Source: Bacteroidales bacterium (GTDB taxonomy: Bacteria; Bacteroidota; Bacteroidia; Bacteroidales; Paludibacteraceae). Taken from it: 64,000 nucleotides of DNA. Both the position numbers and the translations under genes were made by a program. Location of the stretch: positions 1-64,000 of the forward strand of contig JAAYSS010000048.1 in the NCBI GenBank assembly GCA_012518275.1, read 5' to 3'. This document shows positions 1-64,000 of this stretch, piece by piece; the stretch's first letter is position 1; each line of letters starts with the position of its first letter. Under the pieces are notes generated by a model. The model ran no database searches, was not told the DNA's origin, and worked only from the letters and a program-made list of their open reading frames with translations.

Positions 1-1
1 G

Positions 2-469
2 AGTCGGGGTTATCCGCAAATTTATTACGGCACAGAAATCATGCTGGATGGCATTCCAGGCGATTATCAGGGGCATCGCTTTACTTTTCCCGGCGGATGG
101 AAAGATGACAAGCGAGATGCTTTTACACCCGAAGGTCGCACGGCAAAAGAGAACGAAGTTTTTGATTATCTGAAAAAGTTGCTGAATTATCGGAAAGAAA
201 ACCCGGTTTTACAAAACGGGAAAATGACGCAATTTATCCCCGAAAACGATGTGTATGTATTTTTCCGCTACAACGACGAAAAAACCGTGATGGTAATTTG
301 CAATAACAACGATACGGAAACCGTTTTAAATACAAAACGTTTTGCGGAACGAATTAAGGATTTTGAAATGGGCGTGGATATAACATCAAAGAAAACATTT
401 AACGTGAAGGAACCCATCAAAATTCCGGAGAAAACGGTTTTGCTTTTAGAGTTAGGATATTGGAGATAA
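2..469 (+). CDS. GH13 alpha-amylase family glycosidase, C-terminal end (partial)
   Basis: This is the end of a neopullulanase/cyclomaltodextrinase (SusA-like) GH13 enzyme, cut by the left window edge. The frame is open from base 2, and the first residues RGYPQIYYGTEIM are the conserved segment that follows the last catalytic Asp in these enzymes, so the ATG at 41 is internal and not a start. What remains is the tail of the TIM barrel (with LLNYRKENPVLQNGK) and the beta-sandwich C domain, ending TVLLLELGYWR. The catalytic residues lie outside the window. The family hydrolyses alpha-1,4 (and often 1,6) glucans. The next gene starts 9 bp after the stop, so the two are probably co-transcribed. 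Confidence 0.85.
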   Translation, partial: SRGYPQIYYGTEIMLDGIPGDYQGHRFTFPGGWKDDKRDAFTPEGRTAKENEVFDYLKKLLNYRKENPVLQNGKMTQFIPENDVYVFFRYNDEKTVMVICNNNDTETVLNTKRFAERIKDFEMGVDITSKKTFNVKEPIKIPEKTVLLLELGYWR

Positions 470-478
470 TAAACAACA

Positions 479-2212
479 ATGAACATAACTGACAATAAAC
501 AAGACACTTCAAAGTCACTTTTTAAAAGACTTTTTAGCAATTTTGGCGAAAAACTTCAAACTGCCCTTGTTCGATTTCCGATGACTTTTGTTAGTATCAT
601 TGCCGTAGCTATATTGATGGTGACAAACATTCGGGGAAAAGGCTGCGAAATAGATTTCAAGTGGGTGGTTGCAGGAGTAATTTCTGCTTTTGCGACGCTG
701 GCTTTTTACCTATTTGCAGAGAAAAAATTGGGCAAACTGCTTACAAATGGCATCAATTTACTTTTGATGGGAGCGTTGGTTTGGTTTTGCTCGACACTAC
801 CAAAGCAAATTCCGGATGCCAATGTTGTTCAGCTCGTAATGATAGGCGGTAGTTTTGTGTTAGCGTTGTTTTTTGCAGGTTCTATTGGGAACAAAAATTC
901 GTTGCTTTGGTGGAATAAAGCAGAAAACACTCTTTTCAACGCGGTTATTTCGGCTGTTTTTGCTGGAATTTTGATGGGCGGATTAAGCCTGGCCCTTGTG
1001 TCACTGGATAAACTTTTCGGGATAACAATTAAAGAAAATGTGTATGAGTACTTAGCGGTTTTTTGTTTTATATTGTTTATGCCGAGCTATTTTATGGCAC
1101 AAATTCTAACAACGTTAACTTCCGATGAAAGTACAAATGTCACGTATCCTGCCATTTACAAAGTTCTCGGATTGTACATTCTTTTGCCTATTCTTGCCAT
1201 TTATACGGTGATCTTATACGGCTACCTGATTAAAATCATTGCCACTTGGGAATTGCCTAACGGATGGGTGTCGTGGCTGGTGTCGGTGCTTGGATTTGCA
1301 GGATTTTTAACGATGATAATTTTGCATCCACTCTTTTCCAAAGGAGAAAACAAAACTACTAATCTTTTTTCAAGGATTTTTCCTTTAATCCTTTTTCCTT
1401 TGTTGCTTTTAATGATGGTGGGCATTATCCGCCGATTTTCGGACTATGGAATTACCATTAACCGCTTACTGGTTTTGATACTCAACCTTTGGTTTTTTGG
1501 CATCAGTATATATTTATTTATCAGTCGTTCACGTCAACCGAAATGGATTTTAATTTCATTCGCAATTGTTGCACTTCTTTCGGCTGTGGGTCCTTGGAAC
1601 GTGATAAACGTAACGGAAAAATCGCTGAAGAAGGAGTTTTCGCAATTGCTTGCGGAAGCTAGTTGGACGAATTCTGCCGAGAATAAAATTGTTCCTTTGA
1701 AAAAGGAAAAACAACAACGGATTTACGATGTGGCATATTACCTGCAAAGAACTTACGGTGTTGAAAGTATAAGACCGATGTTCAGTGTGTTGGGCGAAAA
1801 GGCGACTATGCCAGATTTAATAAAAGCACTGGGTATTAAAAACTTGAACTCATCTGCACGCGAAGACTTTTACTTTAGTACTACTGAGTTGAGTATTGAA
1901 ATTGGAGTAGAAAACTACAAAAAAGCAATTTATTTAAGAAAATTGTCCAACGAAAGTGTGGCATATAAATCAGCAGATTTGACCGTTATATTCGAAAACG
2001 AAAACCTGAAAATAGAACAAAACGGGGAAACAACATTAATTTCTCTAGAACCCGTTATTCAAAAAACAAATATTGAAGACAAGATGCCTGAAGAGCCACA
2101 AATAATTGATCAAGATAACGTTAAATTAATGATAACTTATTTAAGTGGGTATCGGAACGAGAACGGAATGAGTTTTATTGAAAGCATTGAAGGGTTGCTG
2201 TTATTGAAATAG
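479..2212 (+). CDS. DUF4153 family integral membrane protein
   Basis: A 577-residue polytopic inner-membrane protein of the DUF4153 type; its function is unknown. About a dozen hydrophobic segments fill residues 30-400 (for example FVSIIAVAILMV, LVLALFFAG and LLVLILNLWFFGISIYLF), followed by a soluble, charged C-terminal part of about 180 residues. That tail contains two similar stretches with YLQRTYGVESI and ISLEPVI. The short cytoplasmic N-terminus (KSLFKRLFSNFGEKL) precedes the first helix. It starts 9 bp after a GH13 gene, but nothing in the protein suggests a role in glucan use. The call rests on overall layout and family resemblance; no enzyme motif is visible. Confidence 0.7.
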   Translation: MNITDNKQDTSKSLFKRLFSNFGEKLQTALVRFPMTFVSIIAVAILMVTNIRGKGCEIDFKWVVAGVISAFATLAFYLFAEKKLGKLLTNGINLLLMGALVWFCSTLPKQIPDANVVQLVMIGGSFVLALFFAGSIGNKNSLLWWNKAENTLFNAVISAVFAGILMGGLSLALVSLDKLFGITIKENVYEYLAVFCFILFMPSYFMAQILTTLTSDESTNVTYPAIYKVLGLYILLPILAIYTVILYGYLIKIIATWELPNGWVSWLVSVLGFAGFLTMIILHPLFSKGENKTTNLFSRIFPLILFPLLLLMMVGIIRRFSDYGITINRLLVLILNLWFFGISIYLFISRSRQPKWILISFAIVALLSAVGPWNVINVTEKSLKKEFSQLLAEASWTNSAENKIVPLKKEKQQRIYDVAYYLQRTYGVESIRPMFSVLGEKATMPDLIKALGIKNLNSSAREDFYFSTTELSIEIGVENYKKAIYLRKLSNESVAYKSADLTVIFENENLKIEQNGETTLISLEPVIQKTNIEDKMPEEPQIIDQDNVKLMITYLSGYRNENGMSFIESIEGLLLLK

Positions 2213-2220
2213 TTTTAGGG

Positions 2221-2303
2221 TTGCACTGTTGTAGTGCAATTATTTGCGCATTTCGCACTATATAAGTGCAAAAAATCTTCATGTTTGCACTATATTGGTG
2301 CAA
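2221..2303. repeat. Three inverted repeats with 32-bp periodicity (probable operator array)
   Basis: Three copies of an imperfect palindrome with consensus TTGCACT-N5-AGTGCAA lie at 2221-2239, 2255-2269 and 2285-2303. Their centres are at 2230, 2262 and 2294, exactly 32 bp apart, close to three turns of the helix. The third copy overlaps the space between the -33 and -7 elements of the promoter at 2284-2318. An additional left half-site (GTTTGCACTAT) lies just after the ATPase gene at 3525-3535. The even phasing suggests binding sites for one dimeric protein, possibly the ATPase or a partner; this is inference. Confidence 0.7.
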
Positions 2304-2318
2304 ATTGTTGTATCTTTG
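2284..2318 (+). promoter_or_regulatory. Bacteroidota-type promoter for the AAA ATPase gene
   Basis: TTTG at 2284-2287 and TATCTTTG at 2311-2318 (consensus TAnnTTTG) are separated by 23 bp. Transcription would begin around 2323, just ahead of the ATG at 2330, which argues against the longer reading frame that opens upstream with GTG at 2234. Confidence 0.65.
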
Positions 2319-2329
2319 CAAAAAAGACA

Positions 2330-3505
2330 ATGAAAATGGAAGGACTTTTTGCACATTTCAACAAACTACTACGAGAAACAAAGCTTGATTTTCGTCGTTA
2401 TATTTACACCAAAATCGATTGGAACAGTCGGCTTATCGGTTTACTCGGCGCACGTGGCGTAGGCAAAACAACCCTTGTGTTACAACACATTAAAGAAAAT
2501 CTAAATCCGAACGAAGCGCTTTATGTTACGGCGGAAGATTTCTATTTTGCCGAACATAAATTATTGGATCTGGCTGATGAATTTTCCAAAATGGGTGGAA
2601 AATACCTATTTATCGACGAAATTCACAAATACAAGGATTGGTCAAAAGAGCTTAAATTAATTTATGATTATCACACCGAGTTGAATGTTGTGTTTATCGG
2701 TTCGTCCATTTTGGACATCAATAAAGGAGTTTCGGATTTGAGCCGAAGAGCGATAATGTACCAAATGTACGGGCTGTCTTTCAGGGAATATTTAGAGTTA
2801 TTTCATCAAATTTCTGTGCCTGTTTTTTCATTGGAAGAAATTATTTCGCACCAAATTGATATTCCTGAGCTAAAGCATCCCTTACCGCTTTTTCAATCGT
2901 ATCTGAAAAAAGGTTATTATCCTTTTGCAATGGAAACCGGTTACGATTTTCGCCTTACACAAATCTTAAATCAAACCTTGGAAACAGACATTCCGCAGTA
3001 TGCTGGAATGAATGTGGCAACGGGCAGAAAATTAAAGCAACTGCTGATGATTGTTGCAAAAAGTACCCCTTTTAAGCCGAATTTCAGCAAAATAGCACAA
3101 ATTCTTGAAGCAAGTCGGAACAATATTGCCGATTATTTTCTCTTTATTGAAGAAGCAGGATTGATTATGCAACTTCGGGATGAAACAGGTGGAATTAGGG
3201 GATTGGGGAAAGTAGAAAAAGTGTATTTGGAAAACACGAATTTAATCTACAATTTGGCACAAGAAAATGCCAATATCGGCAATATCCGCGAAACGTTTTT
3301 TCTTAATCAAACACGTGTTTTTTCGGATGTAATCTCATCTAAAACGTCAGATTTTCGGATTAATGATATGACTTTTGAGATTGGCGGGAAAAACAAGACA
3401 CAAAAACAAATCCAAAACACACCGAATAGTTTCTTGGTAAAAGATGATATTGAACACGGATTTTTGAATGTGTTGCCTTTATGGCATTTTGGGCTGGGAT
3501 ATTAA
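2330..3505 (+). CDS. AAA ATPase (AAA_14 plus DUF4143 type)
   Basis: A 391-residue predicted ATPase of the large prokaryotic family with an AAA_14 core and a DUF4143-like C-terminus. The Walker A motif GARGVGKTT is at about residues 40-48 and Walker B YLFIDEIHKY at about 92-101, followed by a sensor-like VVFIGSSIL. The C-terminal part (ATGRKLKQLLMIVAKSTPFKPNFSKIA, then a winged-helix-like stretch, then VYLENTNLIYNL) is typical of DUF4143 proteins. I chose the ATG at 2330 because a good promoter (TATCTTTG at 2311) sits right before it; an upstream GTG at 2234 would translate through the promoter and operator repeats. The gene carries its own control region and stands between two amylase genes with unrelated functions, so it may be a transferred single-gene cassette. 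The biological role of these ATPases is not established. Confidence 0.85.
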   Translation: MKMEGLFAHFNKLLRETKLDFRRYIYTKIDWNSRLIGLLGARGVGKTTLVLQHIKENLNPNEALYVTAEDFYFAEHKLLDLADEFSKMGGKYLFIDEIHKYKDWSKELKLIYDYHTELNVVFIGSSILDINKGVSDLSRRAIMYQMYGLSFREYLELFHQISVPVFSLEEIISHQIDIPELKHPLPLFQSYLKKGYYPFAMETGYDFRLTQILNQTLETDIPQYAGMNVATGRKLKQLLMIVAKSTPFKPNFSKIAQILEASRNNIADYFLFIEEAGLIMQLRDETGGIRGLGKVEKVYLENTNLIYNLAQENANIGNIRETFFLNQTRVFSDVISSKTSDFRINDMTFEIGGKNKTQKQIQNTPNSFLVKDDIEHGFLNVLPLWHFGLGY

Positions 3506-3583
3506 AAAACAGCATACAATAAACGTTTGCACTATTCTTTTTTCTTTTTTATGCTGATAATCAAGTTTTTCAATTTTAATTGT

Positions 3584-3591
3584 TATTTTTG
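3584..3591 (+). promoter_or_regulatory. -7 box for the GH13 lipoprotein gene
   Basis: TATTTTTG matches TAnnTTTG, 36 bp before the ATG at 3628. No clear -33 TTTG is seen at the expected distance in this T-rich leader, so the support is moderate. Confidence 0.45.
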
Positions 3592-3627
3592 TTTTCTAAA
3601 ACATAAAATTCAAACCATTCATTAACA

Positions 3628-5994
3628 ATGAAAACCAAATTTTCTGTTCTGATTTTTGCAATATTTTTCGTTGCGTCTTGCCAAAAACAAGCGTTAAATC
3701 TTCCTGCGGAAGGCGAAAATAACTTGAATTTAAATTCGCTGAACACGCTTGCAATGGGTGAAAACCTGATTCACACACAAGATTTCATTCTTAATCTGAG
3801 TGAAATTGACAGCGTTACTTCGGCTGAAATTCCAGTGGTTCTGACCGATAAAAAACATAAAATTCGCCTAAATATTACTGACGAAACGCCCCATTTTTTC
3901 AACATTAATATCTGGATAAAAGGTGTTCCATACGCTCTTCCATGCCGGAAAACGGATAAGGTGGATTATGTTTTTACTTTTAATCCGCAAGGAAAAAAGT
4001 ACGGGAAAGTGCAAATTGCAGGACAAATGAACGATTGGGCACCTAATCTTTCACCGGATTTAGTGCTGAATGACAGTGGGTTGTACACTGCTACGCTTAA
4101 TTTAAGCCCCGGCACGTACCTTTACCAAATGGCGCTCGACGGTGATTGGAATCACGACCCAAACAATCCCAACAAAGTGGATAACGGGTACGGAAAGTTC
4201 AATTCCATCTTGCAAGTTGCTGGAAATTCGGATAAATTTCCTGTGCTGACGACCGAAAAAATTGAAGGAAACAAATTTGTTGTTTCCGTTCAGAATGACG
4301 TGAAAAAAATATACGCATATTGGCAAAATTATCTTTTACCTGAAAGTTTTATTAAAGAAGAAAACGGCAAAATCACCATTTTTATTCCGAAAGAAGCCGG
4401 AAAAGTGAACCGTTCATTTATCCGTGTGTGGGCTGAAAACGACTGGGGCGTGAGCAACGATGTGCTTGTCCCGCTTGCGAAGGGAAAAGTACTTACCAAT
4501 TCATCGAAGATAACGCGCGAAGATCGCCATGCGCAAATAATGTACTTCGTGTTGGTTGACCGTTTCAAAAATGGAAATACTGACAATGACCGCCCGATGA
4601 ATCGGCCAGACGTACATCCGAAAGTGGATTATTTCGGTGGTGACCTTGCTGGATTGCAGCAAGTGATTGACGACGGATATTTCAAAAAACTGGGGGTAAA
4701 TACGCTTTGGATTTCGCCACTTAACCAGAATCCCGAAGAGCCGTACGGATTTTACGCGCCAAAAAACACCAAGTTTTCGCCCTATCACGGTTATTGGCCC
4801 ATTTCGTTCAGCAAGGTGGATTATCGCTTCGGGAGTAATCAGGAATTGAAGGATTTGGTCGGCAGGGCGCACGCTAAGGGCATGAACATCCTGCTCGATT
4901 ACGTGGCGCATCACGTGCACGAACTTAATCCGCTCTATCAAAAGCATCCGGAATATTTCACGTCGCTGTACCTGCCCGACGGTTCGCTCAACACTGAACG
5001 CTGGAACGACCATCGCCTGACGACGTGGTTCGACACGTTTATTCCGACGATTGATTTTGCTAACCCGACCGTTGTGGAAATGATGGCTGACAGCGCCTTG
5101 TTTTGGTTGAACGAGTTTAACTTAGACGGATTCCGACACGATGCGTGTAAGCACGTTGACTTGCCTTTCTGGCGGACTTTGACCCGAAAAATAAAGGAAA
5201 ACAATCAAGGGAAAAATCGGTATCAAATCGGTGAAACATACGGAAGTCCGGAGTTAATAAACAGTTACCTGAACACAGGAATGCTTGATGGGCAGTTTGA
5301 TTTCAACGTGTTTGAAGATGCGAACACGAGTTTCGCGGGCGTGGGTGTGCCAGATTTACAACGTGTGAATGCCGTGCTGCAAAGCAGTTTGAAAACCTAC
5401 GGATCGCACAACCTGATGGGCTACATTTCCGGAAATCACGATAAACCCCGCTTTATGGCACTAGCTTCGGGCGATTTGAAATTTGGGGAAGACAGCAAAC
5501 TCGCCGGTTGGGAACGAGAAATCGGAATTACCGACAGCACGGCATACGACAAAATGGCGCTAATGCAGACCTTTATCTTAACTATCCCGGGCGTTCCCGT
5601 GATTTTTTACGGCGATGAAATTGGCTTAACCGGCGCCAATGACCCTGATTGCCGAAGAATGATGAAGTTTGACGAACTGAACAATCGTGAACAGAAACTT
5701 TTTGATAAAACCGCTAAGCTGGCTCAGCTTCGTAACGACAATCCGGTACTGATTTACGGTGATTTTATCAATTTACAAGCTGCTACGGAAAGCTGGATTT
5801 ATGCCCGAAAGTATTTTGACAAAACGGCAATTATCCTAATCAACAACAGCAATCAACCGAAGGAGTTGGAAGTTGAAATTCCTGTCAATCTGCAAGGTAG
5901 ATTCAAAGCTGCTTTTGGAAGTAAATTTATTTTGAAAAATGGGAAATTAAGTATAAGGTTACTACCATTTAGTTCGGAGGTACTTGTCCCTTAA
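3628..5994 (+). CDS. GH13 alpha-amylase family lipoprotein with N-terminal CBM48-like domain
   Basis: A 788-residue secreted glucan hydrolase. The signal peptide ends in a lipobox (VASC, Cys18), so the protein is predicted to be membrane-anchored. An N-terminal E-set domain is followed by a CBM48-like domain at about residues 125-190 (KVQIAGQMNDWAPN and YLYQMALDGDWNHDPN). The TIM barrel has all GH13 regions: DYVAHHVH (region I), GFRHDACKH with nucleophile Asp505, QIGETYGS with acid/base Glu536, and SGNHDKPR with Asp605. A domain C closes the protein. The catalytic triad is intact. It is the second GH13 gene in the first 6 kb, which points to a starch or glycogen breakdown locus reaching beyond the left edge. 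Its exact specificity cannot be read from sequence. Confidence 0.9.
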   Translation: MKTKFSVLIFAIFFVASCQKQALNLPAEGENNLNLNSLNTLAMGENLIHTQDFILNLSEIDSVTSAEIPVVLTDKKHKIRLNITDETPHFFNINIWIKGVPYALPCRKTDKVDYVFTFNPQGKKYGKVQIAGQMNDWAPNLSPDLVLNDSGLYTATLNLSPGTYLYQMALDGDWNHDPNNPNKVDNGYGKFNSILQVAGNSDKFPVLTTEKIEGNKFVVSVQNDVKKIYAYWQNYLLPESFIKEENGKITIFIPKEAGKVNRSFIRVWAENDWGVSNDVLVPLAKGKVLTNSSKITREDRHAQIMYFVLVDRFKNGNTDNDRPMNRPDVHPKVDYFGGDLAGLQQVIDDGYFKKLGVNTLWISPLNQNPEEPYGFYAPKNTKFSPYHGYWPISFSKVDYRFGSNQELKDLVGRAHAKGMNILLDYVAHHVHELNPLYQKHPEYFTSLYLPDGSLNTERWNDHRLTTWFDTFIPTIDFANPTVVEMMADSALFWLNEFNLDGFRHDACKHVDLPFWRTLTRKIKENNQGKNRYQIGETYGSPELINSYLNTGMLDGQFDFNVFEDANTSFAGVGVPDLQRVNAVLQSSLKTYGSHNLMGYISGNHDKPRFMALASGDLKFGEDSKLAGWEREIGITDSTAYDKMALMQTFILTIPGVPVIFYGDEIGLTGANDPDCRRMMKFDELNNREQKLFDKTAKLAQLRNDNPVLIYGDFINLQAATESWIYARKYFDKTAIILINNSNQPKELEVEIPVNLQGRFKAAFGSKFILKNGKLSIRLLPFSSEVLVP

Positions 5995-6018
5995 CCCCTA
6001 AAAGGGGAATTGGGCGGC
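5986..6018. repeat. GC-rich palindromic intergenic element, copy 1
   Basis: Immediately after the amylase stop lies CCCCTAAAAGGGG (5995-6007), embedded in a longer stretch reading into GGGCGGC. A related element with CCCC-gaaat-GGGG lies at 62855-62888, also right after a stop codon. In this AT-rich intergenic DNA the GC-rich palindromes stand out as a dispersed repeat or terminator-like structure. Confidence 0.5.
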
Positions 6019-6109
6019 TAAAAGCAACTCCAAAATAGCAATTGAAAAAACAATATAATTTTCACAATATCAAATCATTCTCAAAATTTTTCCTTTTAGG
6101 AGCTTTAAG

Positions 6110-6610
6110 ATGATAAAAATTTCCGAAACAAAAATTGTTCATTCTGCGCAAAAAGGCATAGACGAATTTCTGAAAGTCTTTATTGATGCTTATTTAGAAG
6201 CTTTGGGTGGAAACTTAAGCGCTGAAAATATGCACTTGCTAAACGGTAATCAGCATACGCTCCTTGCTTATCATTTTCTACGTGAGGAAGTGATGCACGG
6301 CGGTTTTGTACAGTTAATCCAAAACGGCTATGGAGCTTATATTTTTGACAATCCAACAACCAAAGCGCTAAAACTGTTTGGAGCTTCCGAAGTAGCAAAA
6401 ATTCTCTACAAAGCCAAAGACATTTACGACTCAAACCGTGAGGAATTGGAACGTGAGACAACCGAAGAAGAATTCACAGCAATGTATGTGGATTTTGAGC
6501 AGTTTGACGAGCTGGAAGAACAATTTTTTGAAATTGAAGAAGAGCAAACGGCTATAATCGCAAAATATGTGGATGAAAACATCAAGGAATTCGGAGAGAT
6601 AATCAGTTGA
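6110..6610 (+). CDS. DMP19/DUF4375-like protein
   Basis: A 166-residue soluble acidic protein resembling the DMP19 (DUF4375) family. The recognisable segment is at about residues 45-115: LLAYHFLREEVMHGGFVQLIQNGYG and the following helices, with a Glu-rich C-terminus (EELEEQFFEIEEEQ). Known DMP19 proteins are DNA mimics that interfere with DNA-binding proteins, but most DUF4375 members have no known role, so only the fold family is claimed. A rare good Shine-Dalgarno-like TAGGAG lies at 6097-6102, 7 bp before the ATG. The gene converges with the acyltransferase at 6623, with 12 bp between the stops. Confidence 0.65.
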   Translation: MIKISETKIVHSAQKGIDEFLKVFIDAYLEALGGNLSAENMHLLNGNQHTLLAYHFLREEVMHGGFVQLIQNGYGAYIFDNPTTKALKLFGASEVAKILYKAKDIYDSNREELERETTEEEFTAMYVDFEQFDELEEQFFEIEEEQTAIIAKYVDENIKEFGEIIS

Positions 6611-6622
6611 TTCCCTTTGTTT

Positions 6623-7444
6623 TTAAGCCATCTCATATACCTTTTCACGCACCCATTTTGCCCACTCGTTGGGCGTTTTGCTTTTATCAAAGGTGGAATA
6701 CGGAATTAGTTTGCCGATTTTCACTTTGAAACGTTTTCCACGCTGCTTGTACATTTCATTAATTAAATAGAGCATTTCGATATTTGGCAAGCCCAATCTG
6801 GTGCGAATTTTTGAAAGATTATAGAAGAAATTTGAATTTGTTCCATCGAAGTAAATGGGTACCACATCGCGTTGATATTGAACAGCTTTTGATACAAACG
6901 ACTTTTTCCACGGCATATCCTGCACTTTCCCTTTTATTTTTCGAGAACAAGTGCCTGCCGGAAATGTAATCAAATGATTATCAGATTTATAAAACTCTTC
7001 TGCAATTCGCGCATTTTCTCGACTTTGGCTGCCGCCAAGATTATTCACAGGCAAAAACATCTCATTCAGCGGCTCAAGGTACATCAAAACTTCATTGGCA
7101 AAAAACTTCACTTTTTCACCATATTTTTCGCCCAACATCATCCCGATGATAATGCTGTCAAGCCCACCCAAGGGATGATTGCTCACAAAAATATAGCGTC
7201 CGTCTTTGGGAGGTAAATTCTCAAAACCTTCGTAATCAGCACCCGATTCCAAATGATTACAAATCGTTTCTTCAATAAAATCCAAGTTTTTCTTGCCGTG
7301 AGCTTCTATAAAAAAGAGATTCATCTCATCTTGATGTAGGATTTTCTTCAAATAGCGAATGATAAATCCGGGTAATTTTTTATTTGGAAGTTTTTCAGCC
7401 AAAATTTTCTCTACATCCAAACGCATTACGTCATTATTTTCCAT
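6623..7444 (-). CDS. PlsC-type acyltransferase, GlsA-like candidate
   Basis: A 273-residue lysophospholipid-acyltransferase-family protein. The catalytic NHxxxxD motif appears as SNHPLGGLDS at about residues 90-99, followed by the glycerol-binding-like LITFPAGTCSRK and VVPIYFDG blocks. There is no signal peptide or clear transmembrane helix, as in short hemolysin-type acyltransferases. In Bacteroides, a protein of this kind (GlsA) adds the O-linked acyl chain in glycine lipid synthesis. Here the N-acyltransferase partner (GlsB) is not adjacent, so this identity is only a candidate; a 1-acylglycerol-3-phosphate acyltransferase is the alternative. It is divergent from mraZ and shares a 305-bp control region with it. 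Confidence 0.75.
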   Translation of the reverse strand: MENNDVMRLDVEKILAEKLPNKKLPGFIIRYLKKILHQDEMNLFFIEAHGKKNLDFIEETICNHLESGADYEGFENLPPKDGRYIFVSNHPLGGLDSIIIGMMLGEKYGEKVKFFANEVLMYLEPLNEMFLPVNNLGGSQSRENARIAEEFYKSDNHLITFPAGTCSRKIKGKVQDMPWKKSFVSKAVQYQRDVVPIYFDGTNSNFFYNLSKIRTRLGLPNIEMLYLINEMYKQRGKRFKVKIGKLIPYSTFDKSKTPNEWAKWVREKVYEMA

Positions 7445-7463
7445 ATCTTGAAGTTTTTATTCG

Positions 7464-7494
7464 CAAAAATACAACTTTTGTTACAAGCAGTCAA
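7464..7494 (-). promoter_or_regulatory. Minus-strand promoter for the acyltransferase gene
   Basis: On the minus strand TTG (7494-7492) and TATTTTTG (7471-7464) are separated by 20 bp, 19 bp before the ATG at 7444. A second minus-strand box, TACCTTTG, lies at 7506-7499. Confidence 0.5.
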
Positions 7495-7514
7495 CACTCA
7501 AAGGTAATATTATG

Positions 7515-7541
7515 CCCCACTTTCCTAGATTTTATCCCCAC
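7515..7541 (-). promoter_or_regulatory. Two GTGGGG boxes in reverse orientation (possible MraZ sites)
   Basis: On the minus strand GTGGGG occurs at 7541-7536 and 7520-7515, 21 bp apart (two helical turns). They have the same core as the pair at 7682-7697 but face the divergent acyltransferase gene. MraZ binds phased TGGG-type repeats in other bacteria; binding here is inferred. Confidence 0.4.
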
Positions 7542-7660
7542 TTAATTAGTCTATTTTAGTTAATTAGCTTATAGTCTTTGTTTTAATGTAAGATGTTTCA
7601 GTAGAATTATTATTTTAAATGTTAATAATTTTGTTGAAAAGTAGGTTAAAAAAATGTTGA

Positions 7661-7668
7661 TAACTTTG
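7661..7668 (+). promoter_or_regulatory. -7 box of the mraZ/dcw promoter
   Basis: TAACTTTG is a perfect TAnnTTTG match, with TTG at 7634-7636 located 24 bp upstream. Initiation near 7673 would place the GTGGGG boxes at 7682-7697 just downstream of the start of transcription. A weaker box, TACTTTTA, is at 7716-7723. Confidence 0.5.
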
Positions 7669-7681
7669 TTGATAAATAATT

Positions 7682-7697
7682 GTGGGGAAAAGTGGGG
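7682..7697 (+). promoter_or_regulatory. MraZ box (two GTGGGG repeats, 10-bp period)
   Basis: GTGGGG at 7682-7687 and 7692-7697 repeats with a 10-bp period. This is the spacing known for MraZ operator repeats (TGGG-type cores with 5-bp gaps), and it sits upstream of mraZ itself, as expected for autoregulation of the dcw operon. Confidence 0.6.
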
Positions 7698-7749
7698 AAT
7701 GTCAAAAATTATTTATACTTTTACCGTTGGAAAAAATATCCGATTAATA

Positions 7750-8208
7750 ATGTCAACATTTATTGGAAAATATGAAGCAAAAGCTGATGTGAAGGGACGT
7801 GTGTTCATTCCGTCTGTTTATCGGAAAATTCTTCCCGAAGGGGAAAGAGATCGGCTCGTAATGCGAAAAGATGCTGATAATGACTGTTTAATTCTTTATC
7901 CGGAGAGTATTTGGAACAAAAAAATTGAAGAATTAAAGGCAAATCTGGATGAATGGGATGCCGAAGATCAACTTTTGCTAATGCAATTTGTGTCGGATGC
8001 CGAATGGCTGGATATCGATAGTCAAGGGCGGGTTTTGATTTCAAGAAAATATTTGGGCGTCATCGGCATTGAAAACAACGAAGTACTTTTTGTGGGAATG
8101 ATGGACCGTTTTGCCGTTTGGGGCAGAAGTCGATATCAGCAAGCCATGCTCTCTGCAAGTGATTTTGCTGTTAAATTAAAAGAGAAAATGACTAAAAAAA
8201 CAGAATGA
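7750..8208 (+). CDS. mraZ: Transcriptional regulator MraZ
   Basis: A 152-residue MraZ with two SpoVT/AbrB-type halves: FIGKYEAKADVKGRVFIPS at the N-terminus and AEWLDIDSQGRVLISRKYL in the second half, each holding the DxxGRxxIP-like signature. MraZ forms ring-shaped oligomers that bind repeats in front of its own operon and modulate division and cell wall genes. I chose the ATG at 7750 because family members begin at this point; an earlier in-frame ATG at 7654 would add 32 residues encoded over the promoter and the GTGGGG boxes. The stop overlaps the start of rsmH, so the two are translationally coupled. This is the first gene of the dcw cluster. Confidence 0.93.
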   Translation: MSTFIGKYEAKADVKGRVFIPSVYRKILPEGERDRLVMRKDADNDCLILYPESIWNKKIEELKANLDEWDAEDQLLLMQFVSDAEWLDIDSQGRVLISRKYLGVIGIENNEVLFVGMMDRFAVWGRSRYQQAMLSASDFAVKLKEKMTKKTE

Positions 8209-9125
8209 TGTCCGAACCGAAATACCACATTCCGGCGCTTCTTACCGAAACTATCGAAGGCTTAAATATCAAGCCCGACGGCGTTTACGTGGATGTAACT
8301 TTTGGGGGAGGCGGGCATTCAAGGGAGATTTTGAAAAGTTTAGGAGAAAGTGGTCGGTTGTATGGGTTTGACCAAGATGAAGACGCATTGCAAAATACTA
8401 TTGACGACGAGCGGTTTACCTTCGTAAGAAGTAATTTCAGGTACTTGAACAATTTTTTGAAATATTACGGAGTGGAAAAAGTGGACGGTATTTTAGCTGA
8501 TTTAGGAGTGTCGTTCCACCATTTTGATGAAGCCGAGCGCGGATTTTCATTCCGATTTGATGGGAGGCTGGATATGCGGATGAACATACGTTCACCGCTT
8601 ACGGCTGAAAAAATAGTGAACGAATACAGTGAAGAAGTTTTGGCAAACGTGTTTTATCTGTACGGTGAAATGCACAATTCGCGCCGAATCGCATCAACGC
8701 TTGTAAAGGCAAGAGCTACAGAGCGAATCGAAACCATCGGCCAACTACTTGAAGTGTTAAAAGCCTTTTTCCCGAAAGGAAAAGAAAATAAGGAAAAAGC
8801 AAAACTATTTCAGGCGTTGCGAATTGAAGTCAACAAGGAAATTCAGGTGTTGCAAGAACTGCTCTTGCAAAGCGTAGAAGTGTTGAAACCGAACGGCAGG
8901 CTGGTTGTGTTGACTTATCATTCGTTGGAAGACCGTTTGGTGAAAAACTTTATTCGAAGCGGAAATTTTGAAGGGAAAATAAAAAAAGATTTTTTCGGGA
9001 ATGTTTTGACGCCACTAAAAGCAGTGAATAATAAAGTCATCACTGCATCTGACGAAGAAGTGGCAAGAAATCCGAGAGCCAGAAGTGCAAAATTGAGGAT
9101 TGCAGAAAAGCGAGTTGAAGATTAG
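8205..9125 (+). CDS. rsmH: 16S rRNA (cytosine1402-N4)-methyltransferase RsmH (MraW)
   Basis: A 306-residue SAM-dependent methyltransferase that modifies C1402 in the decoding centre of 16S rRNA. Motifs seen are VDVTFGGGGHSREIL (SAM-binding loop, about residues 30-44), ADLGVSFHHFD, RGFSFRFDGRLDMRM and the C-terminal LTYHSLEDRLVK. The length is normal for the family. The ATG at 8205 overlaps the mraZ stop by 4 bases; a second ATG follows directly at 8208, and either could be used. It is the second gene of the dcw operon, its usual position. Confidence 0.95.
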   Translation: MMSEPKYHIPALLTETIEGLNIKPDGVYVDVTFGGGGHSREILKSLGESGRLYGFDQDEDALQNTIDDERFTFVRSNFRYLNNFLKYYGVEKVDGILADLGVSFHHFDEAERGFSFRFDGRLDMRMNIRSPLTAEKIVNEYSEEVLANVFYLYGEMHNSRRIASTLVKARATERIETIGQLLEVLKAFFPKGKENKEKAKLFQALRIEVNKEIQVLQELLLQSVEVLKPNGRLVVLTYHSLEDRLVKNFIRSGNFEGKIKKDFFGNVLTPLKAVNNKVITASDEEVARNPRARSAKLRIAEKRVED

Positions 9126-9146
9126 TGAATAGGCATTATTAATAAA

Positions 9147-9626
9147 ATGAGTTTTTGGAGCAAAATAATAGAAACCATTAAAGGAAACGAAGATTTCTCG
9201 GAGTTGAAATCAAGTTCGTTCCGCGATTTCCTGAACGGGAATATATTAAATAAAAATTTCGTGCGTAAGCAGTTTAAATTGATGCTTTTACTTGCTTTTT
9301 TAGCGTTTATCTATATTGATAACCGCTATTTTTGTGAAAAGCAGATTACCGAAGAAGTAAAGTTGAAGAAAGAATTGCAAGACATTAAGTTCGAGTCACT
9401 TACGATTTCAGCTAAAGTTACAACTCTGAGTAGAAGAACTTACGTTTTGGATTACATTAACTCAAAAGGGCTGGATTTGAAAGAGAGCGCTAATGCGCCC
9501 GTAGTTATTGAAGAACCTAATTTGAAAAAAGAAGAAGAACTGAAAAAAGCCAAAGAAGAACACAAAAAAGCAACCGAAAAAATTAAGCAAGATACTTCTC
9601 AAAACGAGGAATATATTATTAGATGA
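9147..9626 (+). CDS. ftsL: FtsL-like cell division protein
   Basis: A 159-residue small bitopic protein in the position of FtsL in the dcw cluster. A cytoplasmic N-terminus of about 43 residues is followed by one membrane helix (KLMLLLAFLAFIYI, about residues 43-57). A periplasmic coiled-coil-like segment follows (EEVKLKKELQDIKFESLTISAKVTTL), and then a Lys/Glu-rich tail. This matches the Bacteroidota FtsL-like family, which is longer at the N-terminus than E. coli FtsL. FtsL links the FtsQB complex to FtsWI and helps activate septal synthesis. Its stop overlaps the ftsI start by 4 bases. Confidence 0.8.
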   Translation: MSFWSKIIETIKGNEDFSELKSSSFRDFLNGNILNKNFVRKQFKLMLLLAFLAFIYIDNRYFCEKQITEEVKLKKELQDIKFESLTISAKVTTLSRRTYVLDYINSKGLDLKESANAPVVIEEPNLKKEEELKKAKEEHKKATEKIKQDTSQNEEYIIR

Positions 9627-11767
9627 CAGAACCCGGCAAGAAAATAATAGGCAGATTTGCAATTGTTTACATCTTGATTGTGATGTTTATGGGGGTTATT
9701 GTGTATAACATCCTGAAAATCCAAACAGTGGAGCGCGATAATTGGCTTGAGCTCGGCAAGAAAAACGATAAAAAAGACTTTATTGTACGTCCTAATCGTG
9801 GAAACATTTATTCTGCCGACGGGCAGCTGATGGCGAGTTCTATCCCCACTTATTATGTGTACATGGACACGCGCGTGCCTGCCTTACACGTAAAGGAGGG
9901 GAGACTTTTTTATGAAAACGTTGATTCGCTGGCTGAAAGTCTAGCGAATTATTTTAAAGATAAATCAAAAGCAGCTTATAAGCGAGACATCATTAAAGCT
10001 TACAACCAGAAGAAAGGCGAATATCAGTTCTACAAAGGACGCATTTCCTACGCCCAATTGAAAGATATCAAGAAATTTCCTTTGTTCAGGCTGGGTAGGA
10101 ATAGAAGCGGACTGCTGACCAAAGAAATGTTCCGTCGGGTAAAGCCTTACACCACGCTGGCATCTCGCACCATCGGAGATATTTATGCTGATGAAACAAA
10201 GGGCGGTAAAAATGGCTTGGAACTCGGGTTTGAAGAATATCTGAAAGGAACACCCGGAGTTTCTGCACGTAAAAAGGTAGCCAACAGGTGGCAAGAAGTT
10301 GTTCAGGTAGAGCCGATTGACGGAATGGATATCATTTCCACCATTGACGTGGATATGCAGGATATTGCTGAGAAAGCTTTGCTTGAAAAACTGAAAGAAA
10401 TTGAAGCGCAAACCGGATACGCCATTGTGATGGAGGTAAAAACCGGCGAGATAAAGGCAATAGTCAACATGGACCGAAATCGTGACGGCAGTTACTCTGA
10501 AAGACGGAACGGTGCGGTCTCTGATAGGGTAGAACCCGGTTCTACATTCAAAACCGTTTCTTTAATGGCTGTTTTGGATGATGGAAAAGCAAAGCTAACC
10601 GATGTGATTGCTACAGGAAACGGTCTTTACCGATTTGGTCCTGCCACAATGCGTGACCACAACGCTCACCGTGGTGGATACGGAGACATAACGTTGGAGC
10701 AGGCGCTTAATGCATCATCTAACGTGGGTATTTCGCGAACCGTGGTAAATGCTTATGGTAAAAATCCCGGAAAATTTGTAGAAAAACTCTACAAAATGGG
10801 GATGAATGAACCTTTTGAACTTCATATACCCGGAACCGCTAAACCTTGGATACGTCATCCGAACGACAAATCGGTCTATTGGTCTGCGACTACACTTCCA
10901 TGGATGTCAATCGGCTACGAGGTGCAAGTGGCGCCCATTTACACGTTGGCGTTTTACAATGCCATTGCCAATAATGGAAGATTTCTCGAACCGCTTCTTG
11001 TCAAGTCAATCAATCAGAACGGAATCGTGGTCAAAGAATTTACGGCACGAGTCATCAACGAGCAAATGTGCAAGCCGAGTACGGTAAAAGATGTTCAGAA
11101 GGCTCTGCTCGGTGTGGTAGAAAGTCCGAAATACGGAACCGGAAAGATTGTACATTCACCCCATGTTCGCATTGCGGGCAAAACTGGTACTGCTCAAATT
11201 TCAAAAGGTTCAGCCGGTTACACTGCCGGTGGGAAATCACATCAGGTTTCGTTCTGCGGATTTTTCCCTTACGAAGATCCGAAATACACTTGTATTGTGG
11301 TCATTCGTGAACCGCGCATCGGGTATCCGTCGGGTGGGGCAATGTCGGGTGTGGTGGTGAAAAACATAGCTGAGCGAATCACGTCGATCGACACAACATC
11401 TACCATCATCGACTTTAAGAATGACAGCACCTTGAAATTCACCGCAAAAGAACCATCGTTAAAACCGGGGAAATCAGCTGCTATCCAAACGGTGATGAAC
11501 ACGCTAAATCATCCCGTTACAGTTCCGGCAGAAGAATGGGTAAGAGTCAAGGAAGAGAATAAATCGGTGCAGTTAGAGCCGATTGAGGTCGAAGACAGAG
11601 TTATCCCCAATCTGCGAGGGATGGGTGCCAAAGATGCTGTTTTCTTGTGCGAAGAAGCCGGGTTGAGAGTTAATTTTTCAGGCATCGGCAAGGTAGTATC
11701 ACAAAGCATTCCGGCAGGAACAAAAGTAAAAAAAGGACAAACAATTGCGTTAGTATTAGCTCATTAA
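9623..11767 (+). CDS. ftsI: Septal penicillin-binding protein FtsI (class B PBP) with PASTA domain
   Basis: A 714-residue class B transpeptidase that cross-links septal peptidoglycan with FtsW. It has one N-terminal membrane helix (about residues 10-30), a PBP dimerisation domain, then the transpeptidase domain with all three active-site motifs: STFK (Ser307-Lys310), SSN (365-367) and KTGT (from 520). A C-terminal PASTA domain begins around residue 660 (VIPNLRGMGAKDAV) and ends at the stop. A PASTA domain on FtsI is usual in Bacteroidota and Gram-positives but absent from E. coli FtsI. The start overlaps ftsL; murE follows after 9 bp. Confidence 0.93.
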   Translation: MTEPGKKIIGRFAIVYILIVMFMGVIVYNILKIQTVERDNWLELGKKNDKKDFIVRPNRGNIYSADGQLMASSIPTYYVYMDTRVPALHVKEGRLFYENVDSLAESLANYFKDKSKAAYKRDIIKAYNQKKGEYQFYKGRISYAQLKDIKKFPLFRLGRNRSGLLTKEMFRRVKPYTTLASRTIGDIYADETKGGKNGLELGFEEYLKGTPGVSARKKVANRWQEVVQVEPIDGMDIISTIDVDMQDIAEKALLEKLKEIEAQTGYAIVMEVKTGEIKAIVNMDRNRDGSYSERRNGAVSDRVEPGSTFKTVSLMAVLDDGKAKLTDVIATGNGLYRFGPATMRDHNAHRGGYGDITLEQALNASSNVGISRTVVNAYGKNPGKFVEKLYKMGMNEPFELHIPGTAKPWIRHPNDKSVYWSATTLPWMSIGYEVQVAPIYTLAFYNAIANNGRFLEPLLVKSINQNGIVVKEFTARVINEQMCKPSTVKDVQKALLGVVESPKYGTGKIVHSPHVRIAGKTGTAQISKGSAGYTAGGKSHQVSFCGFFPYEDPKYTCIVVIREPRIGYPSGGAMSGVVVKNIAERITSIDTTSTIIDFKNDSTLKFTAKEPSLKPGKSAAIQTVMNTLNHPVTVPAEEWVRVKEENKSVQLEPIEVEDRVIPNLRGMGAKDAVFLCEEAGLRVNFSGIGKVVSQSIPAGTKVKKGQTIALVLAH

Positions 11768-11776
11768 AATAAGACA

Positions 11777-13234
11777 ATGATTTTATCAGATATTTTACAA
11801 AATGTGAAAATTGACCAGTCAATCGGCAGTACGGCGATTGATATTTTTGGGATTCAATTCGATTCCCGAAAGGTAGAAAGTGGTCATTTATTCGTCGCTA
11901 TTCGGGGGACGACTTCCGACGGGCATTCATTTATCCCGATGGCAATAGAAAAAGGAGCTATTGCTGTTCTTTGCGAAGAATTGCCGGCTGAAATCAACGA
12001 ACACGTTACTTACATTCAAGTAAAAGACAGTGCGGATGCGTTGGGAAGAACTGCTGCGGCATGGTATGGTTTCCCTTCTGAAAAACTGACCCTTGTAGGT
12101 ATTACCGGTACAAATGGTAAGACCACGACTGCTACCCTGCTGTACGAACTTTTCAAGATGCGCGGGTACAAAGTTGGGTTACTGTCAACGGTTAAAAATT
12201 ATGTGAACGACGAAATCATTGAAGCCACACACACGACGCCCGATGCTCTTGCTCTGAACGAACTGCTGAAAAAAATGGTGCAAGCCGGATGTCAATATGC
12301 CTTTATGGAGGTTAGTTCGCATGCTGTGGAGCAACGCCGTATAGCCGGATTGAAGTTTGATGGGGCAGTTTTCACCAATTTGACCCGTGATCACATCGAC
12401 TATCACGTAACTTTTGACAATTACCTGAAAGCTAAAAAACGATTCTTCGACGAGCTGGATAAGAACGCATTTGCCCTTACCAACATCGACGATAAAAACG
12501 GTACTGTGATGCTTCAAAATAGTGCTGCACGTAAGCACACTTACGCTATTCGCAGACCGGCTGATTTCAAAACTAAAATTTTAGAAGAAAATTTTCAAGG
12601 TATGCTCTTAAATATGAACGGCAGGGAGCTGTACGTACCTTTTATCGGCAAGTTTAACGCCTACAACCTGACAGCCGTATTCGGAACAGCCGTTTTGTTA
12701 GGTCAAGACGAGCTGGAAGCGTTACGCATCATCACTTCTTTGTATCCGGTATCAGGTCGGTTTGAAGCCATTCACTCGGACAGCGGCGTAACCGTTATTG
12801 TGGACTATGCGCACACGCCCGATGCCCTTGAAAATGTGATATCTACCATTAATCAAATTCTGCAAGACCGTGGCAGACTGATTACTGTGGTGGGATGTGG
12901 CGGCAATCGCGACAAAGGTAAACGTCCGCTTATGGCACAAGAAGCCGTGAACGGCAGTTGGAAAGCTATTCTCACATCGGACAATCCGCGCGACGAGGAA
13001 CCGATGGATATTTTGAACGATATGCTTGCCGGGCTCGATACCGAGCAAAAAGCACGGAGCTTGACCATTATTGATAGGAGAGAAGCGATAAAAACAGCTT
13101 GCGCTCTTGCGAAAGAGGACGACGTGGTGCTTGTAGCCGGTAAAGGACATGAAAACTATCAGATAATCAAGGGGGTGAAATATCACTTTGACGATAAGGA
13201 GGAAGTTCACGCCGCTTTGAATAGCTTACAATAA
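11777..13234 (+). CDS. murE: UDP-MurNAc-tripeptide synthetase MurE (meso-DAP type)
   Basis: A 485-residue cytoplasmic Mur ligase that adds the third residue to UDP-MurNAc-L-Ala-D-Glu using ATP. The P-loop [11 protein letters not shown] is at about residues 108-118, the central-domain signature [12 protein letters not shown] near 180, and the DNPRDEEP motif starts at Asp402. DNPR is the signature for meso-diaminopimelate over lysine, so the organism's stem peptides should carry meso-DAP. The length is normal. It lies between ftsI and mraY in the standard order. Confidence 0.95.
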
Positions 13235-13279
13235 ATTAACACAAAACTAACACAACTAAAATCGTAAATCAAAGTATAT

Positions 13280-14545
13280 ATGTTGTATCATTTAATTAAC
13301 TATTTAGAGAAATTTTACGACATCCCCGGGGAGCAGATGTTTTTGTCCATCTCGTTTCGTACCGGCACAGCATTTATTTTGGCGTTATTCATCGCCATGA
13401 TTTTCGGTCGGAGAATTATCAATCGGTTACAGAAGATGCAAATTGGAGAAACTATCCGTGACCTTGGCATGGAAGACCAATTGAAGAAAAAAGGGACGCC
13501 CACAATGGGAGGTATCATTATCATTCTCGCCATTTTGGTGCCGACGCTTTTGCTTGCCGATTTGACAAACATCTACACCATCTTGATGCTTATCAGTACC
13601 GTTTGGATGGGAGTTATCGGTTTCGCTGACGACTTTTTGAAAATAAAGTACCGCAACAAAGACGGATTGAAAGGGCAGTTTAAGATTTTCGGACAGGTAG
13701 GATTGGGATTAATTGTAGGTTTGACACTCTATCTAAGCCCGGATGCCGTTATTCGTGAAAACGTGGAATACATCGGCTATACGCAACGGGTGGAAGACGT
13801 TACCTATAAAAAGGACGATGTAAAATCGACAAAAACGACCATCCCGTTTGTGAAAAACAACAACTTGGATTACGCTAATGCGTTCAAGTGGGCAGGTAAG
13901 AATGCTCAGAAATACGGTTGGATACTGTTTGTCTTCATGGCAATATTAGTAGTTACGGCAGTTTCAAACAGTGCCAATCTTACCGACGGCATGGACGGGC
14001 TGGCATCCGGAACCACAGCCATTATCGGGGTTACGCTCGGGGTGCTGGCTTACCTTTCGGGTAACGTGAATCATGCCGGATACCTGAACATCATGTACAT
14101 CCCCGGCACGGGCGAGATGGTGATTTTTGCCGGTGCGCTGATTGGAGCCACCATCGGTTTCATGTGGTATAATTCTTTCCCCGCGCAAGTATTTATGGGA
14201 GATACCGGAAGTTTGACACTCGGAGGAATCATCGCCGTATATGCCATTGCCATTCACAAGGAGCTGTTGATACCGATTCTTTGCGGACTTTTCTTTGTAG
14301 AAAGCCTTTCGGTAATTATGCAGCGGGGATACTTCAAATTTACCAAGAAGAAATATGGAGAGGGTAGGCGTATCTTCCTGATGACACCGCTGCACCACCA
14401 TTTTCAAGTGGGCGGCAAGTCCGGTATAAAGGCGCTCATCGACAAACCTTTCAATCCGGTACATGAATCCAAGCTTGTAGTAAGATTTTGGTTAATTGGA
14501 TTGATTTTGGCAGCACTGACCATCATCACGTTAAAAGTTAGATGA
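13280..14545 (+). CDS. mraY: Phospho-MurNAc-pentapeptide transferase MraY
   Basis: A 421-residue polytopic enzyme that transfers phospho-MurNAc-pentapeptide to undecaprenyl phosphate, making lipid I at the inner membrane. Key signatures are GTPTMGGIIII, the aspartate pair in GFADDFLK, NLTDGMDGLASG, MGDTGSLTLGG and the PLHHHFQ loop near the C-terminus. Compared with about 360 residues in E. coli it has an extra loop around residues 155-215 (with GYTQRVEDVTYKKDD), a feature seen in Bacteroidota MraY. It overlaps murD by 4 bases. Confidence 0.95.
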   Translation: MLYHLINYLEKFYDIPGEQMFLSISFRTGTAFILALFIAMIFGRRIINRLQKMQIGETIRDLGMEDQLKKKGTPTMGGIIIILAILVPTLLLADLTNIYTILMLISTVWMGVIGFADDFLKIKYRNKDGLKGQFKIFGQVGLGLIVGLTLYLSPDAVIRENVEYIGYTQRVEDVTYKKDDVKSTKTTIPFVKNNNLDYANAFKWAGKNAQKYGWILFVFMAILVVTAVSNSANLTDGMDGLASGTTAIIGVTLGVLAYLSGNVNHAGYLNIMYIPGTGEMVIFAGALIGATIGFMWYNSFPAQVFMGDTGSLTLGGIIAVYAIAIHKELLIPILCGLFFVESLSVIMQRGYFKFTKKKYGEGRRIFLMTPLHHHFQVGGKSGIKALIDKPFNPVHESKLVVRFWLIGLILAALTIITLKVR

Positions 14546-15879
14546 TGAAAAGAATAGTTATACTCGGAGCGGGCGAAAGCGGAACGGGAAGCGCTGTCTT
14601 AGCTAAGAAACAGGGCTTTGAAGTGTTTGTATCTGACTTTGGGGAAATAAAAGAGAAATACAAGCAATTGCTGGACAGCCATCAAATTCCTTGGGAAGAA
14701 AAGCAGCATACTGAATCGCTGATTTTGAATGCCGATGAAGTGATTAAAAGTCCGGGCATACCCGATAAAGCACCGATAGTTAAAGCGCTTTCGGATAAAG
14801 GAATCTCGGTGATTTCGGAGATAGAATTTGCCGGTCGGTACACGGATGCTAAAATGATTTGCATCACCGGAAGCAACGGGAAAACCACTACCGCCATACT
14901 GACTTACCACATTTTGAAAGCTGCCGGAGTGAATGTGGGTCTGGCGGGCAACGTGGGCGAAAGTCTTGCCATGCAGGTGGCTGAGAAAAATTTTGAGTAT
15001 TACGTGGTGGAATTAAGCAGCTTTCAGCTCGACGGAATGAAGGAATTTAAAGCCGACATTGCCGTACTGCTGAACATAACGCCCGACCATTTGGACAGAT
15101 ACGATTATGAGTTTCAAAATTACATCAATTCGAAGTTGCGTATCATCCAAAATCAGACGGGGAAAGACGCTTTTATCTTTTGGGAAGACGATCCCGTGAT
15201 TCAAAAAGAGTTAAAGAAACGCAACGTACAATCAATATTATATCCTTTTTCGTTGCAAAGGAAAGAAAAAACAAAAGCATTTATAGAAAACAATCAGCTT
15301 GTTATAAGCACTTTAAAAAATACATTTATCATGCCACAAACAAAGTTATCATTACAAGGTATCCATAATACTTACAATTCAATGGCTGCAGGGTTAGCCG
15401 CTTCTATTGTCAATGTGAAAAAAGAGAGCATCCGACAGTCGCTTCAAGATTTTCACGGCGTGGAGCATCGGCTGGAATACGTGGCTACCGTGCGCAATGT
15501 GAAGTACATCAACGACAGTAAGGCTACCAACGTAAACTCAACGTGGTATGCCCTGCAAAGTATGCATACCCCGGTGGTGTTGATTTTAGGTGGAACGGAC
15601 AAGGGAAACGATTATTCCGAGATAGAAGAGTTGGTAAAAGAGAAGGTGAGTGCGCTGATTTTGCTCGGAGCGGACAACAGCAAACTGCACCGATTCTTTG
15701 ACGGGAAGGTAGAAAAAATAGTGGATGTGCAGTCTATGGAAGCTTGTGTGAAAGAAGCTTACGAGCTGGCAAAGCCCGGTGAGACCGTGTTGTTATCGCC
15801 TTGCTGTGCGAGCTTTGATTTGTTTGAGAGCTACGAAGATCGCGGCAATCAGTTTAAGCATTTTGTGAGAAACCTGTAA
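14542..15879 (+). CDS. murD: UDP-MurNAc-L-alanine:D-glutamate ligase MurD
   Basis: A 445-residue Mur ligase adding D-glutamate to UDP-MurNAc-L-Ala. Visible are the N-terminal Rossmann motif ILGAGESGTGSAVLA, the ATP-binding CITGSNGKTTT (about residues 110-120), the substrate region ELSSFQLDG, NITPDHLDRY, and the C-terminal LILGGTDKGNDY and LLSPCCASFDLF. Size and motif order are normal. The ATG overlaps the mraY stop; a second ATG follows at 14545. The gene is followed by a 301-bp gap carrying tandem repeats before ftsW. Confidence 0.95.
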   Translation: MMKRIVILGAGESGTGSAVLAKKQGFEVFVSDFGEIKEKYKQLLDSHQIPWEEKQHTESLILNADEVIKSPGIPDKAPIVKALSDKGISVISEIEFAGRYTDAKMICITGSNGKTTTAILTYHILKAAGVNVGLAGNVGESLAMQVAEKNFEYYVVELSSFQLDGMKEFKADIAVLLNITPDHLDRYDYEFQNYINSKLRIIQNQTGKDAFIFWEDDPVIQKELKKRNVQSILYPFSLQRKEKTKAFIENNQLVISTLKNTFIMPQTKLSLQGIHNTYNSMAAGLAASIVNVKKESIRQSLQDFHGVEHRLEYVATVRNVKYINDSKATNVNSTWYALQSMHTPVVLILGGTDKGNDYSEIEELVKEKVSALILLGADNSKLHRFFDGKVEKIVDVQSMEACVKEAYELAKPGETVLLSPCCASFDLFESYEDRGNQFKHFVRNL

Positions 15880-16180
15880 AAGAAACAGGATGCGAAGTGG
15901 ATTATCGGACAGTTGATTTTCTGAAAAGTAACTTGGAATAGGTATAAGTACTTCGATATTTTGATTAATGATAGTTAGAAGTGTCATTTTGTAAGCAAGA
16001 ATAGGGTATTTGGGGTGTATAAATGGTTATTTGGTGTCGGATGTCCATTTCTAAGCGTCGAATGATAATTTCTAAGTGTCGAATCATTAAATCTGATAGT
16101 CGAATTATTATTTTTGGGTGAGATATATTAATTTGTGGGGTTACTTATTTTACATCTAACGTCGGTATTGTGAATTAAAA
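15880..16180. other. Non-coding gap between murD and ftsW
   Basis: No credible reading frame is seen on either strand. The left half is unremarkable AT-rich DNA; the right half carries the 21-bp tandem repeats at 16036-16119. No strong TAnnTTTG box or terminator hairpin is evident, so it is unclear whether ftsW is still transcribed from upstream. Confidence 0.6.
16036..16119. repeat. 21-bp tandem repeat, four units
   Basis: Units begin with GTCG at 16036, 16057, 16078 and 16099, exactly 21 bp apart. The first three run GTCGGATGTCCATTTCTAAGC, then GTCGAATGATAATTTCTAAGT-like and GTCGAATCATTAAATCTGATA-like copies; the fourth is more degenerate (GTCGAATTATTATTTTTGGG). A still weaker unit may precede them at 16015-16035. 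There are no unique spacers, so this is not a CRISPR. The period equals two helical turns. Confidence 0.75.
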
Positions 16181-17398
16181 ATGAATGAATTTCTAAAAAA
16201 ACACCTGAAAGGTGACACCGTAGTGTGGACCGTATTTTTCTTTCTGTGCGTCTTTTCAGTCATTGAGTTGTACAGTGCGTCCAGCACGTTGGCTTACAAG
16301 ATGGAAAACCACACGGCGCCTGTGGTTCAGCATATTATGTTCTTGGTGGTGGGTGCTCTTCTTGCCTTTTTTGTCCATCTGGTGCCCTACAAGTACATCC
16401 GTATCTTTGCTTACTTCGGGCTTCTCGTTTCCTTTGTGTTGCTAATTTACGTTTTGCTAAAAGGGCAGAGCGCCAACGAAGCGAGCCGCTGGATACGTAT
16501 CATGGGCATCCAGTTTCAGCCGTCAGAAATTGCCAAACTATCGCTGATTATTGTCGTTGCTGATTTAGTCTCGCGCATCAGAGCCAATCCGGCTTTCGAA
16601 AACAAATATTTTACTTGGATTATGGTGGTTTCGGGTATCATTATCGGGTTAATTTTACTTGAAAACTTCTCTACGGCTGCCATTTTGGGGGTGATTGTCT
16701 TTGCTATGATGTTTTTCGGACAAATTTCATTGAAAAAACTTGGCGCCATTTTAGGAATTGTTGTCGGGATGATGCTGTTGGGTTACGTGGTGGTTAAATC
16801 TGTCCCGAAGGAAAAAATGCCCGGCGCTTTTGACCGTGCCTACACGTGGGTAGCACGTATTGACCGCACCGCCAAGGTGAGCGAAGAAGAAAAATATGTG
16901 ATTAACGACGAAAACTTGCAAGTGCAGCACGGACGAATTGCTGTGGCACGCGGCGGATTCTTTGGCGTGATGCCGGGCAATAGCATTGAGCGTGACTATC
17001 TGCCCCACGCTTACGACGATTTTATTTTTGCCATTATCATCGAAGAAATCGGGTTGTTCGGTGGCATCCTTATCATGCTGCTTTATTTGTGGCTGCTCTT
17101 CCGAACGGGGCAGATAGCCACAGTGTGCAAAAGTACATTCCCCGCTATGCTTGTAACGGGGTTGGGGCTGCTGATAACGTTGCAGGCAGCGGTCAATATG
17201 TTTGTCGGTTCCGGCTTCGGGCTGGTTACCGGGCAGCCGTTGCCGCTTATCAGCCGGGGCGGTACGTCCATTTTGGTTACCAGCATCTACTTTGGAATTA
17301 TCTTAGGAGTTATCCGCGAAATAAAATCAGAAGAAGAAAAGAAGTACAACAGGGAAAACACTTTGGATGAGCCGATAGTTGAAATAGAAGACATTTAA
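16181..17398 (+). CDS. ftsW: Septal peptidoglycan polymerase FtsW (SEDS family)
   Basis: A 405-residue SEDS glycosyltransferase with about ten membrane helices that polymerises lipid II at the septum together with FtsI. Typical blocks are RWIRIMGIQFQPSEIAKLSLI, QHGRIAVARGGFFGVMPGNS, the periplasmic YDDFIFAIIIEEIGLFGG and the near C-terminal PLPLISRGGTSIL. It follows murD as in other Bacteroidota, but after a repeat-bearing gap. Instead of murG, the next gene is thrC, so the dcw cluster ends or is broken here. Confidence 0.93.
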   Translation: MNEFLKKHLKGDTVVWTVFFFLCVFSVIELYSASSTLAYKMENHTAPVVQHIMFLVVGALLAFFVHLVPYKYIRIFAYFGLLVSFVLLIYVLLKGQSANEASRWIRIMGIQFQPSEIAKLSLIIVVADLVSRIRANPAFENKYFTWIMVVSGIIIGLILLENFSTAAILGVIVFAMMFFGQISLKKLGAILGIVVGMMLLGYVVVKSVPKEKMPGAFDRAYTWVARIDRTAKVSEEEKYVINDENLQVQHGRIAVARGGFFGVMPGNSIERDYLPHAYDDFIFAIIIEEIGLFGGILIMLLYLWLLFRTGQIATVCKSTFPAMLVTGLGLLITLQAAVNMFVGSGFGLVTGQPLPLISRGGTSILVTSIYFGIILGVIREIKSEEEKKYNRENTLDEPIVEIEDI

Positions 17399-17459
17399 CC
17401 CCTTTGGATAAAAGTAGGAAGGGACGGTTTGAAGGAAAATAAATTAACAGATTGAAATT

Positions 17460-18779
17460 ATGAAATATTACAGTACGAATAAACGTGTGCCGAATGTTTC
17501 TTTGGAAGAAGCGGTAGTGAAAGGACTGGCAGAAGACAAGGGACTTTTTATGCCCGAAAGAATTGTCAAACTGCCCGATGATTTTTTTGAAACCATTTCT
17601 ACGCTTTCCTTTCAGGAGATTGCTTACACGGTTGCCGATGCATTTTTCGGAGAAGATATTGATGCCGATTCACTTCAAAAAATTGTGTCAGACACGCTCA
17701 GTTTTGACACGCCGCTGGTACACGTTGCGAAGAATATTTACAGCTTAGAGCTTTTCCACGGACCTACACTGGCGTTCAAAGACGTGGGAGCGCGCTTTAT
17801 GTCGCGTATGTTGGGCTACTTTATCCGAAAGCAAGGTCACTCAGAGCCAATAAATGTGTTGGTAGCTACTTCCGGCGATACCGGCAGCGCTGTGGCAAAC
17901 GGATTTTTAGGCGTGGAAGGCATTCACGTGTATGTACTTTACCCGAAAGGATTAGTCAGCAAAATTCAAGAAAGCCAATTTACAACGCTCGGTAAAAACA
18001 TCACCGCACTTGAAATAGACGGCACGTTCGATGATTGTCAGCGGTTGGTCAAATCGGCATTTCTGGATGTGGAATTGAATAAAAAGATGAAGCTCACATC
18101 TGCCAATTCCATCAATGTTGCCCGTTTTTTGCCACAAGCGTTTTACTATTTCTACGCATTTGCGCAACTTCGCTCTATGAAACCCAAGCTGACAGCCGAA
18201 GAGCTTGAAGCGGTAATCTGTGTACCGAGTGGTAATTTCGGTAATATCACTGCCGGACTTATCGCCAAGCGAATGGGGCTGCCCGTGAAACGTTTCATTG
18301 CCGCCAACAATCGCAACGACATCTTTTACAACTACCTACAAACCGGAGTGTATGCACCGAAACCGTCTGTTGCCACCCTTGCCAACGCCATGGACGTTGG
18401 CGATCCGAGTAACTTTGCCCGTATCTTGGATTTATACGGTCATTCACACGAAGCTATCACCCGTGAAATCAGCGGTGCAAGTTACGATGACGACGAAATC
18501 AGTCAAACCATTCGTGAATGCCTGCAAGCGAACAATTACCTGCTTGACCCGCACGGCGCTTGCGGCTATCGAGCTTTGAAAGAAGGGCTGAAAGGCAATG
18601 AAATAGGCATTTTCCTTGAAACGGCACATCCTGCCAAATTTGCCGAAACGGTAGAAAACATCATCGGGGAAACGGTGGCAATACCGCAGAAACTTCAAAA
18701 ATTTATGAAGGGCACCAAGCAAAGCATTGAGTTAGGGAAAGATTTTGAAGGCTTCAAAGCGTTTTTGCTTGATCACTAA
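17460..18779 (+). CDS. thrC: Threonine synthase
   Basis: A 439-residue PLP enzyme converting O-phosphohomoserine to threonine. The N-terminal MKYYSTNKRVPNVSLEEAVVKGLAEDKGLF is typical of the family, the PLP lysine is Lys107 in GPTLAFKDVGARF, and the phosphate-binding and nucleotide-like blocks ATSGDTGSAVANGF and VPSGNFGNITAGL follow. Length is normal. It begins 61 bp after ftsW and is closed by a strong bidirectional terminator. It has no functional link to division and marks the break of the dcw order. Confidence 0.95.
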   Translation: MKYYSTNKRVPNVSLEEAVVKGLAEDKGLFMPERIVKLPDDFFETISTLSFQEIAYTVADAFFGEDIDADSLQKIVSDTLSFDTPLVHVAKNIYSLELFHGPTLAFKDVGARFMSRMLGYFIRKQGHSEPINVLVATSGDTGSAVANGFLGVEGIHVYVLYPKGLVSKIQESQFTTLGKNITALEIDGTFDDCQRLVKSAFLDVELNKKMKLTSANSINVARFLPQAFYYFYAFAQLRSMKPKLTAEELEAVICVPSGNFGNITAGLIAKRMGLPVKRFIAANNRNDIFYNYLQTGVYAPKPSVATLANAMDVGDPSNFARILDLYGHSHEAITREISGASYDDDEISQTIRECLQANNYLLDPHGACGYRALKEGLKGNEIGIFLETAHPAKFAETVENIIGETVAIPQKLQKFMKGTKQSIELGKDFEGFKAFLLDH

Positions 18780-18817
18780 AACAAAATGAGCGGCTCGACA
18801 GAACCGCTCATTTTGTT
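18780..18817. terminator. Bidirectional terminator between thrC and the DUF3078 gene
   Basis: Perfect 14-bp stem (AACAAAATGAGCGG at 18780-18793 pairing with 18804-18817) with a 10-nt loop. T-runs lie on both sides, so it serves thrC on the plus strand and the convergent gene on the minus strand. Confidence 0.85.
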
Positions 18818-18838
18818 AATAGCTCTATTTAGAAGTAC

Positions 18839-19780
18839 TTAGAACTTATACATAAATCCAATTCCTAAAATTTCCTTAAACTGTACGCGAGCCTTTTCGC
18901 CGGTCAAATCACCGTCGCCGTCCGAGTCAAATTTGATGTCGTAATCGTAAATCAGGTGTGTATTAAGGCTTACCGTTATGTAGTCATTCACTTTCATGCC
19001 CAGCAATGTTTCCCAGTTTACGTCAATGTACTGTGGGTCTTTCAGATAGTTTGAAAACAAATCGAGTTTTGAAGCAATGGAGATGTTTTTGAAAAACCCA
19101 TCCTTGAAATCATTCTTCGCAAATCCCAGTCGGATGTAGCCCCCTAATTCAGCTTTTATCCGTTCCCCTTTTTCCACGCCAAACGCCCCTTGATTAGAAA
19201 GGAACTCATCCAACACAAAAGTCGTTTTGCTGGTCAATGGCGAGAAAAACGCATTGAAATAAGCATTTGGAATGTAGTTGAGCCCCACTGCACCCAACAA
19301 ATAACCGGGTGCCATAAAGTTGGATATCCGTATGGAGTCGTTCGGGTAATTATAGCCGGGTGAAAACTGTGTATGGAAGTTTACCAGAGCAGCGTAGTAA
19401 AAGTCCTTGAAAGCTTTTCTTCCGTATTTTGAAGTTAAATCAATGCGGTCATCCGTTTTCATCAGGTTATTGTAGCCGCTTTGGCGAAGCAAACCGTAAC
19501 CCAAGTCCAAGGTGTTTTCCCACACGTTTAATGAGTCGGCGTAAGTAGCAAACAGCCCGAGTGCACCGTTTAAGGCAATGGAGTTATTCCCCCCTGCCGA
19601 CCAGTTAATCAGTGATGTTTGTGCTAAATTCAACGTACTGATTCCGCCTTTTTTCCAAGATGCCACCGAATCAGTTTCAAGTTTCTTTAATTTTTTCTCA
19701 GCGTCATCTATTTTTAATTGTGCGAATGAAACCGTTCCGCATAAGAAAAGAACGCCTATAAGTAAAGATATTTTTCTCAT
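18839..19780 (-). CDS. DUF3078 family outer-membrane beta-barrel protein
   Basis: A 313-residue protein with a cleavable signal peptide (KISLLIGVLFLCGTVSFAQ) and alternating hydrophobic strands throughout, ending in an aromatic C-terminal residue (GFMYKF), as in outer-membrane barrels. The block LNLAQTSLINWSAGGNNSIALNG near residues 50-75 is the DUF3078 signature. A calcium-binding-like DSDGDGDLTG loop occurs near the C-terminus. No function is known for the family. It is transcribed alone, converging on thrC. Confidence 0.8.
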   Translation of the reverse strand: MRKISLLIGVLFLCGTVSFAQLKIDDAEKKLKKLETDSVASWKKGGISTLNLAQTSLINWSAGGNNSIALNGALGLFATYADSLNVWENTLDLGYGLLRQSGYNNLMKTDDRIDLTSKYGRKAFKDFYYAALVNFHTQFSPGYNYPNDSIRISNFMAPGYLLGAVGLNYIPNAYFNAFFSPLTSKTTFVLDEFLSNQGAFGVEKGERIKAELGGYIRLGFAKNDFKDGFFKNISIASKLDLFSNYLKDPQYIDVNWETLLGMKVNDYITVSLNTHLIYDYDIKFDSDGDGDLTGEKARVQFKEILGIGFMYKF

Positions 19781-19797
19781 AATTATTTTTTTATTTG

Positions 19798-19805
19798 CAA
19801 AGATA
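19798..19805 (-). promoter_or_regulatory. -7 box for the DUF3078 gene
   Basis: On the minus strand TATCTTTG, a perfect TAnnTTTG, 17 bp before the ATG at 19780. Confidence 0.55.
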
Positions 19806-19939
19806 GTGCTTTTCTGTCAAATTAGGTGGTGACAATGATAAAAATGTGCCACCGAAGATATTTTATAAACATTTTTTTGTAAAAGCTCATCTATTTATCT
19901 ACTTCACTCGAGCGGTAAAAGACATATCTATTCGGTTTG

Positions 19940-20410
19940 TTAGGTTCTGTTTCTTAGTTTCTTAATGGTGTGTTTCTTTGCTGCCACAAAACCTTTTGAA
20001 AAGAGCTCGTCATCCGTATTTTCAAGGCTCGACAGAAACTCTTGTGTGAATGCAGGTTCTGCTTCACAAATCCGTGCCAACATTTTCATGGACAGAACCT
20101 GTACGCCGACCGTTTCTTCGGGCGAAGTCATTTGTTCGAAGCATCGATTCACGAAATTCACAGAGATAGGAAGGCTCAAAGGTAGGTTAAAAAGGATGGA
20201 AAGGCACAGGCGTTGCAGGCTGTCGTGTTGATTGGTTGTAGTGAGTTCCAAGAGTTGCCGATTGTGATAATCGGTAAAAAGTTTCGGATTTGTTTCACTC
20301 ACTTTTTCCAACACCCACGATGCGCGCCAAGCAATGTCCGTGTTTTTATTCCGGATTTGACTGAAAAAGAAGTCAAAAACATGGTTGTGGTGCAATGCTT
20401 CGTTGCACAT
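19940..20410 (-). CDS. HEAT-repeat-like protein, start uncertain
   Basis: A small all-helical protein (156 residues from the first ATG) with two or three HEAT-like helix pairs, for example NTDIAWRASWVLEKVSE, LQRLCLSILFNLPL and VGVQVLSMKMLARICE. Such repeats mediate protein-protein contacts; the function is unknown. The coding pattern seems to begin before the ATG at 20410: 24 codons (20482-20411 on the minus strand, including LDLLSSAVGKTEVEW) are open after an in-frame TAG and contain no ATG, GTG or TTG. The true start may be a rare codon, or the original start may be lost. It follows the DUF721 gene by about 80 bp on the same strand. Confidence 0.6.
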   Translation of the reverse strand: MCNEALHHNHVFDFFFSQIRNKNTDIAWRASWVLEKVSETNPKLFTDYHNRQLLELTTTNQHDSLQRLCLSILFNLPLSLPISVNFVNRCFEQMTSPEETVGVQVLSMKMLARICEAEPAFTQEFLSSLENTDDELFSKGFVAAKKHTIKKLRNRT

Positions 20411-20491
20411 CCACTCTACTTCTGTTTTGCCTACGGCAGATGAAAGCAGGTCTAAATATATGTTTGTATTATTGGGGATAACCTACAATTT

Positions 20492-20782
20492 TTACTGAAA
20501 TACAATCTCTTTTACAACAGCAGCGCCGACATGATTGTTCAAGGAATTTTTGATTTCTTCGCGAGCGAGAAACAGTTCGTGTCGCAAAACGGAAGATGAA
20601 AGTTGTACGTAAAGTTTTTTGTTGTGAAAATAAATATTCGTGGTGTATTTCATGATGTTTTCACCCAAAACTACGGGCCAAGAATTGATTACTCGGGTCT
20701 CGTACAACTTTTTATCCAAGTGATTTGCTTTCAGTACTTGCGATAAGATATCACTTAATTTCTCAGTGTTTTTACGACGCAT
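20492..20782 (-). CDS. DUF721 (DciA-like) protein
   Basis: A 96-residue protein of the DUF721 family, to which the replicative helicase loader DciA belongs. The characteristic core is VINSWPVVLGENIMKYTTNIYFHNKKLYVQL followed by LRHELFLAREEIKNSLN. It is short and made almost entirely of this domain, as usual in Bacteroidota. A role in loading DnaB is likely by family but not proved for this lineage. It starts 7 bp after the glucosaminidase gene stop, so the two are co-transcribed. Confidence 0.8.
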   Translation of the reverse strand: MRRKNTEKLSDILSQVLKANHLDKKLYETRVINSWPVVLGENIMKYTTNIYFHNKKLYVQLSSSVLRHELFLAREEIKNSLNNHVGAAVVKEIVFQ

Positions 20783-20789
20783 AATTACA

Positions 20790-21719
20790 TTATCTCAACT
20801 TTAAAACCATATTCAATCTTGCCTCTTCGTTGTAAGGAATATTATTTAAATCATAGAGCGCTTTCAGTTTCATACCGTATTTCTGAGAGATGCGGTAAAG
20901 GGTTTCGCCGTCTTTTACGGTGTGTGTTTCAAATTCGGTGGAAGCCTTATTTTTTTTATGCGAAAGATAAACCACTGTTCCGGGCTCAAGTTCACGCGGC
21001 TCAGCAATATCGTTATATAAAAGAATTTTTTTCTCAGTGATGTTAAATTCGTTGGCAATGCTGGCAAAGGTGTCGCCTGCTTCTGAGAAAACACATTTCA
21101 CACCGTTGTTTCGGTAGAGCTGATGTCCTTTGAGTCTGGTAACTGAAGCCGTTTTCCAAGTGTAAGTCTCAGCGTTTGATTTTGAGTCGGCAATTCTCAT
21201 GTCGGCTTTTCCGCCTAAGTCATACTTGTGAAGGTCGTAATCTTCTATCAATTTGATAAGTTTACGCGCGTAATTGGGGTCGGTGGCGTAGCCGGCAGCT
21301 TTCAGTCCGTGTGCCCAACCAATGTAGTCTGTGGGTTTCAAGTTAAAAAGTGCACTGTAACGGGGTTTGGAAACAAGAAACATCGAGTGGTCTTCATACG
21401 ATTCTCTGGCGGTTCGGTATTTTCTAAAACATTCGCCTTTCCTGTCATCATCGGCATAAACCTTATTCCCTGCCCAGTTTCCGCATTTTATCCCGAAGTG
21501 GTTGTTGGAAATTTTAGTCAGCTCACTTAGTCCGGCAGCCGATTCAAGCAGTCCTTGCGCGAGTTTGATGCTGGCAGGAATTTTATGCAACTTCTGCTGC
21601 TCAACGGCTATATCAGCATATTTTTGGATGTAATTTAAATAGGCTTTGTGCATGGTCTGCGCGTGAGTAATTTGGAAAGCAAAAAGAAAGACGGATAGAA
21701 AAAATAATGGTTTCTTCAT
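20790..21719 (-). CDS. Secreted glucosaminidase (GH73-like) with two LysM domains
   Basis: A 309-residue exported peptidoglycan hydrolase. A signal peptide (FFLSVFLFAFQITHAQ) precedes a glucosaminidase domain at about residues 25-170. The catalytic Glu lies in LAQGLLESAAG, and the family features ISNNHFGIKCG, CFRKYRTARESYEDHSMFL and AHGLKAAGYATDPNYA are present. Two LysM-like modules bind glycan at about 200-250 (FSEAGDTFASIANEF) and 265-309 (HTVKDGETLYRISQKYG). It would cleave between GlcNAc and MurNAc in the wall and may help cell separation. It is the first gene of a short minus-strand operon. Confidence 0.88.
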   Translation of the reverse strand: MKKPLFFLSVFLFAFQITHAQTMHKAYLNYIQKYADIAVEQQKLHKIPASIKLAQGLLESAAGLSELTKISNNHFGIKCGNWAGNKVYADDDRKGECFRKYRTARESYEDHSMFLVSKPRYSALFNLKPTDYIGWAHGLKAAGYATDPNYARKLIKLIEDYDLHKYDLGGKADMRIADSKSNAETYTWKTASVTRLKGHQLYRNNGVKCVFSEAGDTFASIANEFNITEKKILLYNDIAEPRELEPGTVVYLSHKKNKASTEFETHTVKDGETLYRISQKYGMKLKALYDLNNIPYNEEARLNMVLKLR

Positions 21720-21749
21720 TTCAGTTTCAACAATTAAAGTATTTTACCA

Positions 21750-21757
21750 CAAATGTA
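21750..21757 (-). promoter_or_regulatory. -7 box for the glucosaminidase operon
   Basis: Minus-strand TACATTTG matches TAnnTTTG, 30 bp before the ATG at 21719. It lies back to back with the cdd promoter at 21800. Confidence 0.5.
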
Positions 21758-21799
21758 AAACTTATTATCGAAAAATAAGGATATAGTTAAATAATTTTA

Positions 21800-21807
21800 T
21801 ATATTTG
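21800..21807 (+). promoter_or_regulatory. -7 box for cdd
   Basis: TATATTTG matches TAnnTTTG, 24 bp before the ATG of cdd. Confidence 0.55.
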
Positions 21808-21831
21808 TACTTTACCTTATAAAACAAATTT

Positions 21832-22308
21832 ATGCGCTCACTGAACTGGGAAATACCTTATACTGAGTACTTAACTTCCGAAATTCCTGCGGAATATCTG
21901 CCGTTAATTGAAGAAGCTAAAAAGCAGGCAATGAATGCTTACGCCGTTTATTCGAATTTTCATGTAGGGGCGGCACTTCTGCTCGAAAATGGTAAAATCA
22001 TTGGCGGAAACAATCAGGAAAACTCGGCTTATCCGTCGGGACTTTGTGCTGAGCGAACAGCGGTTTTCTACGCCAATTCGCAATATCCGGATGTTGCCGT
22101 GAAAACTATTGCCATTGCTGCATACACCAACGGGGAATACCTGAAAGACCCGATTACCCCTTGTGGTGGATGCAGGCAGGTGCTTCTGGAAACGGAAACC
22201 CGTTACGGGAAAAACATGAAAGTGATTCTTTACGGAACGGATAAGATTTATGTCTTGGACAATGTAAGGCAGTTGCTTCCATTCAGTTTCGATAAAGAAA
22301 GGTTATAA
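21832..22308 (+). CDS. cdd: Cytidine deaminase
   Basis: A 158-residue zinc enzyme converting cytidine and deoxycytidine to uridine forms in pyrimidine salvage. The substrate loop YSNFHVGAALLLENG, the catalytic CAERTA (Cys and Glu) and the zinc-binding PCGGCRQ are all present, in the order of the tetrameric class. Length is slightly above the usual 130-140 because of an N-terminal extension. It is divergent from the glucosaminidase operon and is followed after a short gap by the START-like gene. Confidence 0.93.
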   Translation: MRSLNWEIPYTEYLTSEIPAEYLPLIEEAKKQAMNAYAVYSNFHVGAALLLENGKIIGGNNQENSAYPSGLCAERTAVFYANSQYPDVAVKTIAIAAYTNGEYLKDPITPCGGCRQVLLETETRYGKNMKVILYGTDKIYVLDNVRQLLPFSFDKERL

Positions 22309-22366
22309 CTCTTGAATGAAGCCTGTATGGATTGCGGGTTCCATCCAATTAAAATTTTTTATGCGG

Positions 22367-22750
22367 ATGAAAAAAGAAAAAATTATTTTGGAATATCCGT
22401 TAAATCGCGCTGCGGAACATATTCTTTGGATTATGATTGGTACGCCGCTCGGACTTGCGGAATGGTTTTCAGACGGGGTAACCGTTGAAGATGATCTTTA
22501 CACATTTACTTGGGATGAACACGACCAAACGGCAAAACTGTTGGACAAAAAAGACGGAGAATACATCCGTTTCCAGTGGGAAGCAGATGAAGGGACGGAA
22601 GCTTATTTTGAAATGGCTATCGTAACGCAAGCTTTGACCGGAAACGTGGGATTGATTATTACCGAGTACTGCCTGCCGGAAGATGCAGAAGATCTTGAGT
22701 TGCTGTGGAATCAGCACATGGAAGATTTAGGGAATAAAATTGGTGTTTGA
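22367..22750 (+). CDS. START-like domain protein
   Basis: A small (127-residue) protein with a START/AHSA1-like fold, similar to the Bacteroidota START-like family of unknown role. Typical features are KIILEYPLNRAAEHILWIMI, TPLGLAEWFSDGV and VTQALTGNVGLIITEYC. Such folds bind hydrophobic ligands; none is known here. I chose the ATG at 22367 because family members begin with MKKEK; ATGs at 22361 and 22316 are in frame and possible, the earliest lying only 7 bp after the cdd stop. It converges with mnmA. Confidence 0.75.
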   Translation: MKKEKIILEYPLNRAAEHILWIMIGTPLGLAEWFSDGVTVEDDLYTFTWDEHDQTAKLLDKKDGEYIRFQWEADEGTEAYFEMAIVTQALTGNVGLIITEYCLPEDAEDLELLWNQHMEDLGNKIGV

Positions 22751-22756
22751 GTTGAA

Positions 22757-23821
22757 TTACTTTGAAATTTCTCCGCTCCCGATGCAAATGCGCGAATCTT
22801 TGTCGTAAATTACGCCGAACTGCCCGGGGGCTATGCCTTGTAGCATCTCATCAGAGTGGACGTGGTAACCGTCTTTTGTTTTGATAATTTTTCCTTTGGT
22901 AAATTCCGGTGTATGGCGGATTTTGAAAGTGATATCCGCGGCGCCCGACAGATCTTTCCACGGATCTTCGGTAATGAAATTAAAATCACTCATGCTGAAT
23001 TCATTGCCGTACGCCGTTTTTACGTCGTAACCTTTTGACGCGTAAACGATATTGGCTTCCACATCTTTTTTGACCGCATACCACGGTCCACCCGATAAGC
23101 CAAGTCCTTTGCGCTGCCCAACCGTGTGAAACCAGTATCCGTTGTGCTGTCCGAGAATTTTTCCCGTTTCAAATTCTACAATCGGTCCTTTTTTTTCGCC
23201 TAAATATCGGCGGATAAAATCGTTGTAATTCACTTTTCCAAGGAAACAAATCCCTTGGCTGTCGCTCCGTTTTGCGGTGGGAAGCTTAACGGTTTCAGCA
23301 ATTTTGCGCACTTCGCTTTTCATCAAATGGCCGATTGGGAAAACCAGTTTAGATACTTGTAAGGAATTGAGCTGTGCCAAAAAATCGGTTTGGTCTTTGA
23401 CCGGGTCCTTTGCCGTTCCGAGATAGATTTTTCCGTTTTCTTCAATGGTGGTAGCGTAATGTCCGGTAGCTGTCTTGTCAAAATTGTGACCTACCTTTTG
23501 TTCAAATACACCGAACTTAATCAGCTTGTTGCACATCACGTCGGGGTTCGGTGTCAAGCCTTTTTTTACCTTTTCAATCGTGTAAGCCACCACCGTATTC
23601 CAGTAATCTTGGTGCAAATCCACTATTTCCAGTTTGCACCCGTATCGATGTGCGATAAGGCTTGCCATCTCAATGTCTTCTTCCGACGAGCAGTGAAGCA
23701 GTTCGTCGTCATTCTGGCCAATTTTTATATAAAACAGAGTAGGCGTAATCCCCTGCTCTTTTTGCAAGTGAACCACTACTGAGCTGTCCACGCCACCCGA
23801 TATTAATGTTGCTACGTTCAA
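22757..23821 (-). CDS. mnmA: tRNA-specific 2-thiouridylase MnmA
   Basis: A 354-residue enzyme that thiolates U34 of Lys, Glu and Gln tRNAs using ATP and a sulfur relay. It shows the PP-loop SGGVDSS at the N-terminus, the first catalytic Cys in [13 protein letters not shown] and the second in [11 protein letters not shown], plus the C-terminal barrel with [12 protein letters not shown]. Bacteroides MnmA proteins start right at [13 protein letters not shown]; here that point is a TTG codon at 23821 (TTGAACGTAGC on the minus strand). An earlier in-frame TTG at 23869 would translate through a clear TACCTTTG promoter box. I therefore use the TTG at 23821. It is transcribed alone, downstream of the T9SS operon. 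Confidence 0.9.
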
Positions 23822-23847
23822 TTTTTTGTCTTTCCTTGATTCGAATG

Positions 23848-23855
23848 CAAAGGTA
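23848..23855 (-). promoter_or_regulatory. -7 box for mnmA
   Basis: Minus-strand TACCTTTG, 26 bp before the TTG start at 23821. It decides against a start further upstream. Confidence 0.6.
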
Positions 23856-23893
23856 GTGATTTTTTTCAAGAGAGCTATGTGGTTTTAAAAAGT

Positions 23894-23920
23894 GAAAGGC
23901 GAACAAAATGTCCGCCTTTC
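23894..23920 (-). terminator. Terminator after porN
   Basis: GAAAGGCG and CGCCTTTC arms (23894-23901 and 23913-23920) form an 8-bp stem with an 11-nt loop. On the minus strand it is followed by a T-rich stretch, closing the T9SS operon before the mnmA promoter. Confidence 0.7.
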
Positions 23921-23948
23921 GTTTTGAAAAAATTGACTAAACCCCCAA

Positions 23949-24851
23949 TCAATTTTCCCATAAGTCTTGTTCGAAGTTCATTAATTCAGTTTCAATCCTT
24001 TTTTGCTCGGCGCGCAAAGCTTCTTCGCTCAGCGAAAACTCCAAGAGCATTCGGCTGTACATATTGCTATCGCCAAGGATGTAGCTTGAATAGAGATTTT
24101 GCGCAAAAAATTCATCGTAGGTAAGTCGCTGGCTGTCATTCCCGCTCGGAATTACGTACTGCTTCATTAGGTAAGGGCGCAATTCATCAAAAGCGAACCA
24201 GCAGAGTACTGAGTTGCGGAAATACGCCATGGTTTCGCTGTTTACTAAATTATCTGGATGAAGTGCGTACATTGGTGCAATGGCTATGATTTTACTGTAA
24301 AGTCGTGAAGTGTGTGTGTCGAAAAATATTATTTCCTGAATCAAAAACTTCAACTGGTTACGCACGTAGCGCATGTATTGGTCACCATTGAATGACCTTT
24401 GTTCTGTAATGGGATCTACTTGTATTAGGTTGTTATCTGTCAGCTCATCGTAGGCAAATACACGCGAGAGTTCTTCGCCTGTCAATAGCTCGTTAAATTG
24501 CGGTTTGATGTCGCGCGGGTTACGTTTGTACACATTTATTCCGTCCACCACGGCATCAACCATCAGCTTGAATAAGCTTTTGTATTCTTCGGTAGCTCGT
24601 GTCGGGAAATAGAGCTGAAAATTTTTCTTGTCTCGCATATCAATCACTCGATACACCTTCCGCGACCACGTGATATCTTCCGCTCTGTGGTTAATGACAG
24701 CAATTGTATCTGCCAGCGCATCCAGCTCATGAGTTTGAAGATTGACAGCTCCAATCTCGTCAAAGAAAGAAGCATTAGGGTCTTGCGCATAGATGCTTCC
24801 CAACAAGCTTATCAGCACAAAAACCGTTATTATAAAAAGATTTTTTTTCAT
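23949..24851 (-). CDS. porN: Type IX secretion system protein PorN/GldN
   Basis: A 300-residue periplasmic component of the T9SS ring. It has a signal peptide (FIITVFVLISLLGSIYAQ) and the GldN/PorN core with ITWSRKVYRVIDMRDKKNFQLYFP (about residues 60-83), LMVDAVVDGINVYKR and the conserved FNELLTGEEL. In Porphyromonas, PorN forms rings with the lipoprotein PorK at the outer membrane periplasmic face. It is the last gene of porP-K-L-M-N, 44 bp after porM, followed by a terminator. Confidence 0.9.
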   Translation of the reverse strand: MKKNLFIITVFVLISLLGSIYAQDPNASFFDEIGAVNLQTHELDALADTIAVINHRAEDITWSRKVYRVIDMRDKKNFQLYFPTRATEEYKSLFKLMVDAVVDGINVYKRNPRDIKPQFNELLTGEELSRVFAYDELTDNNLIQVDPITEQRSFNGDQYMRYVRNQLKFLIQEIIFFDTHTSRLYSKIIAIAPMYALHPDNLVNSETMAYFRNSVLCWFAFDELRPYLMKQYVIPSGNDSQRLTYDEFFAQNLYSSYILGDSNMYSRMLLEFSLSEEALRAEQKRIETELMNFEQDLWEN

Positions 24852-24895
24852 AAAATATAATGGTTTCAGACAATCTAAAAATTGTCTCTACATTT

Positions 24896-26431
24896 CTATA
24901 ATTCAACTGTTATCGGATTTAAACTTCGAGTTTTTCCGTCAGGACCAACGGCCTGAATATTTTTAAGTAAGATAAAATCTCCACCTTCCAAATCGCTTAA
25001 CATGGCTATCTGACGAGAATTTAGTTCACCACTGTTATTGGAAATTACACCCATAATAGTTTGCATGGTGAAGCTTGTGATGTCAAAATTGGCTTTTATT
25101 AACTCATTTTCGCCGTAGCTGGCTATCAGTTTTGCGCCTTGAATCTGCCTTCTGGAAACGCGTCCTTCTTGAATTAGACGGGGAATGCCACCGGCATCTG
25201 CAAATTGAAGAAACGCTTTCGGGTCAGGTAGGTATTTTACGCGAAAAACACCACTTCCCATTAATTGTTCACGGTTTTCAACTATGGCAGATACGTTTAC
25301 TTTTATTTCTCCGTCCTGATTAGCACGAACAATCCAATTTCCATCGGCTGACTTTGTTGCTGAACCGCCATTCACATTTACCCGCACGTTTTCTGCAGGA
25401 ATTCCCGGTACGGAAATGCTGAATCGGTTGTCGATACCGCGGTACACCACGTTCAGGTCTTCGTTTGAAATTGTAGCTGATGGTTTCCCAACAGTGTATT
25501 CTTCTGTAAATGGGTATGTGCGCCAATTTCCGTCGTTGCCCGGCATACGTATTTGTCCGGAATATTTGAATGTTCCTGTTTTTGAAGCTACAAATTCGTA
25601 TTTTCCGAATTTTCTTCCATTGCCCGAAGGGACTCTTGAGCCGTTCACGTAATATTCGTATTGCCGTGTTGAGTCGGTTGCCGCCAATATAATATCGGCA
25701 GAATAGCGCCCTCCCTGAATGATATAGCGCGAATTAGGTACTACGAATGCTTGTACTTTGTTAACCCTAAAATCATCGAAATCGGTCATTGATTTCAGGT
25801 ATTGCACCATTTCCGCCTCTGCCAGCCGAACGTCAGATTGATACTTTGTCAATATAGTGATTGCTGCAGAAACCGGTATGGATTCAAATAATTTTGTTTC
25901 CCACTTCCGACCACCTGTTTCAAACATCGTACGGAACATAGCTTGTTTTGCTTCATTTCCTTCGGAAGATTCTATTAAAAAATCGCGGTAAGCATCTATT
26001 TTTTCACGTAGTTTACGTCCGTTACCTCGTACTAACGCGTATTCTCCCGGTGCATCAATATTTTCTTTGTTGATGATATTGAGTGCATTTTTATCTGCTT
26101 TTTTGCCATCAGCAATTTTCAAGATTTCGTACTTGAAGTCTTTAATGTATTCATCCAGTTCATTTGCTTGAGCTTGAACAGCGTTTGCTTTATCGAGCCA
26201 TTCCTTAACTTTCGCAGGATTTTTTTCATACATAAATTGAAAATCATCGTACACGCCCTTCGTTCTTACATCTGAAGAAGCAATCGTATTGCGTAGGCTA
26301 CTATCCACCAATCCGAATCCGTTCAAGATTTCACTTGATACGTTCAGTGCCAGCATTGCCATCAGTACGAGATACATCATACCAATCATTCGTTGCCGGG
26401 GGGTTTCGGGACAGTTTTTTGCTCCACTCAT
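24896..26431 (-). CDS. porM: Type IX secretion system protein PorM/GldM
   Basis: A 511-residue bitopic inner-membrane protein of the T9SS motor. The N-terminus NCPETPRQRMIGMMYLVLMAMLALNVS is the family hallmark: a short cytoplasmic tail and one membrane helix that pairs with PorL. A long periplasmic part follows, with a helical domain and then beta-sandwich domains (FVVPNSRYIIQGGRYSADIILA, VVYRGIDNRFSISVPG). PorM spans the periplasm to contact the PorKN rings. It starts 18 bp after porL. Confidence 0.93.
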   Translation of the reverse strand: MSGAKNCPETPRQRMIGMMYLVLMAMLALNVSSEILNGFGLVDSSLRNTIASSDVRTKGVYDDFQFMYEKNPAKVKEWLDKANAVQAQANELDEYIKDFKYEILKIADGKKADKNALNIINKENIDAPGEYALVRGNGRKLREKIDAYRDFLIESSEGNEAKQAMFRTMFETGGRKWETKLFESIPVSAAITILTKYQSDVRLAEAEMVQYLKSMTDFDDFRVNKVQAFVVPNSRYIIQGGRYSADIILAATDSTRQYEYYVNGSRVPSGNGRKFGKYEFVASKTGTFKYSGQIRMPGNDGNWRTYPFTEEYTVGKPSATISNEDLNVVYRGIDNRFSISVPGIPAENVRVNVNGGSATKSADGNWIVRANQDGEIKVNVSAIVENREQLMGSGVFRVKYLPDPKAFLQFADAGGIPRLIQEGRVSRRQIQGAKLIASYGENELIKANFDITSFTMQTIMGVISNNSGELNSRQIAMLSDLEGGDFILLKNIQAVGPDGKTRSLNPITVEL

Positions 26432-26449
26432 TGTTCAGTTTTTAGTTTG

Positions 26450-27520
26450 TTAAGAAAGTGCGTTCAGCATATTGCCATACACTGCATTAAGGTCTTCTAC
26501 CTGTTTTGCCAATTTACGCGAAGCTGCTTGGTAGCGTTGACTTTCAAGCTGTGCCAATGTAGCGGCTTCTTTCATTTTATCCATATCGTTTGCTACTCCG
26601 TTCACATTTTCTGCGGCTTTTCGAATGGCTTCTGCCTGCAGATTTAGGCTTTCTGTTTGTGCCTGAATATGGCGAAGCTGGATTTCGTAAATGGAGTTTA
26701 TGGACGTAATGCTCTGGTTGATGGTTTCTACGTTGCCGGAATAGTTGCGTGTGCTGCTTACTACATGATCCATTTCAGAATTTACATTTTGATAGGACGA
26801 TGCCAACGTTTCAGCAGTTGTGTTCAGTTTCTGTTGCGTATCGGCAAAATTGGCTGCGGTTTCAGATGCAGATTCTATGTTTTTTGCTAGTTTGTTGGCA
26901 GAAACAGCGAGATCTGCTAAAATTTGCAGATTTTCTGCAGTCGTTGTTAAGTTTTTAATTCCTTCACTTAGTTTTTTCACATCATCTTCAGCTAATAGTC
27001 CGCTGAATGCACGTGCTTCTGCATGCTCACTTGCCACAATAGTTCCACCATCAACGCTTCCACCTCCTGAGCCTCCAATAATTATTGTACCGCCTCCACC
27101 ACTTCCATGATGTTGAACCCCGGATGTGTCGGATGTATCTTCTACCATTTGAAAATCGGTAGAGCTAACGTCTCCGGTTTTTTGCTTGACAACATCGGTT
27201 GATAAAGAACCACTACCGGATAGCGCTGATGAAATAGTTGATGCATCTAATTTATTTGAATCATCGGCTTTGAAATTGAAAATCTTGCTCCAATCGTAAA
27301 CTATATATGGTTTGTCAAAAACACCCAAGAAAAAAATAAAGGACTCAACCGTCATACCTACTACGAGCATGATATTTCCTGCGGGCAGGTGTAATATCTT
27401 GAACATAGCACCCATTATCACGATGGAAGCACCCAGGCTATACGTTGCCGAAACGATTTTTCTGCCGATGTATGAGTTCCACCAGCGGTAGAATTTACTA
27501 TTTTGTTTTCTAGATTTCAT
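26450..27520 (-). CDS. porL: Type IX secretion system motor protein PorL/GldL
   Basis: A 356-residue inner-membrane protein with two helices near the N-terminus (about residues 25-45 and 50-70; GASIVIMGAMFKILHLPAGN and VVGMTVESFIFFLGVF), which with PorM forms the proton-driven T9SS motor. The conserved Glu in the second helix (VESF) is present. The rest is cytoplasmic: an unusual Gly-rich linker (GSGGGGTIIIGGSGGGSVDGG) near residue 140 and then a long coiled-coil tail. The linker and coiled coil make it longer than many PorL proteins. Confidence 0.92.
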   Translation of the reverse strand: MKSRKQNSKFYRWWNSYIGRKIVSATYSLGASIVIMGAMFKILHLPAGNIMLVVGMTVESFIFFLGVFDKPYIVYDWSKIFNFKADDSNKLDASTISSALSGSGSLSTDVVKQKTGDVSSTDFQMVEDTSDTSGVQHHGSGGGGTIIIGGSGGGSVDGGTIVASEHAEARAFSGLLAEDDVKKLSEGIKNLTTTAENLQILADLAVSANKLAKNIESASETAANFADTQQKLNTTAETLASSYQNVNSEMDHVVSSTRNYSGNVETINQSITSINSIYEIQLRHIQAQTESLNLQAEAIRKAAENVNGVANDMDKMKEAATLAQLESQRYQAASRKLAKQVEDLNAVYGNMLNALS

Positions 27521-27577
27521 AAAATATTGTTGTTTCGGGTCTTGGGAATTCTCCCTTTCCCGTGCTTTATTTTAAAT

Positions 27578-28945
27578 TTAATCACCAATATAACTGCGTA
27601 CACAGCGGAATCCGATATACGGACGACTTTCGAACTGATATTGGTGGGTTTTTACACCGCATTGTAAGTAATAGGCTATGTCTTTCCACGAGCCGCCTTT
27701 TACCACTTTACGTTTTAAAATATCGGGGTCGTCATTTTTTGCATTGTACTGATAATTTGGATTAATCTCTGAAACTACCAGATTGTTTGCACCTCCGTAA
27801 GCTGTTGATGTCCATTCAGAAACGTTTCCCGCCATATCGTAAAGCCCGTAGTTGTTCGGGGGGAAAGAACCCACTTTCATTGTGGCTTCACCCGAATCGT
27901 TTCCAAAACTAGCTCTAGTCGGCTTAAAATTAGCCAGATAGCAACCTCTCGAATCGCGTACATAATTACCTCCCCAGGGATAGAGTGCCAGCTCACGTCC
28001 TCCGCGGGCTGCGTATTCCCATTCGGCTTCGGTCGGCAGGCGGAATTCTTCCCCTTGCGTCAGCGTGGTTCCGAAATAGAGCATCGTGCGCCAGTTGGCA
28101 AAAGCCGTGGCTTGTTCCCAAGTTACGCCTACTACCGGATACTGCGAAAAGGCTCCGTGCGAGAAGTACATTCGCATTTTCGGGTCGTTGTAAGTATATT
28201 GAAAATCGCGCATCCACGCAGCTGTATCGGGATAAATATTGACAATTTTACTTTGGAAAAAATCACTTCGTGAAGTAAGCGGACGGGTAATGGTGATATT
28301 TCTCATAAAGCCGTCTTCATCAACATAGCCGCTATCTCGTCGTACAACGGCACCTGTAGGGTATGTTCCGGTACGTAAGTCGTAACGATTTTCCGGAAGT
28401 GTGGACTGGTGAAAATCATACCACTCATAGATATAACGCAGCTTGCTCGGATCTAATTCCTTATCGCCGTTAAGTGCATCACCTTCTTTGTAATAAAGCT
28501 CGCTCAGAATGTCCTGTATCTCTTCGTCTTTTGATTTCCAAGGAACTTTTGCTTTCCAGTTGAGAAGTGCTTCTTCGGGCGACGCTTCGTCCATATCGCC
28601 TTTTATCGGTTTGCGGAATTCATCCCTGCCATTTATTACCAACATCCGAAGGGCGATAGAATCTCTTACCCAGTTCACAAACTGTTTGTACTCATCGTTA
28701 GTAATTTCGGTATCATCCATCCAGAATGAATTCAATGTTACCTTCATCGGGCGCTCACTTACTCCATCCATCATGGTTTCATCATTGGGGCCCATAATAA
28801 ATGAACCGCCTTTCACATAGACCATACCGTAAGGAGTGGCGTCGCTGAACCGCCCCTTGTTACCGGCTCCGACTAATTGTCCGGTTGGTTTGTTACAAGA
28901 AACCAGCAGAACCGAAATTAATATTACAGGCAAAATTTTTCTCAT
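27578..28945 (-). CDS. porK: Type IX secretion system lipoprotein PorK/GldK
   Basis: A 455-residue outer-membrane lipoprotein with a lipobox (LLVSC, Cys17) and a formylglycine-generating-enzyme-like (FGE-sulfatase) fold. Visible blocks are MVYVKGGSFIMGPND, FWMDDTEITNDEYKQFV, PVVGVTWEQATAFANWR, FRLPTEAEWEYAARGG and GNVSEWTSTAYGG. PorK forms the periplasmic ring with PorN. A large insert between about residues 110 and 230 is typical for GldK. It is separated from porP by about 100 bp and from porL by 57 bp. Confidence 0.93.
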   Translation of the reverse strand: MRKILPVILISVLLVSCNKPTGQLVGAGNKGRFSDATPYGMVYVKGGSFIMGPNDETMMDGVSERPMKVTLNSFWMDDTEITNDEYKQFVNWVRDSIALRMLVINGRDEFRKPIKGDMDEASPEEALLNWKAKVPWKSKDEEIQDILSELYYKEGDALNGDKELDPSKLRYIYEWYDFHQSTLPENRYDLRTGTYPTGAVVRRDSGYVDEDGFMRNITITRPLTSRSDFFQSKIVNIYPDTAAWMRDFQYTYNDPKMRMYFSHGAFSQYPVVGVTWEQATAFANWRTMLYFGTTLTQGEEFRLPTEAEWEYAARGGRELALYPWGGNYVRDSRGCYLANFKPTRASFGNDSGEATMKVGSFPPNNYGLYDMAGNVSEWTSTAYGGANNLVVSEINPNYQYNAKNDDPDILKRKVVKGGSWKDIAYYLQCGVKTHQYQFESRPYIGFRCVRSYIGD

Positions 28946-29048
28946 ATTTTAATCGACTGTTAGGCTAATAGATAATAGACTATCAGACTTGTGTTTTTTA
29001 TGTAAACGAATAAAATTGTAAATTATTTTTCATTTCATATTTCGATTT

Positions 29049-30029
29049 TTAGAGAATCCGAATACTTTTATACTTATTTTTACCGCCAAAATCAAACATA
29101 AAACTGTAAGATAAGAATGCTTCGTGTGAACCGGTGCTTGGTCCGAGTAGCTTCCCGGCGGGTAAATCGTACGCATATCCGATGGTTAATCCGGACATGA
29201 CATTCAGTCCTGCAAAAAACACGACGGCATCTTGAAACCTGTACGACAGACCGCCCCAGTAACGTTGATTGTATTCAACCCTGGATGAAACTTCTGCTTG
29301 CCACGACGCAAAATCACTCTTGGCAAGTGCCGAAGAGCGAAGTTTCCATTTGGAATCCTTGAAATTAAAGTCGTAACCTCCTGTTGCATAGAGTACCCCT
29401 CTTACGTTAAAGTGTGTACGTTCATCGTTAAGCTTTATGCTTGGAGCATTTAAATGAACGTAAGAAACACCGAGATAGTATTTTTCAGCTGAATAAAATG
29501 CACCGAGCGACAAATCCAGGTTCATTCCTGTGTCATCGGCAGTTGGGATTGCTTGATCGCCCAAAAAATCATGAAAATCTGAATTGATTTCAGCATTTCG
29601 GATGCTGTCGGATAAGAAACTAACACTTACAAACCCGATGTCGGCACCCAAGCTTAACGTGTTTTTTTTGAATTTCCTTTTGAAAGCATATTGAAGGTGG
29701 GCAGATTGATTGGAAAATGCACCTATTTTGTCGTTTAAGAATTTAATTCCCACTCCGTTAGATACTTTTTCACTTATTATCAACGGAGCGTTGATAGTAA
29801 AATAGGTGGTTTGTGGAGCTCCGGGAATGCCCACCCACTGAATGCGGTGCTGCCCGGAGACGTTAATCATTTTATTTTCTGCGATTGAAGCCGGGTTAAA
29901 CGTCGGCGTATGAAACATATATTGACTTATCTGCGCTTCAAACTGTGAAAAAGCAGGCAATATTGAAAGCACAGAAAAAAGTAATACTGCGAAATATTTT
30001 TTTGAGATATATTCTACAATTTGCGTCAT
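29049..30029 (-). CDS. porP: PorP/SprF family T9SS outer-membrane protein
   Basis: A 326-residue outer-membrane beta-barrel of the PorP/SprF family. A signal peptide (FAVLLFSVLSILPAFSQ) leads into the family signature ISQYMFHTPTFNPASI, then QHRIQWVGIPGAPQTTYF, and a barrel of alternating strands ending SFMFDFGGKNKYKSIRIL. PorP is the outer-membrane partner of the PorKLMN trans-envelope complex. I use the ATG at 30029; a GTG at 30044 is in frame 5 codons earlier. It is the first gene of the T9SS operon. Confidence 0.9.
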   Translation of the reverse strand: MTQIVEYISKKYFAVLLFSVLSILPAFSQFEAQISQYMFHTPTFNPASIAENKMINVSGQHRIQWVGIPGAPQTTYFTINAPLIISEKVSNGVGIKFLNDKIGAFSNQSAHLQYAFKRKFKKNTLSLGADIGFVSVSFLSDSIRNAEINSDFHDFLGDQAIPTADDTGMNLDLSLGAFYSAEKYYLGVSYVHLNAPSIKLNDERTHFNVRGVLYATGGYDFNFKDSKWKLRSSALAKSDFASWQAEVSSRVEYNQRYWGGLSYRFQDAVVFFAGLNVMSGLTIGYAYDLPAGKLLGPSTGSHEAFLSYSFMFDFGGKNKYKSIRIL

Positions 30030-30148
30030 TAGCAACTTTCTCACTTAACAATTCGGTTCAAAAGATAAACTATTAAATTTTCAAAAAATTGTATTAACGC
30101 ACTATTTTATCTCAAAAAAACGGTTAAATCTGATTTTTAAAACACAAT

Positions 30149-30185
30149 CGGCTTTTGCATTATCCTAAATTAAACGCAAAAGCCG
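30149..30185. terminator. Terminator between porP and the DUF2795 gene
   Basis: A 10-bp stem (CGGCTTTTGC at 30149-30158 with GCAAAAGCCG at 30176-30185) closes a 17-nt loop, 85 bp past the DUF2795 stop and 120 bp before the porP start on the minus strand. Confidence 0.65.
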
Positions 30186-30269
30186 GATTCTAATTTCTTT
30201 TTTCGGCAACAATGATTTTGCCGTTATCTGTGGCGTTTTACCACACTTAAACAATGTGACTTAGAAGAT

Positions 30270-30491
30270 TTAATACTCTTCTTCATTAAAGAAAAAATCT
30301 TCTTTGGTAGGATAATCGGGCCAAATGTCCTCGATTGTTTCGTAAATCTCTCCCTCATCTTCAATTTCTTGGAGATTTTCAATCACCTCAAGTGGTGCAC
30401 CGGAACGAATGGCATAATCAATCAATTCGTCTTTTGTAGCCGGCCATGGGGCATCTTCAATCTTTGAAGCTAACTCTAATGTCCAATACAT
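30270..30491 (-). CDS. DUF2795 family small protein
   Basis: A 73-residue acidic protein (YWTLELASKIEDAPWPATKD at the start, DELIDYAIRSGAPLEVIENL, then EIYETIEDIWPDYPTKEDFFF). This sequence pattern is very conserved among Bacteroidota and falls in DUF2795; no function is known. The high conservation of such a small, charged protein suggests a housekeeping partner role. It has its own promoter box and lies downstream of the adenosyltransferase gene. Confidence 0.85.
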   Translation of the reverse strand: MYWTLELASKIEDAPWPATKDELIDYAIRSGAPLEVIENLQEIEDEGEIYETIEDIWPDYPTKEDFFFNEEEY

Positions 30492-30548
30492 CGATTAAAA
30501 AATATATAAGTTAAACAATAAATTCACATCATTTTCATAAAAGGTGTG

Positions 30549-30556
30549 CAAAAATA
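30549..30556 (-). promoter_or_regulatory. -7 box for the DUF2795 gene
   Basis: Minus-strand TATTTTTG, about 57 bp before the ATG at 30491. No clear -33 element. Confidence 0.4.
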
Positions 30557-30569
30557 TAAAAATTATTTG

Positions 30570-31121
30570 TCATTTTGGCTGTTTCCAGGATATTTCTTTA
30601 ATATTATCGTCTTTTAACAATATCCGAGATAGTATAAAGAAATAATCAGACAGTCTGTTGATATAAATAATCACCTTGTTATCAACAGGATGAATTTCAC
30701 TCATTTTAATGATTCTCCGCTCTGTTCGTCGGGCAATAGTTCGGCACACATGACACTGAGCCGATTTTTGTGACCCTCCGGGAATGATAAACTGCTGAAG
30801 TGGTGGCAAAACCTTGTCTAAACGGTCTATTTCACTTTCTACAGCCGTGATGTATTCCTCTTTCATTACCGAAGCGTGTTTGTGTTCGGTTTTGTCGGTG
30901 TCGGTGGCTAAGTTAGAACCTACGGTAAAAAGTAGATTTTGCATGTTTTGCAAAAAAGCGGTATGCTCTTCGGATAAGCCGAGTGATACTAAAACTCCAA
31001 TTTGTGCATTCAGCTCATCCACTGTTCCGTACGCCTCTAATCGTATGTCAGATTTGCTTACCCGCGTACCTCCGATAAGGCTTGTGGTACCTTTGTCACC
31101 TGTTTTTGTATATAGTTTCAT
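30570..31121 (-). CDS. ATP:cob(I)alamin adenosyltransferase (PduO type)
   Basis: A 183-residue PduO-type enzyme that makes adenosylcobalamin from ATP and cob(I)alamin. The N-terminal YTKTGDKGTTSLIGGTRVSK is the ATP-binding signature, then EAYGTVDELNAQIG, and the C-terminal RTIARRTERRI with VIIYINRLSDYFF. The protein is a complete PduO domain without extra modules. It supplies B12 enzymes such as methylmalonyl-CoA mutase. It is the last gene of the xre-ligase-methyltransferase run on the minus strand. Confidence 0.92.
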   Translation of the reverse strand: MKLYTKTGDKGTTSLIGGTRVSKSDIRLEAYGTVDELNAQIGVLVSLGLSEEHTAFLQNMQNLLFTVGSNLATDTDKTEHKHASVMKEEYITAVESEIDRLDKVLPPLQQFIIPGGSQKSAQCHVCRTIARRTERRIIKMSEIHPVDNKVIIYINRLSDYFFILSRILLKDDNIKEISWKQPK

Positions 31122-31161
31122 AATATTATTGGTTGTCTGTTGCTTTTTTTAGTCGCCAATT

Positions 31162-31947
31162 TTATTTTGATATCATCATTTTGTAGTTCCTTTTTTGGAA
31201 ATTTTTATTAAAAAATACGATTCCCAATTCAAATAAATTCATCGTTGCGGTTACTTGTTCGTGTTTTCGGATGATGTCCCAAGCTTTCTCCATTTCAGCT
31301 GACCAGTAAATGTCGTCAAAAATGAAAACAGTTTCAGCATGAATATGTTTTAAACATTGCGTAAAATATTTTAAAACAGGCTCTTTCCGATGATTTGCAT
31401 CAAAAAAGACCACATCTACCTCTTTTAATTCATCCAATGCAGGTTGAAGCGTATCGTCAATATTTCCGACTTTGATTTTTACGTTATTAACTTTCAGTTT
31501 TTCAAAGTTTTCACGGGCAATTTCAGCAACTGCCTGACTGCCTTCCAGGCTGATACACTTAATTTTGGTAGAAGGTGAAGCCATGTAGGCGGTTGTGATT
31601 CCCAGTGATGTTCCAAGTTCAAGAACATTTTTTGCTTGCGTAAAGTTCACTATTCGAAAGAGCAGTTGTGCTAGTCGTGGGCGTTTAAGTGATGATTTTG
31701 CTATGTCCTGTATTCTGACATCTCTATCTTTTCCCGTTCCAAAATCTCGTATGGAAATAACTCGGGTGTCGTGCCGAAGATTTTCGCGTAGCGTTTCTAT
31801 TCTATTGAAAATATAATAAGGATTCTTTTCATAGATAGTGTTTTGCGTAAAACGGAACAGATAAGGCGAATGAATATTGTAGCCTTTGGAGTTTTTTGCA
31901 TTAAGCGCATGGCAAATAAATTTATATGCAATACGAATTTTTCCCAT
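31162..31947 (-). CDS. Class I SAM-dependent O-methyltransferase-like protein
   Basis: A 261-residue Rossmann-fold methyltransferase. The SAM-binding motif I is VLELGTSLGITTAYMA (about residues 108-123), followed by the acidic motif II region CISLEGSQAV and the motif VDVVFFDANHRKEPV with FIFDDIYWS. This is the layout of the methyltransf_24/O-methyltransferase group. Its substrate is unknown. It starts 10 bp after the acyl-CoA ligase stop, so the two are co-transcribed. Confidence 0.8.
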   Translation of the reverse strand: MGKIRIAYKFICHALNAKNSKGYNIHSPYLFRFTQNTIYEKNPYYIFNRIETLRENLRHDTRVISIRDFGTGKDRDVRIQDIAKSSLKRPRLAQLLFRIVNFTQAKNVLELGTSLGITTAYMASPSTKIKCISLEGSQAVAEIARENFEKLKVNNVKIKVGNIDDTLQPALDELKEVDVVFFDANHRKEPVLKYFTQCLKHIHAETVFIFDDIYWSAEMEKAWDIIRKHEQVTATMNLFELGIVFFNKNFQKRNYKMMISK

Positions 31948-31957
31948 TACTATGTTT

Positions 31958-33607
31958 TTATAAAATTTCTATTCCTTGCTTTTCACACATTTCAAGCGCC
32001 ATTTCTCGTAGGAGGTATTTCTGAATTTTACCGCTTCCGGTCATTGGAAATTCATCAATAAAAAATACGTAACGCGGTATTTTATATTTTGCGATGCGGT
32101 TTTTACAGAAATCTCTTACATCGTCGAGTGTTAGTTCTTTGCCTTCTTTTAGAATAATGAATGCGCCCACGTCTTCACCATATTTGGGCGAAGCCACACC
32201 AACTACCTGGACATCTTTGATTTCGCTCATTTTGTATAAAAAGTTTTCTACTTCCTTTGGAGATATGTTTTCCCCGCCTCGGATAATCATATCTTTAATC
32301 CTTCCCGTAATTCTGAAATTTCCATCAGCATCTTTTACACCTAAATCACCCGAATGGAGAAAGCCATTTTTATCAATAACTTGCGACGTTGCTTCCGGAT
32401 TTTTATAATAACCTTTCATCACATTGTAGCCTCGGCAACACATTTCACCTTCTACACCGTCGGGGCATTCCTTTCCGGTAATCGGGTCAAGTACCATAAC
32501 TTCCACGTGCTCATAAGCACTTCCTACGGTAGAACAACGTGTCTTGAAGCTGTCGCTCTGGCGTGTGTGCGTCATTCCGGGCGAAGCCTCTGTAAGTCCG
32601 TACACACTGGTAATGTCCATAAACATTTTCTCGCTGACTTGTTTCATCAAATCATCCGGACAGAGTGCGCCTGCCATTATCCCGGTTCGGAGCGAACTCA
32701 TGTCAAACATATCAAACATGGGGTGATTCAGCTCAGCAATAAACATAGTAGGCACTCCGTGAAGTACCGTGCAACGTTCTTTGTGGATAGATGCAAGCGT
32801 AACGAGCGGATCAAACCACTCCAGCATGACCTGTGTGCTTCCGTGAGTAAGGCAGCACATCGTTGCCAGTACTACACCGAAGCAATGAAACAGCGGAATG
32901 CAGACACAACACTTATCTTCGGAAGTGAAATTCATGTGTACACCCGTGTAGTAGCCGTTGTTGGTAATGTTGTAGTGCGTAAGCATTACTCCCTTCGGAA
33001 AACCGGTAGTGCCTGACGTGTATTGCATATTCACCACATCGTGGCATTTGACAAGGCTTTTCAATCTTTCAAATTCATTGGCATCTACATTTTTACCAAG
33101 TAAAAGAATTTCGGCTGTATTGTACATTCCGCGGTATTTCTCTTGTCCTATGTAAACTACATTTTTCAATTTTGGGAAACGCTTGCTGTTTAATTTTCCA
33201 CGTTGAGTAGTTTTCAAGTCGGGTAGGAGTGAGTAAATTATGTCGGTATAATTGCTTCCCCGTATTCCATCAGTTAGGCAAAGGGTATGCATATCTGAAT
33301 TTTTGAGAATAAAAGCAAGTTCGTGCTCCTTGTAGTGAGTGTTTACGGTAACAGCCGAAGCTCCGATTTTTGCCGTTGCATATAGAAACGTCAGCCAATC
33401 AGGTACATTTTGTGCCCAGATGCCCACATTAGAACCCCGCGTAACACCAATAGCGACAAGCCCTTTAGCCATATTATCCACACGCTCGTTGAAGGTTTTC
33501 CAGGTAAACCGTAAATCACGATCTGAATATACAATGTATTCTTTGTCTGGCGTTTTTTTAGCCCAATATTCCAGCCATTCACCAACGGTTTTATCTGAAA
33601 GTTGCAT
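31958..33607 (-). CDS. AMP-binding acyl-CoA synthetase
   Basis: A 549-residue adenylate-forming enzyme that activates a fatty or carboxylic acid with ATP and joins it to CoA. The P-loop is [14 protein letters not shown] (about residues 193-206), the A5 block [14 protein letters not shown]7 [13 protein letters not shown]8 [19 protein letters not shown] and the C-terminal catalytic lysine in [11 protein letters not shown]. The closest recognisable group is medium- or long-chain fatty acid ligases. The gene lies 94 bp downstream of an XRE-cupin regulator on the same strand, a pairing that suggests control by that regulator. Confidence 0.9.
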
Positions 33608-33701
33608 CTGTTTTAAAAATTAAAATTTAGAAAAGAATTGAAGAACGAAGTTTAAAAGGTTTTGAATCTTTTATCTCTTAATCATTGAAAACAAGTATAA
33701 A

Positions 33702-34268
33702 TTAAAATGGTGAGTAAACTACAGCTAATATTTTTGCCGGTTTACCGGAAGGAACTGTTATCAGATGATCTACAATGGAATCGTAATAAATGCTGTCACC
33801 TTCATTGAGCTGGATTGTGTCATTTCCATATTTTACGGTGATTGAACCACTGAGCACATGGATAAACTCTTCGCCTTCATGCGACGATGAAATCATTTTG
33901 CCTTCAGCTCCGGGCTTAATTTGGATGATAAAAGGTTCCATTGCCCGTCCTGCTTTGCGAGATGCCAGAGAATAAAAGTCCATGTGGGAATTATTGGCTG
34001 ACAACTGGCTAGAAAAAATAGCGGGATTCGCCATGTCTGTCTTTCTACTGACAACCGGACCAAGATTTTCACTGTCATCTAAAAATGTGCCTAATCGCAC
34101 GCCGAGCGCTCTGGCAATTTTGATAAGCGATGCTAAGGACGGGATTTTATCACTCGAAATCATGAGATGAATTTGTTCTACCGTTAGTCCTGAACGTTCA
34201 GCCAACTCTTCTACAGAAATGTTCTTATCTGAACAAAGGGTTTTTATTTTCGTTGTTACCTCGTTCAT
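33702..34268 (-). CDS. XRE-family regulator with C-terminal cupin domain
   Basis: A 188-residue transcription factor: helix-turn-helix domain at about residues 5-60 (SVEELAERSGLTVEQIHLMISSDKIPSLASLIKIA) and a small-molecule-sensing cupin at about 110-185 (EGEEFIHVLSGSITVKYGN, LNEGDSIYYDSIVDHLI). This architecture is common for regulators that respond to a small metabolite. Its position directly before the acyl-CoA ligase gene suggests it controls that operon and senses a fatty-acid-derived ligand; this is inference. Confidence 0.9.
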   Translation of the reverse strand: MNEVTTKIKTLCSDKNISVEELAERSGLTVEQIHLMISSDKIPSLASLIKIARALGVRLGTFLDDSENLGPVVSRKTDMANPAIFSSQLSANNSHMDFYSLASRKAGRAMEPFIIQIKPGAEGKMISSSHEGEEFIHVLSGSITVKYGNDTIQLNEGDSIYYDSIVDHLITVPSGKPAKILAVVYSPF

Positions 34269-34301
34269 ATAGAATGTTATTAATTATAGTTTTTCTATGC
34301 G

Positions 34302-34333
34302 CAAAAGTATAAAATATTTATGTTTTTGTCAAA
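34302..34333 (-). promoter_or_regulatory. Promoter of the xre-cupin/acyl-CoA ligase operon
   Basis: On the minus strand TTTG (34333-34330) and TACTTTTG (34309-34302) are separated by 20 bp, 33 bp before the ATG. This is a near-ideal Bacteroidota promoter. Confidence 0.7.
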
Positions 34334-34417
34334 AAATGCGTCAATATGTTTCAAAGAAGGGATGTTTGGTGTAAAAATATCTCAGGGAAAGAAATTTTAA
34401 CACCAAATGAAATTATA

Positions 34418-34456
34418 AAAAAACGGATAGCAATTAAAAATCGCTATCCGTTTTTT
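34418..34456. terminator. Terminator after the ECF sigma factor gene
   Basis: Perfect 14-bp stem (AAAAAACGGATAGC at 34418-34431 with 34443-34456) and an 11-nt loop, with a T-run on either strand. Confidence 0.85.
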
Positions 34457-34474
34457 CGATATTGTGAAACTTTT

Positions 34475-34978
34475 TTATCTATAGTCTTTCAGTTGCTTCT
34501 GAAGTCTTTTGCGTGCCAAGAAGATTCGGCTTTTCACTGTGCCTATCGGCAAATCCATTTTTTGAGCAATTTCCGCATATTTATATCCTTGAATGTGCAT
34601 GGAAAACGGAAGTCTGTACTCGTCTGCAAATGAATTAATACTGTTGGTAATTTCACCCACCGAAAATGCTCCTTCCGGGGTTTCAAATCCTGAATTTTGT
34701 GGCAAGTTCAAATGGTGTAAGTCTTCTGTCCGATCAAATACGGTTTGGTTTCTTACAATCTTACGATAATTATTTATGAAAATATTTTTCATAATCGTAA
34801 GCACCCAACCTTTAAAGTTGATATTGGTTTTAAACTTATCTTGATTATCCAGTACTTTCAGTGTGGTTTCTTGCAATAAATCTTCAGCATCATCACGATT
34901 GAGCGTCAAAGAAAATGCGAAATTACGCATATTGCCTTGAAGCGCAATCAACTCTTTTTCAAATTGATTGTTTTTCAT
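34475..34978 (-). CDS. ECF-type RNA polymerase sigma factor
   Basis: A 167-residue sigma-70 family protein with only regions 2 and 4. Region 2 shows DAEDLLQETTLKVLDNQDKF and FKGWVLTIMKNIFINNYRK; region 4 has KYAEIAQKMDLPIGTVKSRIFLARKRL. There is no anti-sigma gene next to it, unlike the FecIR-type systems of PULs, so it resembles the stand-alone housekeeping-like ECF factors common in Bacteroidales. It is divergent from the nfeD gene. Confidence 0.9.
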   Translation of the reverse strand: MKNNQFEKELIALQGNMRNFAFSLTLNRDDAEDLLQETTLKVLDNQDKFKTNINFKGWVLTIMKNIFINNYRKIVRNQTVFDRTEDLHHLNLPQNSGFETPEGAFSVGEITNSINSFADEYRLPFSMHIQGYKYAEIAQKMDLPIGTVKSRIFLARKRLQKQLKDYR

Positions 34979-35166
34979 TTTAGTTTTGTTTTTGTTTATG
35001 TGTGAATAGTTAAGCTAAAACGAATCCTTTTGAAAATCACTCCATTATTATCAACGAAGCATCGTGAATGTCAGTTTTCTATACTGAATGTTTACTTTTT
35101 TTAAAAAGAACTCTTAAAATCTTTGACGATTTCTCTGCAAAAGTACAAATTATTTCCTGAAATCAC

Positions 35167-35174
35167 TATATTTG
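35167..35174 (+). promoter_or_regulatory. -7 box for the nfeD-like gene
   Basis: TATATTTG, 18 bp before the ATG at 35193. A minus-strand TACTTTTG (35145-35138) in the same divergent region could serve the sigma factor gene. Confidence 0.5.
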
Positions 35175-35192
35175 TAGAAAATATTTAACATC

Positions 35193-36599
35193 ATGAAGAG
35201 AATCGCCCATTTAACAACTCTTATCGCTATAAGTTTGTTGTTTTTTGCTAAAGTTTATAGCAATAATTACGCCAAACCGCTTTATTTTTCTATTGATTTA
35301 AAGAAAAACGTTGGAAGTACAACTTGGATTTATATTCAAAAAGGGTTTAAAGAAGCTGAGTTGTTGGAAGCCAGGGGAATAGTGGTAGAGATGAACACTT
35401 ACGGCGGGGAAGTAGTATATGCCGACTCAATTCGGACAAAAATTCTGAACTCTGACATTCCTGTCATAGTTTTCATTGACAATAATGCCGCTTCGGCAGG
35501 TGCACTGATTTCTATTGCCTGTGATAAAATTTATATGCGTCCAAGTGCAACGATTGGTGCAGCTTCTGTGGTAGATCAAACCGGAAAAAAACTTCCTGAT
35601 AAATACCAGTCATATATGCGTGCAACGATGCGTGCCACAGCTCAGGCACACGGGAAAGATACTGTTATAGCTGGAAATGACACTACGTACGTGTGGAAGC
35701 GCGACCCGCTTATCGCAGAAGGGATGGTGGATGAGCGTACCATAATTCCTAACGTAACCGACTCCGGAAAAGTTATTACTTTTACTACTGAAGAAGCTAT
35801 TAAATATGGCTATTGCGATGGTGTTGCAAACAGTATTCACGAAATCATTGAAAAAGAACTTGGGTCAGAAGATTATGTGCTTGAAAAATTCAAACCTGAA
35901 ACTATGGATAACATCAAAGGCTTTTTGATGAACCCATTTTTCCAAAGTATCTTAATCATGTTGATTATAGGTGGAATTTACTTTGAGTTGCAATCACCCG
36001 GAATTGGTTTCGCGTTGGTTGTGGCAGTAGTTGCTGCCTTGCTCTATTTTGCACCGCTTTACATTGAAGGGTTGGCCGCCAACTGGGAAATTTTATTATT
36101 TATTCTCGGTGTAGCGCTCATCGTTTTAGAAATATTCGCTTTTCCTGGGTTTGGTGTTGCCGGTATTAGTGGTATATTGTTGGTAATTATTGGTTTGATT
36201 TTAAGTCTAATAGGTAATGTTAATTTCGACTTCGAACCTGTGGAAACAAAATCAGTTGGGCTTGCTATCGTCACTGTTATTGGTGGATTGTTGCTTGGGT
36301 TTGGATTTGTGCTTTATTTAAGTAATAAAATAGGAACAAACGGAGTTTTTAGGCGGTTGGCATTGGACACAAAATTAGACAAAAAGGAAGGCTATATAGG
36401 AGTTTCGATGGACGAAGAAAAGCTCGTTTCAAGTTTGGGTACGGCACATACTGTACTTCGTCCTTCGGGGAAAGTAAAAATAGGCAACAAAGTGTACGAT
36501 GCTGTTTCAGTCGATGGAGCGTTTATTGATAAGGGAGCAACAGTAAAAGTTGTTCGCTATGAAACCGGACAGGTGTACGTGGAAAGTGCAGAACATTAA
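35193..36599 (+). CDS. NfeD family ClpP-class membrane serine protease
   Basis: A 468-residue long-form NfeD protein. After a signal peptide it has a ClpP/SppA-like protease domain with a Ser-Lys dyad: Ser101 in NNAASAGALI and Lys137 in DKYQSYMRA, matching the spacing in the archaeal NfeD protease. Four or five membrane helices follow (about residues 245-375), then a C-terminal OB-fold domain (SLGTAHTVLRPSGKVKIGNKVYDAVS). The role is thought to be membrane-protein quality control, often with a stomatin partner; no stomatin gene is adjacent here. Confidence 0.88.
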   Translation: MKRIAHLTTLIAISLLFFAKVYSNNYAKPLYFSIDLKKNVGSTTWIYIQKGFKEAELLEARGIVVEMNTYGGEVVYADSIRTKILNSDIPVIVFIDNNAASAGALISIACDKIYMRPSATIGAASVVDQTGKKLPDKYQSYMRATMRATAQAHGKDTVIAGNDTTYVWKRDPLIAEGMVDERTIIPNVTDSGKVITFTTEEAIKYGYCDGVANSIHEIIEKELGSEDYVLEKFKPETMDNIKGFLMNPFFQSILIMLIIGGIYFELQSPGIGFALVVAVVAALLYFAPLYIEGLAANWEILLFILGVALIVLEIFAFPGFGVAGISGILLVIIGLILSLIGNVNFDFEPVETKSVGLAIVTVIGGLLLGFGFVLYLSNKIGTNGVFRRLALDTKLDKKEGYIGVSMDEEKLVSSLGTAHTVLRPSGKVKIGNKVYDAVSVDGAFIDKGATVKVVRYETGQVYVESAEH

Positions 36600-36868
36600 A
36601 TACACTAACAATTCGCCTTTAATCTTTTGTTTTCGACAAATAGATGACAATATTAATTCTATTACCGAACTCAACTCAATATCTTAAAATTTCTTATTTT
36701 GTGTTGGGACAAAACTGTCAGAAACTGTAAAACCTTCCAAATGATAATTTTTTAGTCTATTGGTTTTTATTTGTAAAGTGTGTTTTTGTAAGCAAAGTCC
36801 TATTTTTCGCTTTTGAAAAAATAAAAATTCGCTCATATTCTAATACCCTTTTTAAGTATTTTATAAAC

Positions 36869-36979
36869 CTCAAAACAGAAAGTCTGTTTTGAGTTTAAGT
36901 AGCTGTGTATTTTGATGTTATAGTAAAGTGGTTTTCGATGTTGATTGTAGCTGAGAAATTCAAAAAAGCTTTTTTGAAT
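36869..36979. repeat. Hairpin and 22-bp perfect palindrome
   Basis: The hairpin has CTCAAAACAGA and its complement with an AAG loop (36869-36893). About 65 bp further is a 22-bp perfect palindrome whose half is ATTCAAAAAAG (36958-36979). Both lie in the non-coding stretch before the peptidoglycan locus. Confidence 0.55.
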
Positions 36980-37115
36980 AACTTTCAGACAGTTGAACTT
37001 AGAAATGTCTTTGTGCTTTCTTTTTGTGTGAAAAATCGGCAAAAAATATTCAAAAAGTTATTTTGACAAAAACAACATCCGCAAAAAGTTAAATTAGGTG
37101 AACATAGGTCATTTT

Positions 37116-37148
37116 TTTGTATTATTAACACATAAAAGTATAACTTTG
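37116..37148 (+). promoter_or_regulatory. Promoter of the GHL10 gene and downstream locus
   Basis: TTTG at 37116-37119 and TAACTTTG at 37141-37148 are separated by 21 bp, an ideal Bacteroidota promoter. It is 59 bp before the ATG at 37208. Confidence 0.75.
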
Positions 37149-37207
37149 TTCTTCTGATTTTGTGTGTTTAACTTTAACCTGCAAGCTAATACCAAACTAT
37201 ACATCTA

Positions 37208-39268
37208 ATGGATAGAAAAACATTTTATACTCTTCTTTTAGGTTTGATTATTGCCTATCATGCAGACATTGCTGCATCATCACCTAAGCGCGAAATGCGG
37301 GCAACGTGGTTGACTACAGTTGCATACATTGACTGGCCTAAGTCGATTAATCCCGGGAATCAAAAAAAAGAAATGATTAAAATGCTAGATTCAATTCAGA
37401 GTTTGAAATTGAATACGGTGTTTTTTCAGGTACGCTCCTGTTGTGATGCCATGTACAATTCAGCATACGAACCTTGGTCTTCTTACCTTCGAAATAATCG
37501 AGGTGTTGAGCCGAGCTACGATCCATTGGCGTTTGTTTTAGAAGAATGTCACAAAAGGGGGCTTGCTTGTCATGCATGGCTCAATCCTTATCGTTATGCT
37601 TCTCGCGGAAATGGAAGTGGTTGGACGGGCTCTCATGATCACCCTTTGAATTATGAAAACACACATCCGGAGTGGTTACTTTGGTATAGCAGCAGCGTAA
37701 TATTGGACCCGGCACTTCCGGAAGTTCGATTTCGTATAAAAAGTGTCGTCGGTGATATTTTGAGTAAGTATGATGTTGATGGTATTATTTTCGATGATTA
37801 TTTCTATCCTTATGGCGGTACAACTACCGAAGATGCCAAATCGGTTGCTGCTTATAAACCGAATGATATGAACGTACATGACTGGCGTCGTTCTAACGTC
37901 AATCAAATGATTGCAGACGTATATGACACCATTCAATCAGTGAAGCCGTGGGTGGCTTTTGGTGTCTCTCCTTTTGGCATTTGGACAACAAATTCATATG
38001 TGGCTTATAAAGAAGGTCTTACTTTGCCAGCTGGTATCACAGGAGGAAATATGTATCAAGAAATCTACTGTGATCCTGTAGCGTGGCTTAAAGCCGGGAC
38101 GGTTGATTACATTTCGCCTCAACTTTATTGGCGGATAGGCGGCGGTCAAGATTACGCTACCTTGTGTCCTTGGTGGGCTGATATAGCCAATAAGTTTGGC
38201 AGACATTTCTATCCTAGCTTGGCTATTTATAAATATTCGGAAGGTAAAGGTTATACAGTAAATGAACTTGCGAGACAAACAGAAATAGATAGAGCATCTT
38301 CTTTTGATAATGCTCCCGGCCACGTTTTTTATAACACCTTGGGATGGGTATATGATAAACCGTTTCGGGATAAGTTTCGGGAATCAACGTTTTCAACAAA
38401 TGCAGTTGCACCTGCCATAGATTGGAAAAAATATGATACATATGAAATGGTAACTTTTAATCGACCTGTGGGGCAAACTATATCTTGGAAACATGATAAA
38501 AGTGATATCTTACGTTTTCTGGTATACGCTGTACCTCAATCCAACAGAAACGACCCCAATGTGTTTCATAAATCCGATTATCTTTTGGGTGTAAGTTACA
38601 CTACTGAATACGTTTTGCCTTCGCACATCACGACCAGTTCTCACAAAATAGCTGTCTCAGTATTAGATCGATACGGTAATGAACATTCGTTACGTGTTAT
38701 GGGTGAGACTCTTATGGATGATCCTGTTGCGACTACATTGATAGCACCGACTGCAAATCATATACAAGAATTGCCTATTACTTTCCAATGGCAACCGGTA
38801 GAAAAGGCAGACAGTTACATCTGGCAGTTAGCGCGCGATGATAAATTTACAGACATTGTATGTACACATGAAACGACTCAAAATATATTCTATTCAACGA
38901 CACGTAAGCATATTAACAAAGACGGAATTTATTATTGGCGAGTTTTGACCCGCAAGCCCAATACCAATGATTGCTGGTCTGAAACAAGAAAAATCACTTT
39001 CGGAACAGGTAGTGGTTTGATTAATACTTTCGATGAAAAACTGAATGCACGATTTTATAAAAATAACCTGATGGTTTATGTGTTGGAAGCCTCTAATATG
39101 CAGGTAAATGTGTATGACGTATCCGGGCATTTACTGCACACTAAAAATTATTCCTTACAAGCAGGCAATAATGAAATAATCTTGAATTTGGAATCTTTGA
39201 GACAAGGCGTCTACCTAATACGGATGCAAACTCCTTATCAAGTCGGAACATTGAAAGTAAAACTGTGA
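37208..39268 (+). CDS. GHL10/DUF187 glycosidase with T9SS sorting domain (DigH-like)
   Basis: A 686-residue secreted protein. After a signal sequence, the GHL10 (DUF187) domain fills about residues 28-360: REMRATWLTTVAYIDWPKS, LNTVFFQVRS, YDPLAFVLEECHKRGLACHAWLNPYR and VDGIIFDDYFYPYGG. In E. coli the GHL10 protein DigH hydrolyses peptidoglycan glycan strands lacking stem peptides, so this enzyme is likely to act on denuded glycan. A fibronectin-like region follows (ITFQWQPVEKADSYIWQLARD), then a C-terminal T9SS type A sorting domain (MQVNVYDVSGHLLH, QGVYLIRMQT). It should be exported by the T9SS encoded at 24-30 kb. It is the first gene of the locus. Confidence 0.87.
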   Translation: MDRKTFYTLLLGLIIAYHADIAASSPKREMRATWLTTVAYIDWPKSINPGNQKKEMIKMLDSIQSLKLNTVFFQVRSCCDAMYNSAYEPWSSYLRNNRGVEPSYDPLAFVLEECHKRGLACHAWLNPYRYASRGNGSGWTGSHDHPLNYENTHPEWLLWYSSSVILDPALPEVRFRIKSVVGDILSKYDVDGIIFDDYFYPYGGTTTEDAKSVAAYKPNDMNVHDWRRSNVNQMIADVYDTIQSVKPWVAFGVSPFGIWTTNSYVAYKEGLTLPAGITGGNMYQEIYCDPVAWLKAGTVDYISPQLYWRIGGGQDYATLCPWWADIANKFGRHFYPSLAIYKYSEGKGYTVNELARQTEIDRASSFDNAPGHVFYNTLGWVYDKPFRDKFRESTFSTNAVAPAIDWKKYDTYEMVTFNRPVGQTISWKHDKSDILRFLVYAVPQSNRNDPNVFHKSDYLLGVSYTTEYVLPSHITTSSHKIAVSVLDRYGNEHSLRVMGETLMDDPVATTLIAPTANHIQELPITFQWQPVEKADSYIWQLARDDKFTDIVCTHETTQNIFYSTTRKHINKDGIYYWRVLTRKPNTNDCWSETRKITFGTGSGLINTFDEKLNARFYKNNLMVYVLEASNMQVNVYDVSGHLLHTKNYSLQAGNNEIILNLESLRQGVYLIRMQTPYQVGTLKVKL

Positions 39269-39446
39269 TGTTTTACACCTAAATCGATTTTTTATCACTT
39301 ACAGTGGCATTAATAATGCCCATTGAACAGGCTTTCTACAAAAATGATGGTTTGTTTGTAGCAAATCTCTATACACAAGTAAGCATTAGGCAAATAATTA
39401 ACTGCAATAATATAATACTTTAATCAAAATTAAATTCATTAGTTCT

Positions 39447-40346
39447 ATGAGAAAAACATTATTTTTATTTTTGCTGTTAGGACAACTAGTTTGTGCTCAG
39501 CAAATTGAGTTAAAATCGGTTCGCTTGTTAGCTGGAACCGAAAAGGGTGGTTTTTACCATCCGGTGTTTAGTCCGCAAGGAAACTATATTCTAACTACAT
39601 TTGATGATTATCAGGGACTAAATTGTCATGTTTTAGCAACGAACGAAATCAAGCGTTTGACTTCTGATTTAGGTGCCGGTTATGCTGTACGAATCAGTAA
39701 CGACGAAAATACAATCTTATACCGAAAGTATAATTTTGTACAGAATGTACGCTATTCTTCTTTGCGTAAATACACCATGAACAATGGCAGAAATGTGGAG
39801 CTGATAAAGCCGACGCGTGAAAACATAGTACCTCAATTTTCCAACAATGCTCCTGTTTATTTGCGCGGCAAAAAAATGCTCAAAGCTCCATCCGCTAAAA
39901 AATCTCTGCCGTTAATTACCATTGAAAATAAAAAAATGGTATTGTACATTGACGGAACTGCTCGGGTACTTACACCCAACGGTGAGAATGAAAGTTATTT
40001 TTGGACAAGCATTTCACCCGATAACAGACATATAGTTTACACTACAGCTCGCGGCGGCACATTTGTGTGTGATTTAGATGGAAAAAACGTTGTTTCAATT
40101 GGCTACTTAAATTCGCCTAAGTGGTTAAATAATAAATGGCTTGTAGGTATGAATGATGTTGATGACGGGCATAAAGTGCTCTCGTCTGATATTGTAGCTG
40201 TATCTATTGACGGGAAAACACGAAAAACATTTCAGCTACCGAAAAAAATGAAAGCAATGTATCCCGCCCCTTCAGCCGATGGCAAAAAAATAGCTTTTAA
40301 TACCTTAGAAGGTAAAATTTATATCATGGAAATAACAATTAAATAA
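39447..40346 (+). CDS. TolB-like beta-propeller protein, secreted
   Basis: A 299-residue protein with a signal peptide (LFLFLLLGQLVCAQ) and repeated propeller blades of the PD40/TolB type: FYHPVFSPQGNYILTTFDD, GYAVRISNDENTILY, WTSISPDNRHIVYTTARGG and YPAPSADGKKIAFNTLEG. It has no catalytic motif or sorting domain. Propellers of this kind bind proteins or glycans. It lies between the GHL10 enzyme and the large amidase, 22 bp before the latter, so a helper role in the same system is likely. Confidence 0.7.
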   Translation: MRKTLFLFLLLGQLVCAQQIELKSVRLLAGTEKGGFYHPVFSPQGNYILTTFDDYQGLNCHVLATNEIKRLTSDLGAGYAVRISNDENTILYRKYNFVQNVRYSSLRKYTMNNGRNVELIKPTRENIVPQFSNNAPVYLRGKKMLKAPSAKKSLPLITIENKKMVLYIDGTARVLTPNGENESYFWTSISPDNRHIVYTTARGGTFVCDLDGKNVVSIGYLNSPKWLNNKWLVGMNDVDDGHKVLSSDIVAVSIDGKTRKTFQLPKKMKAMYPAPSADGKKIAFNTLEGKIYIMEITIK

Positions 40347-40368
40347 TCACCTACAAAAACACAAAACA

Positions 40369-43300
40369 ATGAAAAAAAATATTTTATTTTTACTAATCCT
40401 GTGTATGTCGGTTATGGCTCAGGCAACTGATTTAACGGGATTAAAAATATATATAAACCCGGGACACGGTGGACATGAAGGAAACGATCGCAGTGTGTGG
40501 ACTATTCCGGTTCCGGAAGTTTGGACAAATCCGAACGGATATTGGGAGTCAAATTCAAATTTAGTAAAAGGTTTAGCTTTGCGCGATATGCTTGAAGATG
40601 CTGGAGCAACTGTTATTATGTCTCGTGTAGAAAATAGAACTGAAGATGACCGACCACTATCCTCTATTGCCGAAGAAGCAAATGCAAATCAAGTTGATCA
40701 CTTCCTTTCTATTCACTCTAACGCATTAAATACGCTTACGAATTATCTACTTATACTGTACCGCGGCAGACAAGGAGCCCCTACAACTCCCCCAAGTGAT
40801 CAGATGGCCGCATCTTTTGGAAATATCCAAATTAAAAATCCGCTAACGGTATGGACCAGTCCAAATCCATTGCTTCGTGGGGATATAACTTTTTATCCAG
40901 CCGATTGGAACGGCTTGGGAGTATTGCGTCCGTTGGTTGTACCCGGATTCCTTTCTGAAGGATCATTCCATGATTATCCGCCTGAAACACACCGTTTGTG
41001 TAATAATGATTATTGTAAGTTGGAAGCCCTTCGTTTATTTGAACATTTTTACACATGGTATAAAAGAGAAACTCCTACTACAGGTACCCTCTCCGGGTGG
41101 GTAAAATCAGAAAATGAATTAGTTGATGTGTTGAATGAACCGAAATTTACTTATATCGAAGGTACAGATGATCAGTGGCTGCCATTGAATGGAGCTACCG
41201 TTAAATTGTTGAGAGCATCAGACAATTCTGTTTTACAAACATACACAACTGATGATTGGTATAACGGTATTTTTGCATTTTACGATTTAGAGCCGGGTAA
41301 TTATAAAGTTTCGATTGAAAAAGAAAATTATAAATCGAAAGTAGTTGATGCGACGGTAGAAGCAGGAAAAATTGCCGGTTTGAAAGTTCAATTGAAAAAT
41401 ATCCGTTTGGATCTACCTGATTATCCGGAACCTGAACAGGAACAAGGTATGGCTGCATTAGACAGTTATGAATTTGAACCTGTCGGAACTACGTTACAGC
41501 CCGACTGGATGAAGGGTGCTGTTATTCAACGTGCTATTAAAAGAGATAATAAAATATACGTTTTAACGGAATCTCCTAAATTATTCATTGTAAATGCTTC
41601 TACGTTAGCCTTAGAAAAAGAAATGAAGTTGACCGGAATAAATGGCATTAATGATATTGCCATTTCGGCAGACCATTATTTAATGGCTATTACTAAAGCT
41701 GATAACGGATGCAAGGTTTACACGTGGGAAGCCGATGATGCAGAACCGACCCTATTATTTGAAACCGATAAGCATGCAGCTTTTGCTAATGCAACTGTCG
41801 GCTCTACGATGGCGGTTACAGGCTCGCGCTGGAATTGTACCGTTTATACTACGGTTATCAACAAAGATGCTGATGGAAATGCTCCTGCCGTAGCTTTAAT
41901 GGGCATGAAATATCATGCAGATTCACCAACTGAAATTTCCACAAAATACATGTTGGTTGGCGATGCCCTTACTGCTGAAGCTTGGGGAAAAAATCCTGTG
42001 CTAACCGTTATGCCGAATGGACACTTGTATGTAGATAGTGAAACTATTTTGCCCGCTGAATTTATATTTGACTGGGATAAAGCCGACGGCACGAAAATGG
42101 AGAAAAAAAGCTTCATGACTGAAGATTTTACCCCCGATGTGTCTTCTTGTGGCGGTACATTTTTCCGTTATGCTAACCATACCTATTTAGCTATGCCTGC
42201 AGCTGAAGCCGGTGGAGTTAAAGTCGGTGTTGTATTATTTGATGTAAACGAAGGTTTAGATCAAGCTAAAAAGATATCCGAAAGATATCCGAACACAGGT
42301 TTGGGAACTACGTCAGCTACCTATATGACGTCTTTTGGAGTGGTGGATGGTTACAATATTGATCTATTGTTGTTGGTTCAAAATCAGGGCTTTGCAAGAT
42401 ATAGGACAATCGGCAAGCCGGTGATGAATATTTATGCTTCCGAGCTTTCACTTTCGTCCGAAAAAACTTTCGGTTTTAAACTCAACGAGGATGCCACAAG
42501 TGTATTAATAAATATATACAAGGATGGCGAGTTGCTCGAAAGTTATCCTGTAGGAGCTAAGACAAAAGGAGCTCACTCTATTGCTAATCCGTTCGGGGAA
42601 AAAGATTTTGATGAGTGGGGAATTACAGCGTCAGCTCGTGCTGTGGCTTATCCGCTTAAAGTTTCAGATGATTCTCAGCTTTTCCAATATTATGCACCAC
42701 GTGGCTTAGCTGTAGACAATACGCCTGAAAGTCCTTTCTTCGGTCGGATATATGTCACAGAATCACTTGGAGGTACTGTTTCTGCAGGAGCACCTAGTGA
42801 TCCGCGTACTGTTGAACAAGGCGTGTATATGCTTGATGCCGCTTTGACCGATGTGGCTAATCAAGGAGATAAAAGCTATTCCGGTAATGTGAACTGGGGT
42901 ACCGGTGGTAATAATTACCAATGGCCACTTACAAGACCATCAGTAGCTCCTGATGGGAAAGTTTATTTATCCAGCTCCACTCTTGATGGATCCGGTATTT
43001 ATATCATGGATCCTGCTAATCCAACCGCAGATTTCAAGCCTGTATTTAGCGGAGAGAGAAATGCGGGTTTGGGAACGGAAATGATTAATGGAAAATTGAT
43101 TCATAGCCCGATTATGCACTGTAACATTCAGGGTACAGGAGCAGATACCAAATTGTACACCTATGATAGGAATTTTGATCCGGGAGTGCACGTTAATATC
43201 AATCAATACGATATTGGTGATGGAAGTACATTGCCTTGGAAGAGTGAACCTACGGCCGTAGTGTATAACGACAAAGAAGCCCCTGTTATGCTGAATGGTA

Positions 43301-43989
43301 ACGGTTGTATCGCTTCCGATGGACGAGGTGGATGGTGGCTCTCACAATACCGTTATACGAGTAGCACGGCTGTACCCTCATTGATTCATATCACTGATGG
43401 AAAAATCAACTACAATTGTGGATCAGAAATAGTAAGTTCATTTCAGGGTGGTATGGGTGTAAACAAAGACGGTTCAATGTTGGCAATAGGTAGGGAAACC
43501 GGAAAGGTTGCCGTATATGATGTGGTTTACGATGCAGCCAATGTACCGACACTGACTGAAAAATTTGTAATAGATTGGGGAGACGGCAAAGGCAACACAA
43601 TGGGTGTAGAATTCGATGTAGCCGGAAACTTGTATATTGTGTCTAACTCCAACGAAAGGCTAATGGTTTATTCATTACCTAATCTAAACAACACCTACAC
43701 AACGCGCATTCCGGCAAATAATAACGGTACCGGGCTTAAAACTATATCTGTAGATGAAAATGTGAAAGTATATCCGAATCCGGCATCAACTGAAGTTATC
43801 ATTGATGCTCAGGAGGTATTTGTTGAGAATTACTCTTTATATGATATAGCGGGAGGTTTAATGACTACCGGAGAAATGAATGGTGTTTCATCAACAATTT
43901 CTGTAACAAACTTACAGGAAGGAATTTACATATTACAACTGAACACAACCCAAGGAGTTGTAAATAAACGAATTATAATAAAACGATAA
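40369..43989 (+). CDS. N-acetylmuramoyl-L-alanine amidase (amidase_3) fused to propeller and T9SS tail
   Basis: A 1206-residue multidomain exported enzyme. After a signal peptide, an amidase_3 domain (about residues 23-225) shows the zinc ligands His33 (NPGHGG), Glu60 (GYWESN) and His116 (LSIHSNA), and a catalytic Glu candidate in GFLSEGSF. It would cut the MurNAc-L-Ala bond. Next is a carboxypeptidase-regulatory-like beta domain (about 235-345; GATVKLLRASDNS, FAFYDLEPGNYKVSI), then some 750 residues of beta-propeller-like DUF4623-type sequence, and a T9SS type A sorting domain at the end (VKVYPNPASTEVII, QEGIYILQL). The combination is very long for an amidase. The propeller resembles the next gene, so the two probably share a binding role. 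Confidence 0.85.
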   Translation: MKKNILFLLILCMSVMAQATDLTGLKIYINPGHGGHEGNDRSVWTIPVPEVWTNPNGYWESNSNLVKGLALRDMLEDAGATVIMSRVENRTEDDRPLSSIAEEANANQVDHFLSIHSNALNTLTNYLLILYRGRQGAPTTPPSDQMAASFGNIQIKNPLTVWTSPNPLLRGDITFYPADWNGLGVLRPLVVPGFLSEGSFHDYPPETHRLCNNDYCKLEALRLFEHFYTWYKRETPTTGTLSGWVKSENELVDVLNEPKFTYIEGTDDQWLPLNGATVKLLRASDNSVLQTYTTDDWYNGIFAFYDLEPGNYKVSIEKENYKSKVVDATVEAGKIAGLKVQLKNIRLDLPDYPEPEQEQGMAALDSYEFEPVGTTLQPDWMKGAVIQRAIKRDNKIYVLTESPKLFIVNASTLALEKEMKLTGINGINDIAISADHYLMAITKADNGCKVYTWEADDAEPTLLFETDKHAAFANATVGSTMAVTGSRWNCTVYTTVINKDADGNAPAVALMGMKYHADSPTEISTKYMLVGDALTAEAWGKNPVLTVMPNGHLYVDSETILPAEFIFDWDKADGTKMEKKSFMTEDFTPDVSSCGGTFFRYANHTYLAMPAAEAGGVKVGVVLFDVNEGLDQAKKISERYPNTGLGTTSATYMTSFGVVDGYNIDLLLLVQNQGFARYRTIGKPVMNIYASELSLSSEKTFGFKLNEDATSVLINIYKDGELLESYPVGAKTKGAHSIANPFGEKDFDEWGITASARAVAYPLKVSDDSQLFQYYAPRGLAVDNTPESPFFGRIYVTESLGGTVSAGAPSDPRTVEQGVYMLDAALTDVANQGDKSYSGNVNWGTGGNNYQWPLTRPSVAPDGKVYLSSSTLDGSGIYIMDPANPTADFKPVFSGERNAGLGTEMINGKLIHSPIMHCNIQGTGADTKLYTYDRNFDPGVHVNINQYDIGDGSTLPWKSEPTAVVYNDKEAPVMLNGNGCIASDGRGGWWLSQYRYTSSTAVPSLIHITDGKINYNCGSEIVSSFQGGMGVNKDGSMLAIGRETGKVAVYDVVYDAANVPTLTEKFVIDWGDGKGNTMGVEFDVAGNLYIVSNSNERLMVYSLPNLNNTYTTRIPANNNGTGLKTISVDENVKVYPNPASTEVIIDAQEVFVENYSLYDIAGGLMTTGEMNGVSSTISVTNLQEGIYILQLNTTQGVVNKRIIIKR

Positions 43990-43994
43990 AAAAC

Positions 43995-44026
43995 AAGTTT
44001 GCAAGGGAATATTCCCTTGCAAACTT
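43995..44026. terminator. 32-bp perfect palindrome after the amidase gene
   Basis: The arms AAGTTTGCAAGGGAAT and its exact complement meet without a loop (43995-44026), 6 bp after the amidase stop. As RNA it forms a long hairpin that may attenuate transcription or protect the upstream mRNA end. There is no T-run after it. Confidence 0.6.
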
Positions 44027-44070
44027 ATAATACAATCAAATCAATTCTTTTAATTTTAAATTTTATTATC

Positions 44071-45735
44071 ATGAAAAAAATTTTTATGCTTATTACCTGT
44101 TGCTTCATGGCAATAGCTGTGAATGCCGCAGAGTTAAACATTTATGCATCCGGCTTGAAGTCCGGTGACGTAAATAGTGAGAAAAAAGTGGAAATAGAAT
44201 ATTTCCTAAATGCTCCTGCTACAGCTCTAGCTGTAAACATTATGCAGGGTGAAACGATTGTGAAAACAATTGATCTGACCGATGCCGCTCTTCTAACTCA
44301 AGGTGCACACACGACTACTCTTGACTTGAGCGAGGTATCAGACGGTACATACTCGTGGACAATGACTGCCACAGGTGCGACTACAGAATCTGCGCCGGTA
44401 CAAGTAAATGATACCGAGCAACCGCAGTTTCAGTTTTATCACCCGCGTGATGTAATTGTAGATAACAGCTACGAAAGCCCTTATTTTGGACGCATATATG
44501 CTACAATGTGCTGGACTTCAGGATCAGATGGTACTACACCGCATGTGCAAACACAGACAAAAGGTATCTTTATTCTTGATCCGGGCTTGACCGATATTAC
44601 CAATCAAGGAAATCAAGGTTACTCCGGAGGAATTACGTGGCCAGTTGAAGGTCAAGGTCCGAAAAGAATTATGGTTGACGCTGAAGGTGGTGTATGGGTT
44701 TGCGATAACGGTAAAGATGTTTCGGGTATCTACATTATGGATCCTGCAAATCCTTCAGCCGATTTTAAACCTGTTTTTGCAGACGGTACTCGTGATGAAG
44801 AAGGTGTGAAAACAGTAGACGGAACTGCTATTCATGGTAAAATAGCTGCATTTTGTCTGACCGGATCCGGTGAAGACACTAAGCTGTATACCATGGACAA
44901 CTCGCTTGCTGTTAATGGTGCTACATTAAACATACTACAATACAATGTGGGTTCTTTAGATGCTCCTTACGCGCTTCCATACGATGCTATAGCATATGAC
45001 AACTCGACCGGAAAATATGCTAACTCTAATTTAGCCATAGTTTCAGATAAAACTCAGGGCGGATTTTGGGTAGCCCAAAATCGTTGGGGATTCGATGCTC
45101 ATCCAGCTTTTTCACATATCAGTTCAACAGGTGATATGGACTTTTCATCCACCGCAGAAAATTTTCCGGCATTTTCCAAAAATGTTTCGTACCGTGGAGC
45201 TGTTGCTGTAAATAATGACGGTTCTTTGTTGGCTGCAGGAAGTGACGGAACGGTAAAATTCTTTGATGTTAGCTATGATGCAGAAGGTGTTCCCGCTTTA
45301 CAGTTCAAATCAGAATGGGTGATTCCTACCATTGGTAACAATATTGACGGAATAGCTTTCGACGTGGCTGATAATTTGTATGTGGTTTCAGCAAGTAGTG
45401 AGCGGATGCATATTTTTGCTCTTCCAAAAGCAACAAATACTATCACCGTTCCGGCTCCGTCAACCTACAAACTTGAAATCACCCCGACAGGGCTCAACAC
45501 CAATCTGTTGGATGCAGCAACTGTAAGCGTTGAAAATAATATGCTGCAGGTTCATGCAGGACAAACAACGCTGACTGGCTACGCGATTTATAGTTTCGAC
45601 GGTCGTATGTTGAAGTCACTAAAAGTTAACACACAACAACTTAATGTTCCGATTGACAATTTGGCTGTTGGAACTTATTTAATTCGTTTGACTTCAGACG
45701 ATGGCGTTGTGACAAAGAAATTTATTAAGAGATAA
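44071..45735 (+). CDS. Secreted DUF4623-type beta-propeller protein with T9SS sorting domain
   Basis: A 554-residue exported protein. The signal peptide is MKKIFMLITCCFMAIAVNA; the propeller begins near HPRDVIVDNSYESPYFGRI, and the C-terminus carries a T9SS type A sorting domain (YAIYSFDGRMLKSL, VGTYLIRL). The segment with ESPYFGRIY, YIMDPANPSADFKPVF and FDVADNLYVVS aligns clearly with the C-terminal half of the preceding amidase, so the two genes are paralogous over about 400 residues. I use the ATG at 44071; a TTG at 43999 lies inside the palindrome and would spoil the signal peptide. The likely role is binding glycan or wall fragments at the cell surface. Confidence 0.75.
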   Translation: MKKIFMLITCCFMAIAVNAAELNIYASGLKSGDVNSEKKVEIEYFLNAPATALAVNIMQGETIVKTIDLTDAALLTQGAHTTTLDLSEVSDGTYSWTMTATGATTESAPVQVNDTEQPQFQFYHPRDVIVDNSYESPYFGRIYATMCWTSGSDGTTPHVQTQTKGIFILDPGLTDITNQGNQGYSGGITWPVEGQGPKRIMVDAEGGVWVCDNGKDVSGIYIMDPANPSADFKPVFADGTRDEEGVKTVDGTAIHGKIAAFCLTGSGEDTKLYTMDNSLAVNGATLNILQYNVGSLDAPYALPYDAIAYDNSTGKYANSNLAIVSDKTQGGFWVAQNRWGFDAHPAFSHISSTGDMDFSSTAENFPAFSKNVSYRGAVAVNNDGSLLAAGSDGTVKFFDVSYDAEGVPALQFKSEWVIPTIGNNIDGIAFDVADNLYVVSASSERMHIFALPKATNTITVPAPSTYKLEITPTGLNTNLLDAATVSVENNMLQVHAGQTTLTGYAIYSFDGRMLKSLKVNTQQLNVPIDNLAVGTYLIRLTSDDGVVTKKFIKR

Positions 45736-45745
45736 CATATAAAAA

Positions 45746-45784
45746 TACGAGTAGTACAAAAAAGTCATATTTGTACTACTCGTA
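45746..45784. terminator. Hairpin before the susC gene
   Basis: A perfect 15-bp stem (TACGAGTAGTACAAA at 45746-45760 with 45770-45784) and a 9-nt loop, 10 bp after the stop of the propeller gene. A long T-run is lacking, so it may reduce rather than stop read-through into susC. Confidence 0.65.
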
Positions 45785-45811
45785 ATTATTCATTATTCAA
45801 TAATTAATTTT

Positions 45812-48800
45812 ATGAGAGATACAGATAGAAATTTTGTCGGCGTATACATAAGGCAATTCTTTCAGAAAGTCCTTGCCTTAATGTTTTGCTTGATATTTGT
45901 TTCGGCTTATATCTATGCCGAAGATGTTACCGTCAGCGGACAAGTTACTGATCCAAATAACGAACCCTTAGTTGGTGTTTCAGTAAAAGTAGTAGGAGCT
46001 AACGTTGGTACTACTACCGGAATAGATGGCCGTTATCAGTTAACGGTTTCGTCAAGTGCTTCGTTGCAATTCAGTTACATGGGGTTCCAAACTCAAATTG
46101 AAAAAATAGGTTCACGCAAAGTCATTAATATTGTTTTGGAAGAAGATTCCCGCTTGATTGATGAAATTGTGGTGGTGGGTTATGACACACAACGAAAAGC
46201 TAACTTGACAGGTGCGGTAGAAAGCATTGATGTAGCTAAGCAATTAGAAGGCCGTCCATTATCTGACTTGGGACGAGGATTGCAGGGAGCCGCACCCGGT
46301 TTGACGGTAACCACTTCATCGGGTCGCTTAGGTACAACGCCTAAGTTCCGTATTCGTGGTGCGATAGGTACTATGCTTAACGAAGGTAATGACGCTTCCA
46401 ATCCGTTGATTTTGGTGGATGGCGTTGAAATATCTGATTTGAATATGATTAACTCCGATGATGTTGAAAGTATTTCTGTTCTGAAAGATGCGGCGTCATC
46501 TTCTATTTATGGTACACGTGCAGCATTTGGGGTTATTTTGATATCAACAAAAAGTGGTAAAGAAAAATCAAAATTCAAAGTAAACTATTCAAACAACTTT
46601 TCATGGGCAGCTCCTACGGTAGTTCCTAAAATGGCAAAATCGTATGAAGGCGCTGCTATGGCATTGGAAAGCAGGCAGAGACGTGCTCCGGGTACGGTTA
46701 CTTTTACAACGACCAATAACCTGGTTTGGAATGCAGAATCAATAGAGAGAATGAAAGAGTGGGAACGCGTCTTCGGAGACATCCGTTTGAGTGATGAAAT
46801 GGTGCTTGGTCGAGATTTTGAAATTATTGACGGCTCACCCTATTTTTATAGAAGTTGGCAGGCTGCGGACGAATACGTGAAAGATTTTAGCTTTAGCCAA
46901 CAACATAACTTTTCCGTTGGAGGCTCATCGGGAATCACAAAATATTATTTAGGTTTAGGCTATATGGGGCAGAGCGGAGTGATAAAAGTGAAACCAGATC
47001 AATACCGACGTTATAATGTGAATTTTAACACAGACAGTGAAATAAATAAATGGTTGTCGATTCGTTCGAAATTGTTGTATTCACGTACAAATTTGGAAAC
47101 GCCATTTAATTTTACACAGGCAAATTATGATGCATTATATTATCTATATCGTTGGCCTACCATTATGCCATATGGCACTTATCAAGGAAAACCTTTCCGT
47201 AATTCGGTTGCTGAAACTGCCGCAGCTAACATCAATTCCGACATTAAGGATTATACTCGGATTTCATTAGGAACTTCAATTAATTTTACAAACGATTTGT
47301 CATTAGATTTGGATTATACCTACAACATGGATAATCAAATGATTATTCAACGAGGAGGTACCGTAGGCGGGTGGGACTTTTGGGCAGGACCGCTTACCTT
47401 GACTGATAATTGGGCTCCTACCAACCGCAACAAGATTGATCATTACTTTTACAAACGGGATTACCATGTTGGCAATGCTGTGCTACGTTATAAAAAGGTA
47501 TTGGACGATCATAATGTTAATGCCTTCGTAGGAAGTAACTTAGAATACAAAGAAATCAGGTATCTAAATGCAGAAAAACGTGAATTGTTAGATATGCAAA
47601 AACCGGAAGTTTCTTTAGCTGTTGGTGACCAATTTATATATGGTTCACATTATGATTGGGCAATAGCCGGTTTCTTTGCACGTATTAATTATGCTTACCG
47701 CAACCGTTATTTGATTGAGTTAAATGGACGTTATGATGGTTCATCACGTTTCCCCTTAAATAAACAATGGGGCTTTTTCCCATCCGCTTCAGTAGGTTAT
47801 GTGTTGTCTGAAGAAGATTGGATGGAATCTTTGAAACCTTATTTGAGTTTTGCAAAATTGCGCTTATCGTACGGTAGTATAGGTAATCAAGATATTGGTG
47901 CCAACCGTTTCCGCGCTGTTCTTTCCTCGTACTTATCCGGATGGATTGTAAACGAGATAAATGAGACTAGCTTCGGATTACCTTTAGCCATCCGAGATGG
48001 ATTTACTTGGGAAACCATTAATACTGTTGATGGGGGGCTTGATATGCGATTTTTTAGAGATAAATTTGGTGTGAGTTTCGATTACTTCCGCCGCGTAAAT
48101 GACGGCATGGTAGTAGGAGGTACAGAAGTGCCTTCTTTCTTCGGTACTGATGCACCCTATGAAAATGCTGCGCAACTAACAACAAAAGGATGGGAATTAT
48201 CGCTAGATTACCGTCACACTTTTGCTAACCAATTCAGGTTAAATTTAGCTGCGAATTTGGCTGATGCTAGAACCGTAATTACAAAACATCCTCGAACTGC
48301 TAATTCCATTTTGGACGGTAGTAACTATGAAGGGAAAATTTACGGTGAAATCTGGGGATTTGAAACCGACCGCTTTTTTACTGCCGAAGATTTCAATGAA
48401 GATGGTACACCGGTGGAAGGTATAGCCTCGCAAAAATATTTTGAAGATGCTACAGGTCTCGGATATAAATACGGTCCGGGTGATATTAAATATAAAGATT
48501 TGGACAATGATGGAGAAATAACATGGGGAAATAAAACGGCGAATGATCACGGTGACTGGAAACGCATTGGTAATTCAACACCTCGTTACGAATACAATTT
48601 CCGTGTCAACTTGGAATATAAGGGTGTTGATTTAGGTGTATTTTTACAAGGAGTAGGTAGCCGCCAACATTGGGCTACAGGAGGTATGCTCATACCGGGT
48701 TGGTTCAATACGGAAGGGACATACTATGCGCACCAAACCGACTATTGGACGCCCGAAAATCCGAATGCTTTCTATCCTCGTTTGGCTGACATGAATCAGC

Positions 48801-49108
48801 CGGGGCGATATTCTGCGGCCGGGTTTAACTTCTTGACGCAAACTAAGTACTTATTGGATATGTCTTATTGCAGGTTGAAGAATGTTACGGTGGGTTATTC
48901 GTTGCCTGCTGCTACATTGAATAAAATAAAATTGGATCGTTTCCGATTGTATTTTAGCTTTGAAAACTTATTTGAATTTGATCGGTTAGGAAATCTTCCA
49001 ATAGATCCGGAAACCGACATATCCTATGGAGATGGTGGTTCAATGGGCTTTGGACGTATATATCCCTTTACGCGCTCCATGTCATGTGGCTTGCAAATAT
49101 CACTTTAA
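45812..49108 (+). CDS. SusC/RagA-type TonB-dependent transporter
   Basis: A 1098-residue outer-membrane transporter. After the signal sequence it has a carboxypeptidase-regulatory-like domain (VSGQVTDPNNEPLVGVSVKV, about residues 35-115), the TonB box region (IDEIVVVGYDTQRK), the plug domain with the SusC signature (ILVDGVEISDLNMINSDDVESISVLKD) and a 22-strand barrel ending in MSCGLQISL. SusC proteins import oligomeric ligands captured by a SusD lid. With amidases, muramidase and GHL10 around it, the ligand is likely a peptidoglycan fragment. It is followed by its SusD partner after 33 bp. Confidence 0.93.
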   Translation: MRDTDRNFVGVYIRQFFQKVLALMFCLIFVSAYIYAEDVTVSGQVTDPNNEPLVGVSVKVVGANVGTTTGIDGRYQLTVSSSASLQFSYMGFQTQIEKIGSRKVINIVLEEDSRLIDEIVVVGYDTQRKANLTGAVESIDVAKQLEGRPLSDLGRGLQGAAPGLTVTTSSGRLGTTPKFRIRGAIGTMLNEGNDASNPLILVDGVEISDLNMINSDDVESISVLKDAASSSIYGTRAAFGVILISTKSGKEKSKFKVNYSNNFSWAAPTVVPKMAKSYEGAAMALESRQRRAPGTVTFTTTNNLVWNAESIERMKEWERVFGDIRLSDEMVLGRDFEIIDGSPYFYRSWQAADEYVKDFSFSQQHNFSVGGSSGITKYYLGLGYMGQSGVIKVKPDQYRRYNVNFNTDSEINKWLSIRSKLLYSRTNLETPFNFTQANYDALYYLYRWPTIMPYGTYQGKPFRNSVAETAAANINSDIKDYTRISLGTSINFTNDLSLDLDYTYNMDNQMIIQRGGTVGGWDFWAGPLTLTDNWAPTNRNKIDHYFYKRDYHVGNAVLRYKKVLDDHNVNAFVGSNLEYKEIRYLNAEKRELLDMQKPEVSLAVGDQFIYGSHYDWAIAGFFARINYAYRNRYLIELNGRYDGSSRFPLNKQWGFFPSASVGYVLSEEDWMESLKPYLSFAKLRLSYGSIGNQDIGANRFRAVLSSYLSGWIVNEINETSFGLPLAIRDGFTWETINTVDGGLDMRFFRDKFGVSFDYFRRVNDGMVVGGTEVPSFFGTDAPYENAAQLTTKGWELSLDYRHTFANQFRLNLAANLADARTVITKHPRTANSILDGSNYEGKIYGEIWGFETDRFFTAEDFNEDGTPVEGIASQKYFEDATGLGYKYGPGDIKYKDLDNDGEITWGNKTANDHGDWKRIGNSTPRYEYNFRVNLEYKGVDLGVFLQGVGSRQHWATGGMLIPGWFNTEGTYYAHQTDYWTPENPNAFYPRLADMNQPGRYSAAGFNFLTQTKYLLDMSYCRLKNVTVGYSLPAATLNKIKLDRFRLYFSFENLFEFDRLGNLPIDPETDISYGDGGSMGFGRIYPFTRSMSCGLQISL

Positions 49109-49141
49109 TCCACAAAATAATTAAAAATAAAAATTAAACAT

Positions 49142-50896
49142 ATGAAAGTAAAATATAAATATATAGTTATATGTGTTTTAGGGTTAATTTTCGCATCATG
49201 CGAGGAGTTTTTGGATCGTCCACCCTATGATAACTTTACAGATGATGAGTTTTGGATGACTGAAACCCAAACACGTTCGTATATGTATTCGTTTTATACC
49301 TCTGTTTTTTCAGGTTACGGATCGGGAATTTCTCATGGTCCATTTCTGATGGGGCAGACCCTGAACGATGACTTTGCGTCAGATATTTCTCAAAAAGATT
49401 TGACGCCTTTAGAAGTCCCGGTTAGCGATGGCGGTTGGAATTTTAGCCTTATTCGCAAGGCAAACTATGTCATTGAAAACATCGAGCGTCTCGATGCAGA
49501 TGCTGCCACAATAAACCACTGGACGGGCATAGCACGCTTTTTCCGTGCCGTTTATTATAGCAATATGGTTTTTCGTTATGGTGATGTCCCCTATATGGAT
49601 CATGTGCCAATTATAAGTGACAAGAAGGAAGATTTAGATTATCTGTACAAAGATCGAGATCCGCGTGCATTTGTAGTTGATAAAATACTGGAAGATTTTC
49701 AGTTTGCTATGGATAATGTGCGTATCAACGACGGTGCCCTACAAATAAACAAATATGTGGTTGCCGGCATGGCTTCACGTATGATGTTGCGTGAAGGTAC
49801 TTTCCTAAAATACCATAATATAGATTTAGCAAAAGCTGAAAAATGTCTTTTGTTCGCTAAAAATGCAGCGCTATTGGCTATGAGTGGTCCTTATTCTATT
49901 TCAGATAGTTACAATGCCCTATTCGCATCTGATGATTTGGCAGGTAATGCTGAAATACTTATGTATCGTAAATATTTAGACGGAGTATTGGCACATTCTA
50001 CATTAGCCTATAGCTATCAGGATCCACAAGGGGGGGCAAGTAAGTCTTTAGCTGAAAGCTTCTCAAAAAGCAATGGATTTCCAATATATTACAATGATGA
50101 GTTTTGGACGGCTCCCACTGATTCAGCATTTTTTGCTGATCGTGACCCTCGTTTGTCACTCTGTATTCGTCCTAAATACTATCTTAAAGGTGGAGATAAT
50201 TCACCGTTTGCATACACACTATCAGGATATTCGTGGTGCAAATTTATGGATGATAGCAAAGCAGGTCAAAAAGATCCTACTTTTGCACGTGAACGAAATG
50301 TAACCGATGCGCCATGTCTTCGTTTAGGTGAAGTGTTACTTAATTACGTTGAAGCAGCATATGAACTTCATTTGATCAATGACTCACATCCGTTTGGGCA
50401 AGAAGATTTGGATAAATCAATTAATCTTCTGCGTGCACGTTCAGGTATCGATATGCCGGCTCTGCAATTTGTTGGTGGCAAACCTGCCGTAGATGGAGAA
50501 GTGTATGATGATCCGAAACGTAGTGAAATCAATCCCGAGGGAGATGTAGATCCCATGTTGTGGGAGATACGTAGAGAACGTCGAGTTGAATTGTGTTTCG
50601 AAGGTTTTCGGTTAAATGATTTAAAACGCTGGAAAAAATTAGATTATCTTTGGAATGGTATCAATCCGGATATTCGTTATGGAGCGTACATACGTTTGGA
50701 TGATTATCCCGATTTAGACGCATCTGTTGTGCTTGAAGATGATGCACTTACAGAAGGTTATATTCTTCGGAATACCGAACGGCAACGTAATCGTCCTATT
50801 CCAAGAAATTATATAAATCCTGTTCCATCTGGGCAGATACAACTTTACAAAAGCCATGGTTATACATTAACGCAAACCAAAGAATGGGCAGAATAG
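49142..50896 (+). CDS. SusD/RagB-type surface lipoprotein
   Basis: A 584-residue lipoprotein with lipobox FASC (Cys20) and the SusD/RagB fold: N-terminal EEFLDRPPYDNFTDDEFW, TPR-like helices with ARFFRAVYYSNMVFRYGDVPY, and the C-terminal RRERRVELCFEGFRLNDLKRW. It forms the lid of the SusC transporter and helps capture the ligand. The gene overlaps the longer frame of the following lipoprotein gene but not its chosen start. Confidence 0.93.
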   Translation: MKVKYKYIVICVLGLIFASCEEFLDRPPYDNFTDDEFWMTETQTRSYMYSFYTSVFSGYGSGISHGPFLMGQTLNDDFASDISQKDLTPLEVPVSDGGWNFSLIRKANYVIENIERLDADAATINHWTGIARFFRAVYYSNMVFRYGDVPYMDHVPIISDKKEDLDYLYKDRDPRAFVVDKILEDFQFAMDNVRINDGALQINKYVVAGMASRMMLREGTFLKYHNIDLAKAEKCLLFAKNAALLAMSGPYSISDSYNALFASDDLAGNAEILMYRKYLDGVLAHSTLAYSYQDPQGGASKSLAESFSKSNGFPIYYNDEFWTAPTDSAFFADRDPRLSLCIRPKYYLKGGDNSPFAYTLSGYSWCKFMDDSKAGQKDPTFARERNVTDAPCLRLGEVLLNYVEAAYELHLINDSHPFGQEDLDKSINLLRARSGIDMPALQFVGGKPAVDGEVYDDPKRSEINPEGDVDPMLWEIRRERRVELCFEGFRLNDLKRWKKLDYLWNGINPDIRYGAYIRLDDYPDLDASVVLEDDALTEGYILRNTERQRNRPIPRNYINPVPSGQIQLYKSHGYTLTQTKEWAE

Positions 50897-50919
50897 TGAA
50901 TTTTTTAAATGAAAGAAAA

Positions 50920-52623
50920 ATGAAAACGACTAAATATATTTTAGGATTATTTGTAGTAGCATTATTCACGCTACTTGCTTACTCTTGTAAAGAAGATCCC
51001 ATTGTAGAAAACCCCTCCGGAGAAACCATCATTTATAGTCTTCGTATTATTAATGGTGATTTAAGTGGTGGTGGACGCTACGATGGTGAAATCAATGAAG
51101 AAGAAAAAACAATCACGTTTAATAATGTATCTGCGGAAACAGATATTTCTCAGGTGAAGTTTGCAGGCAAACTATCACTTGGTGCTTCGCTTGATCAAGA
51201 GTCGTATGATTTCCTTGAAGGATATGATTTGTCCGCTAGAATGCTAGAAAAAACCATACAAATACTGAATGTGGAGAATGCTGCTGAATATAAGGTTATT
51301 CTAAATTTAGCGGAACCACAAGTAAAGCCTATTGTTGACAAAATGATTGTTTTGGTCGATGGGCAGGAAGTGGAAGCCAGTATAGATTTAGATGAGAAAA
51401 TAATCAATTTGAATGCTCCGAATGCAGATGAAGTAGTTATAAGCAGTTTAACATTGCGTCCGGCTCGGGCAGAATTTTCATTTGGTACGCTTACATCGGA
51501 TAATAAACTGTTGAAAAGCAATCCGGGTAAGCTACAGCTTAATTTTTTAGGACTTACGGATGAATATGAAATTGATTTTGACAAAGCGGCGCTCGCCGGT
51601 CTTGATTTCAGTAAAGCCATTATACATGACTTTTCTGTAAATACGACCTTGTATCCCGACTTTACTGCAGAACTAACTCGGTGTGCTGATTTTGACGGTG
51701 AATATGTTCTGTTGGCATATCGTATGGCTCCTAAGGTGTTCAAGGTTTCCGATTTATTGAACGATAATGCGGCCAATCCTATTAATCTAGATATGACGGA
51801 TGTAGAAGGTGGAACACATGTTATTTCATCTGGCGCTTTGTCACATGGACATATTTATTTGAGTAATCTTGCTGCAAATCCGAGTGACGCCGAAAACGGA
51901 CCATTAAAAGTGTATTATTACGATACACCCAACTCCAAACCGGAAGTGGTTTTGACTTTTGATGGTTTTGATGGTGAAACCGAAATTACTAAATCACGCT
52001 TTGGTGATAATATCTCCGTAAATTTAGATGACTCAGGAAACGGATACGTGTATTTTGTAAAACAAGATCCGGGTGATGAAATTTTACGTTTTACTGTAAA
52101 AGACTTTAAAAACTTCAGCGATCCATTTCTGATTCGTCCAAGTATAACAGCTTCTTATTATGCATTTTATAATCAGGTAGGAACAGAGGATGCTTATTTA
52201 TTCACAAGTACATATGTAAGTGTCGTTCAGTTGCTTAAATCTGATGGAAGCCCTCTTTATCAGATTGAAATGCTTAAAAATGAAGGAAGTGAAATTGATC
52301 CGTCACATGGTACGGATGTACATATCGCTTCGTTCAATAAAGGACGCTATTTGATAATGACATCCGGTAGGCGTTTTAATTGGTGGCCTGCTTCCACATT
52401 GTATATCTATGATATATCAGAAGGTTTTGATGTTGTTTCGTCTTTAGTAAACTATACGGAAAAGCATCCGGAACCGGTATTTACTTACGCTATGGAAGCA
52501 CCATCGTCACCTGCATGCTCTGCTAATTCGGCTTGGGCTGTGGTGAATGGAAATCTGTGTGTGTTTACAGCAGCACCTCATGCCGGCTTTGCACTTATTG
52601 AAATCCCTAAAAACAGGGAATAA
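50920..52623 (+). CDS. Surface lipoprotein, DUF5018/DUF4623 type
   Basis: A 567-residue lipoprotein (lipobox AYSC, Cys23). The N-terminal half has Ig-like modules of the DUF5018 kind (IYSLRIINGDLSGGGRYDGEI, EKTITFNNVSAETDISQVKF, YDLSA), and the rest is a propeller-like DUF4623-type region. I use the ATG at 50920, which places the signal peptide correctly; an ATG at 50884 is inside the susD end. In SusCD loci this third position often encodes a surface ligand-binding protein, the likely role here. It is related in style to the propellers in the two genes before susC. Confidence 0.75.
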   Translation: MKTTKYILGLFVVALFTLLAYSCKEDPIVENPSGETIIYSLRIINGDLSGGGRYDGEINEEEKTITFNNVSAETDISQVKFAGKLSLGASLDQESYDFLEGYDLSARMLEKTIQILNVENAAEYKVILNLAEPQVKPIVDKMIVLVDGQEVEASIDLDEKIINLNAPNADEVVISSLTLRPARAEFSFGTLTSDNKLLKSNPGKLQLNFLGLTDEYEIDFDKAALAGLDFSKAIIHDFSVNTTLYPDFTAELTRCADFDGEYVLLAYRMAPKVFKVSDLLNDNAANPINLDMTDVEGGTHVISSGALSHGHIYLSNLAANPSDAENGPLKVYYYDTPNSKPEVVLTFDGFDGETEITKSRFGDNISVNLDDSGNGYVYFVKQDPGDEILRFTVKDFKNFSDPFLIRPSITASYYAFYNQVGTEDAYLFTSTYVSVVQLLKSDGSPLYQIEMLKNEGSEIDPSHGTDVHIASFNKGRYLIMTSGRRFNWWPASTLYIYDISEGFDVVSSLVNYTEKHPEPVFTYAMEAPSSPACSANSAWAVVNGNLCVFTAAPHAGFALIEIPKNRE

Positions 52624-52624
52624 A

Positions 52625-52698
52625 TAAGGGTAAAAGGGATATACCCTTAAACATGTCTTGTCTTAACATAGCATTACTCTTTTGTGTAATGCTATGTT
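52625..52698 (+). terminator. Double hairpin after the SusCD lipoprotein operon
   Basis: The second stem (13 bp, perfect, 8-nt loop) is the stronger. Together they mark the end of the susC-susD-lipoprotein unit. Confidence 0.65.
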
Positions 52699-52977
52699 AG
52701 ATTAAGTCAGATTCTTATCTGTAATAAGATATGAATAAAAGACAGTTTCAGTTGAAGACGTGGAGTTTATAAAAGAGAAGCAGTGGTAAGAGTCATGAAT
52801 ACAATGCTGTGACAAAGGAGTGTAGAATGAGTTCGTTGATTTCTTTTGCAAGTAGCAAGAATTGTCAAAAAGTAATATTTTGGCTTTTATTCCTAAATTT
52901 CAAATAGCTATTCTTCTCTTTTTTAACGAATAGTCAATTTTTGACTTTTGAGGCAAAGGACATGTTAAATTAGATAA

Positions 52978-53005
52978 AAGAGCCGATTGAAAGTCGGTTC
53001 TTTTT
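52978..53005 (+). terminator. Terminator upstream of namZ
   Basis: AAGAGCCGA and TCGGTTCTT form a 9-bp stem (one G-T pair) with a 7-nt loop and a T-run. It lies only about 25 bp before the namZ -7 box, so it separates the namZ unit from upstream transcription, unless it is antiterminated. Confidence 0.65.
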
Positions 53006-53027
53006 ATTTTTAATAGATAAAATAGAT

Positions 53028-53035
53028 TAACTTTG
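53028..53035 (+). promoter_or_regulatory. -7 box for namZ
   Basis: TAACTTTG matches TAnnTTTG, 15 bp before the ATG at 53051. No TTTG at -33 is seen. It rules out the TTG at 53033 as a start codon. Confidence 0.55.
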
Positions 53036-53050
53036 TTCACATTTAAGAAA

Positions 53051-54223
53051 ATGAATAAGAAAAAAATATTTTTCACTATTTTATTGTTCTCAGTTACTTT
53101 TGCAGCGTTACCACAGCAAAGTCGTATTATCCTTGGTGCCGAGCAAACTAAAGCGTATTTGCCCATTTTGAAAAACAAAAGGGTAGCGATATTTTCTAAT
53201 CACACCGGAATGGTAGGCAACAAGCACACGCTGGATATTCTGATTGAGAATAAAGTCAATGTAGTAGCTATTTTTTCACCGGAGCACGGTTTTCGGGGTA
53301 CAGCTGACGCCGGCGAACACGTTTCAAGTTCGGTTGATGAAAAAACCGGGGTTCCAATTCTTTCGCTGTACGACGGGAACTCAAGACGACCGAGTGAAGT
53401 GAACATTCGTAAATTTGATATTCTCGTTGTGGATATCCAAGATGTTGGACTGCGGTTTTACACGTACTATATTTCGATGGTACGCCTGATGGACGCTTGC
53501 GCTGAATTTAATCGTAAGATGTTGATACTCGACCGACCCAATCCAAATGGATTTTACGTGGACGGTCCTATCTTGGATATGAAGTATAAATCGGGTGTGG
53601 GCTGGCTTCCGATTCCCGTAGTTCATGGAATGACGTTGGGAGAAATTGCCCTTATGACCAATGGTGAACGTTGGTTACCCGCATCGCGTGTGTGCGATTT
53701 AACCGTAATTCCGTGTAAAAATTACACGCATCAGACCAAGTATGTGCTACCCATTCCGCCATCGCCAAATTTGCCGGACATGAAGTCGATTTATCTTTAT
53801 CCTTCTACTTGCTACTTTGAAGCTACGCCGGTTAGTTTGGGACGCGGCACGGATAAACCGTTTCAAATTTACGGGCATCCGAATATGAAAGGTTACGATT
53901 TTTCATTTACCCCAAGAAGTGTTTCCGGGGCTAAATTTCCACCACAACTAAACAAACTTTGCTATGGAGTGGATTTGAGTGGAAAATCCGATGAAGAAAT
54001 TTGGGAAAAAGGAATTGATTTAAGTTATGTTATCGATGCATATAGAAATTTGAATTTAGGGAATCATTTTTTCAGACCTTTTTTTGAGCTTTTAATCGGA
54101 AATGAAAATATCCGAAAAATGATAAAAGCAGGAAAGTCAGCCGATGAAATCAAAGAAAGTTGGAAAGAAGATGTGGAAAGATTCAAAGAGCAGAGAAAAC
54201 CGTATCTACTTTATAGTGAGTAG
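53051..54223 (+). CDS. NamZ-like exo-beta-N-acetylmuramidase (DUF1343, GH171)
   Basis: A 390-residue exported protein of the DUF1343 family. After a signal peptide (FFTILLFSVTFAALP), the family blocks are VAIFSNHTGMVGNKHTLDIL, IFSPEHGFRGTADAGEHV, DILVVDIQDVGLRFYTY, LDRPNPNGFYVDGP and VVHGMTLGEIALM. Characterised relatives in Bacillus subtilis and Tannerella forsythia remove MurNAc from the non-reducing end of peptidoglycan glycans (GH171). I use the ATG at 53051 because a promoter box covers the earlier TTG at 53033. As the MurNAc-releasing step, it is the strongest single clue that the locus uses peptidoglycan. Confidence 0.9.
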   Translation: MNKKKIFFTILLFSVTFAALPQQSRIILGAEQTKAYLPILKNKRVAIFSNHTGMVGNKHTLDILIENKVNVVAIFSPEHGFRGTADAGEHVSSSVDEKTGVPILSLYDGNSRRPSEVNIRKFDILVVDIQDVGLRFYTYYISMVRLMDACAEFNRKMLILDRPNPNGFYVDGPILDMKYKSGVGWLPIPVVHGMTLGEIALMTNGERWLPASRVCDLTVIPCKNYTHQTKYVLPIPPSPNLPDMKSIYLYPSTCYFEATPVSLGRGTDKPFQIYGHPNMKGYDFSFTPRSVSGAKFPPQLNKLCYGVDLSGKSDEEIWEKGIDLSYVIDAYRNLNLGNHFFRPFFELLIGNENIRKMIKAGKSADEIKESWKEDVERFKEQRKPYLLYSE

Positions 54224-54266
54224 TCTATGGTTAATAGTGTTTTTCGGGAAACTCAAATTTAATATT

Positions 54267-54298
54267 GAATAGATTTTAGTAGTACTAAAATAGTTTTG
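54267..54298 (+). promoter_or_regulatory. Promoter-like element with palindrome before the four-helix-bundle gene
   Basis: TTG (54265-54267) and TAGTTTTG (54291-54298) are 23 bp apart, and the spacer holds the palindrome TTTTAGT-agt-ACTAAAA (54274-54290). The box ends only 2 bp before the ATG at 54301, so a transcript from it would be leaderless. Confidence 0.4.
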
Positions 54299-54300
54299 GT

Positions 54301-54684
54301 ATGAATTATCGGGATTTTAAAGATTTAATCGTCTACAAAAAAGCATTTAAACAGGCGATGAACATTTTTAAGTTGTCTGTTGCTTTTCCTATTGAAGAAA
54401 GGTATTCTTTGACAGACCAAATTAGACGTTCTTCCCGATCGATTTGTACAAACATCGCAGAAGCGTATCGAAAAAGAGCTTATCCAAAGCACTTTCATTC
54501 AAAAATGACAGATTGCTGGGGAGAAAACGACGAAACCAAAGTTTGGTTAGAATTTGCATTTCATTGCAAATATATTTCAGAAGAAACTTATAATCAATGT
54601 CTTACATTAAACACAGAAATAGGTAAACTTATAACGTATATGATAAATAATCCGAATAAATTCGGAGTAAAAAACAAAGACTAA
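54301..54684 (+). CDS. Four-helix-bundle protein (23S rRNA IVS family)
   Basis: A 127-residue helical protein of the family first seen in 23S rRNA intervening sequences: FKDLIVYKKAFKQAMNIFKL, FPIEERYSLTDQIRRSSRSICTNIAEAYRK and the C-terminal IGKLITYMINN are its marks. Members form homopentameric four-helix bundles; related Avd proteins assist diversity-generating retroelements, but no reverse transcriptase or variable repeat is present here. Its function is unknown. It sits between namZ and the symporter with its own promoter-like element, which looks like an insertion into the locus. Confidence 0.85.
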   Translation: MNYRDFKDLIVYKKAFKQAMNIFKLSVAFPIEERYSLTDQIRRSSRSICTNIAEAYRKRAYPKHFHSKMTDCWGENDETKVWLEFAFHCKYISEETYNQCLTLNTEIGKLITYMINNPNKFGVKNKD

Positions 54685-54729
54685 TTCTTTGTCAACTATC
54701 TTACTATAAACTTTTAGCTATAAACTAAA

Positions 54730-56193
54730 ATGAGTCCAATTGCAGTCATAATCACAATATCCGCTTACTTTTTAGTGTTGTTCGGAGTTTCATACTTAGC
54801 GGGAAGAAAAGCAGATAATGCCGATTTTTTTATCGGTAATCGCAGTTCTAAATGGTACATGGTTGCTTTTGCCATGATTGGTGCCACCATTTCGGGCGTT
54901 ACGTTCATGTCCGTTCCGGGCATGGTTGACCCGAAAGCATTTTCGTACATGCAGATGGTGCTGGGCTTTTTCGTGGGGCAACTGATTATTTCATTCGTGT
55001 TGATTCCTGTATTTTATCGGATGAAACTTTTTTCCATCTATGAATATCTGGATGAACGATTTGGAGTAAGCACTTATAAAACCGGAGCTTGGTTTTTCTT
55101 TATTTCCAAGGTGTTAGGAGCGTCGGTGCGTTTGTTTTTGGTTTGTCTGTTTTTACAAATGATGGTTTTCGGCCCATTAAATATCCCGTTTATTTTTAAC
55201 GTGATAGTAACCGTGGTGTTGGTTTGGCTTTACACCCGTCAGGGTGGTGTGAAAACGTTGATTTGGACTGATTCGTTGAAAACTTTCTGCCTGATATTAT
55301 CGGTCGTTCTCACTATTTACTTCATTGCCAAAAATATGAATTTGAATTTTTCGGGAATGATTGCTGGTATCCGTGAAAGTGACCTTTCGCGTACATTCTT
55401 TTTTGACAATCCGAAAGAAGGAACTTATTTCTGGAAACAATTTTTGGCAGGTATATTCACGATGATTGCCACCACCGGGCTTGATCAAGATTTCATGCAA
55501 CGAAATTTAAGTTGTGAGAATCCGCGCGACTCGCAGAAAAACATCATTACGAGTGGGTTAGTGCAGTTAGTCATCAACTTGCTGTTCTTAATGCTCGGCG
55601 TTCTACTTTACTTATTTATTGACAGTAAAGGCATTGCTCGTCCCGAAAAAAGCGACGAACTTTTCCCGATAGTTGCCACACAAGGACATCTTCCGCTGGT
55701 AGTTGGGGTTTTATTTATCATCGGACTGATTTCTTCAGCATATGCAGCAGCTGGCTCAGCGCTTACTGCTTTGACCACGTCGTTTACGGTAGATATTCTC
55801 GGAATAAAAAACAAAACTGAAGCCGAAATTCGAACTACTCGAAAAAAAGTTCATGTCGGGATGGCAGTAGTGATGGGATTGGTGATTTTTGTATTTAACA
55901 TCTTGAATAACACCAGTGTGATTGATGCAGTTTATATTTTAGCAAGCTATACTTACGGCCCAATTTTGGGATTATTTGCTTTTGGAATTTTATTCAAGCG
56001 TTCAGTGAAAGATAAATTTGTGCCTTATGTTGCCGTTTTGGCGCCGATATTCTGTTTCTTCCTGCAAAAACTAACAATTGGCTTATGGGGTTTTCATTTT
56101 GGTTATGCGCTGATTATCGTGAATGCATTGTTTACCATGCTCGGAATGTGGATGATTAAAGCGCCTTTGTATTTACAAAAAGAAGGTGTTTAG
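54730..56193 (+). CDS. Sodium:solute symporter (SSS family)
   Basis: A 487-residue polytopic transporter with about 13 membrane helices. Family signatures are YLAGRKADNADFFIGNRSSKWY near the N-terminus, ISGVTFMSVPGMV, YEYLDERFGVSTYKTGAW, TTGLDQDFMQRNLSCENPRDSQK and GLISSAYAAAGSALTALTTSF with the Na+-site serines. SSS transporters move sugars, sialic acid or amino acids with sodium. Because it follows namZ and precedes an amidase, its cargo may be MurNAc or a related wall sugar across the inner membrane; the substrate is inferred from context only. Confidence 0.88.
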   Translation: MSPIAVIITISAYFLVLFGVSYLAGRKADNADFFIGNRSSKWYMVAFAMIGATISGVTFMSVPGMVDPKAFSYMQMVLGFFVGQLIISFVLIPVFYRMKLFSIYEYLDERFGVSTYKTGAWFFFISKVLGASVRLFLVCLFLQMMVFGPLNIPFIFNVIVTVVLVWLYTRQGGVKTLIWTDSLKTFCLILSVVLTIYFIAKNMNLNFSGMIAGIRESDLSRTFFFDNPKEGTYFWKQFLAGIFTMIATTGLDQDFMQRNLSCENPRDSQKNIITSGLVQLVINLLFLMLGVLLYLFIDSKGIARPEKSDELFPIVATQGHLPLVVGVLFIIGLISSAYAAAGSALTALTTSFTVDILGIKNKTEAEIRTTRKKVHVGMAVVMGLVIFVFNILNNTSVIDAVYILASYTYGPILGLFAFGILFKRSVKDKFVPYVAVLAPIFCFFLQKLTIGLWGFHFGYALIIVNALFTMLGMWMIKAPLYLQKEGV

Positions 56194-56235
56194 CGTGCTT
56201 AATTTCAAATCAGCTCTTTTATAAAATTACTTCGT

Positions 56236-59200
56236 ATGTGTGAAATAAAAAAAATATTTCTTTCCTTTCGGAATTCCTGTATTAGGAGGATAGGAGTCCT
56301 TTTTTTTGTATTTGGTTTTATTTTCACTCATGCTCTTTTTGCTCAACTTCTCACACCCGAAGTTACTTCAAACATTGAAAACTATCTGAATTCGGAGGTT
56401 GGAAAAGAAATTTCTGTGGGTAAAATTCGTATTGACAGTGTTAAGATTGTTGATAAAGAGTTACATCTTTTTGTAAACGATCAATTTTCCAATTTTCCGT
56501 TTCGAAACAATAATGTTCCCCAGTTTTATTCGAACGTTAAAGGGTTGTTGCCAAGTGATTTGAATGCTTTTTCTTTGAAAATTTTTACTGGAAGAAAAAC
56601 GATTGAAGAGTTAATTCTTCCTGAAATATCTACCCGTAAAAATAAAAAGCGAAAAACTTTTAGCACCAACACTAAAGTACCGCTAGTTAGTCGCTTGTCT
56701 ACACATAATAAACCAACAAGGGGACTACAAAAGCGACATATTGCACTTTGGCAAAGTCATGGTTACTATTTTGAACAAAAGCTGAATCGTTGGGAGTGGC
56801 AACGAGCTCGCCTTTTTCAAACGGTAGAGGATATATATACACAGAGCTACGTTCTTCCTTATCTGGTTCCTATGCTTGAAAATGCTGGTGCTAATGTGTT
56901 GATACCGCGTGAACGGGATATACAAACCGAAGAAATAATAGTGGATAATGACAGTGGAATTCATTCTTCATCAGTCTATACAGAGAAAAATGGTTCAAAA
57001 TCATGGACAAAGGGTGAAACACCGGGATTTGCTCACTTAAAAAATCAGTACATTGACTTTGAAAATCCATTCAAAGAAGGCAGTTTCAGGCAAACAGAAA
57101 CTATTAGAAAAGGGCAAGAAACAACCGCAGAGTGGACGCCTGACATTCCAAAATCGGGTCGCTACGCAGTTTATGTGTCTTATCAAACTTTGCCGAAAAG
57201 CACACAAGATGCCCATTACACTGTTTTTCATCAGGGCGGAAAATCGGAGTTCAAAATTAATCAAAAAATGGGCGGAGGCACCTGGATTTACCTGGGACAT
57301 TTTACCTTTGAAAAGGGGAAAAAGGGGAAAGTGGTTTTGAGTAATCAATCAGCTAAATCAGGTCAAATTTTGACTGCAGACGCTGTGAAATTCGGCGGAG
57401 GTATGGGTAATATTGCCCGTACGTTATCAGCAGACGGTGCAACAGAAAACGTTCCAAGTTCACGAAGCAATGAACCGCAACCCAAAGTTCAACTTCCCAA
57501 AATCGATTATCCATACCAAACAAGCGGATATCCACGTTACACCGAAGCTTCACGCTATTGGATGCAGTGGGCAGGTGTTTCGGATAGTATTTACTCTGAA
57601 AGCAAAGGCAAAAACGATTACACGGACGACTACAAATGCCGTGGATTGTGGGTAAATTACTTGTCAGGCGGTTCAGCAGTTAATCCGAACCAAAAAGGCT
57701 TGAATATCCCTATTGACTTAGCTTTTGCTTTTCATACCGATGCCGGAACTACGATGAATGACAGCATTATCGGTACGCTCGGCATCTATTTTTCAAACAC
57801 CGAAAGTGGAAAATATCCGAACGGTGTTTCTCGGATGGTATCGCGTGAGTTGACCGACCGCATTAACACAAGTATAGTCAATGATATACGTCAACTTTAT
57901 GACCCAAAATGGAGCCGTCGCGGGATGTGGGATCGTTCATACTATGAGGCGCGTTCGCCTAATGTACCAACGATGCTGCTGGAATTACTTTCGCATCAAA
58001 ATTTTGCCGATATGCGCTACGGACTCGATCCCCGTTTTCGCTTTACCGTGAGTCGAGCCATTTACAAAGGAATACTTCAATTTATTGCTTCGCAAAATCA
58101 TACAGAGTATGTAGTACAGCCACTTCCGGTCAATAATATGAGTGTGGAATTTATTGCTGGAAATGAAGTTGCGTTGAGTTGGAAAGCCGTTGAAGACCCG
58201 CTCGAACCAACGGCAAAAGCCGAAAGATTTATTATTTATCAGCGGATAGAAGGTGGTGATTTTGACAATGGAACGATGGTTAGTTCCACTAATTTCAGAA
58301 CGACCATTCCGAACAATAAAGTAGTTAGTTTCAAAGTTACAGCAGTAAATAAGGGTGGTGAAAGTTTTCCTTCAGAAATTCTGTCCATTGGGAAATCTTG
58401 GCAAAATAAAGGTACAATATTGATTGTCAATGGTTTTAATCGGATAAGTGCTCCTGCTGATTTTGACGCACAGGGCGATAGCATTGCCGGTTTTCTAGAT
58501 GATCTAGATCACGGTGTGCCATACATTAATGACTATAAATATATCGGGAAACAAAAAGAGTTTCGTCGAAAAATCCCTTGGATGGACGATGATGCGTCCG
58601 GTTTTGGCGATAGTTATGCAGATTATGAAACAACTATAATTGCAGGAAATACTTTTGATTATCCGGCTATTCACGGAGAAGCGATTTTAAAAGCAGGCTA
58701 CTCTTTTGTATCATGTAGCGATGAAGCTGTCGAAAACCAAACAGTTCGTCTCTCAGATTATAAAATTGTTGATCTGATTTTAGGAAAAGAATATCAAACA
58801 AAGATGGGACCGGGTGGGATAAAACCACTCGAATTTAAGACATTTACTTCTGAGATGCAAACGACTATTTCCGATTACTGCCGTCAAGGCGGAAATATGT
58901 TTGTCACGGGAGCGTTTGTAGGCACTGATTTATGGGACAATCGCCACACGAATTCCCTTGAAAATGATCGGAATTTTACTACGGATATTTTGAAATACAA
59001 ATGGCGTGCAGGTCAAGCATCACGAAAAGGCATGGTTAGAGCCATAATTTCGCCTTTCTCAATGTTTAATGGGGATTTTGATTTTCATAACGAATTAAAT
59101 TCTGAAAGTTACGTAGTGGAGGCACCTGATGCCATAGAACCGGCTTCGGATAATGCTTTCACGATATTTAGATATTCAGAAAATAATTTAAGTGCCGGAA

Positions 59201-59316
59201 TTGCCTACAAAGGTGATTATAAAACTTGTGTGTTGGGTTTTCCGTTTGAAAGTCTGAAGACCAAAGAAGAACGATATAAGATGATGCGGATGGTGTTGGA
59301 GTTTTTTGCTCACTAA
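56236..59316 (+). CDS. Large amidase_3-type protein with golvesin-like domain
   Basis: A 1026-residue exported protein. After the signal sequence and an N-terminal GerMN-like part, an amidase_3-type domain is split in two. The first half (about residues 165-235) has LWQSHGYYFE, WEWQRARLFQTVEDIYTQ and LENAGANVLIPRERD. Then comes a golvesin/xanthan-lyase-like beta insertion (about 270-395; YAVYVSYQT, GGGTWIYLGHFTFEKG). The second half has AFAFHTDAG and MLLELLSHQNFADMRYG with a Glu in the expected catalytic place. A fibronectin-like domain and a C-terminal glutamine-amidotransferase-like region (GTILIVNGFNRI) follow. It probably cleaves stem peptides from peptidoglycan, complementing the T9SS-tailed amidase. 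No sorting domain is seen. Confidence 0.75.
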   Translation: MCEIKKIFLSFRNSCIRRIGVLFFVFGFIFTHALFAQLLTPEVTSNIENYLNSEVGKEISVGKIRIDSVKIVDKELHLFVNDQFSNFPFRNNNVPQFYSNVKGLLPSDLNAFSLKIFTGRKTIEELILPEISTRKNKKRKTFSTNTKVPLVSRLSTHNKPTRGLQKRHIALWQSHGYYFEQKLNRWEWQRARLFQTVEDIYTQSYVLPYLVPMLENAGANVLIPRERDIQTEEIIVDNDSGIHSSSVYTEKNGSKSWTKGETPGFAHLKNQYIDFENPFKEGSFRQTETIRKGQETTAEWTPDIPKSGRYAVYVSYQTLPKSTQDAHYTVFHQGGKSEFKINQKMGGGTWIYLGHFTFEKGKKGKVVLSNQSAKSGQILTADAVKFGGGMGNIARTLSADGATENVPSSRSNEPQPKVQLPKIDYPYQTSGYPRYTEASRYWMQWAGVSDSIYSESKGKNDYTDDYKCRGLWVNYLSGGSAVNPNQKGLNIPIDLAFAFHTDAGTTMNDSIIGTLGIYFSNTESGKYPNGVSRMVSRELTDRINTSIVNDIRQLYDPKWSRRGMWDRSYYEARSPNVPTMLLELLSHQNFADMRYGLDPRFRFTVSRAIYKGILQFIASQNHTEYVVQPLPVNNMSVEFIAGNEVALSWKAVEDPLEPTAKAERFIIYQRIEGGDFDNGTMVSSTNFRTTIPNNKVVSFKVTAVNKGGESFPSEILSIGKSWQNKGTILIVNGFNRISAPADFDAQGDSIAGFLDDLDHGVPYINDYKYIGKQKEFRRKIPWMDDDASGFGDSYADYETTIIAGNTFDYPAIHGEAILKAGYSFVSCSDEAVENQTVRLSDYKIVDLILGKEYQTKMGPGGIKPLEFKTFTSEMQTTISDYCRQGGNMFVTGAFVGTDLWDNRHTNSLENDRNFTTDILKYKWRAGQASRKGMVRAIISPFSMFNGDFDFHNELNSESYVVEAPDAIEPASDNAFTIFRYSENNLSAGIAYKGDYKTCVLGFPFESLKTKEERYKMMRMVLEFFAH

Positions 59317-59428
59317 ACTTCAAAGGGTGAATCTGGGAAGTGAAAATAGGTGGTATCTGAAATGCAAAATACTTTTAGCTAAAAATGTAATAAAGATAAC
59401 GTCCTGTGGTCAAAAATAATCGAGAAAA

Positions 59429-61270
59429 ATGAAGCATAAACTCACTTTATTTCTAATTATTTTCCAAATCGGTTTCATGTATGGCATGGAACCTTTCCTC
59501 TTTGCCTTACTCACTGATTTGCACATCACACAAGGCACTACGGCGGTAGAAGATTTGGAAAATTCGGTCCGACAAATCAACAATACACCGAAAATAGAAT
59601 TTGTGTTAGTAACCGGAGATATAACGGAGTTTGGCGATAGAGAATCGTTGGAAAAAGCAAAATCGATACTGGATAAATTATCCGTGCCTTACTACATCAC
59701 TTCCGGCAATCACGAAACAAAATGGAGTTCATCGGGACATACCGATTTCAGGCAGATTTTTGGAGATGATAAATTTAGATTCGAACATAAAGGAGTACGG
59801 TTTTTCGGATTTAACACGGGACCCGTTTTAAGGATGGCTGACGGGCACGTTTCACCGCAGGATATCACGTGGCTGAAAAATGAATTGAGCACGCAGGAAA
59901 AATCTGTTCCTGTTATTCTTGCCACTCACTACCCGCTTCAATACGGAGATGTGGACAATTGGTACGAGCTCACAGATGCCGTCAGAGCACACAATATCCG
60001 CGCGATACTTGGCGGACATTATCATCGAAATGCCATTTTTGCCTACGACGGAATTCCAGGTTTAATAAATCGTTCAAACTTGCGTGCAAAAGATGATGTA
60101 GGTGGTTATTCGGTGTTTTCGGTAACGAAAGACAGTTTAATTGTTTATGAACAAACTATCGGTGGAGAACCGAAACGGTGGGCAGGACTATCAATGACTG
60201 AAAAATATTTTGACGAGAAAGGAAGCGATGCAAAATATCCCGATTTTTCGGTGAATAAGCAATTTCCACAAGTGAAAGAAAAATGGCTCATAAAAACTGA
60301 AGTAGGTATCTACAGTTCGCCTGTTGTGTGGAAAAACCGTGTTTTTGTAGGCGATGATTTGGGATATTTGACCGCTTATCGCTCAAAAAACGGTAAAAAA
60401 CTTTGGAGTTACCGGGTCGGAAGCCGAATTATAGGAACTCCTGCCGTTGCTGAGGGTGTGGTAGTTTTTGGCTCTGCCGATAAAAATATTTACGGAATAA
60501 GTGCCAAAAACGGGACTTTATTATGGGAAATTTCTACACGAGAAGCTGTGCTGGGAGCTGTTTCGATTGAAAACGGAATTGCTTACCTTGGCGGAAGCGA
60601 CAATTCGTTCCGAGCCATTGATGTAAGAACTGGAAAAGAACGTTGGATTTTCGATAAACTGAGTGGATATGTGGAAACAAAACCTTTAATTATCAACAAT
60701 AAAGTGGTTCTCGGAGCTTGGGATACGTACTTATATGCATTAGATAAAAACACAGGGAATTTGCTTTGGAAATGGACAAACGGAAAAGGCAGGCATTATT
60801 CGCCCGCTTCAGTTTGGCCCGTTTCTGCTGATGGTAAAATTTTTATTGTTGATCCGGAACGCGCTATGACTGCCATAGATTTGGAAAGCGGGGAAACCGT
60901 TTGGAGCTCAAAACAATCGATGGTTCGCGAGAGTATCGGAATTTCAGAAGACGGTACTCGTATCTATGCCAAAACGATGCAGGACAGCGTGGTTTGTTAT
61001 TCGTCACAAGGAGATAAACCCCAAAAAATATGGTCGTGCAATGTGGGTTACGGATACGAACATAATCCGTCGATGCTCGTAGAAACAGATGGCGTCGTTT
61101 ATGGCAGTACAAAAAACGGTCTTATTTTCGCCTTGGACGCATTGACCGGGAGAGAGATTTGGAAACATAAAATCGGTAATTCGCTGGTAAATACAGTTGT
61201 ACCGATAAGTAAAAAACAAATATTAGTAACGACAGCAGGCGGAGAAATTTGCCAATTAAAAGTACTTTAG
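59429..61270 (+). CDS. Secreted metallophosphoesterase fused to a PQQ-type propeller
   Basis: A 613-residue exported protein with two parts. A calcineurin-like metallophosphoesterase fills about residues 22-240, with all metal motifs: TDLHI, VTGDITEFGD, SGNHET, ATHYPL and GGHYHRN. A seven- or eight-bladed PQQ-type propeller follows (about 290-613), with repeats such as YSSPVVWKNRVFVGDDLGYL, GTPAVAEGVVVFGSADKNIY and LYALDKNTGNLLWKW. The phosphoesterase class hydrolyses phosphodiesters or monoesters; its substrate here is unknown, possibly a phosphorylated wall component. The fusion is uncommon. It lies inside the peptidoglycan locus. Confidence 0.85.
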   Translation: MKHKLTLFLIIFQIGFMYGMEPFLFALLTDLHITQGTTAVEDLENSVRQINNTPKIEFVLVTGDITEFGDRESLEKAKSILDKLSVPYYITSGNHETKWSSSGHTDFRQIFGDDKFRFEHKGVRFFGFNTGPVLRMADGHVSPQDITWLKNELSTQEKSVPVILATHYPLQYGDVDNWYELTDAVRAHNIRAILGGHYHRNAIFAYDGIPGLINRSNLRAKDDVGGYSVFSVTKDSLIVYEQTIGGEPKRWAGLSMTEKYFDEKGSDAKYPDFSVNKQFPQVKEKWLIKTEVGIYSSPVVWKNRVFVGDDLGYLTAYRSKNGKKLWSYRVGSRIIGTPAVAEGVVVFGSADKNIYGISAKNGTLLWEISTREAVLGAVSIENGIAYLGGSDNSFRAIDVRTGKERWIFDKLSGYVETKPLIINNKVVLGAWDTYLYALDKNTGNLLWKWTNGKGRHYSPASVWPVSADGKIFIVDPERAMTAIDLESGETVWSSKQSMVRESIGISEDGTRIYAKTMQDSVVCYSSQGDKPQKIWSCNVGYGYEHNPSMLVETDGVVYGSTKNGLIFALDALTGREIWKHKIGNSLVNTVVPISKKQILVTTAGGEICQLKVL

Positions 61271-61383
61271 CCAGATATTTGTCGAATGGCAACATGAGAT
61301 TTTGCCGATTAAAAGTTAAAATTCAGATAAAAAACAAATAAATAAAATAAAAAATCCTATTCAAAGAATTTGGAGGTTACATT

Positions 61384-62841
61384 ATGAAAAAAATTAATTG
61401 CTTTATCCCTTATGAGGATGCTGCACAGGTAACGCAGACCATTCAAAACCTGAAGAAATCAACATTAGTTGATAAGATTTATTTAGTCTCTACTACTCAA
61501 CTTCCATCAGTGGAAGATTGTGAAGTGATTGTAGCAAAAAGTTTAAAATCTACGGATGCTATTCGGAAAATAGCTGAAAAAGCAGATGCTGAGTACACGT
61601 TGATTTATACGAAAACAACGACCTTGCAATGGGTAAATTATTCAATAGAGCGCATGGTTTCTATTGCAAATGATTCATCTGCTGCGATGGCTTATGCAGA
61701 CCACTTTAAGGAAGCCGACGGAGTGCGTCAGGAAGCGCCTGTTATCGATTACCAATTCGGTGCATTGCGCGATGATTTCGATTTCGGTTCTGTACTTCTG
61801 TATCGCACTTCTGCACTAAAAGAAGCTGTGAAAAGAATGGATGTGGACTATGATTTTGCCGGACTTTATGACTTGCGATTGAAAGTTTCACAAAAAGGCG
61901 ATTTGGTACACATCAACGAATTCCTTTACTACGAAATAGAACACGACACAAGAAAATCGGGAGAGAAAATATTTGACTATGTTGACCCGAAAAATCGTGC
62001 CGTGCAAATTGAAATGGAACAGGCTTGCACACAACATTTGAAGGATATAGGCGGATACTTGGAGCCAAAATTCAAACACATTGAATTTTCAGATGATAAC
62101 TTTGAATTTGAAGCATCGGTAGTAATCCCGTGTAAAAACCGTGTGAAAACTATTGGGGATGCCATTCAATCAGCTTTGAACCAAAAAACAAATTTTCCTT
62201 ACAACGTGATTGTGGTGGATGATAATTCTGATGATGGAACAGTAGATGTTATCAAAAAATTCTTGGATGACCCGAAACTGATTTACATCGCCCAAGATAA
62301 GTCGTATCACGCTATTGGTGGTAATTGGAATGCTGCGTTTCATCATCCGAAATGTGGAAAATTTGCCCTTCAATTAGACAGCGACGACCTGTATGTTGAT
62401 GAAAATACCGTGCAACGATTTGTTGATGCGTTTTACGAGCAAGATTGTGCAATGGTAGTTGGAACATATAAACTAACTGACTTTGATTTAGAAGTGATTC
62501 CGCCGGGAATTATTGACCACAAAGAATGGACACCCGAGAATGGACGAAACAATGCGCTTCGTATCAACGGATTAGGTGCTCCGCGTGGTTTCTATGTTCC
62601 CATGCTTCGTCAAATTAATTTCCCAACGACAAAATACGGTGAAGATTATGCAGTAGGTTTGCGAATCAGCCGAGAGTATCAAATCGGACGAATTTATGAC
62701 GTGATGTATCTCTGCCGCCGTTGGGAAGACAATTCAGACGCATCGTTGGATATCGTGAAAATGAACGGGCATAACACCTATAAAGACCGAATTCGGACTT
62801 GGGAATTGCAGGCAAGAGTGAAAATGAATAAGAATAAATAA
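61384..62841 (+). CDS. Glycosyltransferase family 2 protein with tandem GT-A-like halves
   Basis: A 485-residue cytoplasmic protein without membrane helices. The C-terminal half (about residues 240-470) is a clear GT2 domain: ASVVIPCKNRVKTIGDAIQS, VIVVDDNSDDGTVDVIKKF and LQLDSDDLYVDE (the DxD-like metal site). The N-terminal half has a weaker, similar layout (KINCFIPYEDAAQVTQTIQNL, AMAYADHF, LYRTSALKEAVKRM), so it may be a degenerate second GT-A fold. A strong Shine-Dalgarno GGAGG lies at 61372-61376, 7 bp before the ATG, which is unusual in this genome. Its partner DUF4922 follows. The acceptor and product are unknown. Confidence 0.82.
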   Translation: MKKINCFIPYEDAAQVTQTIQNLKKSTLVDKIYLVSTTQLPSVEDCEVIVAKSLKSTDAIRKIAEKADAEYTLIYTKTTTLQWVNYSIERMVSIANDSSAAMAYADHFKEADGVRQEAPVIDYQFGALRDDFDFGSVLLYRTSALKEAVKRMDVDYDFAGLYDLRLKVSQKGDLVHINEFLYYEIEHDTRKSGEKIFDYVDPKNRAVQIEMEQACTQHLKDIGGYLEPKFKHIEFSDDNFEFEASVVIPCKNRVKTIGDAIQSALNQKTNFPYNVIVVDDNSDDGTVDVIKKFLDDPKLIYIAQDKSYHAIGGNWNAAFHHPKCGKFALQLDSDDLYVDENTVQRFVDAFYEQDCAMVVGTYKLTDFDLEVIPPGIIDHKEWTPENGRNNALRINGLGAPRGFYVPMLRQINFPTTKYGEDYAVGLRISREYQIGRIYDVMYLCRRWEDNSDASLDIVKMNGHNTYKDRIRTWELQARVKMNKNK

Positions 62842-62854
62842 AAATAGTCAGTAC

Positions 62855-62888
62855 AGCCCCTATTCCCCGAAATGGGGATATAGGTGGC
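62855..62888. repeat. GC-rich palindromic intergenic element, copy 2
   Basis: CCCC (62865-62868) and GGGG (62874-62877) around gaaat, with outer arms CCTAT and ATAGG, form a hairpin right after the GT2 stop. It resembles the element at 5986-6018 and overlaps the GTG that may start the next gene. Confidence 0.5.
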
Positions 62889-63879
62889 TTTGTTCGATTG
62901 TTTTATAAGGTTGAATAATAAAAACAAAAATAGTTTTGCTTGTGCCGAGGTTTTTTCCAATAATTTATTTCGGGATAAGCAGGAAGTTTATTTGTTGGAG
63001 CAACTAAAAAAATGGGATTTGGCGAAATCCAACTACGAAGCACTGAAACAGGTTGAAACAAAGGAATTAAACGTAAACGGAGCCAAGTTTATAGTTCAAT
63101 TTAACCCAGCTCGAATTGTTTCTTCAGGCGCAAAAGTGGATGCTAAAAGTATTCGGGATCGGGCGTGTTTTCTTTGTGAAGAAAATCGTCCGAAATTACA
63201 GAAAGGATTGGATTTTGGTGAGCATTATACCATTTTAATCAATCCATTTCCTATTTTTCCGAAACATTTTACCATTGTGGACGTAAAGCATGTTCCGCAA
63301 CTTATTGCAGGTCGCTTTGGTGATATGCTGGATTTGGCGGAGTATATGGATGATTATGTGATTTTCTATAACGGTCCAAAATGTGGAGCTTCTGCGCCGG
63401 ATCATGCTCATTTTCAGGCAGGGAACAGAGGTTTCTTGCCTATTGAAAAAGGCTGGAAGAACCACATTGTTGTAAAAAAAGACGAAAATCTTTCTTTGAT
63501 TAACTATGGATTCCCTGCGTTCGTGATTGAAGCATTAAGCAAAAAAAGGTGTATTTGTTTATTTGAAAAAATATACGAAGCGCTACCTGTCAAGGAAGGA
63601 GATACAGAACCAAAGATGAACATCTTAACTTGGTGTGAAGCCAAGCATTTCACAGCTGTAATTATCCCAAGGGCAAAACATCGTCCTGATTGCTTTTTTG
63701 CGAAAGGCGATGAAAATATTCTGATAAGTCCTGCATCTGTGGATTTAGGGGGTGTATTTATCACGCCATTAGAAAAAGATTTTGAAAAAATCACAATAAA
63801 AAATGTGGCTAAAGTTTTAAAAGAAGTATGCCTAAGCGAAAAAGAGTATTACGATATAATTAAAAATTTGGCTGGATAA
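62884..63879 (+). CDS. DUF4922 protein with GalT/HIT-like nucleotidyltransferase motifs
   Basis: A 331-residue protein of the DUF4922 family. Visible are a CxxC pair (RACFLCEENRPK, Cys95 and Cys98) like the zinc-binding cysteines of galactose-1-phosphate uridylyltransferase, the block HYTILINPFPIFPKHFTIV, and a histidine-triad-like active site DHAHFQAG with His174-x-His176-x-Gln178. This matches the GalT/Ap4A-phosphorylase side of the HIT superfamily, so a nucleotidyl transfer or phosphorolysis on a sugar phosphate is likely; the substrate is unknown. The start is unsure: the frame opens with GTG at 62884 directly after a TAG, and other candidates are TTG at 62890 and 62911, while a TAGTTTTG promoter box lies at 62931. 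The first 20-25 residues may thus not be translated. Confidence 0.8.
   Translation: MALFDCFIRLNNKNKNSFACAEVFSNNLFRDKQEVYLLEQLKKWDLAKSNYEALKQVETKELNVNGAKFIVQFNPARIVSSGAKVDAKSIRDRACFLCEENRPKLQKGLDFGEHYTILINPFPIFPKHFTIVDVKHVPQLIAGRFGDMLDLAEYMDDYVIFYNGPKCGASAPDHAHFQAGNRGFLPIEKGWKNHIVVKKDENLSLINYGFPAFVIEALSKKRCICLFEKIYEALPVKEGDTEPKMNILTWCEAKHFTAVIIPRAKHRPDCFFAKGDENILISPASVDLGGVFITPLEKDFEKITIKNVAKVLKEVCLSEKEYYDIIKNLAG
62931..62938 (+). promoter_or_regulatory. -7 box inside the 5' end of the DUF4922 frame
   Basis: TAGTTTTG matches TAnnTTTG. TTG at 62911-62913 lies 17 bp upstream, a little close. If used, the gene must start downstream of 62944, for example at the TTG at 62992. Confidence 0.35.
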
Positions 63880-63903
63880 CAGTCTCTTATAAAAGATAAA
63901 ATT

Positions 63904-64000
63904 ATGCAAGAACCAAAGTTAAGTGTCGGGGTAATGTTCGAACCGAAAATAAAATTTTCGTTTTTGAACAAGTATATTTGCAATGAAGAAGAGGTTTTCG
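63904..64000 (+). CDS. Probable SpoIID/LytB domain protein (start only, partial)
   Basis: The frame opens with ATG at 63904 and runs off the right edge: MQEPKLSVGVMFEPKIKF, then LNKYICNEEEV. This resembles the N-terminus of Bacteroidota SpoIID/LytB proteins, which typically follow a DUF4922 gene. SpoIID is a lytic transglycosylase acting on glycan strands without stem peptides, so it would fit the peptidoglycan theme. Only 32 codons are visible, so the call is tentative. It starts 24 bp after the DUF4922 stop and is probably in the same operon. Confidence 0.5.
   Translation, partial: MQEPKLSVGVMFEPKIKFSFLNKYICNEEEVF

Follow-up and report, generated by a model that had tools for sequence, protein, structure and literature searches.

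The genes running from position 37208 to the right end of the window (the whole 64,000-nucleotide stretch of DNA that we analyzed) probably encode a peptidoglycan-foraging system of two adjacent transcription units, in which wall material is cut at the cell surface, imported by a SusCD pair, and converted by the products of a salvage operon; our lean toward this reading is a modest one. Outside the cell, unit 1 (37208-52623) would supply a T9SS-secreted GHL10 glycan-cleaving enzyme, an Amidase_3 protein and a related propeller-like protein, while at the outer membrane SusC and SusD, together with a DUF4623 lipoprotein, would bind and import wall fragments. The periplasmic NamZ1 and NamZ2 and the golvesin-split amidase of unit 2 (53051 onward) may then trim these fragments to MurNAc- and GlcNAc-containing units, which an SSS symporter and other permeases would move over the inner membrane. 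MurK and MurQ, which together produce GlcNAc-6-P and D-lactate, would act on the MurNAc, and an FAD oxidase beside NamZ2 may use up the D-lactate. We infer the localization of the proteins, the SusCD substrate, the direction of the steps and the use of at least partly foreign peptidoglycan.

All Pfam-matched genes from 37208 through 63904 onward lie on the + strand (Table 1), as an earlier note made from the sequence of this DNA had stated. Pfam matched its GHL10 glycosidase (which carries a T9SS tail), its DUF1343/NamZ muramidase, its SusC/SusD pair with a lipoprotein-like protein and its SSS symporter, and the SpoIID that it had seen begin proved complete on the contig beyond the window. Its two amidase_3 proteins fared unequally, the first being clear and the second a weak, sub-gathering match interrupted by a golvesin domain. 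The lipoprotein that it had called DUF5018 is instead a DUF4623 protein, and its gene list lacked the PD40, T9SS propeller-like, IVP, metallophosphatase, GT2 and DUF4922 genes.

Table 1. Features of the locus, in window coordinates.
Position	Strand	Feature	Basis or remark
37116..37148	+	Candidate Bacteroidales-type promoter (TTTG-N-TAnnTTTG)	60 bp upstream of GHL10
37208..39268	+	GHL10 glycosidase/lytic-transglycosylase-like protein, hydrophobic N-terminus, T9SS sorting tail	Pfam E 3.2e-64
39447..40346	+	PD40 repeat protein, hydrophobic N-terminus, partner of the next gene (amidase)	Pfam
40369..43989	+	Amidase_3 + carboxypeptidase-regulatory-like domain + propeller-like region + T9SS tail	Pfam
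43999..45735	+	T9SS-tailed propeller-like protein, likely start 44071	Pfam + alignment
45812..49108	+	SusC-type TonB-dependent transporter	Pfam, solved relatives, tree
49142..50896	+	SusD_RagB-family lipoprotein	Pfam
50884..52623	+	DUF4623 lipoprotein-like protein	Pfam PF15416, E 5.7e-64
52976..53004	+	Terminator-like hairpin, SusCD unit/NamZ1 boundary	
53028..53035	+	-7-like box TAnnTTTG immediately upstream of NamZ1 ATG 53051	By eye
53033..54223	+	NamZ1, exo-N-acetylmuramidase family, likely start ATG 53051	Pfam; solved relative 4jja E 4.8e-212
54301..54684	+	23S-rRNA-IVP-like four-helix protein	Pfam
54730..56193	+	SSS-family symporter, candidate inner-membrane importer	Pfam
56236..59316	+	Golvesin-interrupted Amidase_3-like protein, hydrophobic N-terminus	Pfam, below gathering
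59429..61270	+	Metallophosphatase + PQQ propeller, hydrophobic N-terminus	Pfam
61384..62841	+	GT2-type glycosyltransferase, conserved	Pfam
62884..63879	+	DUF4922, GalT/Ap4A-phosphorylase-like, conserved HxHxQ	Pfam
63904..64000, on to contig position 65235	+	SpoIID-like protein, no hydrophobic N-terminus	

The GHL10, PD40, T9SS amidase, T9SS propeller-like, SusC, SusD and DUF4623 genes look like a separate transcription unit. The candidate promoter ahead of GHL10 matches a pattern that we take to be a Bacteroidales-type promoter motif and is its sole + strand match in 36000-64000; the window as a whole holds five matches against 3.7 expected, which is near chance. The only solved relative of the GHL10 protein was Cwp19 of Clostridioides difficile (E 2e-75), a demonstrated lytic transglycosylase (PMC6016235). 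The two have the GHL10 domain in common, but Cwp19 carries cell-wall-binding repeats where the window protein has a T9SS tail, and the activity here is predicted from sequence. The PD40-amidase pair was found in 12 of 18 loci, in these 12 with no SusC match nearby. The product of the gene that follows is paralogous to the C-terminal half of the T9SS amidase (37% identity); for both T9SS proteins, "propeller-like" denotes weak Pfam matches below the cut-off. The DUF4623 family, rare at 7 of 295 genomes, aligned in hhalign (92.5%, E 5e-7) with a set of propeller-like regions from the amidase. SusC and SusD are adjacent with a gap of 33 bp, and the unit that they share with the T9SS-tailed GHL10 and amidase genes is tightly spaced. 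Unit 1, with its SusC-SusD pair, its lipoprotein and its secreted hydrolases packed closely together, resembles the SusCD polysaccharide utilization loci (PULs); unlike theirs, its hydrolases are of peptidoglycan type and bear T9SS tails. T9SS core genes are present within the window. A regulator (HTCS, ECF/anti-sigma or SusR) is common, though not universal, in PULs, whereas no sensor or regulator family was among the Pfam matches between 35193 and 63879.

Units 1 and 2 look to be transcribed separately here. Because NamZ1 is set off from the SusCD unit by a terminator-like hairpin and a 409-bp gap and has a -7-like box just ahead of it, a single operon is unlikely, and we rejected it for the window genome. 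Hairpins of this kind numbered 12 in 52000-64000 against 9.4 expected. The -7-like box occupies an equal position before NamZ1 in congeners G005 and G002, as judged by eye. The distance from SusD to NamZ1 is only about 35 bp in genome G303.

From NamZ1 onward, the genes are a Bacteroidales form of the muropeptide/MurNAc operon of Tannerella forsythia, a kind of operon already known. The T. forsythia operon (Tanf_08345-08385), xanthan lyase-gtf-gtf-lytB-ampG-ybbC-murT-murK-murQ, is co-transcribed (PMC5388701), and through its AmpG the organism grows on peptidoglycan from other bacteria (PMC7670621). The order matches by name and place: the golvesin protein stands in the place of the xanthan lyase, GT2 and DUF4922 in those of the two gtf genes, SpoIID in that of LytB, NamZ2 in that of YbbC, and a DUF5009-like gene in that of murT, followed by MurK and MurQ. 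GT2, (DUF4922), SpoIID and NamZ2 follow in order on one strand, as in the T. forsythia-type operon; past the window, the contig carries the complete SpoIID gene, then NamZ2 (a second NamZ) and then the FAD oxidase gene, truncated where the contig stops at 67470. Contig C97 of the same genome opens with DUF5009-like-MurK-MurQ-beta-lactamase (MurQ 312.6 bits, above cut-off), which is the gene order after the oxidase in G005, and its join to contig C123 falls in an assembly gap. Relative to T. forsythia, there are extra genes here for NamZ1, SSS and metallophosphatase-PQQ, an oxidase follows NamZ2 and a SusCD/T9SS unit lies upstream. AmpG, which the T. forsythia operon contains, is not found between SpoIID and NamZ2; it is encoded elsewhere, on contig C89 (60% identical to Parabacteroides AmpG). 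MurNAc auxotrophy of the T. forsythia kind is not supported, as MurA is present in the window genome and scores over its family cut-off. The 23S-rRNA-IVP-like protein is probably a passenger. The golvesin protein, in which Amidase_3 is split by the golvesin domain, scored 20.9 bits against a Pfam gathering threshold of 27. Its H175, E198, H500 and E583 are at least 95% conserved among 36 sequences (H175 and E198 were picked by eye); the alignment of H500 and E583 with the amidase motif had a low probability (11%), and the AlphaFold model was weak (pLDDT 56.7), too poor for a fold search.

SusCD pairs recur beside the salvage cluster in several families. Of 15 operon-type NamZ1 genes, 13 had SusC/SusD genes no more than 8 kb away, against none of 12 solitary ones (Fisher p 5e-6); the 15 loci are not independent, several being from Bacteroides. 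This count leaves out L149 and L183 (upstream 2 and 681 bp), L054 and L067 (543 and 1751 bp), L204 (duplicate-like, with the same genes as L159) and L050, whose NamZ1 is cut; adding L050 as a positive gives 14/16. The upstream sequence extends only about 2 kb in L037, L157, L159, L166, L167, L169 and L181 and 3.1 kb in L053; L036, which lies further upstream of L037, has no SusCD, and just one member of the pair was seen in L166, L167 and L181. At solitary L057, a SusC fragment lies about 9 kb off, beyond the 8 kb limit. When we searched 295 genomes for SusD, scoring at most four candidates per genome, 7 of the 16 hits closest to the window's SusD (E<1e-60, window excluded) were within 20 kb of GT2, for which we assumed a chance of 1-3% each, and three more of the 16 belonged to GHL10 units with DUF4623 or amidase. 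GT2 also served as the search anchor for operon loci; among the 73 GT2 loci read, most of which had no SusCD pair, one accompanied 3/3 with NamZ1, 5/6 with the metallophosphatase and 3/16 with the golvesin-amidase. Parallels to the window are GHL10-PD40-Amidase-(622-aa protein)-SusC-SusD-GntR-metallophosphatase in G096 (L279), SusC-SusD-DUF4623-GHL10-GOLV_AMI-GT2-SpoIID-AmpG-NamZ2 in Proteiniphilum X52 (L193) and SusC-SusD-GHL10-NamZ1-SSS-GT2 in G157 (L205). This link between wall-sugar salvage genes and a surface importer, recurrent in related families, suggests uptake of external wall pieces.

The SusCD-operon link is not fixed. The unit 2 order is conserved in four congeners and beyond. It is kept in G002 and G005, with DUF4922 missing from G005 and G007; in G007 a single contig preserves it as far as SpoIID, and in G005 and G013 it runs on into DUF5009-like, MurK and MurQ. 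G005 and G003 carry another SusCD class (SusD-like_2) in the slot, no SusCD was found upstream of the operon in single-contig G002, and in 6 of 7 congeners nothing matched the window-type SusD at E<=1e-20. Near the G002 operon lie a C69 peptidase and an enolase-superfamily protein that by eye resembles a dipeptide epimerase. A SusC tree built from loci chosen for their operon or SusD placed the window SusC in a 100/100 clade of 17, 12 of them labelled operon-linked; 4 of 16 operon-linked rows fell outside this clade, the window's own fork was weak (80/62), and the operon label was not significantly clustered (104 of 500 shuffles as low). On the tree, the differing SusCD classes in congeners and the missing SusD matches, we rejected one vertically inherited SusCD. 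The earlier note had proposed a single peptidoglycan pathway and held that a lack of conserved synteny would count against it; synteny is conserved yet patchy, NamZ having no match in 3 of 7 congeners (G001, G004 and G006; G004 and G006 are 98-99% complete). Membership of the NamZ-to-SpoIID half in a MurNAc salvage cluster with MurK and MurQ and the recurrence of SusCD support that proposal in part. MurK and MurQ, which that note had thought worth seeking nearby, are on contig C97 and would lie across the assembly gap, and its order of steps, stem peptides first and glycan second, is backed by no result.

These patterns could also arise if two neighbors did two jobs, with unit 2 recycling peptidoglycan and unit 1 serving as a PUL or peptide importer for another substrate in a SusCD-swapping slot. 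The variation of SusCD type within the genus, the lack of SusCD in G002, the promoter and terminator signs that separate the units, and a pair at only 7 of 73 GT2 loci read in an order-wide sample fit such an arrangement, as does the absence of SusD from the main text of three papers on T. forsythia, whose operon is alike (PMC5790795, PMC7670621 and PMC5388701). We nevertheless consider it rather unlikely, given that a Cwp19-like GHL10 protein and an amidase of peptidoglycan type are encoded in unit 1 itself, that SusCD recurs next to NamZ1-headed operons in several families, and that GHL10-DUF4623-SusCD units adjoin the operon in Proteiniphilum and G043.

A different division of labor would keep the locus linked to peptidoglycan but have SusCD import stem (or other wall) peptides freed by the secreted amidase, the glycan part entering otherwise. 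A surface amidase would indeed free peptides outside the cell, and the solved SusC relatives include RagA and BT_2264, which we take to import peptides; the best matches, however, were other SusC homologues and not RagA. The enolase-superfamily protein and C69 peptidase of G002 favor peptide use, whereas no stem-peptide catabolic gene was among the Pfam matches at the window's locus, and operon-linked SusCDs often stand beside GHL10 or NamZ, both of which act on glycan. We think peptide import improbable, and we infer a SusCD specificity for peptidoglycan fragments. Recovery of the cell's own shed turnover products, in place of foreign wall, seems very improbable. The operon enzymes are compatible with recycling, and MurA over its cut-off indicates no obvious MurNAc auxotroph, but turnover of a cell's own peptidoglycan begins in the periplasm, and an external T9SS-secreted amidase and GHL10 protein are hard to account for on these terms. 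The use of other bacteria's peptidoglycan by T. forsythia through the operon AmpG (PMC7670621) also speaks against it.

A literature search of titles and abstract openings returned no report of a SusCD system for peptidoglycan or of peptidoglycan as a PUL substrate, and the importers described in the T. forsythia papers, AmpG and MurT, are of the inner membrane. If the foraging reading is true, the bacterial cell wall joins the list of PUL substrates and an outer-membrane route for wall fragments in Bacteroidales is suggested; it would also direct attention to cultured genera amenable to deletion and growth tests. A bolder version seems unlikely to us: a true peptidoglycan PUL in some Bacteroidales, with T9SS hydrolases at the surface and wall oligosaccharides entering through SusCD, combined with a cytoplasmic SpoIID lacking a signal peptide and acting on imported glycan and an undescribed DUF4922/GT2 route from MurNAc to a nucleotide sugar or wall precursor. 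A missing step of this last kind has been noted in T. forsythia (PMC5790795). The DUF4922 model was of moderate quality (pLDDT 67.6) and matched the yeast Ap4A phosphorylase Apa2 in Foldseek (E 1e-9), a match that indicates the superfamily and not the substrate. SpoIID is probably cytoplasmic, since a hydrophobic N-terminus is absent here and in 95 of the 96 sequences measured.

A Pfam domain search substantially upheld the gene list that the earlier note had given for the locus. T9SS sorting tails were found on GHL10, an Amidase_3 and a propeller-like protein, which are followed by SusC, SusD, DUF4623, NamZ, an IVP-like gene, an SSS symporter, a golvesin/Amidase_3 protein, a metallophosphatase-PQQ protein, GT2 and DUF4922. 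The last gene of the window, SpoIID, whose start had been suspected there, is cut off by its edge; the contig, continuing to 67470, supplies the whole gene, a second NamZ (NamZ2) and an FAD oxidase. The oxidase copy in the congener G005 combines FAD_binding_4, FAD-oxidase_C, 4Fe-4S and CCG domains, a composition typical of D-lactate dehydrogenases. Since T9SS core genes are present in the window, including an FGE-sulfatase-domain protein in the GldK place, T9SS export by this organism is plausible. The genome assembly (2.4 Mb, 137 contigs) is 89.8% complete. A division/cell-wall cluster in the window runs into threonine synthase, not more cell-wall genes.

The right half of the locus, from the first NamZ gene (NamZ1) onwards, is almost certainly of a known kind, serving peptidoglycan salvage. 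The congeners G002 and G005 keep the order NamZ1-SSS-golvesin-amidase-metallophosphatase-GT2-...-SpoIID-NamZ2-oxidase, and in the congener G007 the stretch from a NamZ1 fragment to SpoIID lies on a single contig. DUF4922 was matched in the operon of G002 and not in those of G005 or G007; the congeners G001, G004 and G006 gave no NamZ match. In G005 the cluster extends into DUF5009-like-MurK-MurQ-beta-lactamase, and G013 has the order AmpG-NamZ2-DUF5009-like-MurK-MurQ. The murK/murQ genes that the note had proposed seeking nearby are in the window genome, but on a separate contig, C97; because C97 opens with DUF5009-like-MurK-MurQ-beta-lactamase (L277) as in G005, the operon very likely bridges the assembly gap between C97 and the window's contig, C123. 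AmpG is on contig C89. A MurQ search of 41 genomes gave scores above cut-off for 11, this one included. Among the best 80 of 574 candidate GT2-bearing loci, many of them cut by contig ends, the companions of GT2 were DUF4922 (44), SpoIID (51), AmpG (45), NamZ2 (39), MurK-like kinases (25) and MurQ (15). Several operons carry a second MurK-like kinase directly before SusC or the golvesin-amidase.

In three reports (PMC5388701; PMC5790795; PMC7670621), the T. forsythia operon is co-transcribed by RT-PCR and is ascribed muropeptide and MurNAc scavenging. As set out there, it has the same arrangement as the GT2-DUF4922-SpoIID-AmpG-NamZ2-MurK-MurQ neighbourhoods of the sampled loci, its 'xanthan lyase' standing where the window has the golvesin-amidase and its murT where the window genome's operon has the DUF5009-like gene. 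Since the murT place is so taken in this comparison by gene position, the SSS symporter would be an additional gene relative to that operon and perhaps not MurT.

The earlier note had read all these genes as one pathway, with a putative order of stem peptide removal before glycan use. Spacing from PD40 to DUF4623 is tight (-13 to 76 bp between genes), and GHL10 stands 178 bp ahead of PD40. Because a 409-bp gap and a terminator-like hairpin separate DUF4623 from NamZ1, a motif search gave a promoter match upstream of GHL10, and TAnnTTTG stands immediately upstream of NamZ1 in the window genome, G005 and G002 (seen by eye), the SusCD unit and the NamZ1 operon are probably two transcription units. 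What links them is comparison across loci.

Coordinates of features in the window and in compared loci
Feature	Sequence	Position	Strand
Division/cell-wall cluster (MraW, PBP, Mur ligases, MraY-type GT4, FtsW)	window	8205-17398	
T9SS core genes gldN, gldM, gldL, FGE-sulfatase-domain protein, PorP/SprF	window	23949-30044	minus
Terminator-like hairpin	window	52976-53004	
23S-rRNA-IVP-like four-helix gene	window	54301-54684	
DUF4922	window	62884-63879	
Second MurK-like (BadF-type) kinase	L204	654-1502	
Second MurK-like (BadF-type) kinase	L207	16182-17030	
Second MurK-like (BadF-type) kinase	L208	9045-9884	
Second MurK-like (BadF-type) kinase	L178	3927-4766	
SusC/SusD-like_2 pair	L034	11744-16784	
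SusC/SusD-like_2 pair	L050	5622-10558	
Short IVP-like protein	L193	12994-13365	
SpoIID	L002	1904-3235	

The balance tips slightly towards GHL10 to DUF4623 (unit 1), SusCD included, serving peptidoglycan import, a role unreported as far as our literature searches reach. SusC or SusD lay within 8 kb of 13 of the 15 operon-type NamZ1 genes counted (distinct among 18 rows, with at least 1.9 kb upstream), nine on the same strand and four opposite, and of none of the 12 solitary homologues of NamZ1 for which 3 kb or more of upstream sequence was present. The difference (Fisher p 5e-6) ignores kinship, and the solitary homologues belong to another subgroup of NamZ1 (about 40-60% identity). When the window SusD was searched against 295 order-level genomes, with up to four candidates scored per genome, at least 16 matches besides the window had E<1e-60. 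For seven of the 16 closest, GT2 was no more than 20 kb away (G303 twice, G188, G304, G157, G043, G218), three (L279, L280, L281) belonged to GHL10 units that also carry DUF4623 or amidase, and one was on contig C82 of the window genome, where the 13.7 kb read showed none of these genes; the other five fall outside this reading. Assuming 1-3% per match, seven near GT2 has p 2e-10 to 2e-7, or 9e-9 to 3e-6 with the G303 matches counted once.

The proposed gene-order search in other Bacteroidales returned parallels in G096, Proteiniphilum, G157 and G043, but SusCD at only 7 of 73 GT2 loci. G096 (L279) has GHL10-PD40-Amidase-(622-aa protein)-SusC-SusD-GntR-metallophosphatase, by position the unit 1 order except for DUF4623; the 622-aa protein stands at the place of the T9SS propeller-like protein and is a weak match (1e-7) to the window's DUF4623. 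Proteiniphilum X52 (L193) has SusC-SusD-DUF4623-GHL10-golvesin-amidase-GT2-SpoIID-AmpG-NamZ2-DUF5009-like, MurK and MurQ; G157 (L205) has SusC-SusD-GHL10-NamZ1-SSS-GT2-DUF4922-AmpG-NamZ2; and G043 (L275) has AmpG-NamZ2-MurK-MurQ-golvesin-amidase, one opposite-strand gene, then DUF4623-GHL10-SusC-SusD. PD40-amidase lies upstream of the operon in G133 (L208) and Limisoma (L178). The IVP-like gene within the window operon has a possible counterpart, a short protein similar by eye, at another position in the Proteiniphilum operon.

GT2 at E<=1e-60 occurred in 73 of 295 genomes at 74 places, the window being the 74th; the tally covers L203-L274 (72 loci, no GT2 ORF called in three) and L064. SusC and SusD both stood near GT2 in L204, L205, L207, L212, L213, L215 and L233, and a SusC-type gene without SusD in a further few, counts from which the SusD profile, built from few sequences, may overlook pairs and in which upstream DNA is sometimes short. 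Since SusCD was present at 3/3 loci with NamZ1 and 5/6 with metallophosphatase vs. 3/16 with golvesin-amidase, it accompanies NamZ1- or metallophosphatase-bearing operon forms, not the operon in general. L129, L132 and L146, from Paludibacteraceae-type and other MAGs, carry MurK-MurQ then SusC near GT2, with SusD beside them (by profile in the first two, by BLAST in L146); their SusC is another lineage associated with MurNAc genes.

In a 31-row tree, the window SusC fell in a 100/100 clade of 17, comprising 12 operon-linked rows, three from GHL10 units, the C82 paralogue and L276, about 15 kb from GT2 on the G303 operon contig. Four of 16 operon-linked rows, that of G005 included, lay outside it, as did that of the congener G003. 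Because the operon label did not cluster beyond shuffles (104/500 as low) and almost every row derives from a locus retrieved for its operon or SusD, the tree supports kinship of the window SusC with operon SusCs, an exclusive clade not being proven.

SusCD is exchanged in and out of the locus, since the single-contig congener G002 has none upstream of the operon, G005 and G003 carry SusD-like_2 pairs there, window-type SusD had no match at E<=1e-20 in six of seven congeners (G004 has a 35% match), and the PD40-amidase pair lacked a SusC match in 12 of 18 loci around amidase and DUF4623 matches. The slot between NfeD and NamZ1 is a swap site for SusCD; in congeners it holds SusC/SusD-like_2 pairs, the window having another SusCD class. 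Such swapping fits modular adaptation to wall types or else an insertion slot.

NamZ1 matched PDB 4jja, a hypothetical protein, and GHL10 had Cwp19 as its sole PDB match at E<=0.001. One report describes lytic transglycosylase activity for the Cwp19 GHL10 domain (PMC6016235). The golvesin-amidase matched Amidase_3 under threshold and was confirmed in part only; H175, E198, H500 and E583 are conserved across 36 sequences. DUF4623 and the amidase propeller-like regions share sequence: hhalign aligned the family to three of these regions taken as a set (92.5%, E 5e-7), and BLAST matched it to one of the three, the window's own amidase giving no direct match. In G018, the window DUF4623 found sequence to which the amidase's propeller-like part matches as well. 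SpoIID proteins are exported lytic transglycosylases, and the operon SpoIID is odd against this character. Scored simply by hydrophobicity and without a signal-peptide predictor, 95 of 96 SpoIID sequences had no hydrophobic N-terminal stretch while NamZ1 (31/31) and NamZ2 (46/49) had one, which suggests that the operon SpoIID is cytoplasmic. DUF4922 is GalT/Ap4A-phosphorylase-like, with HxHxQ conserved.
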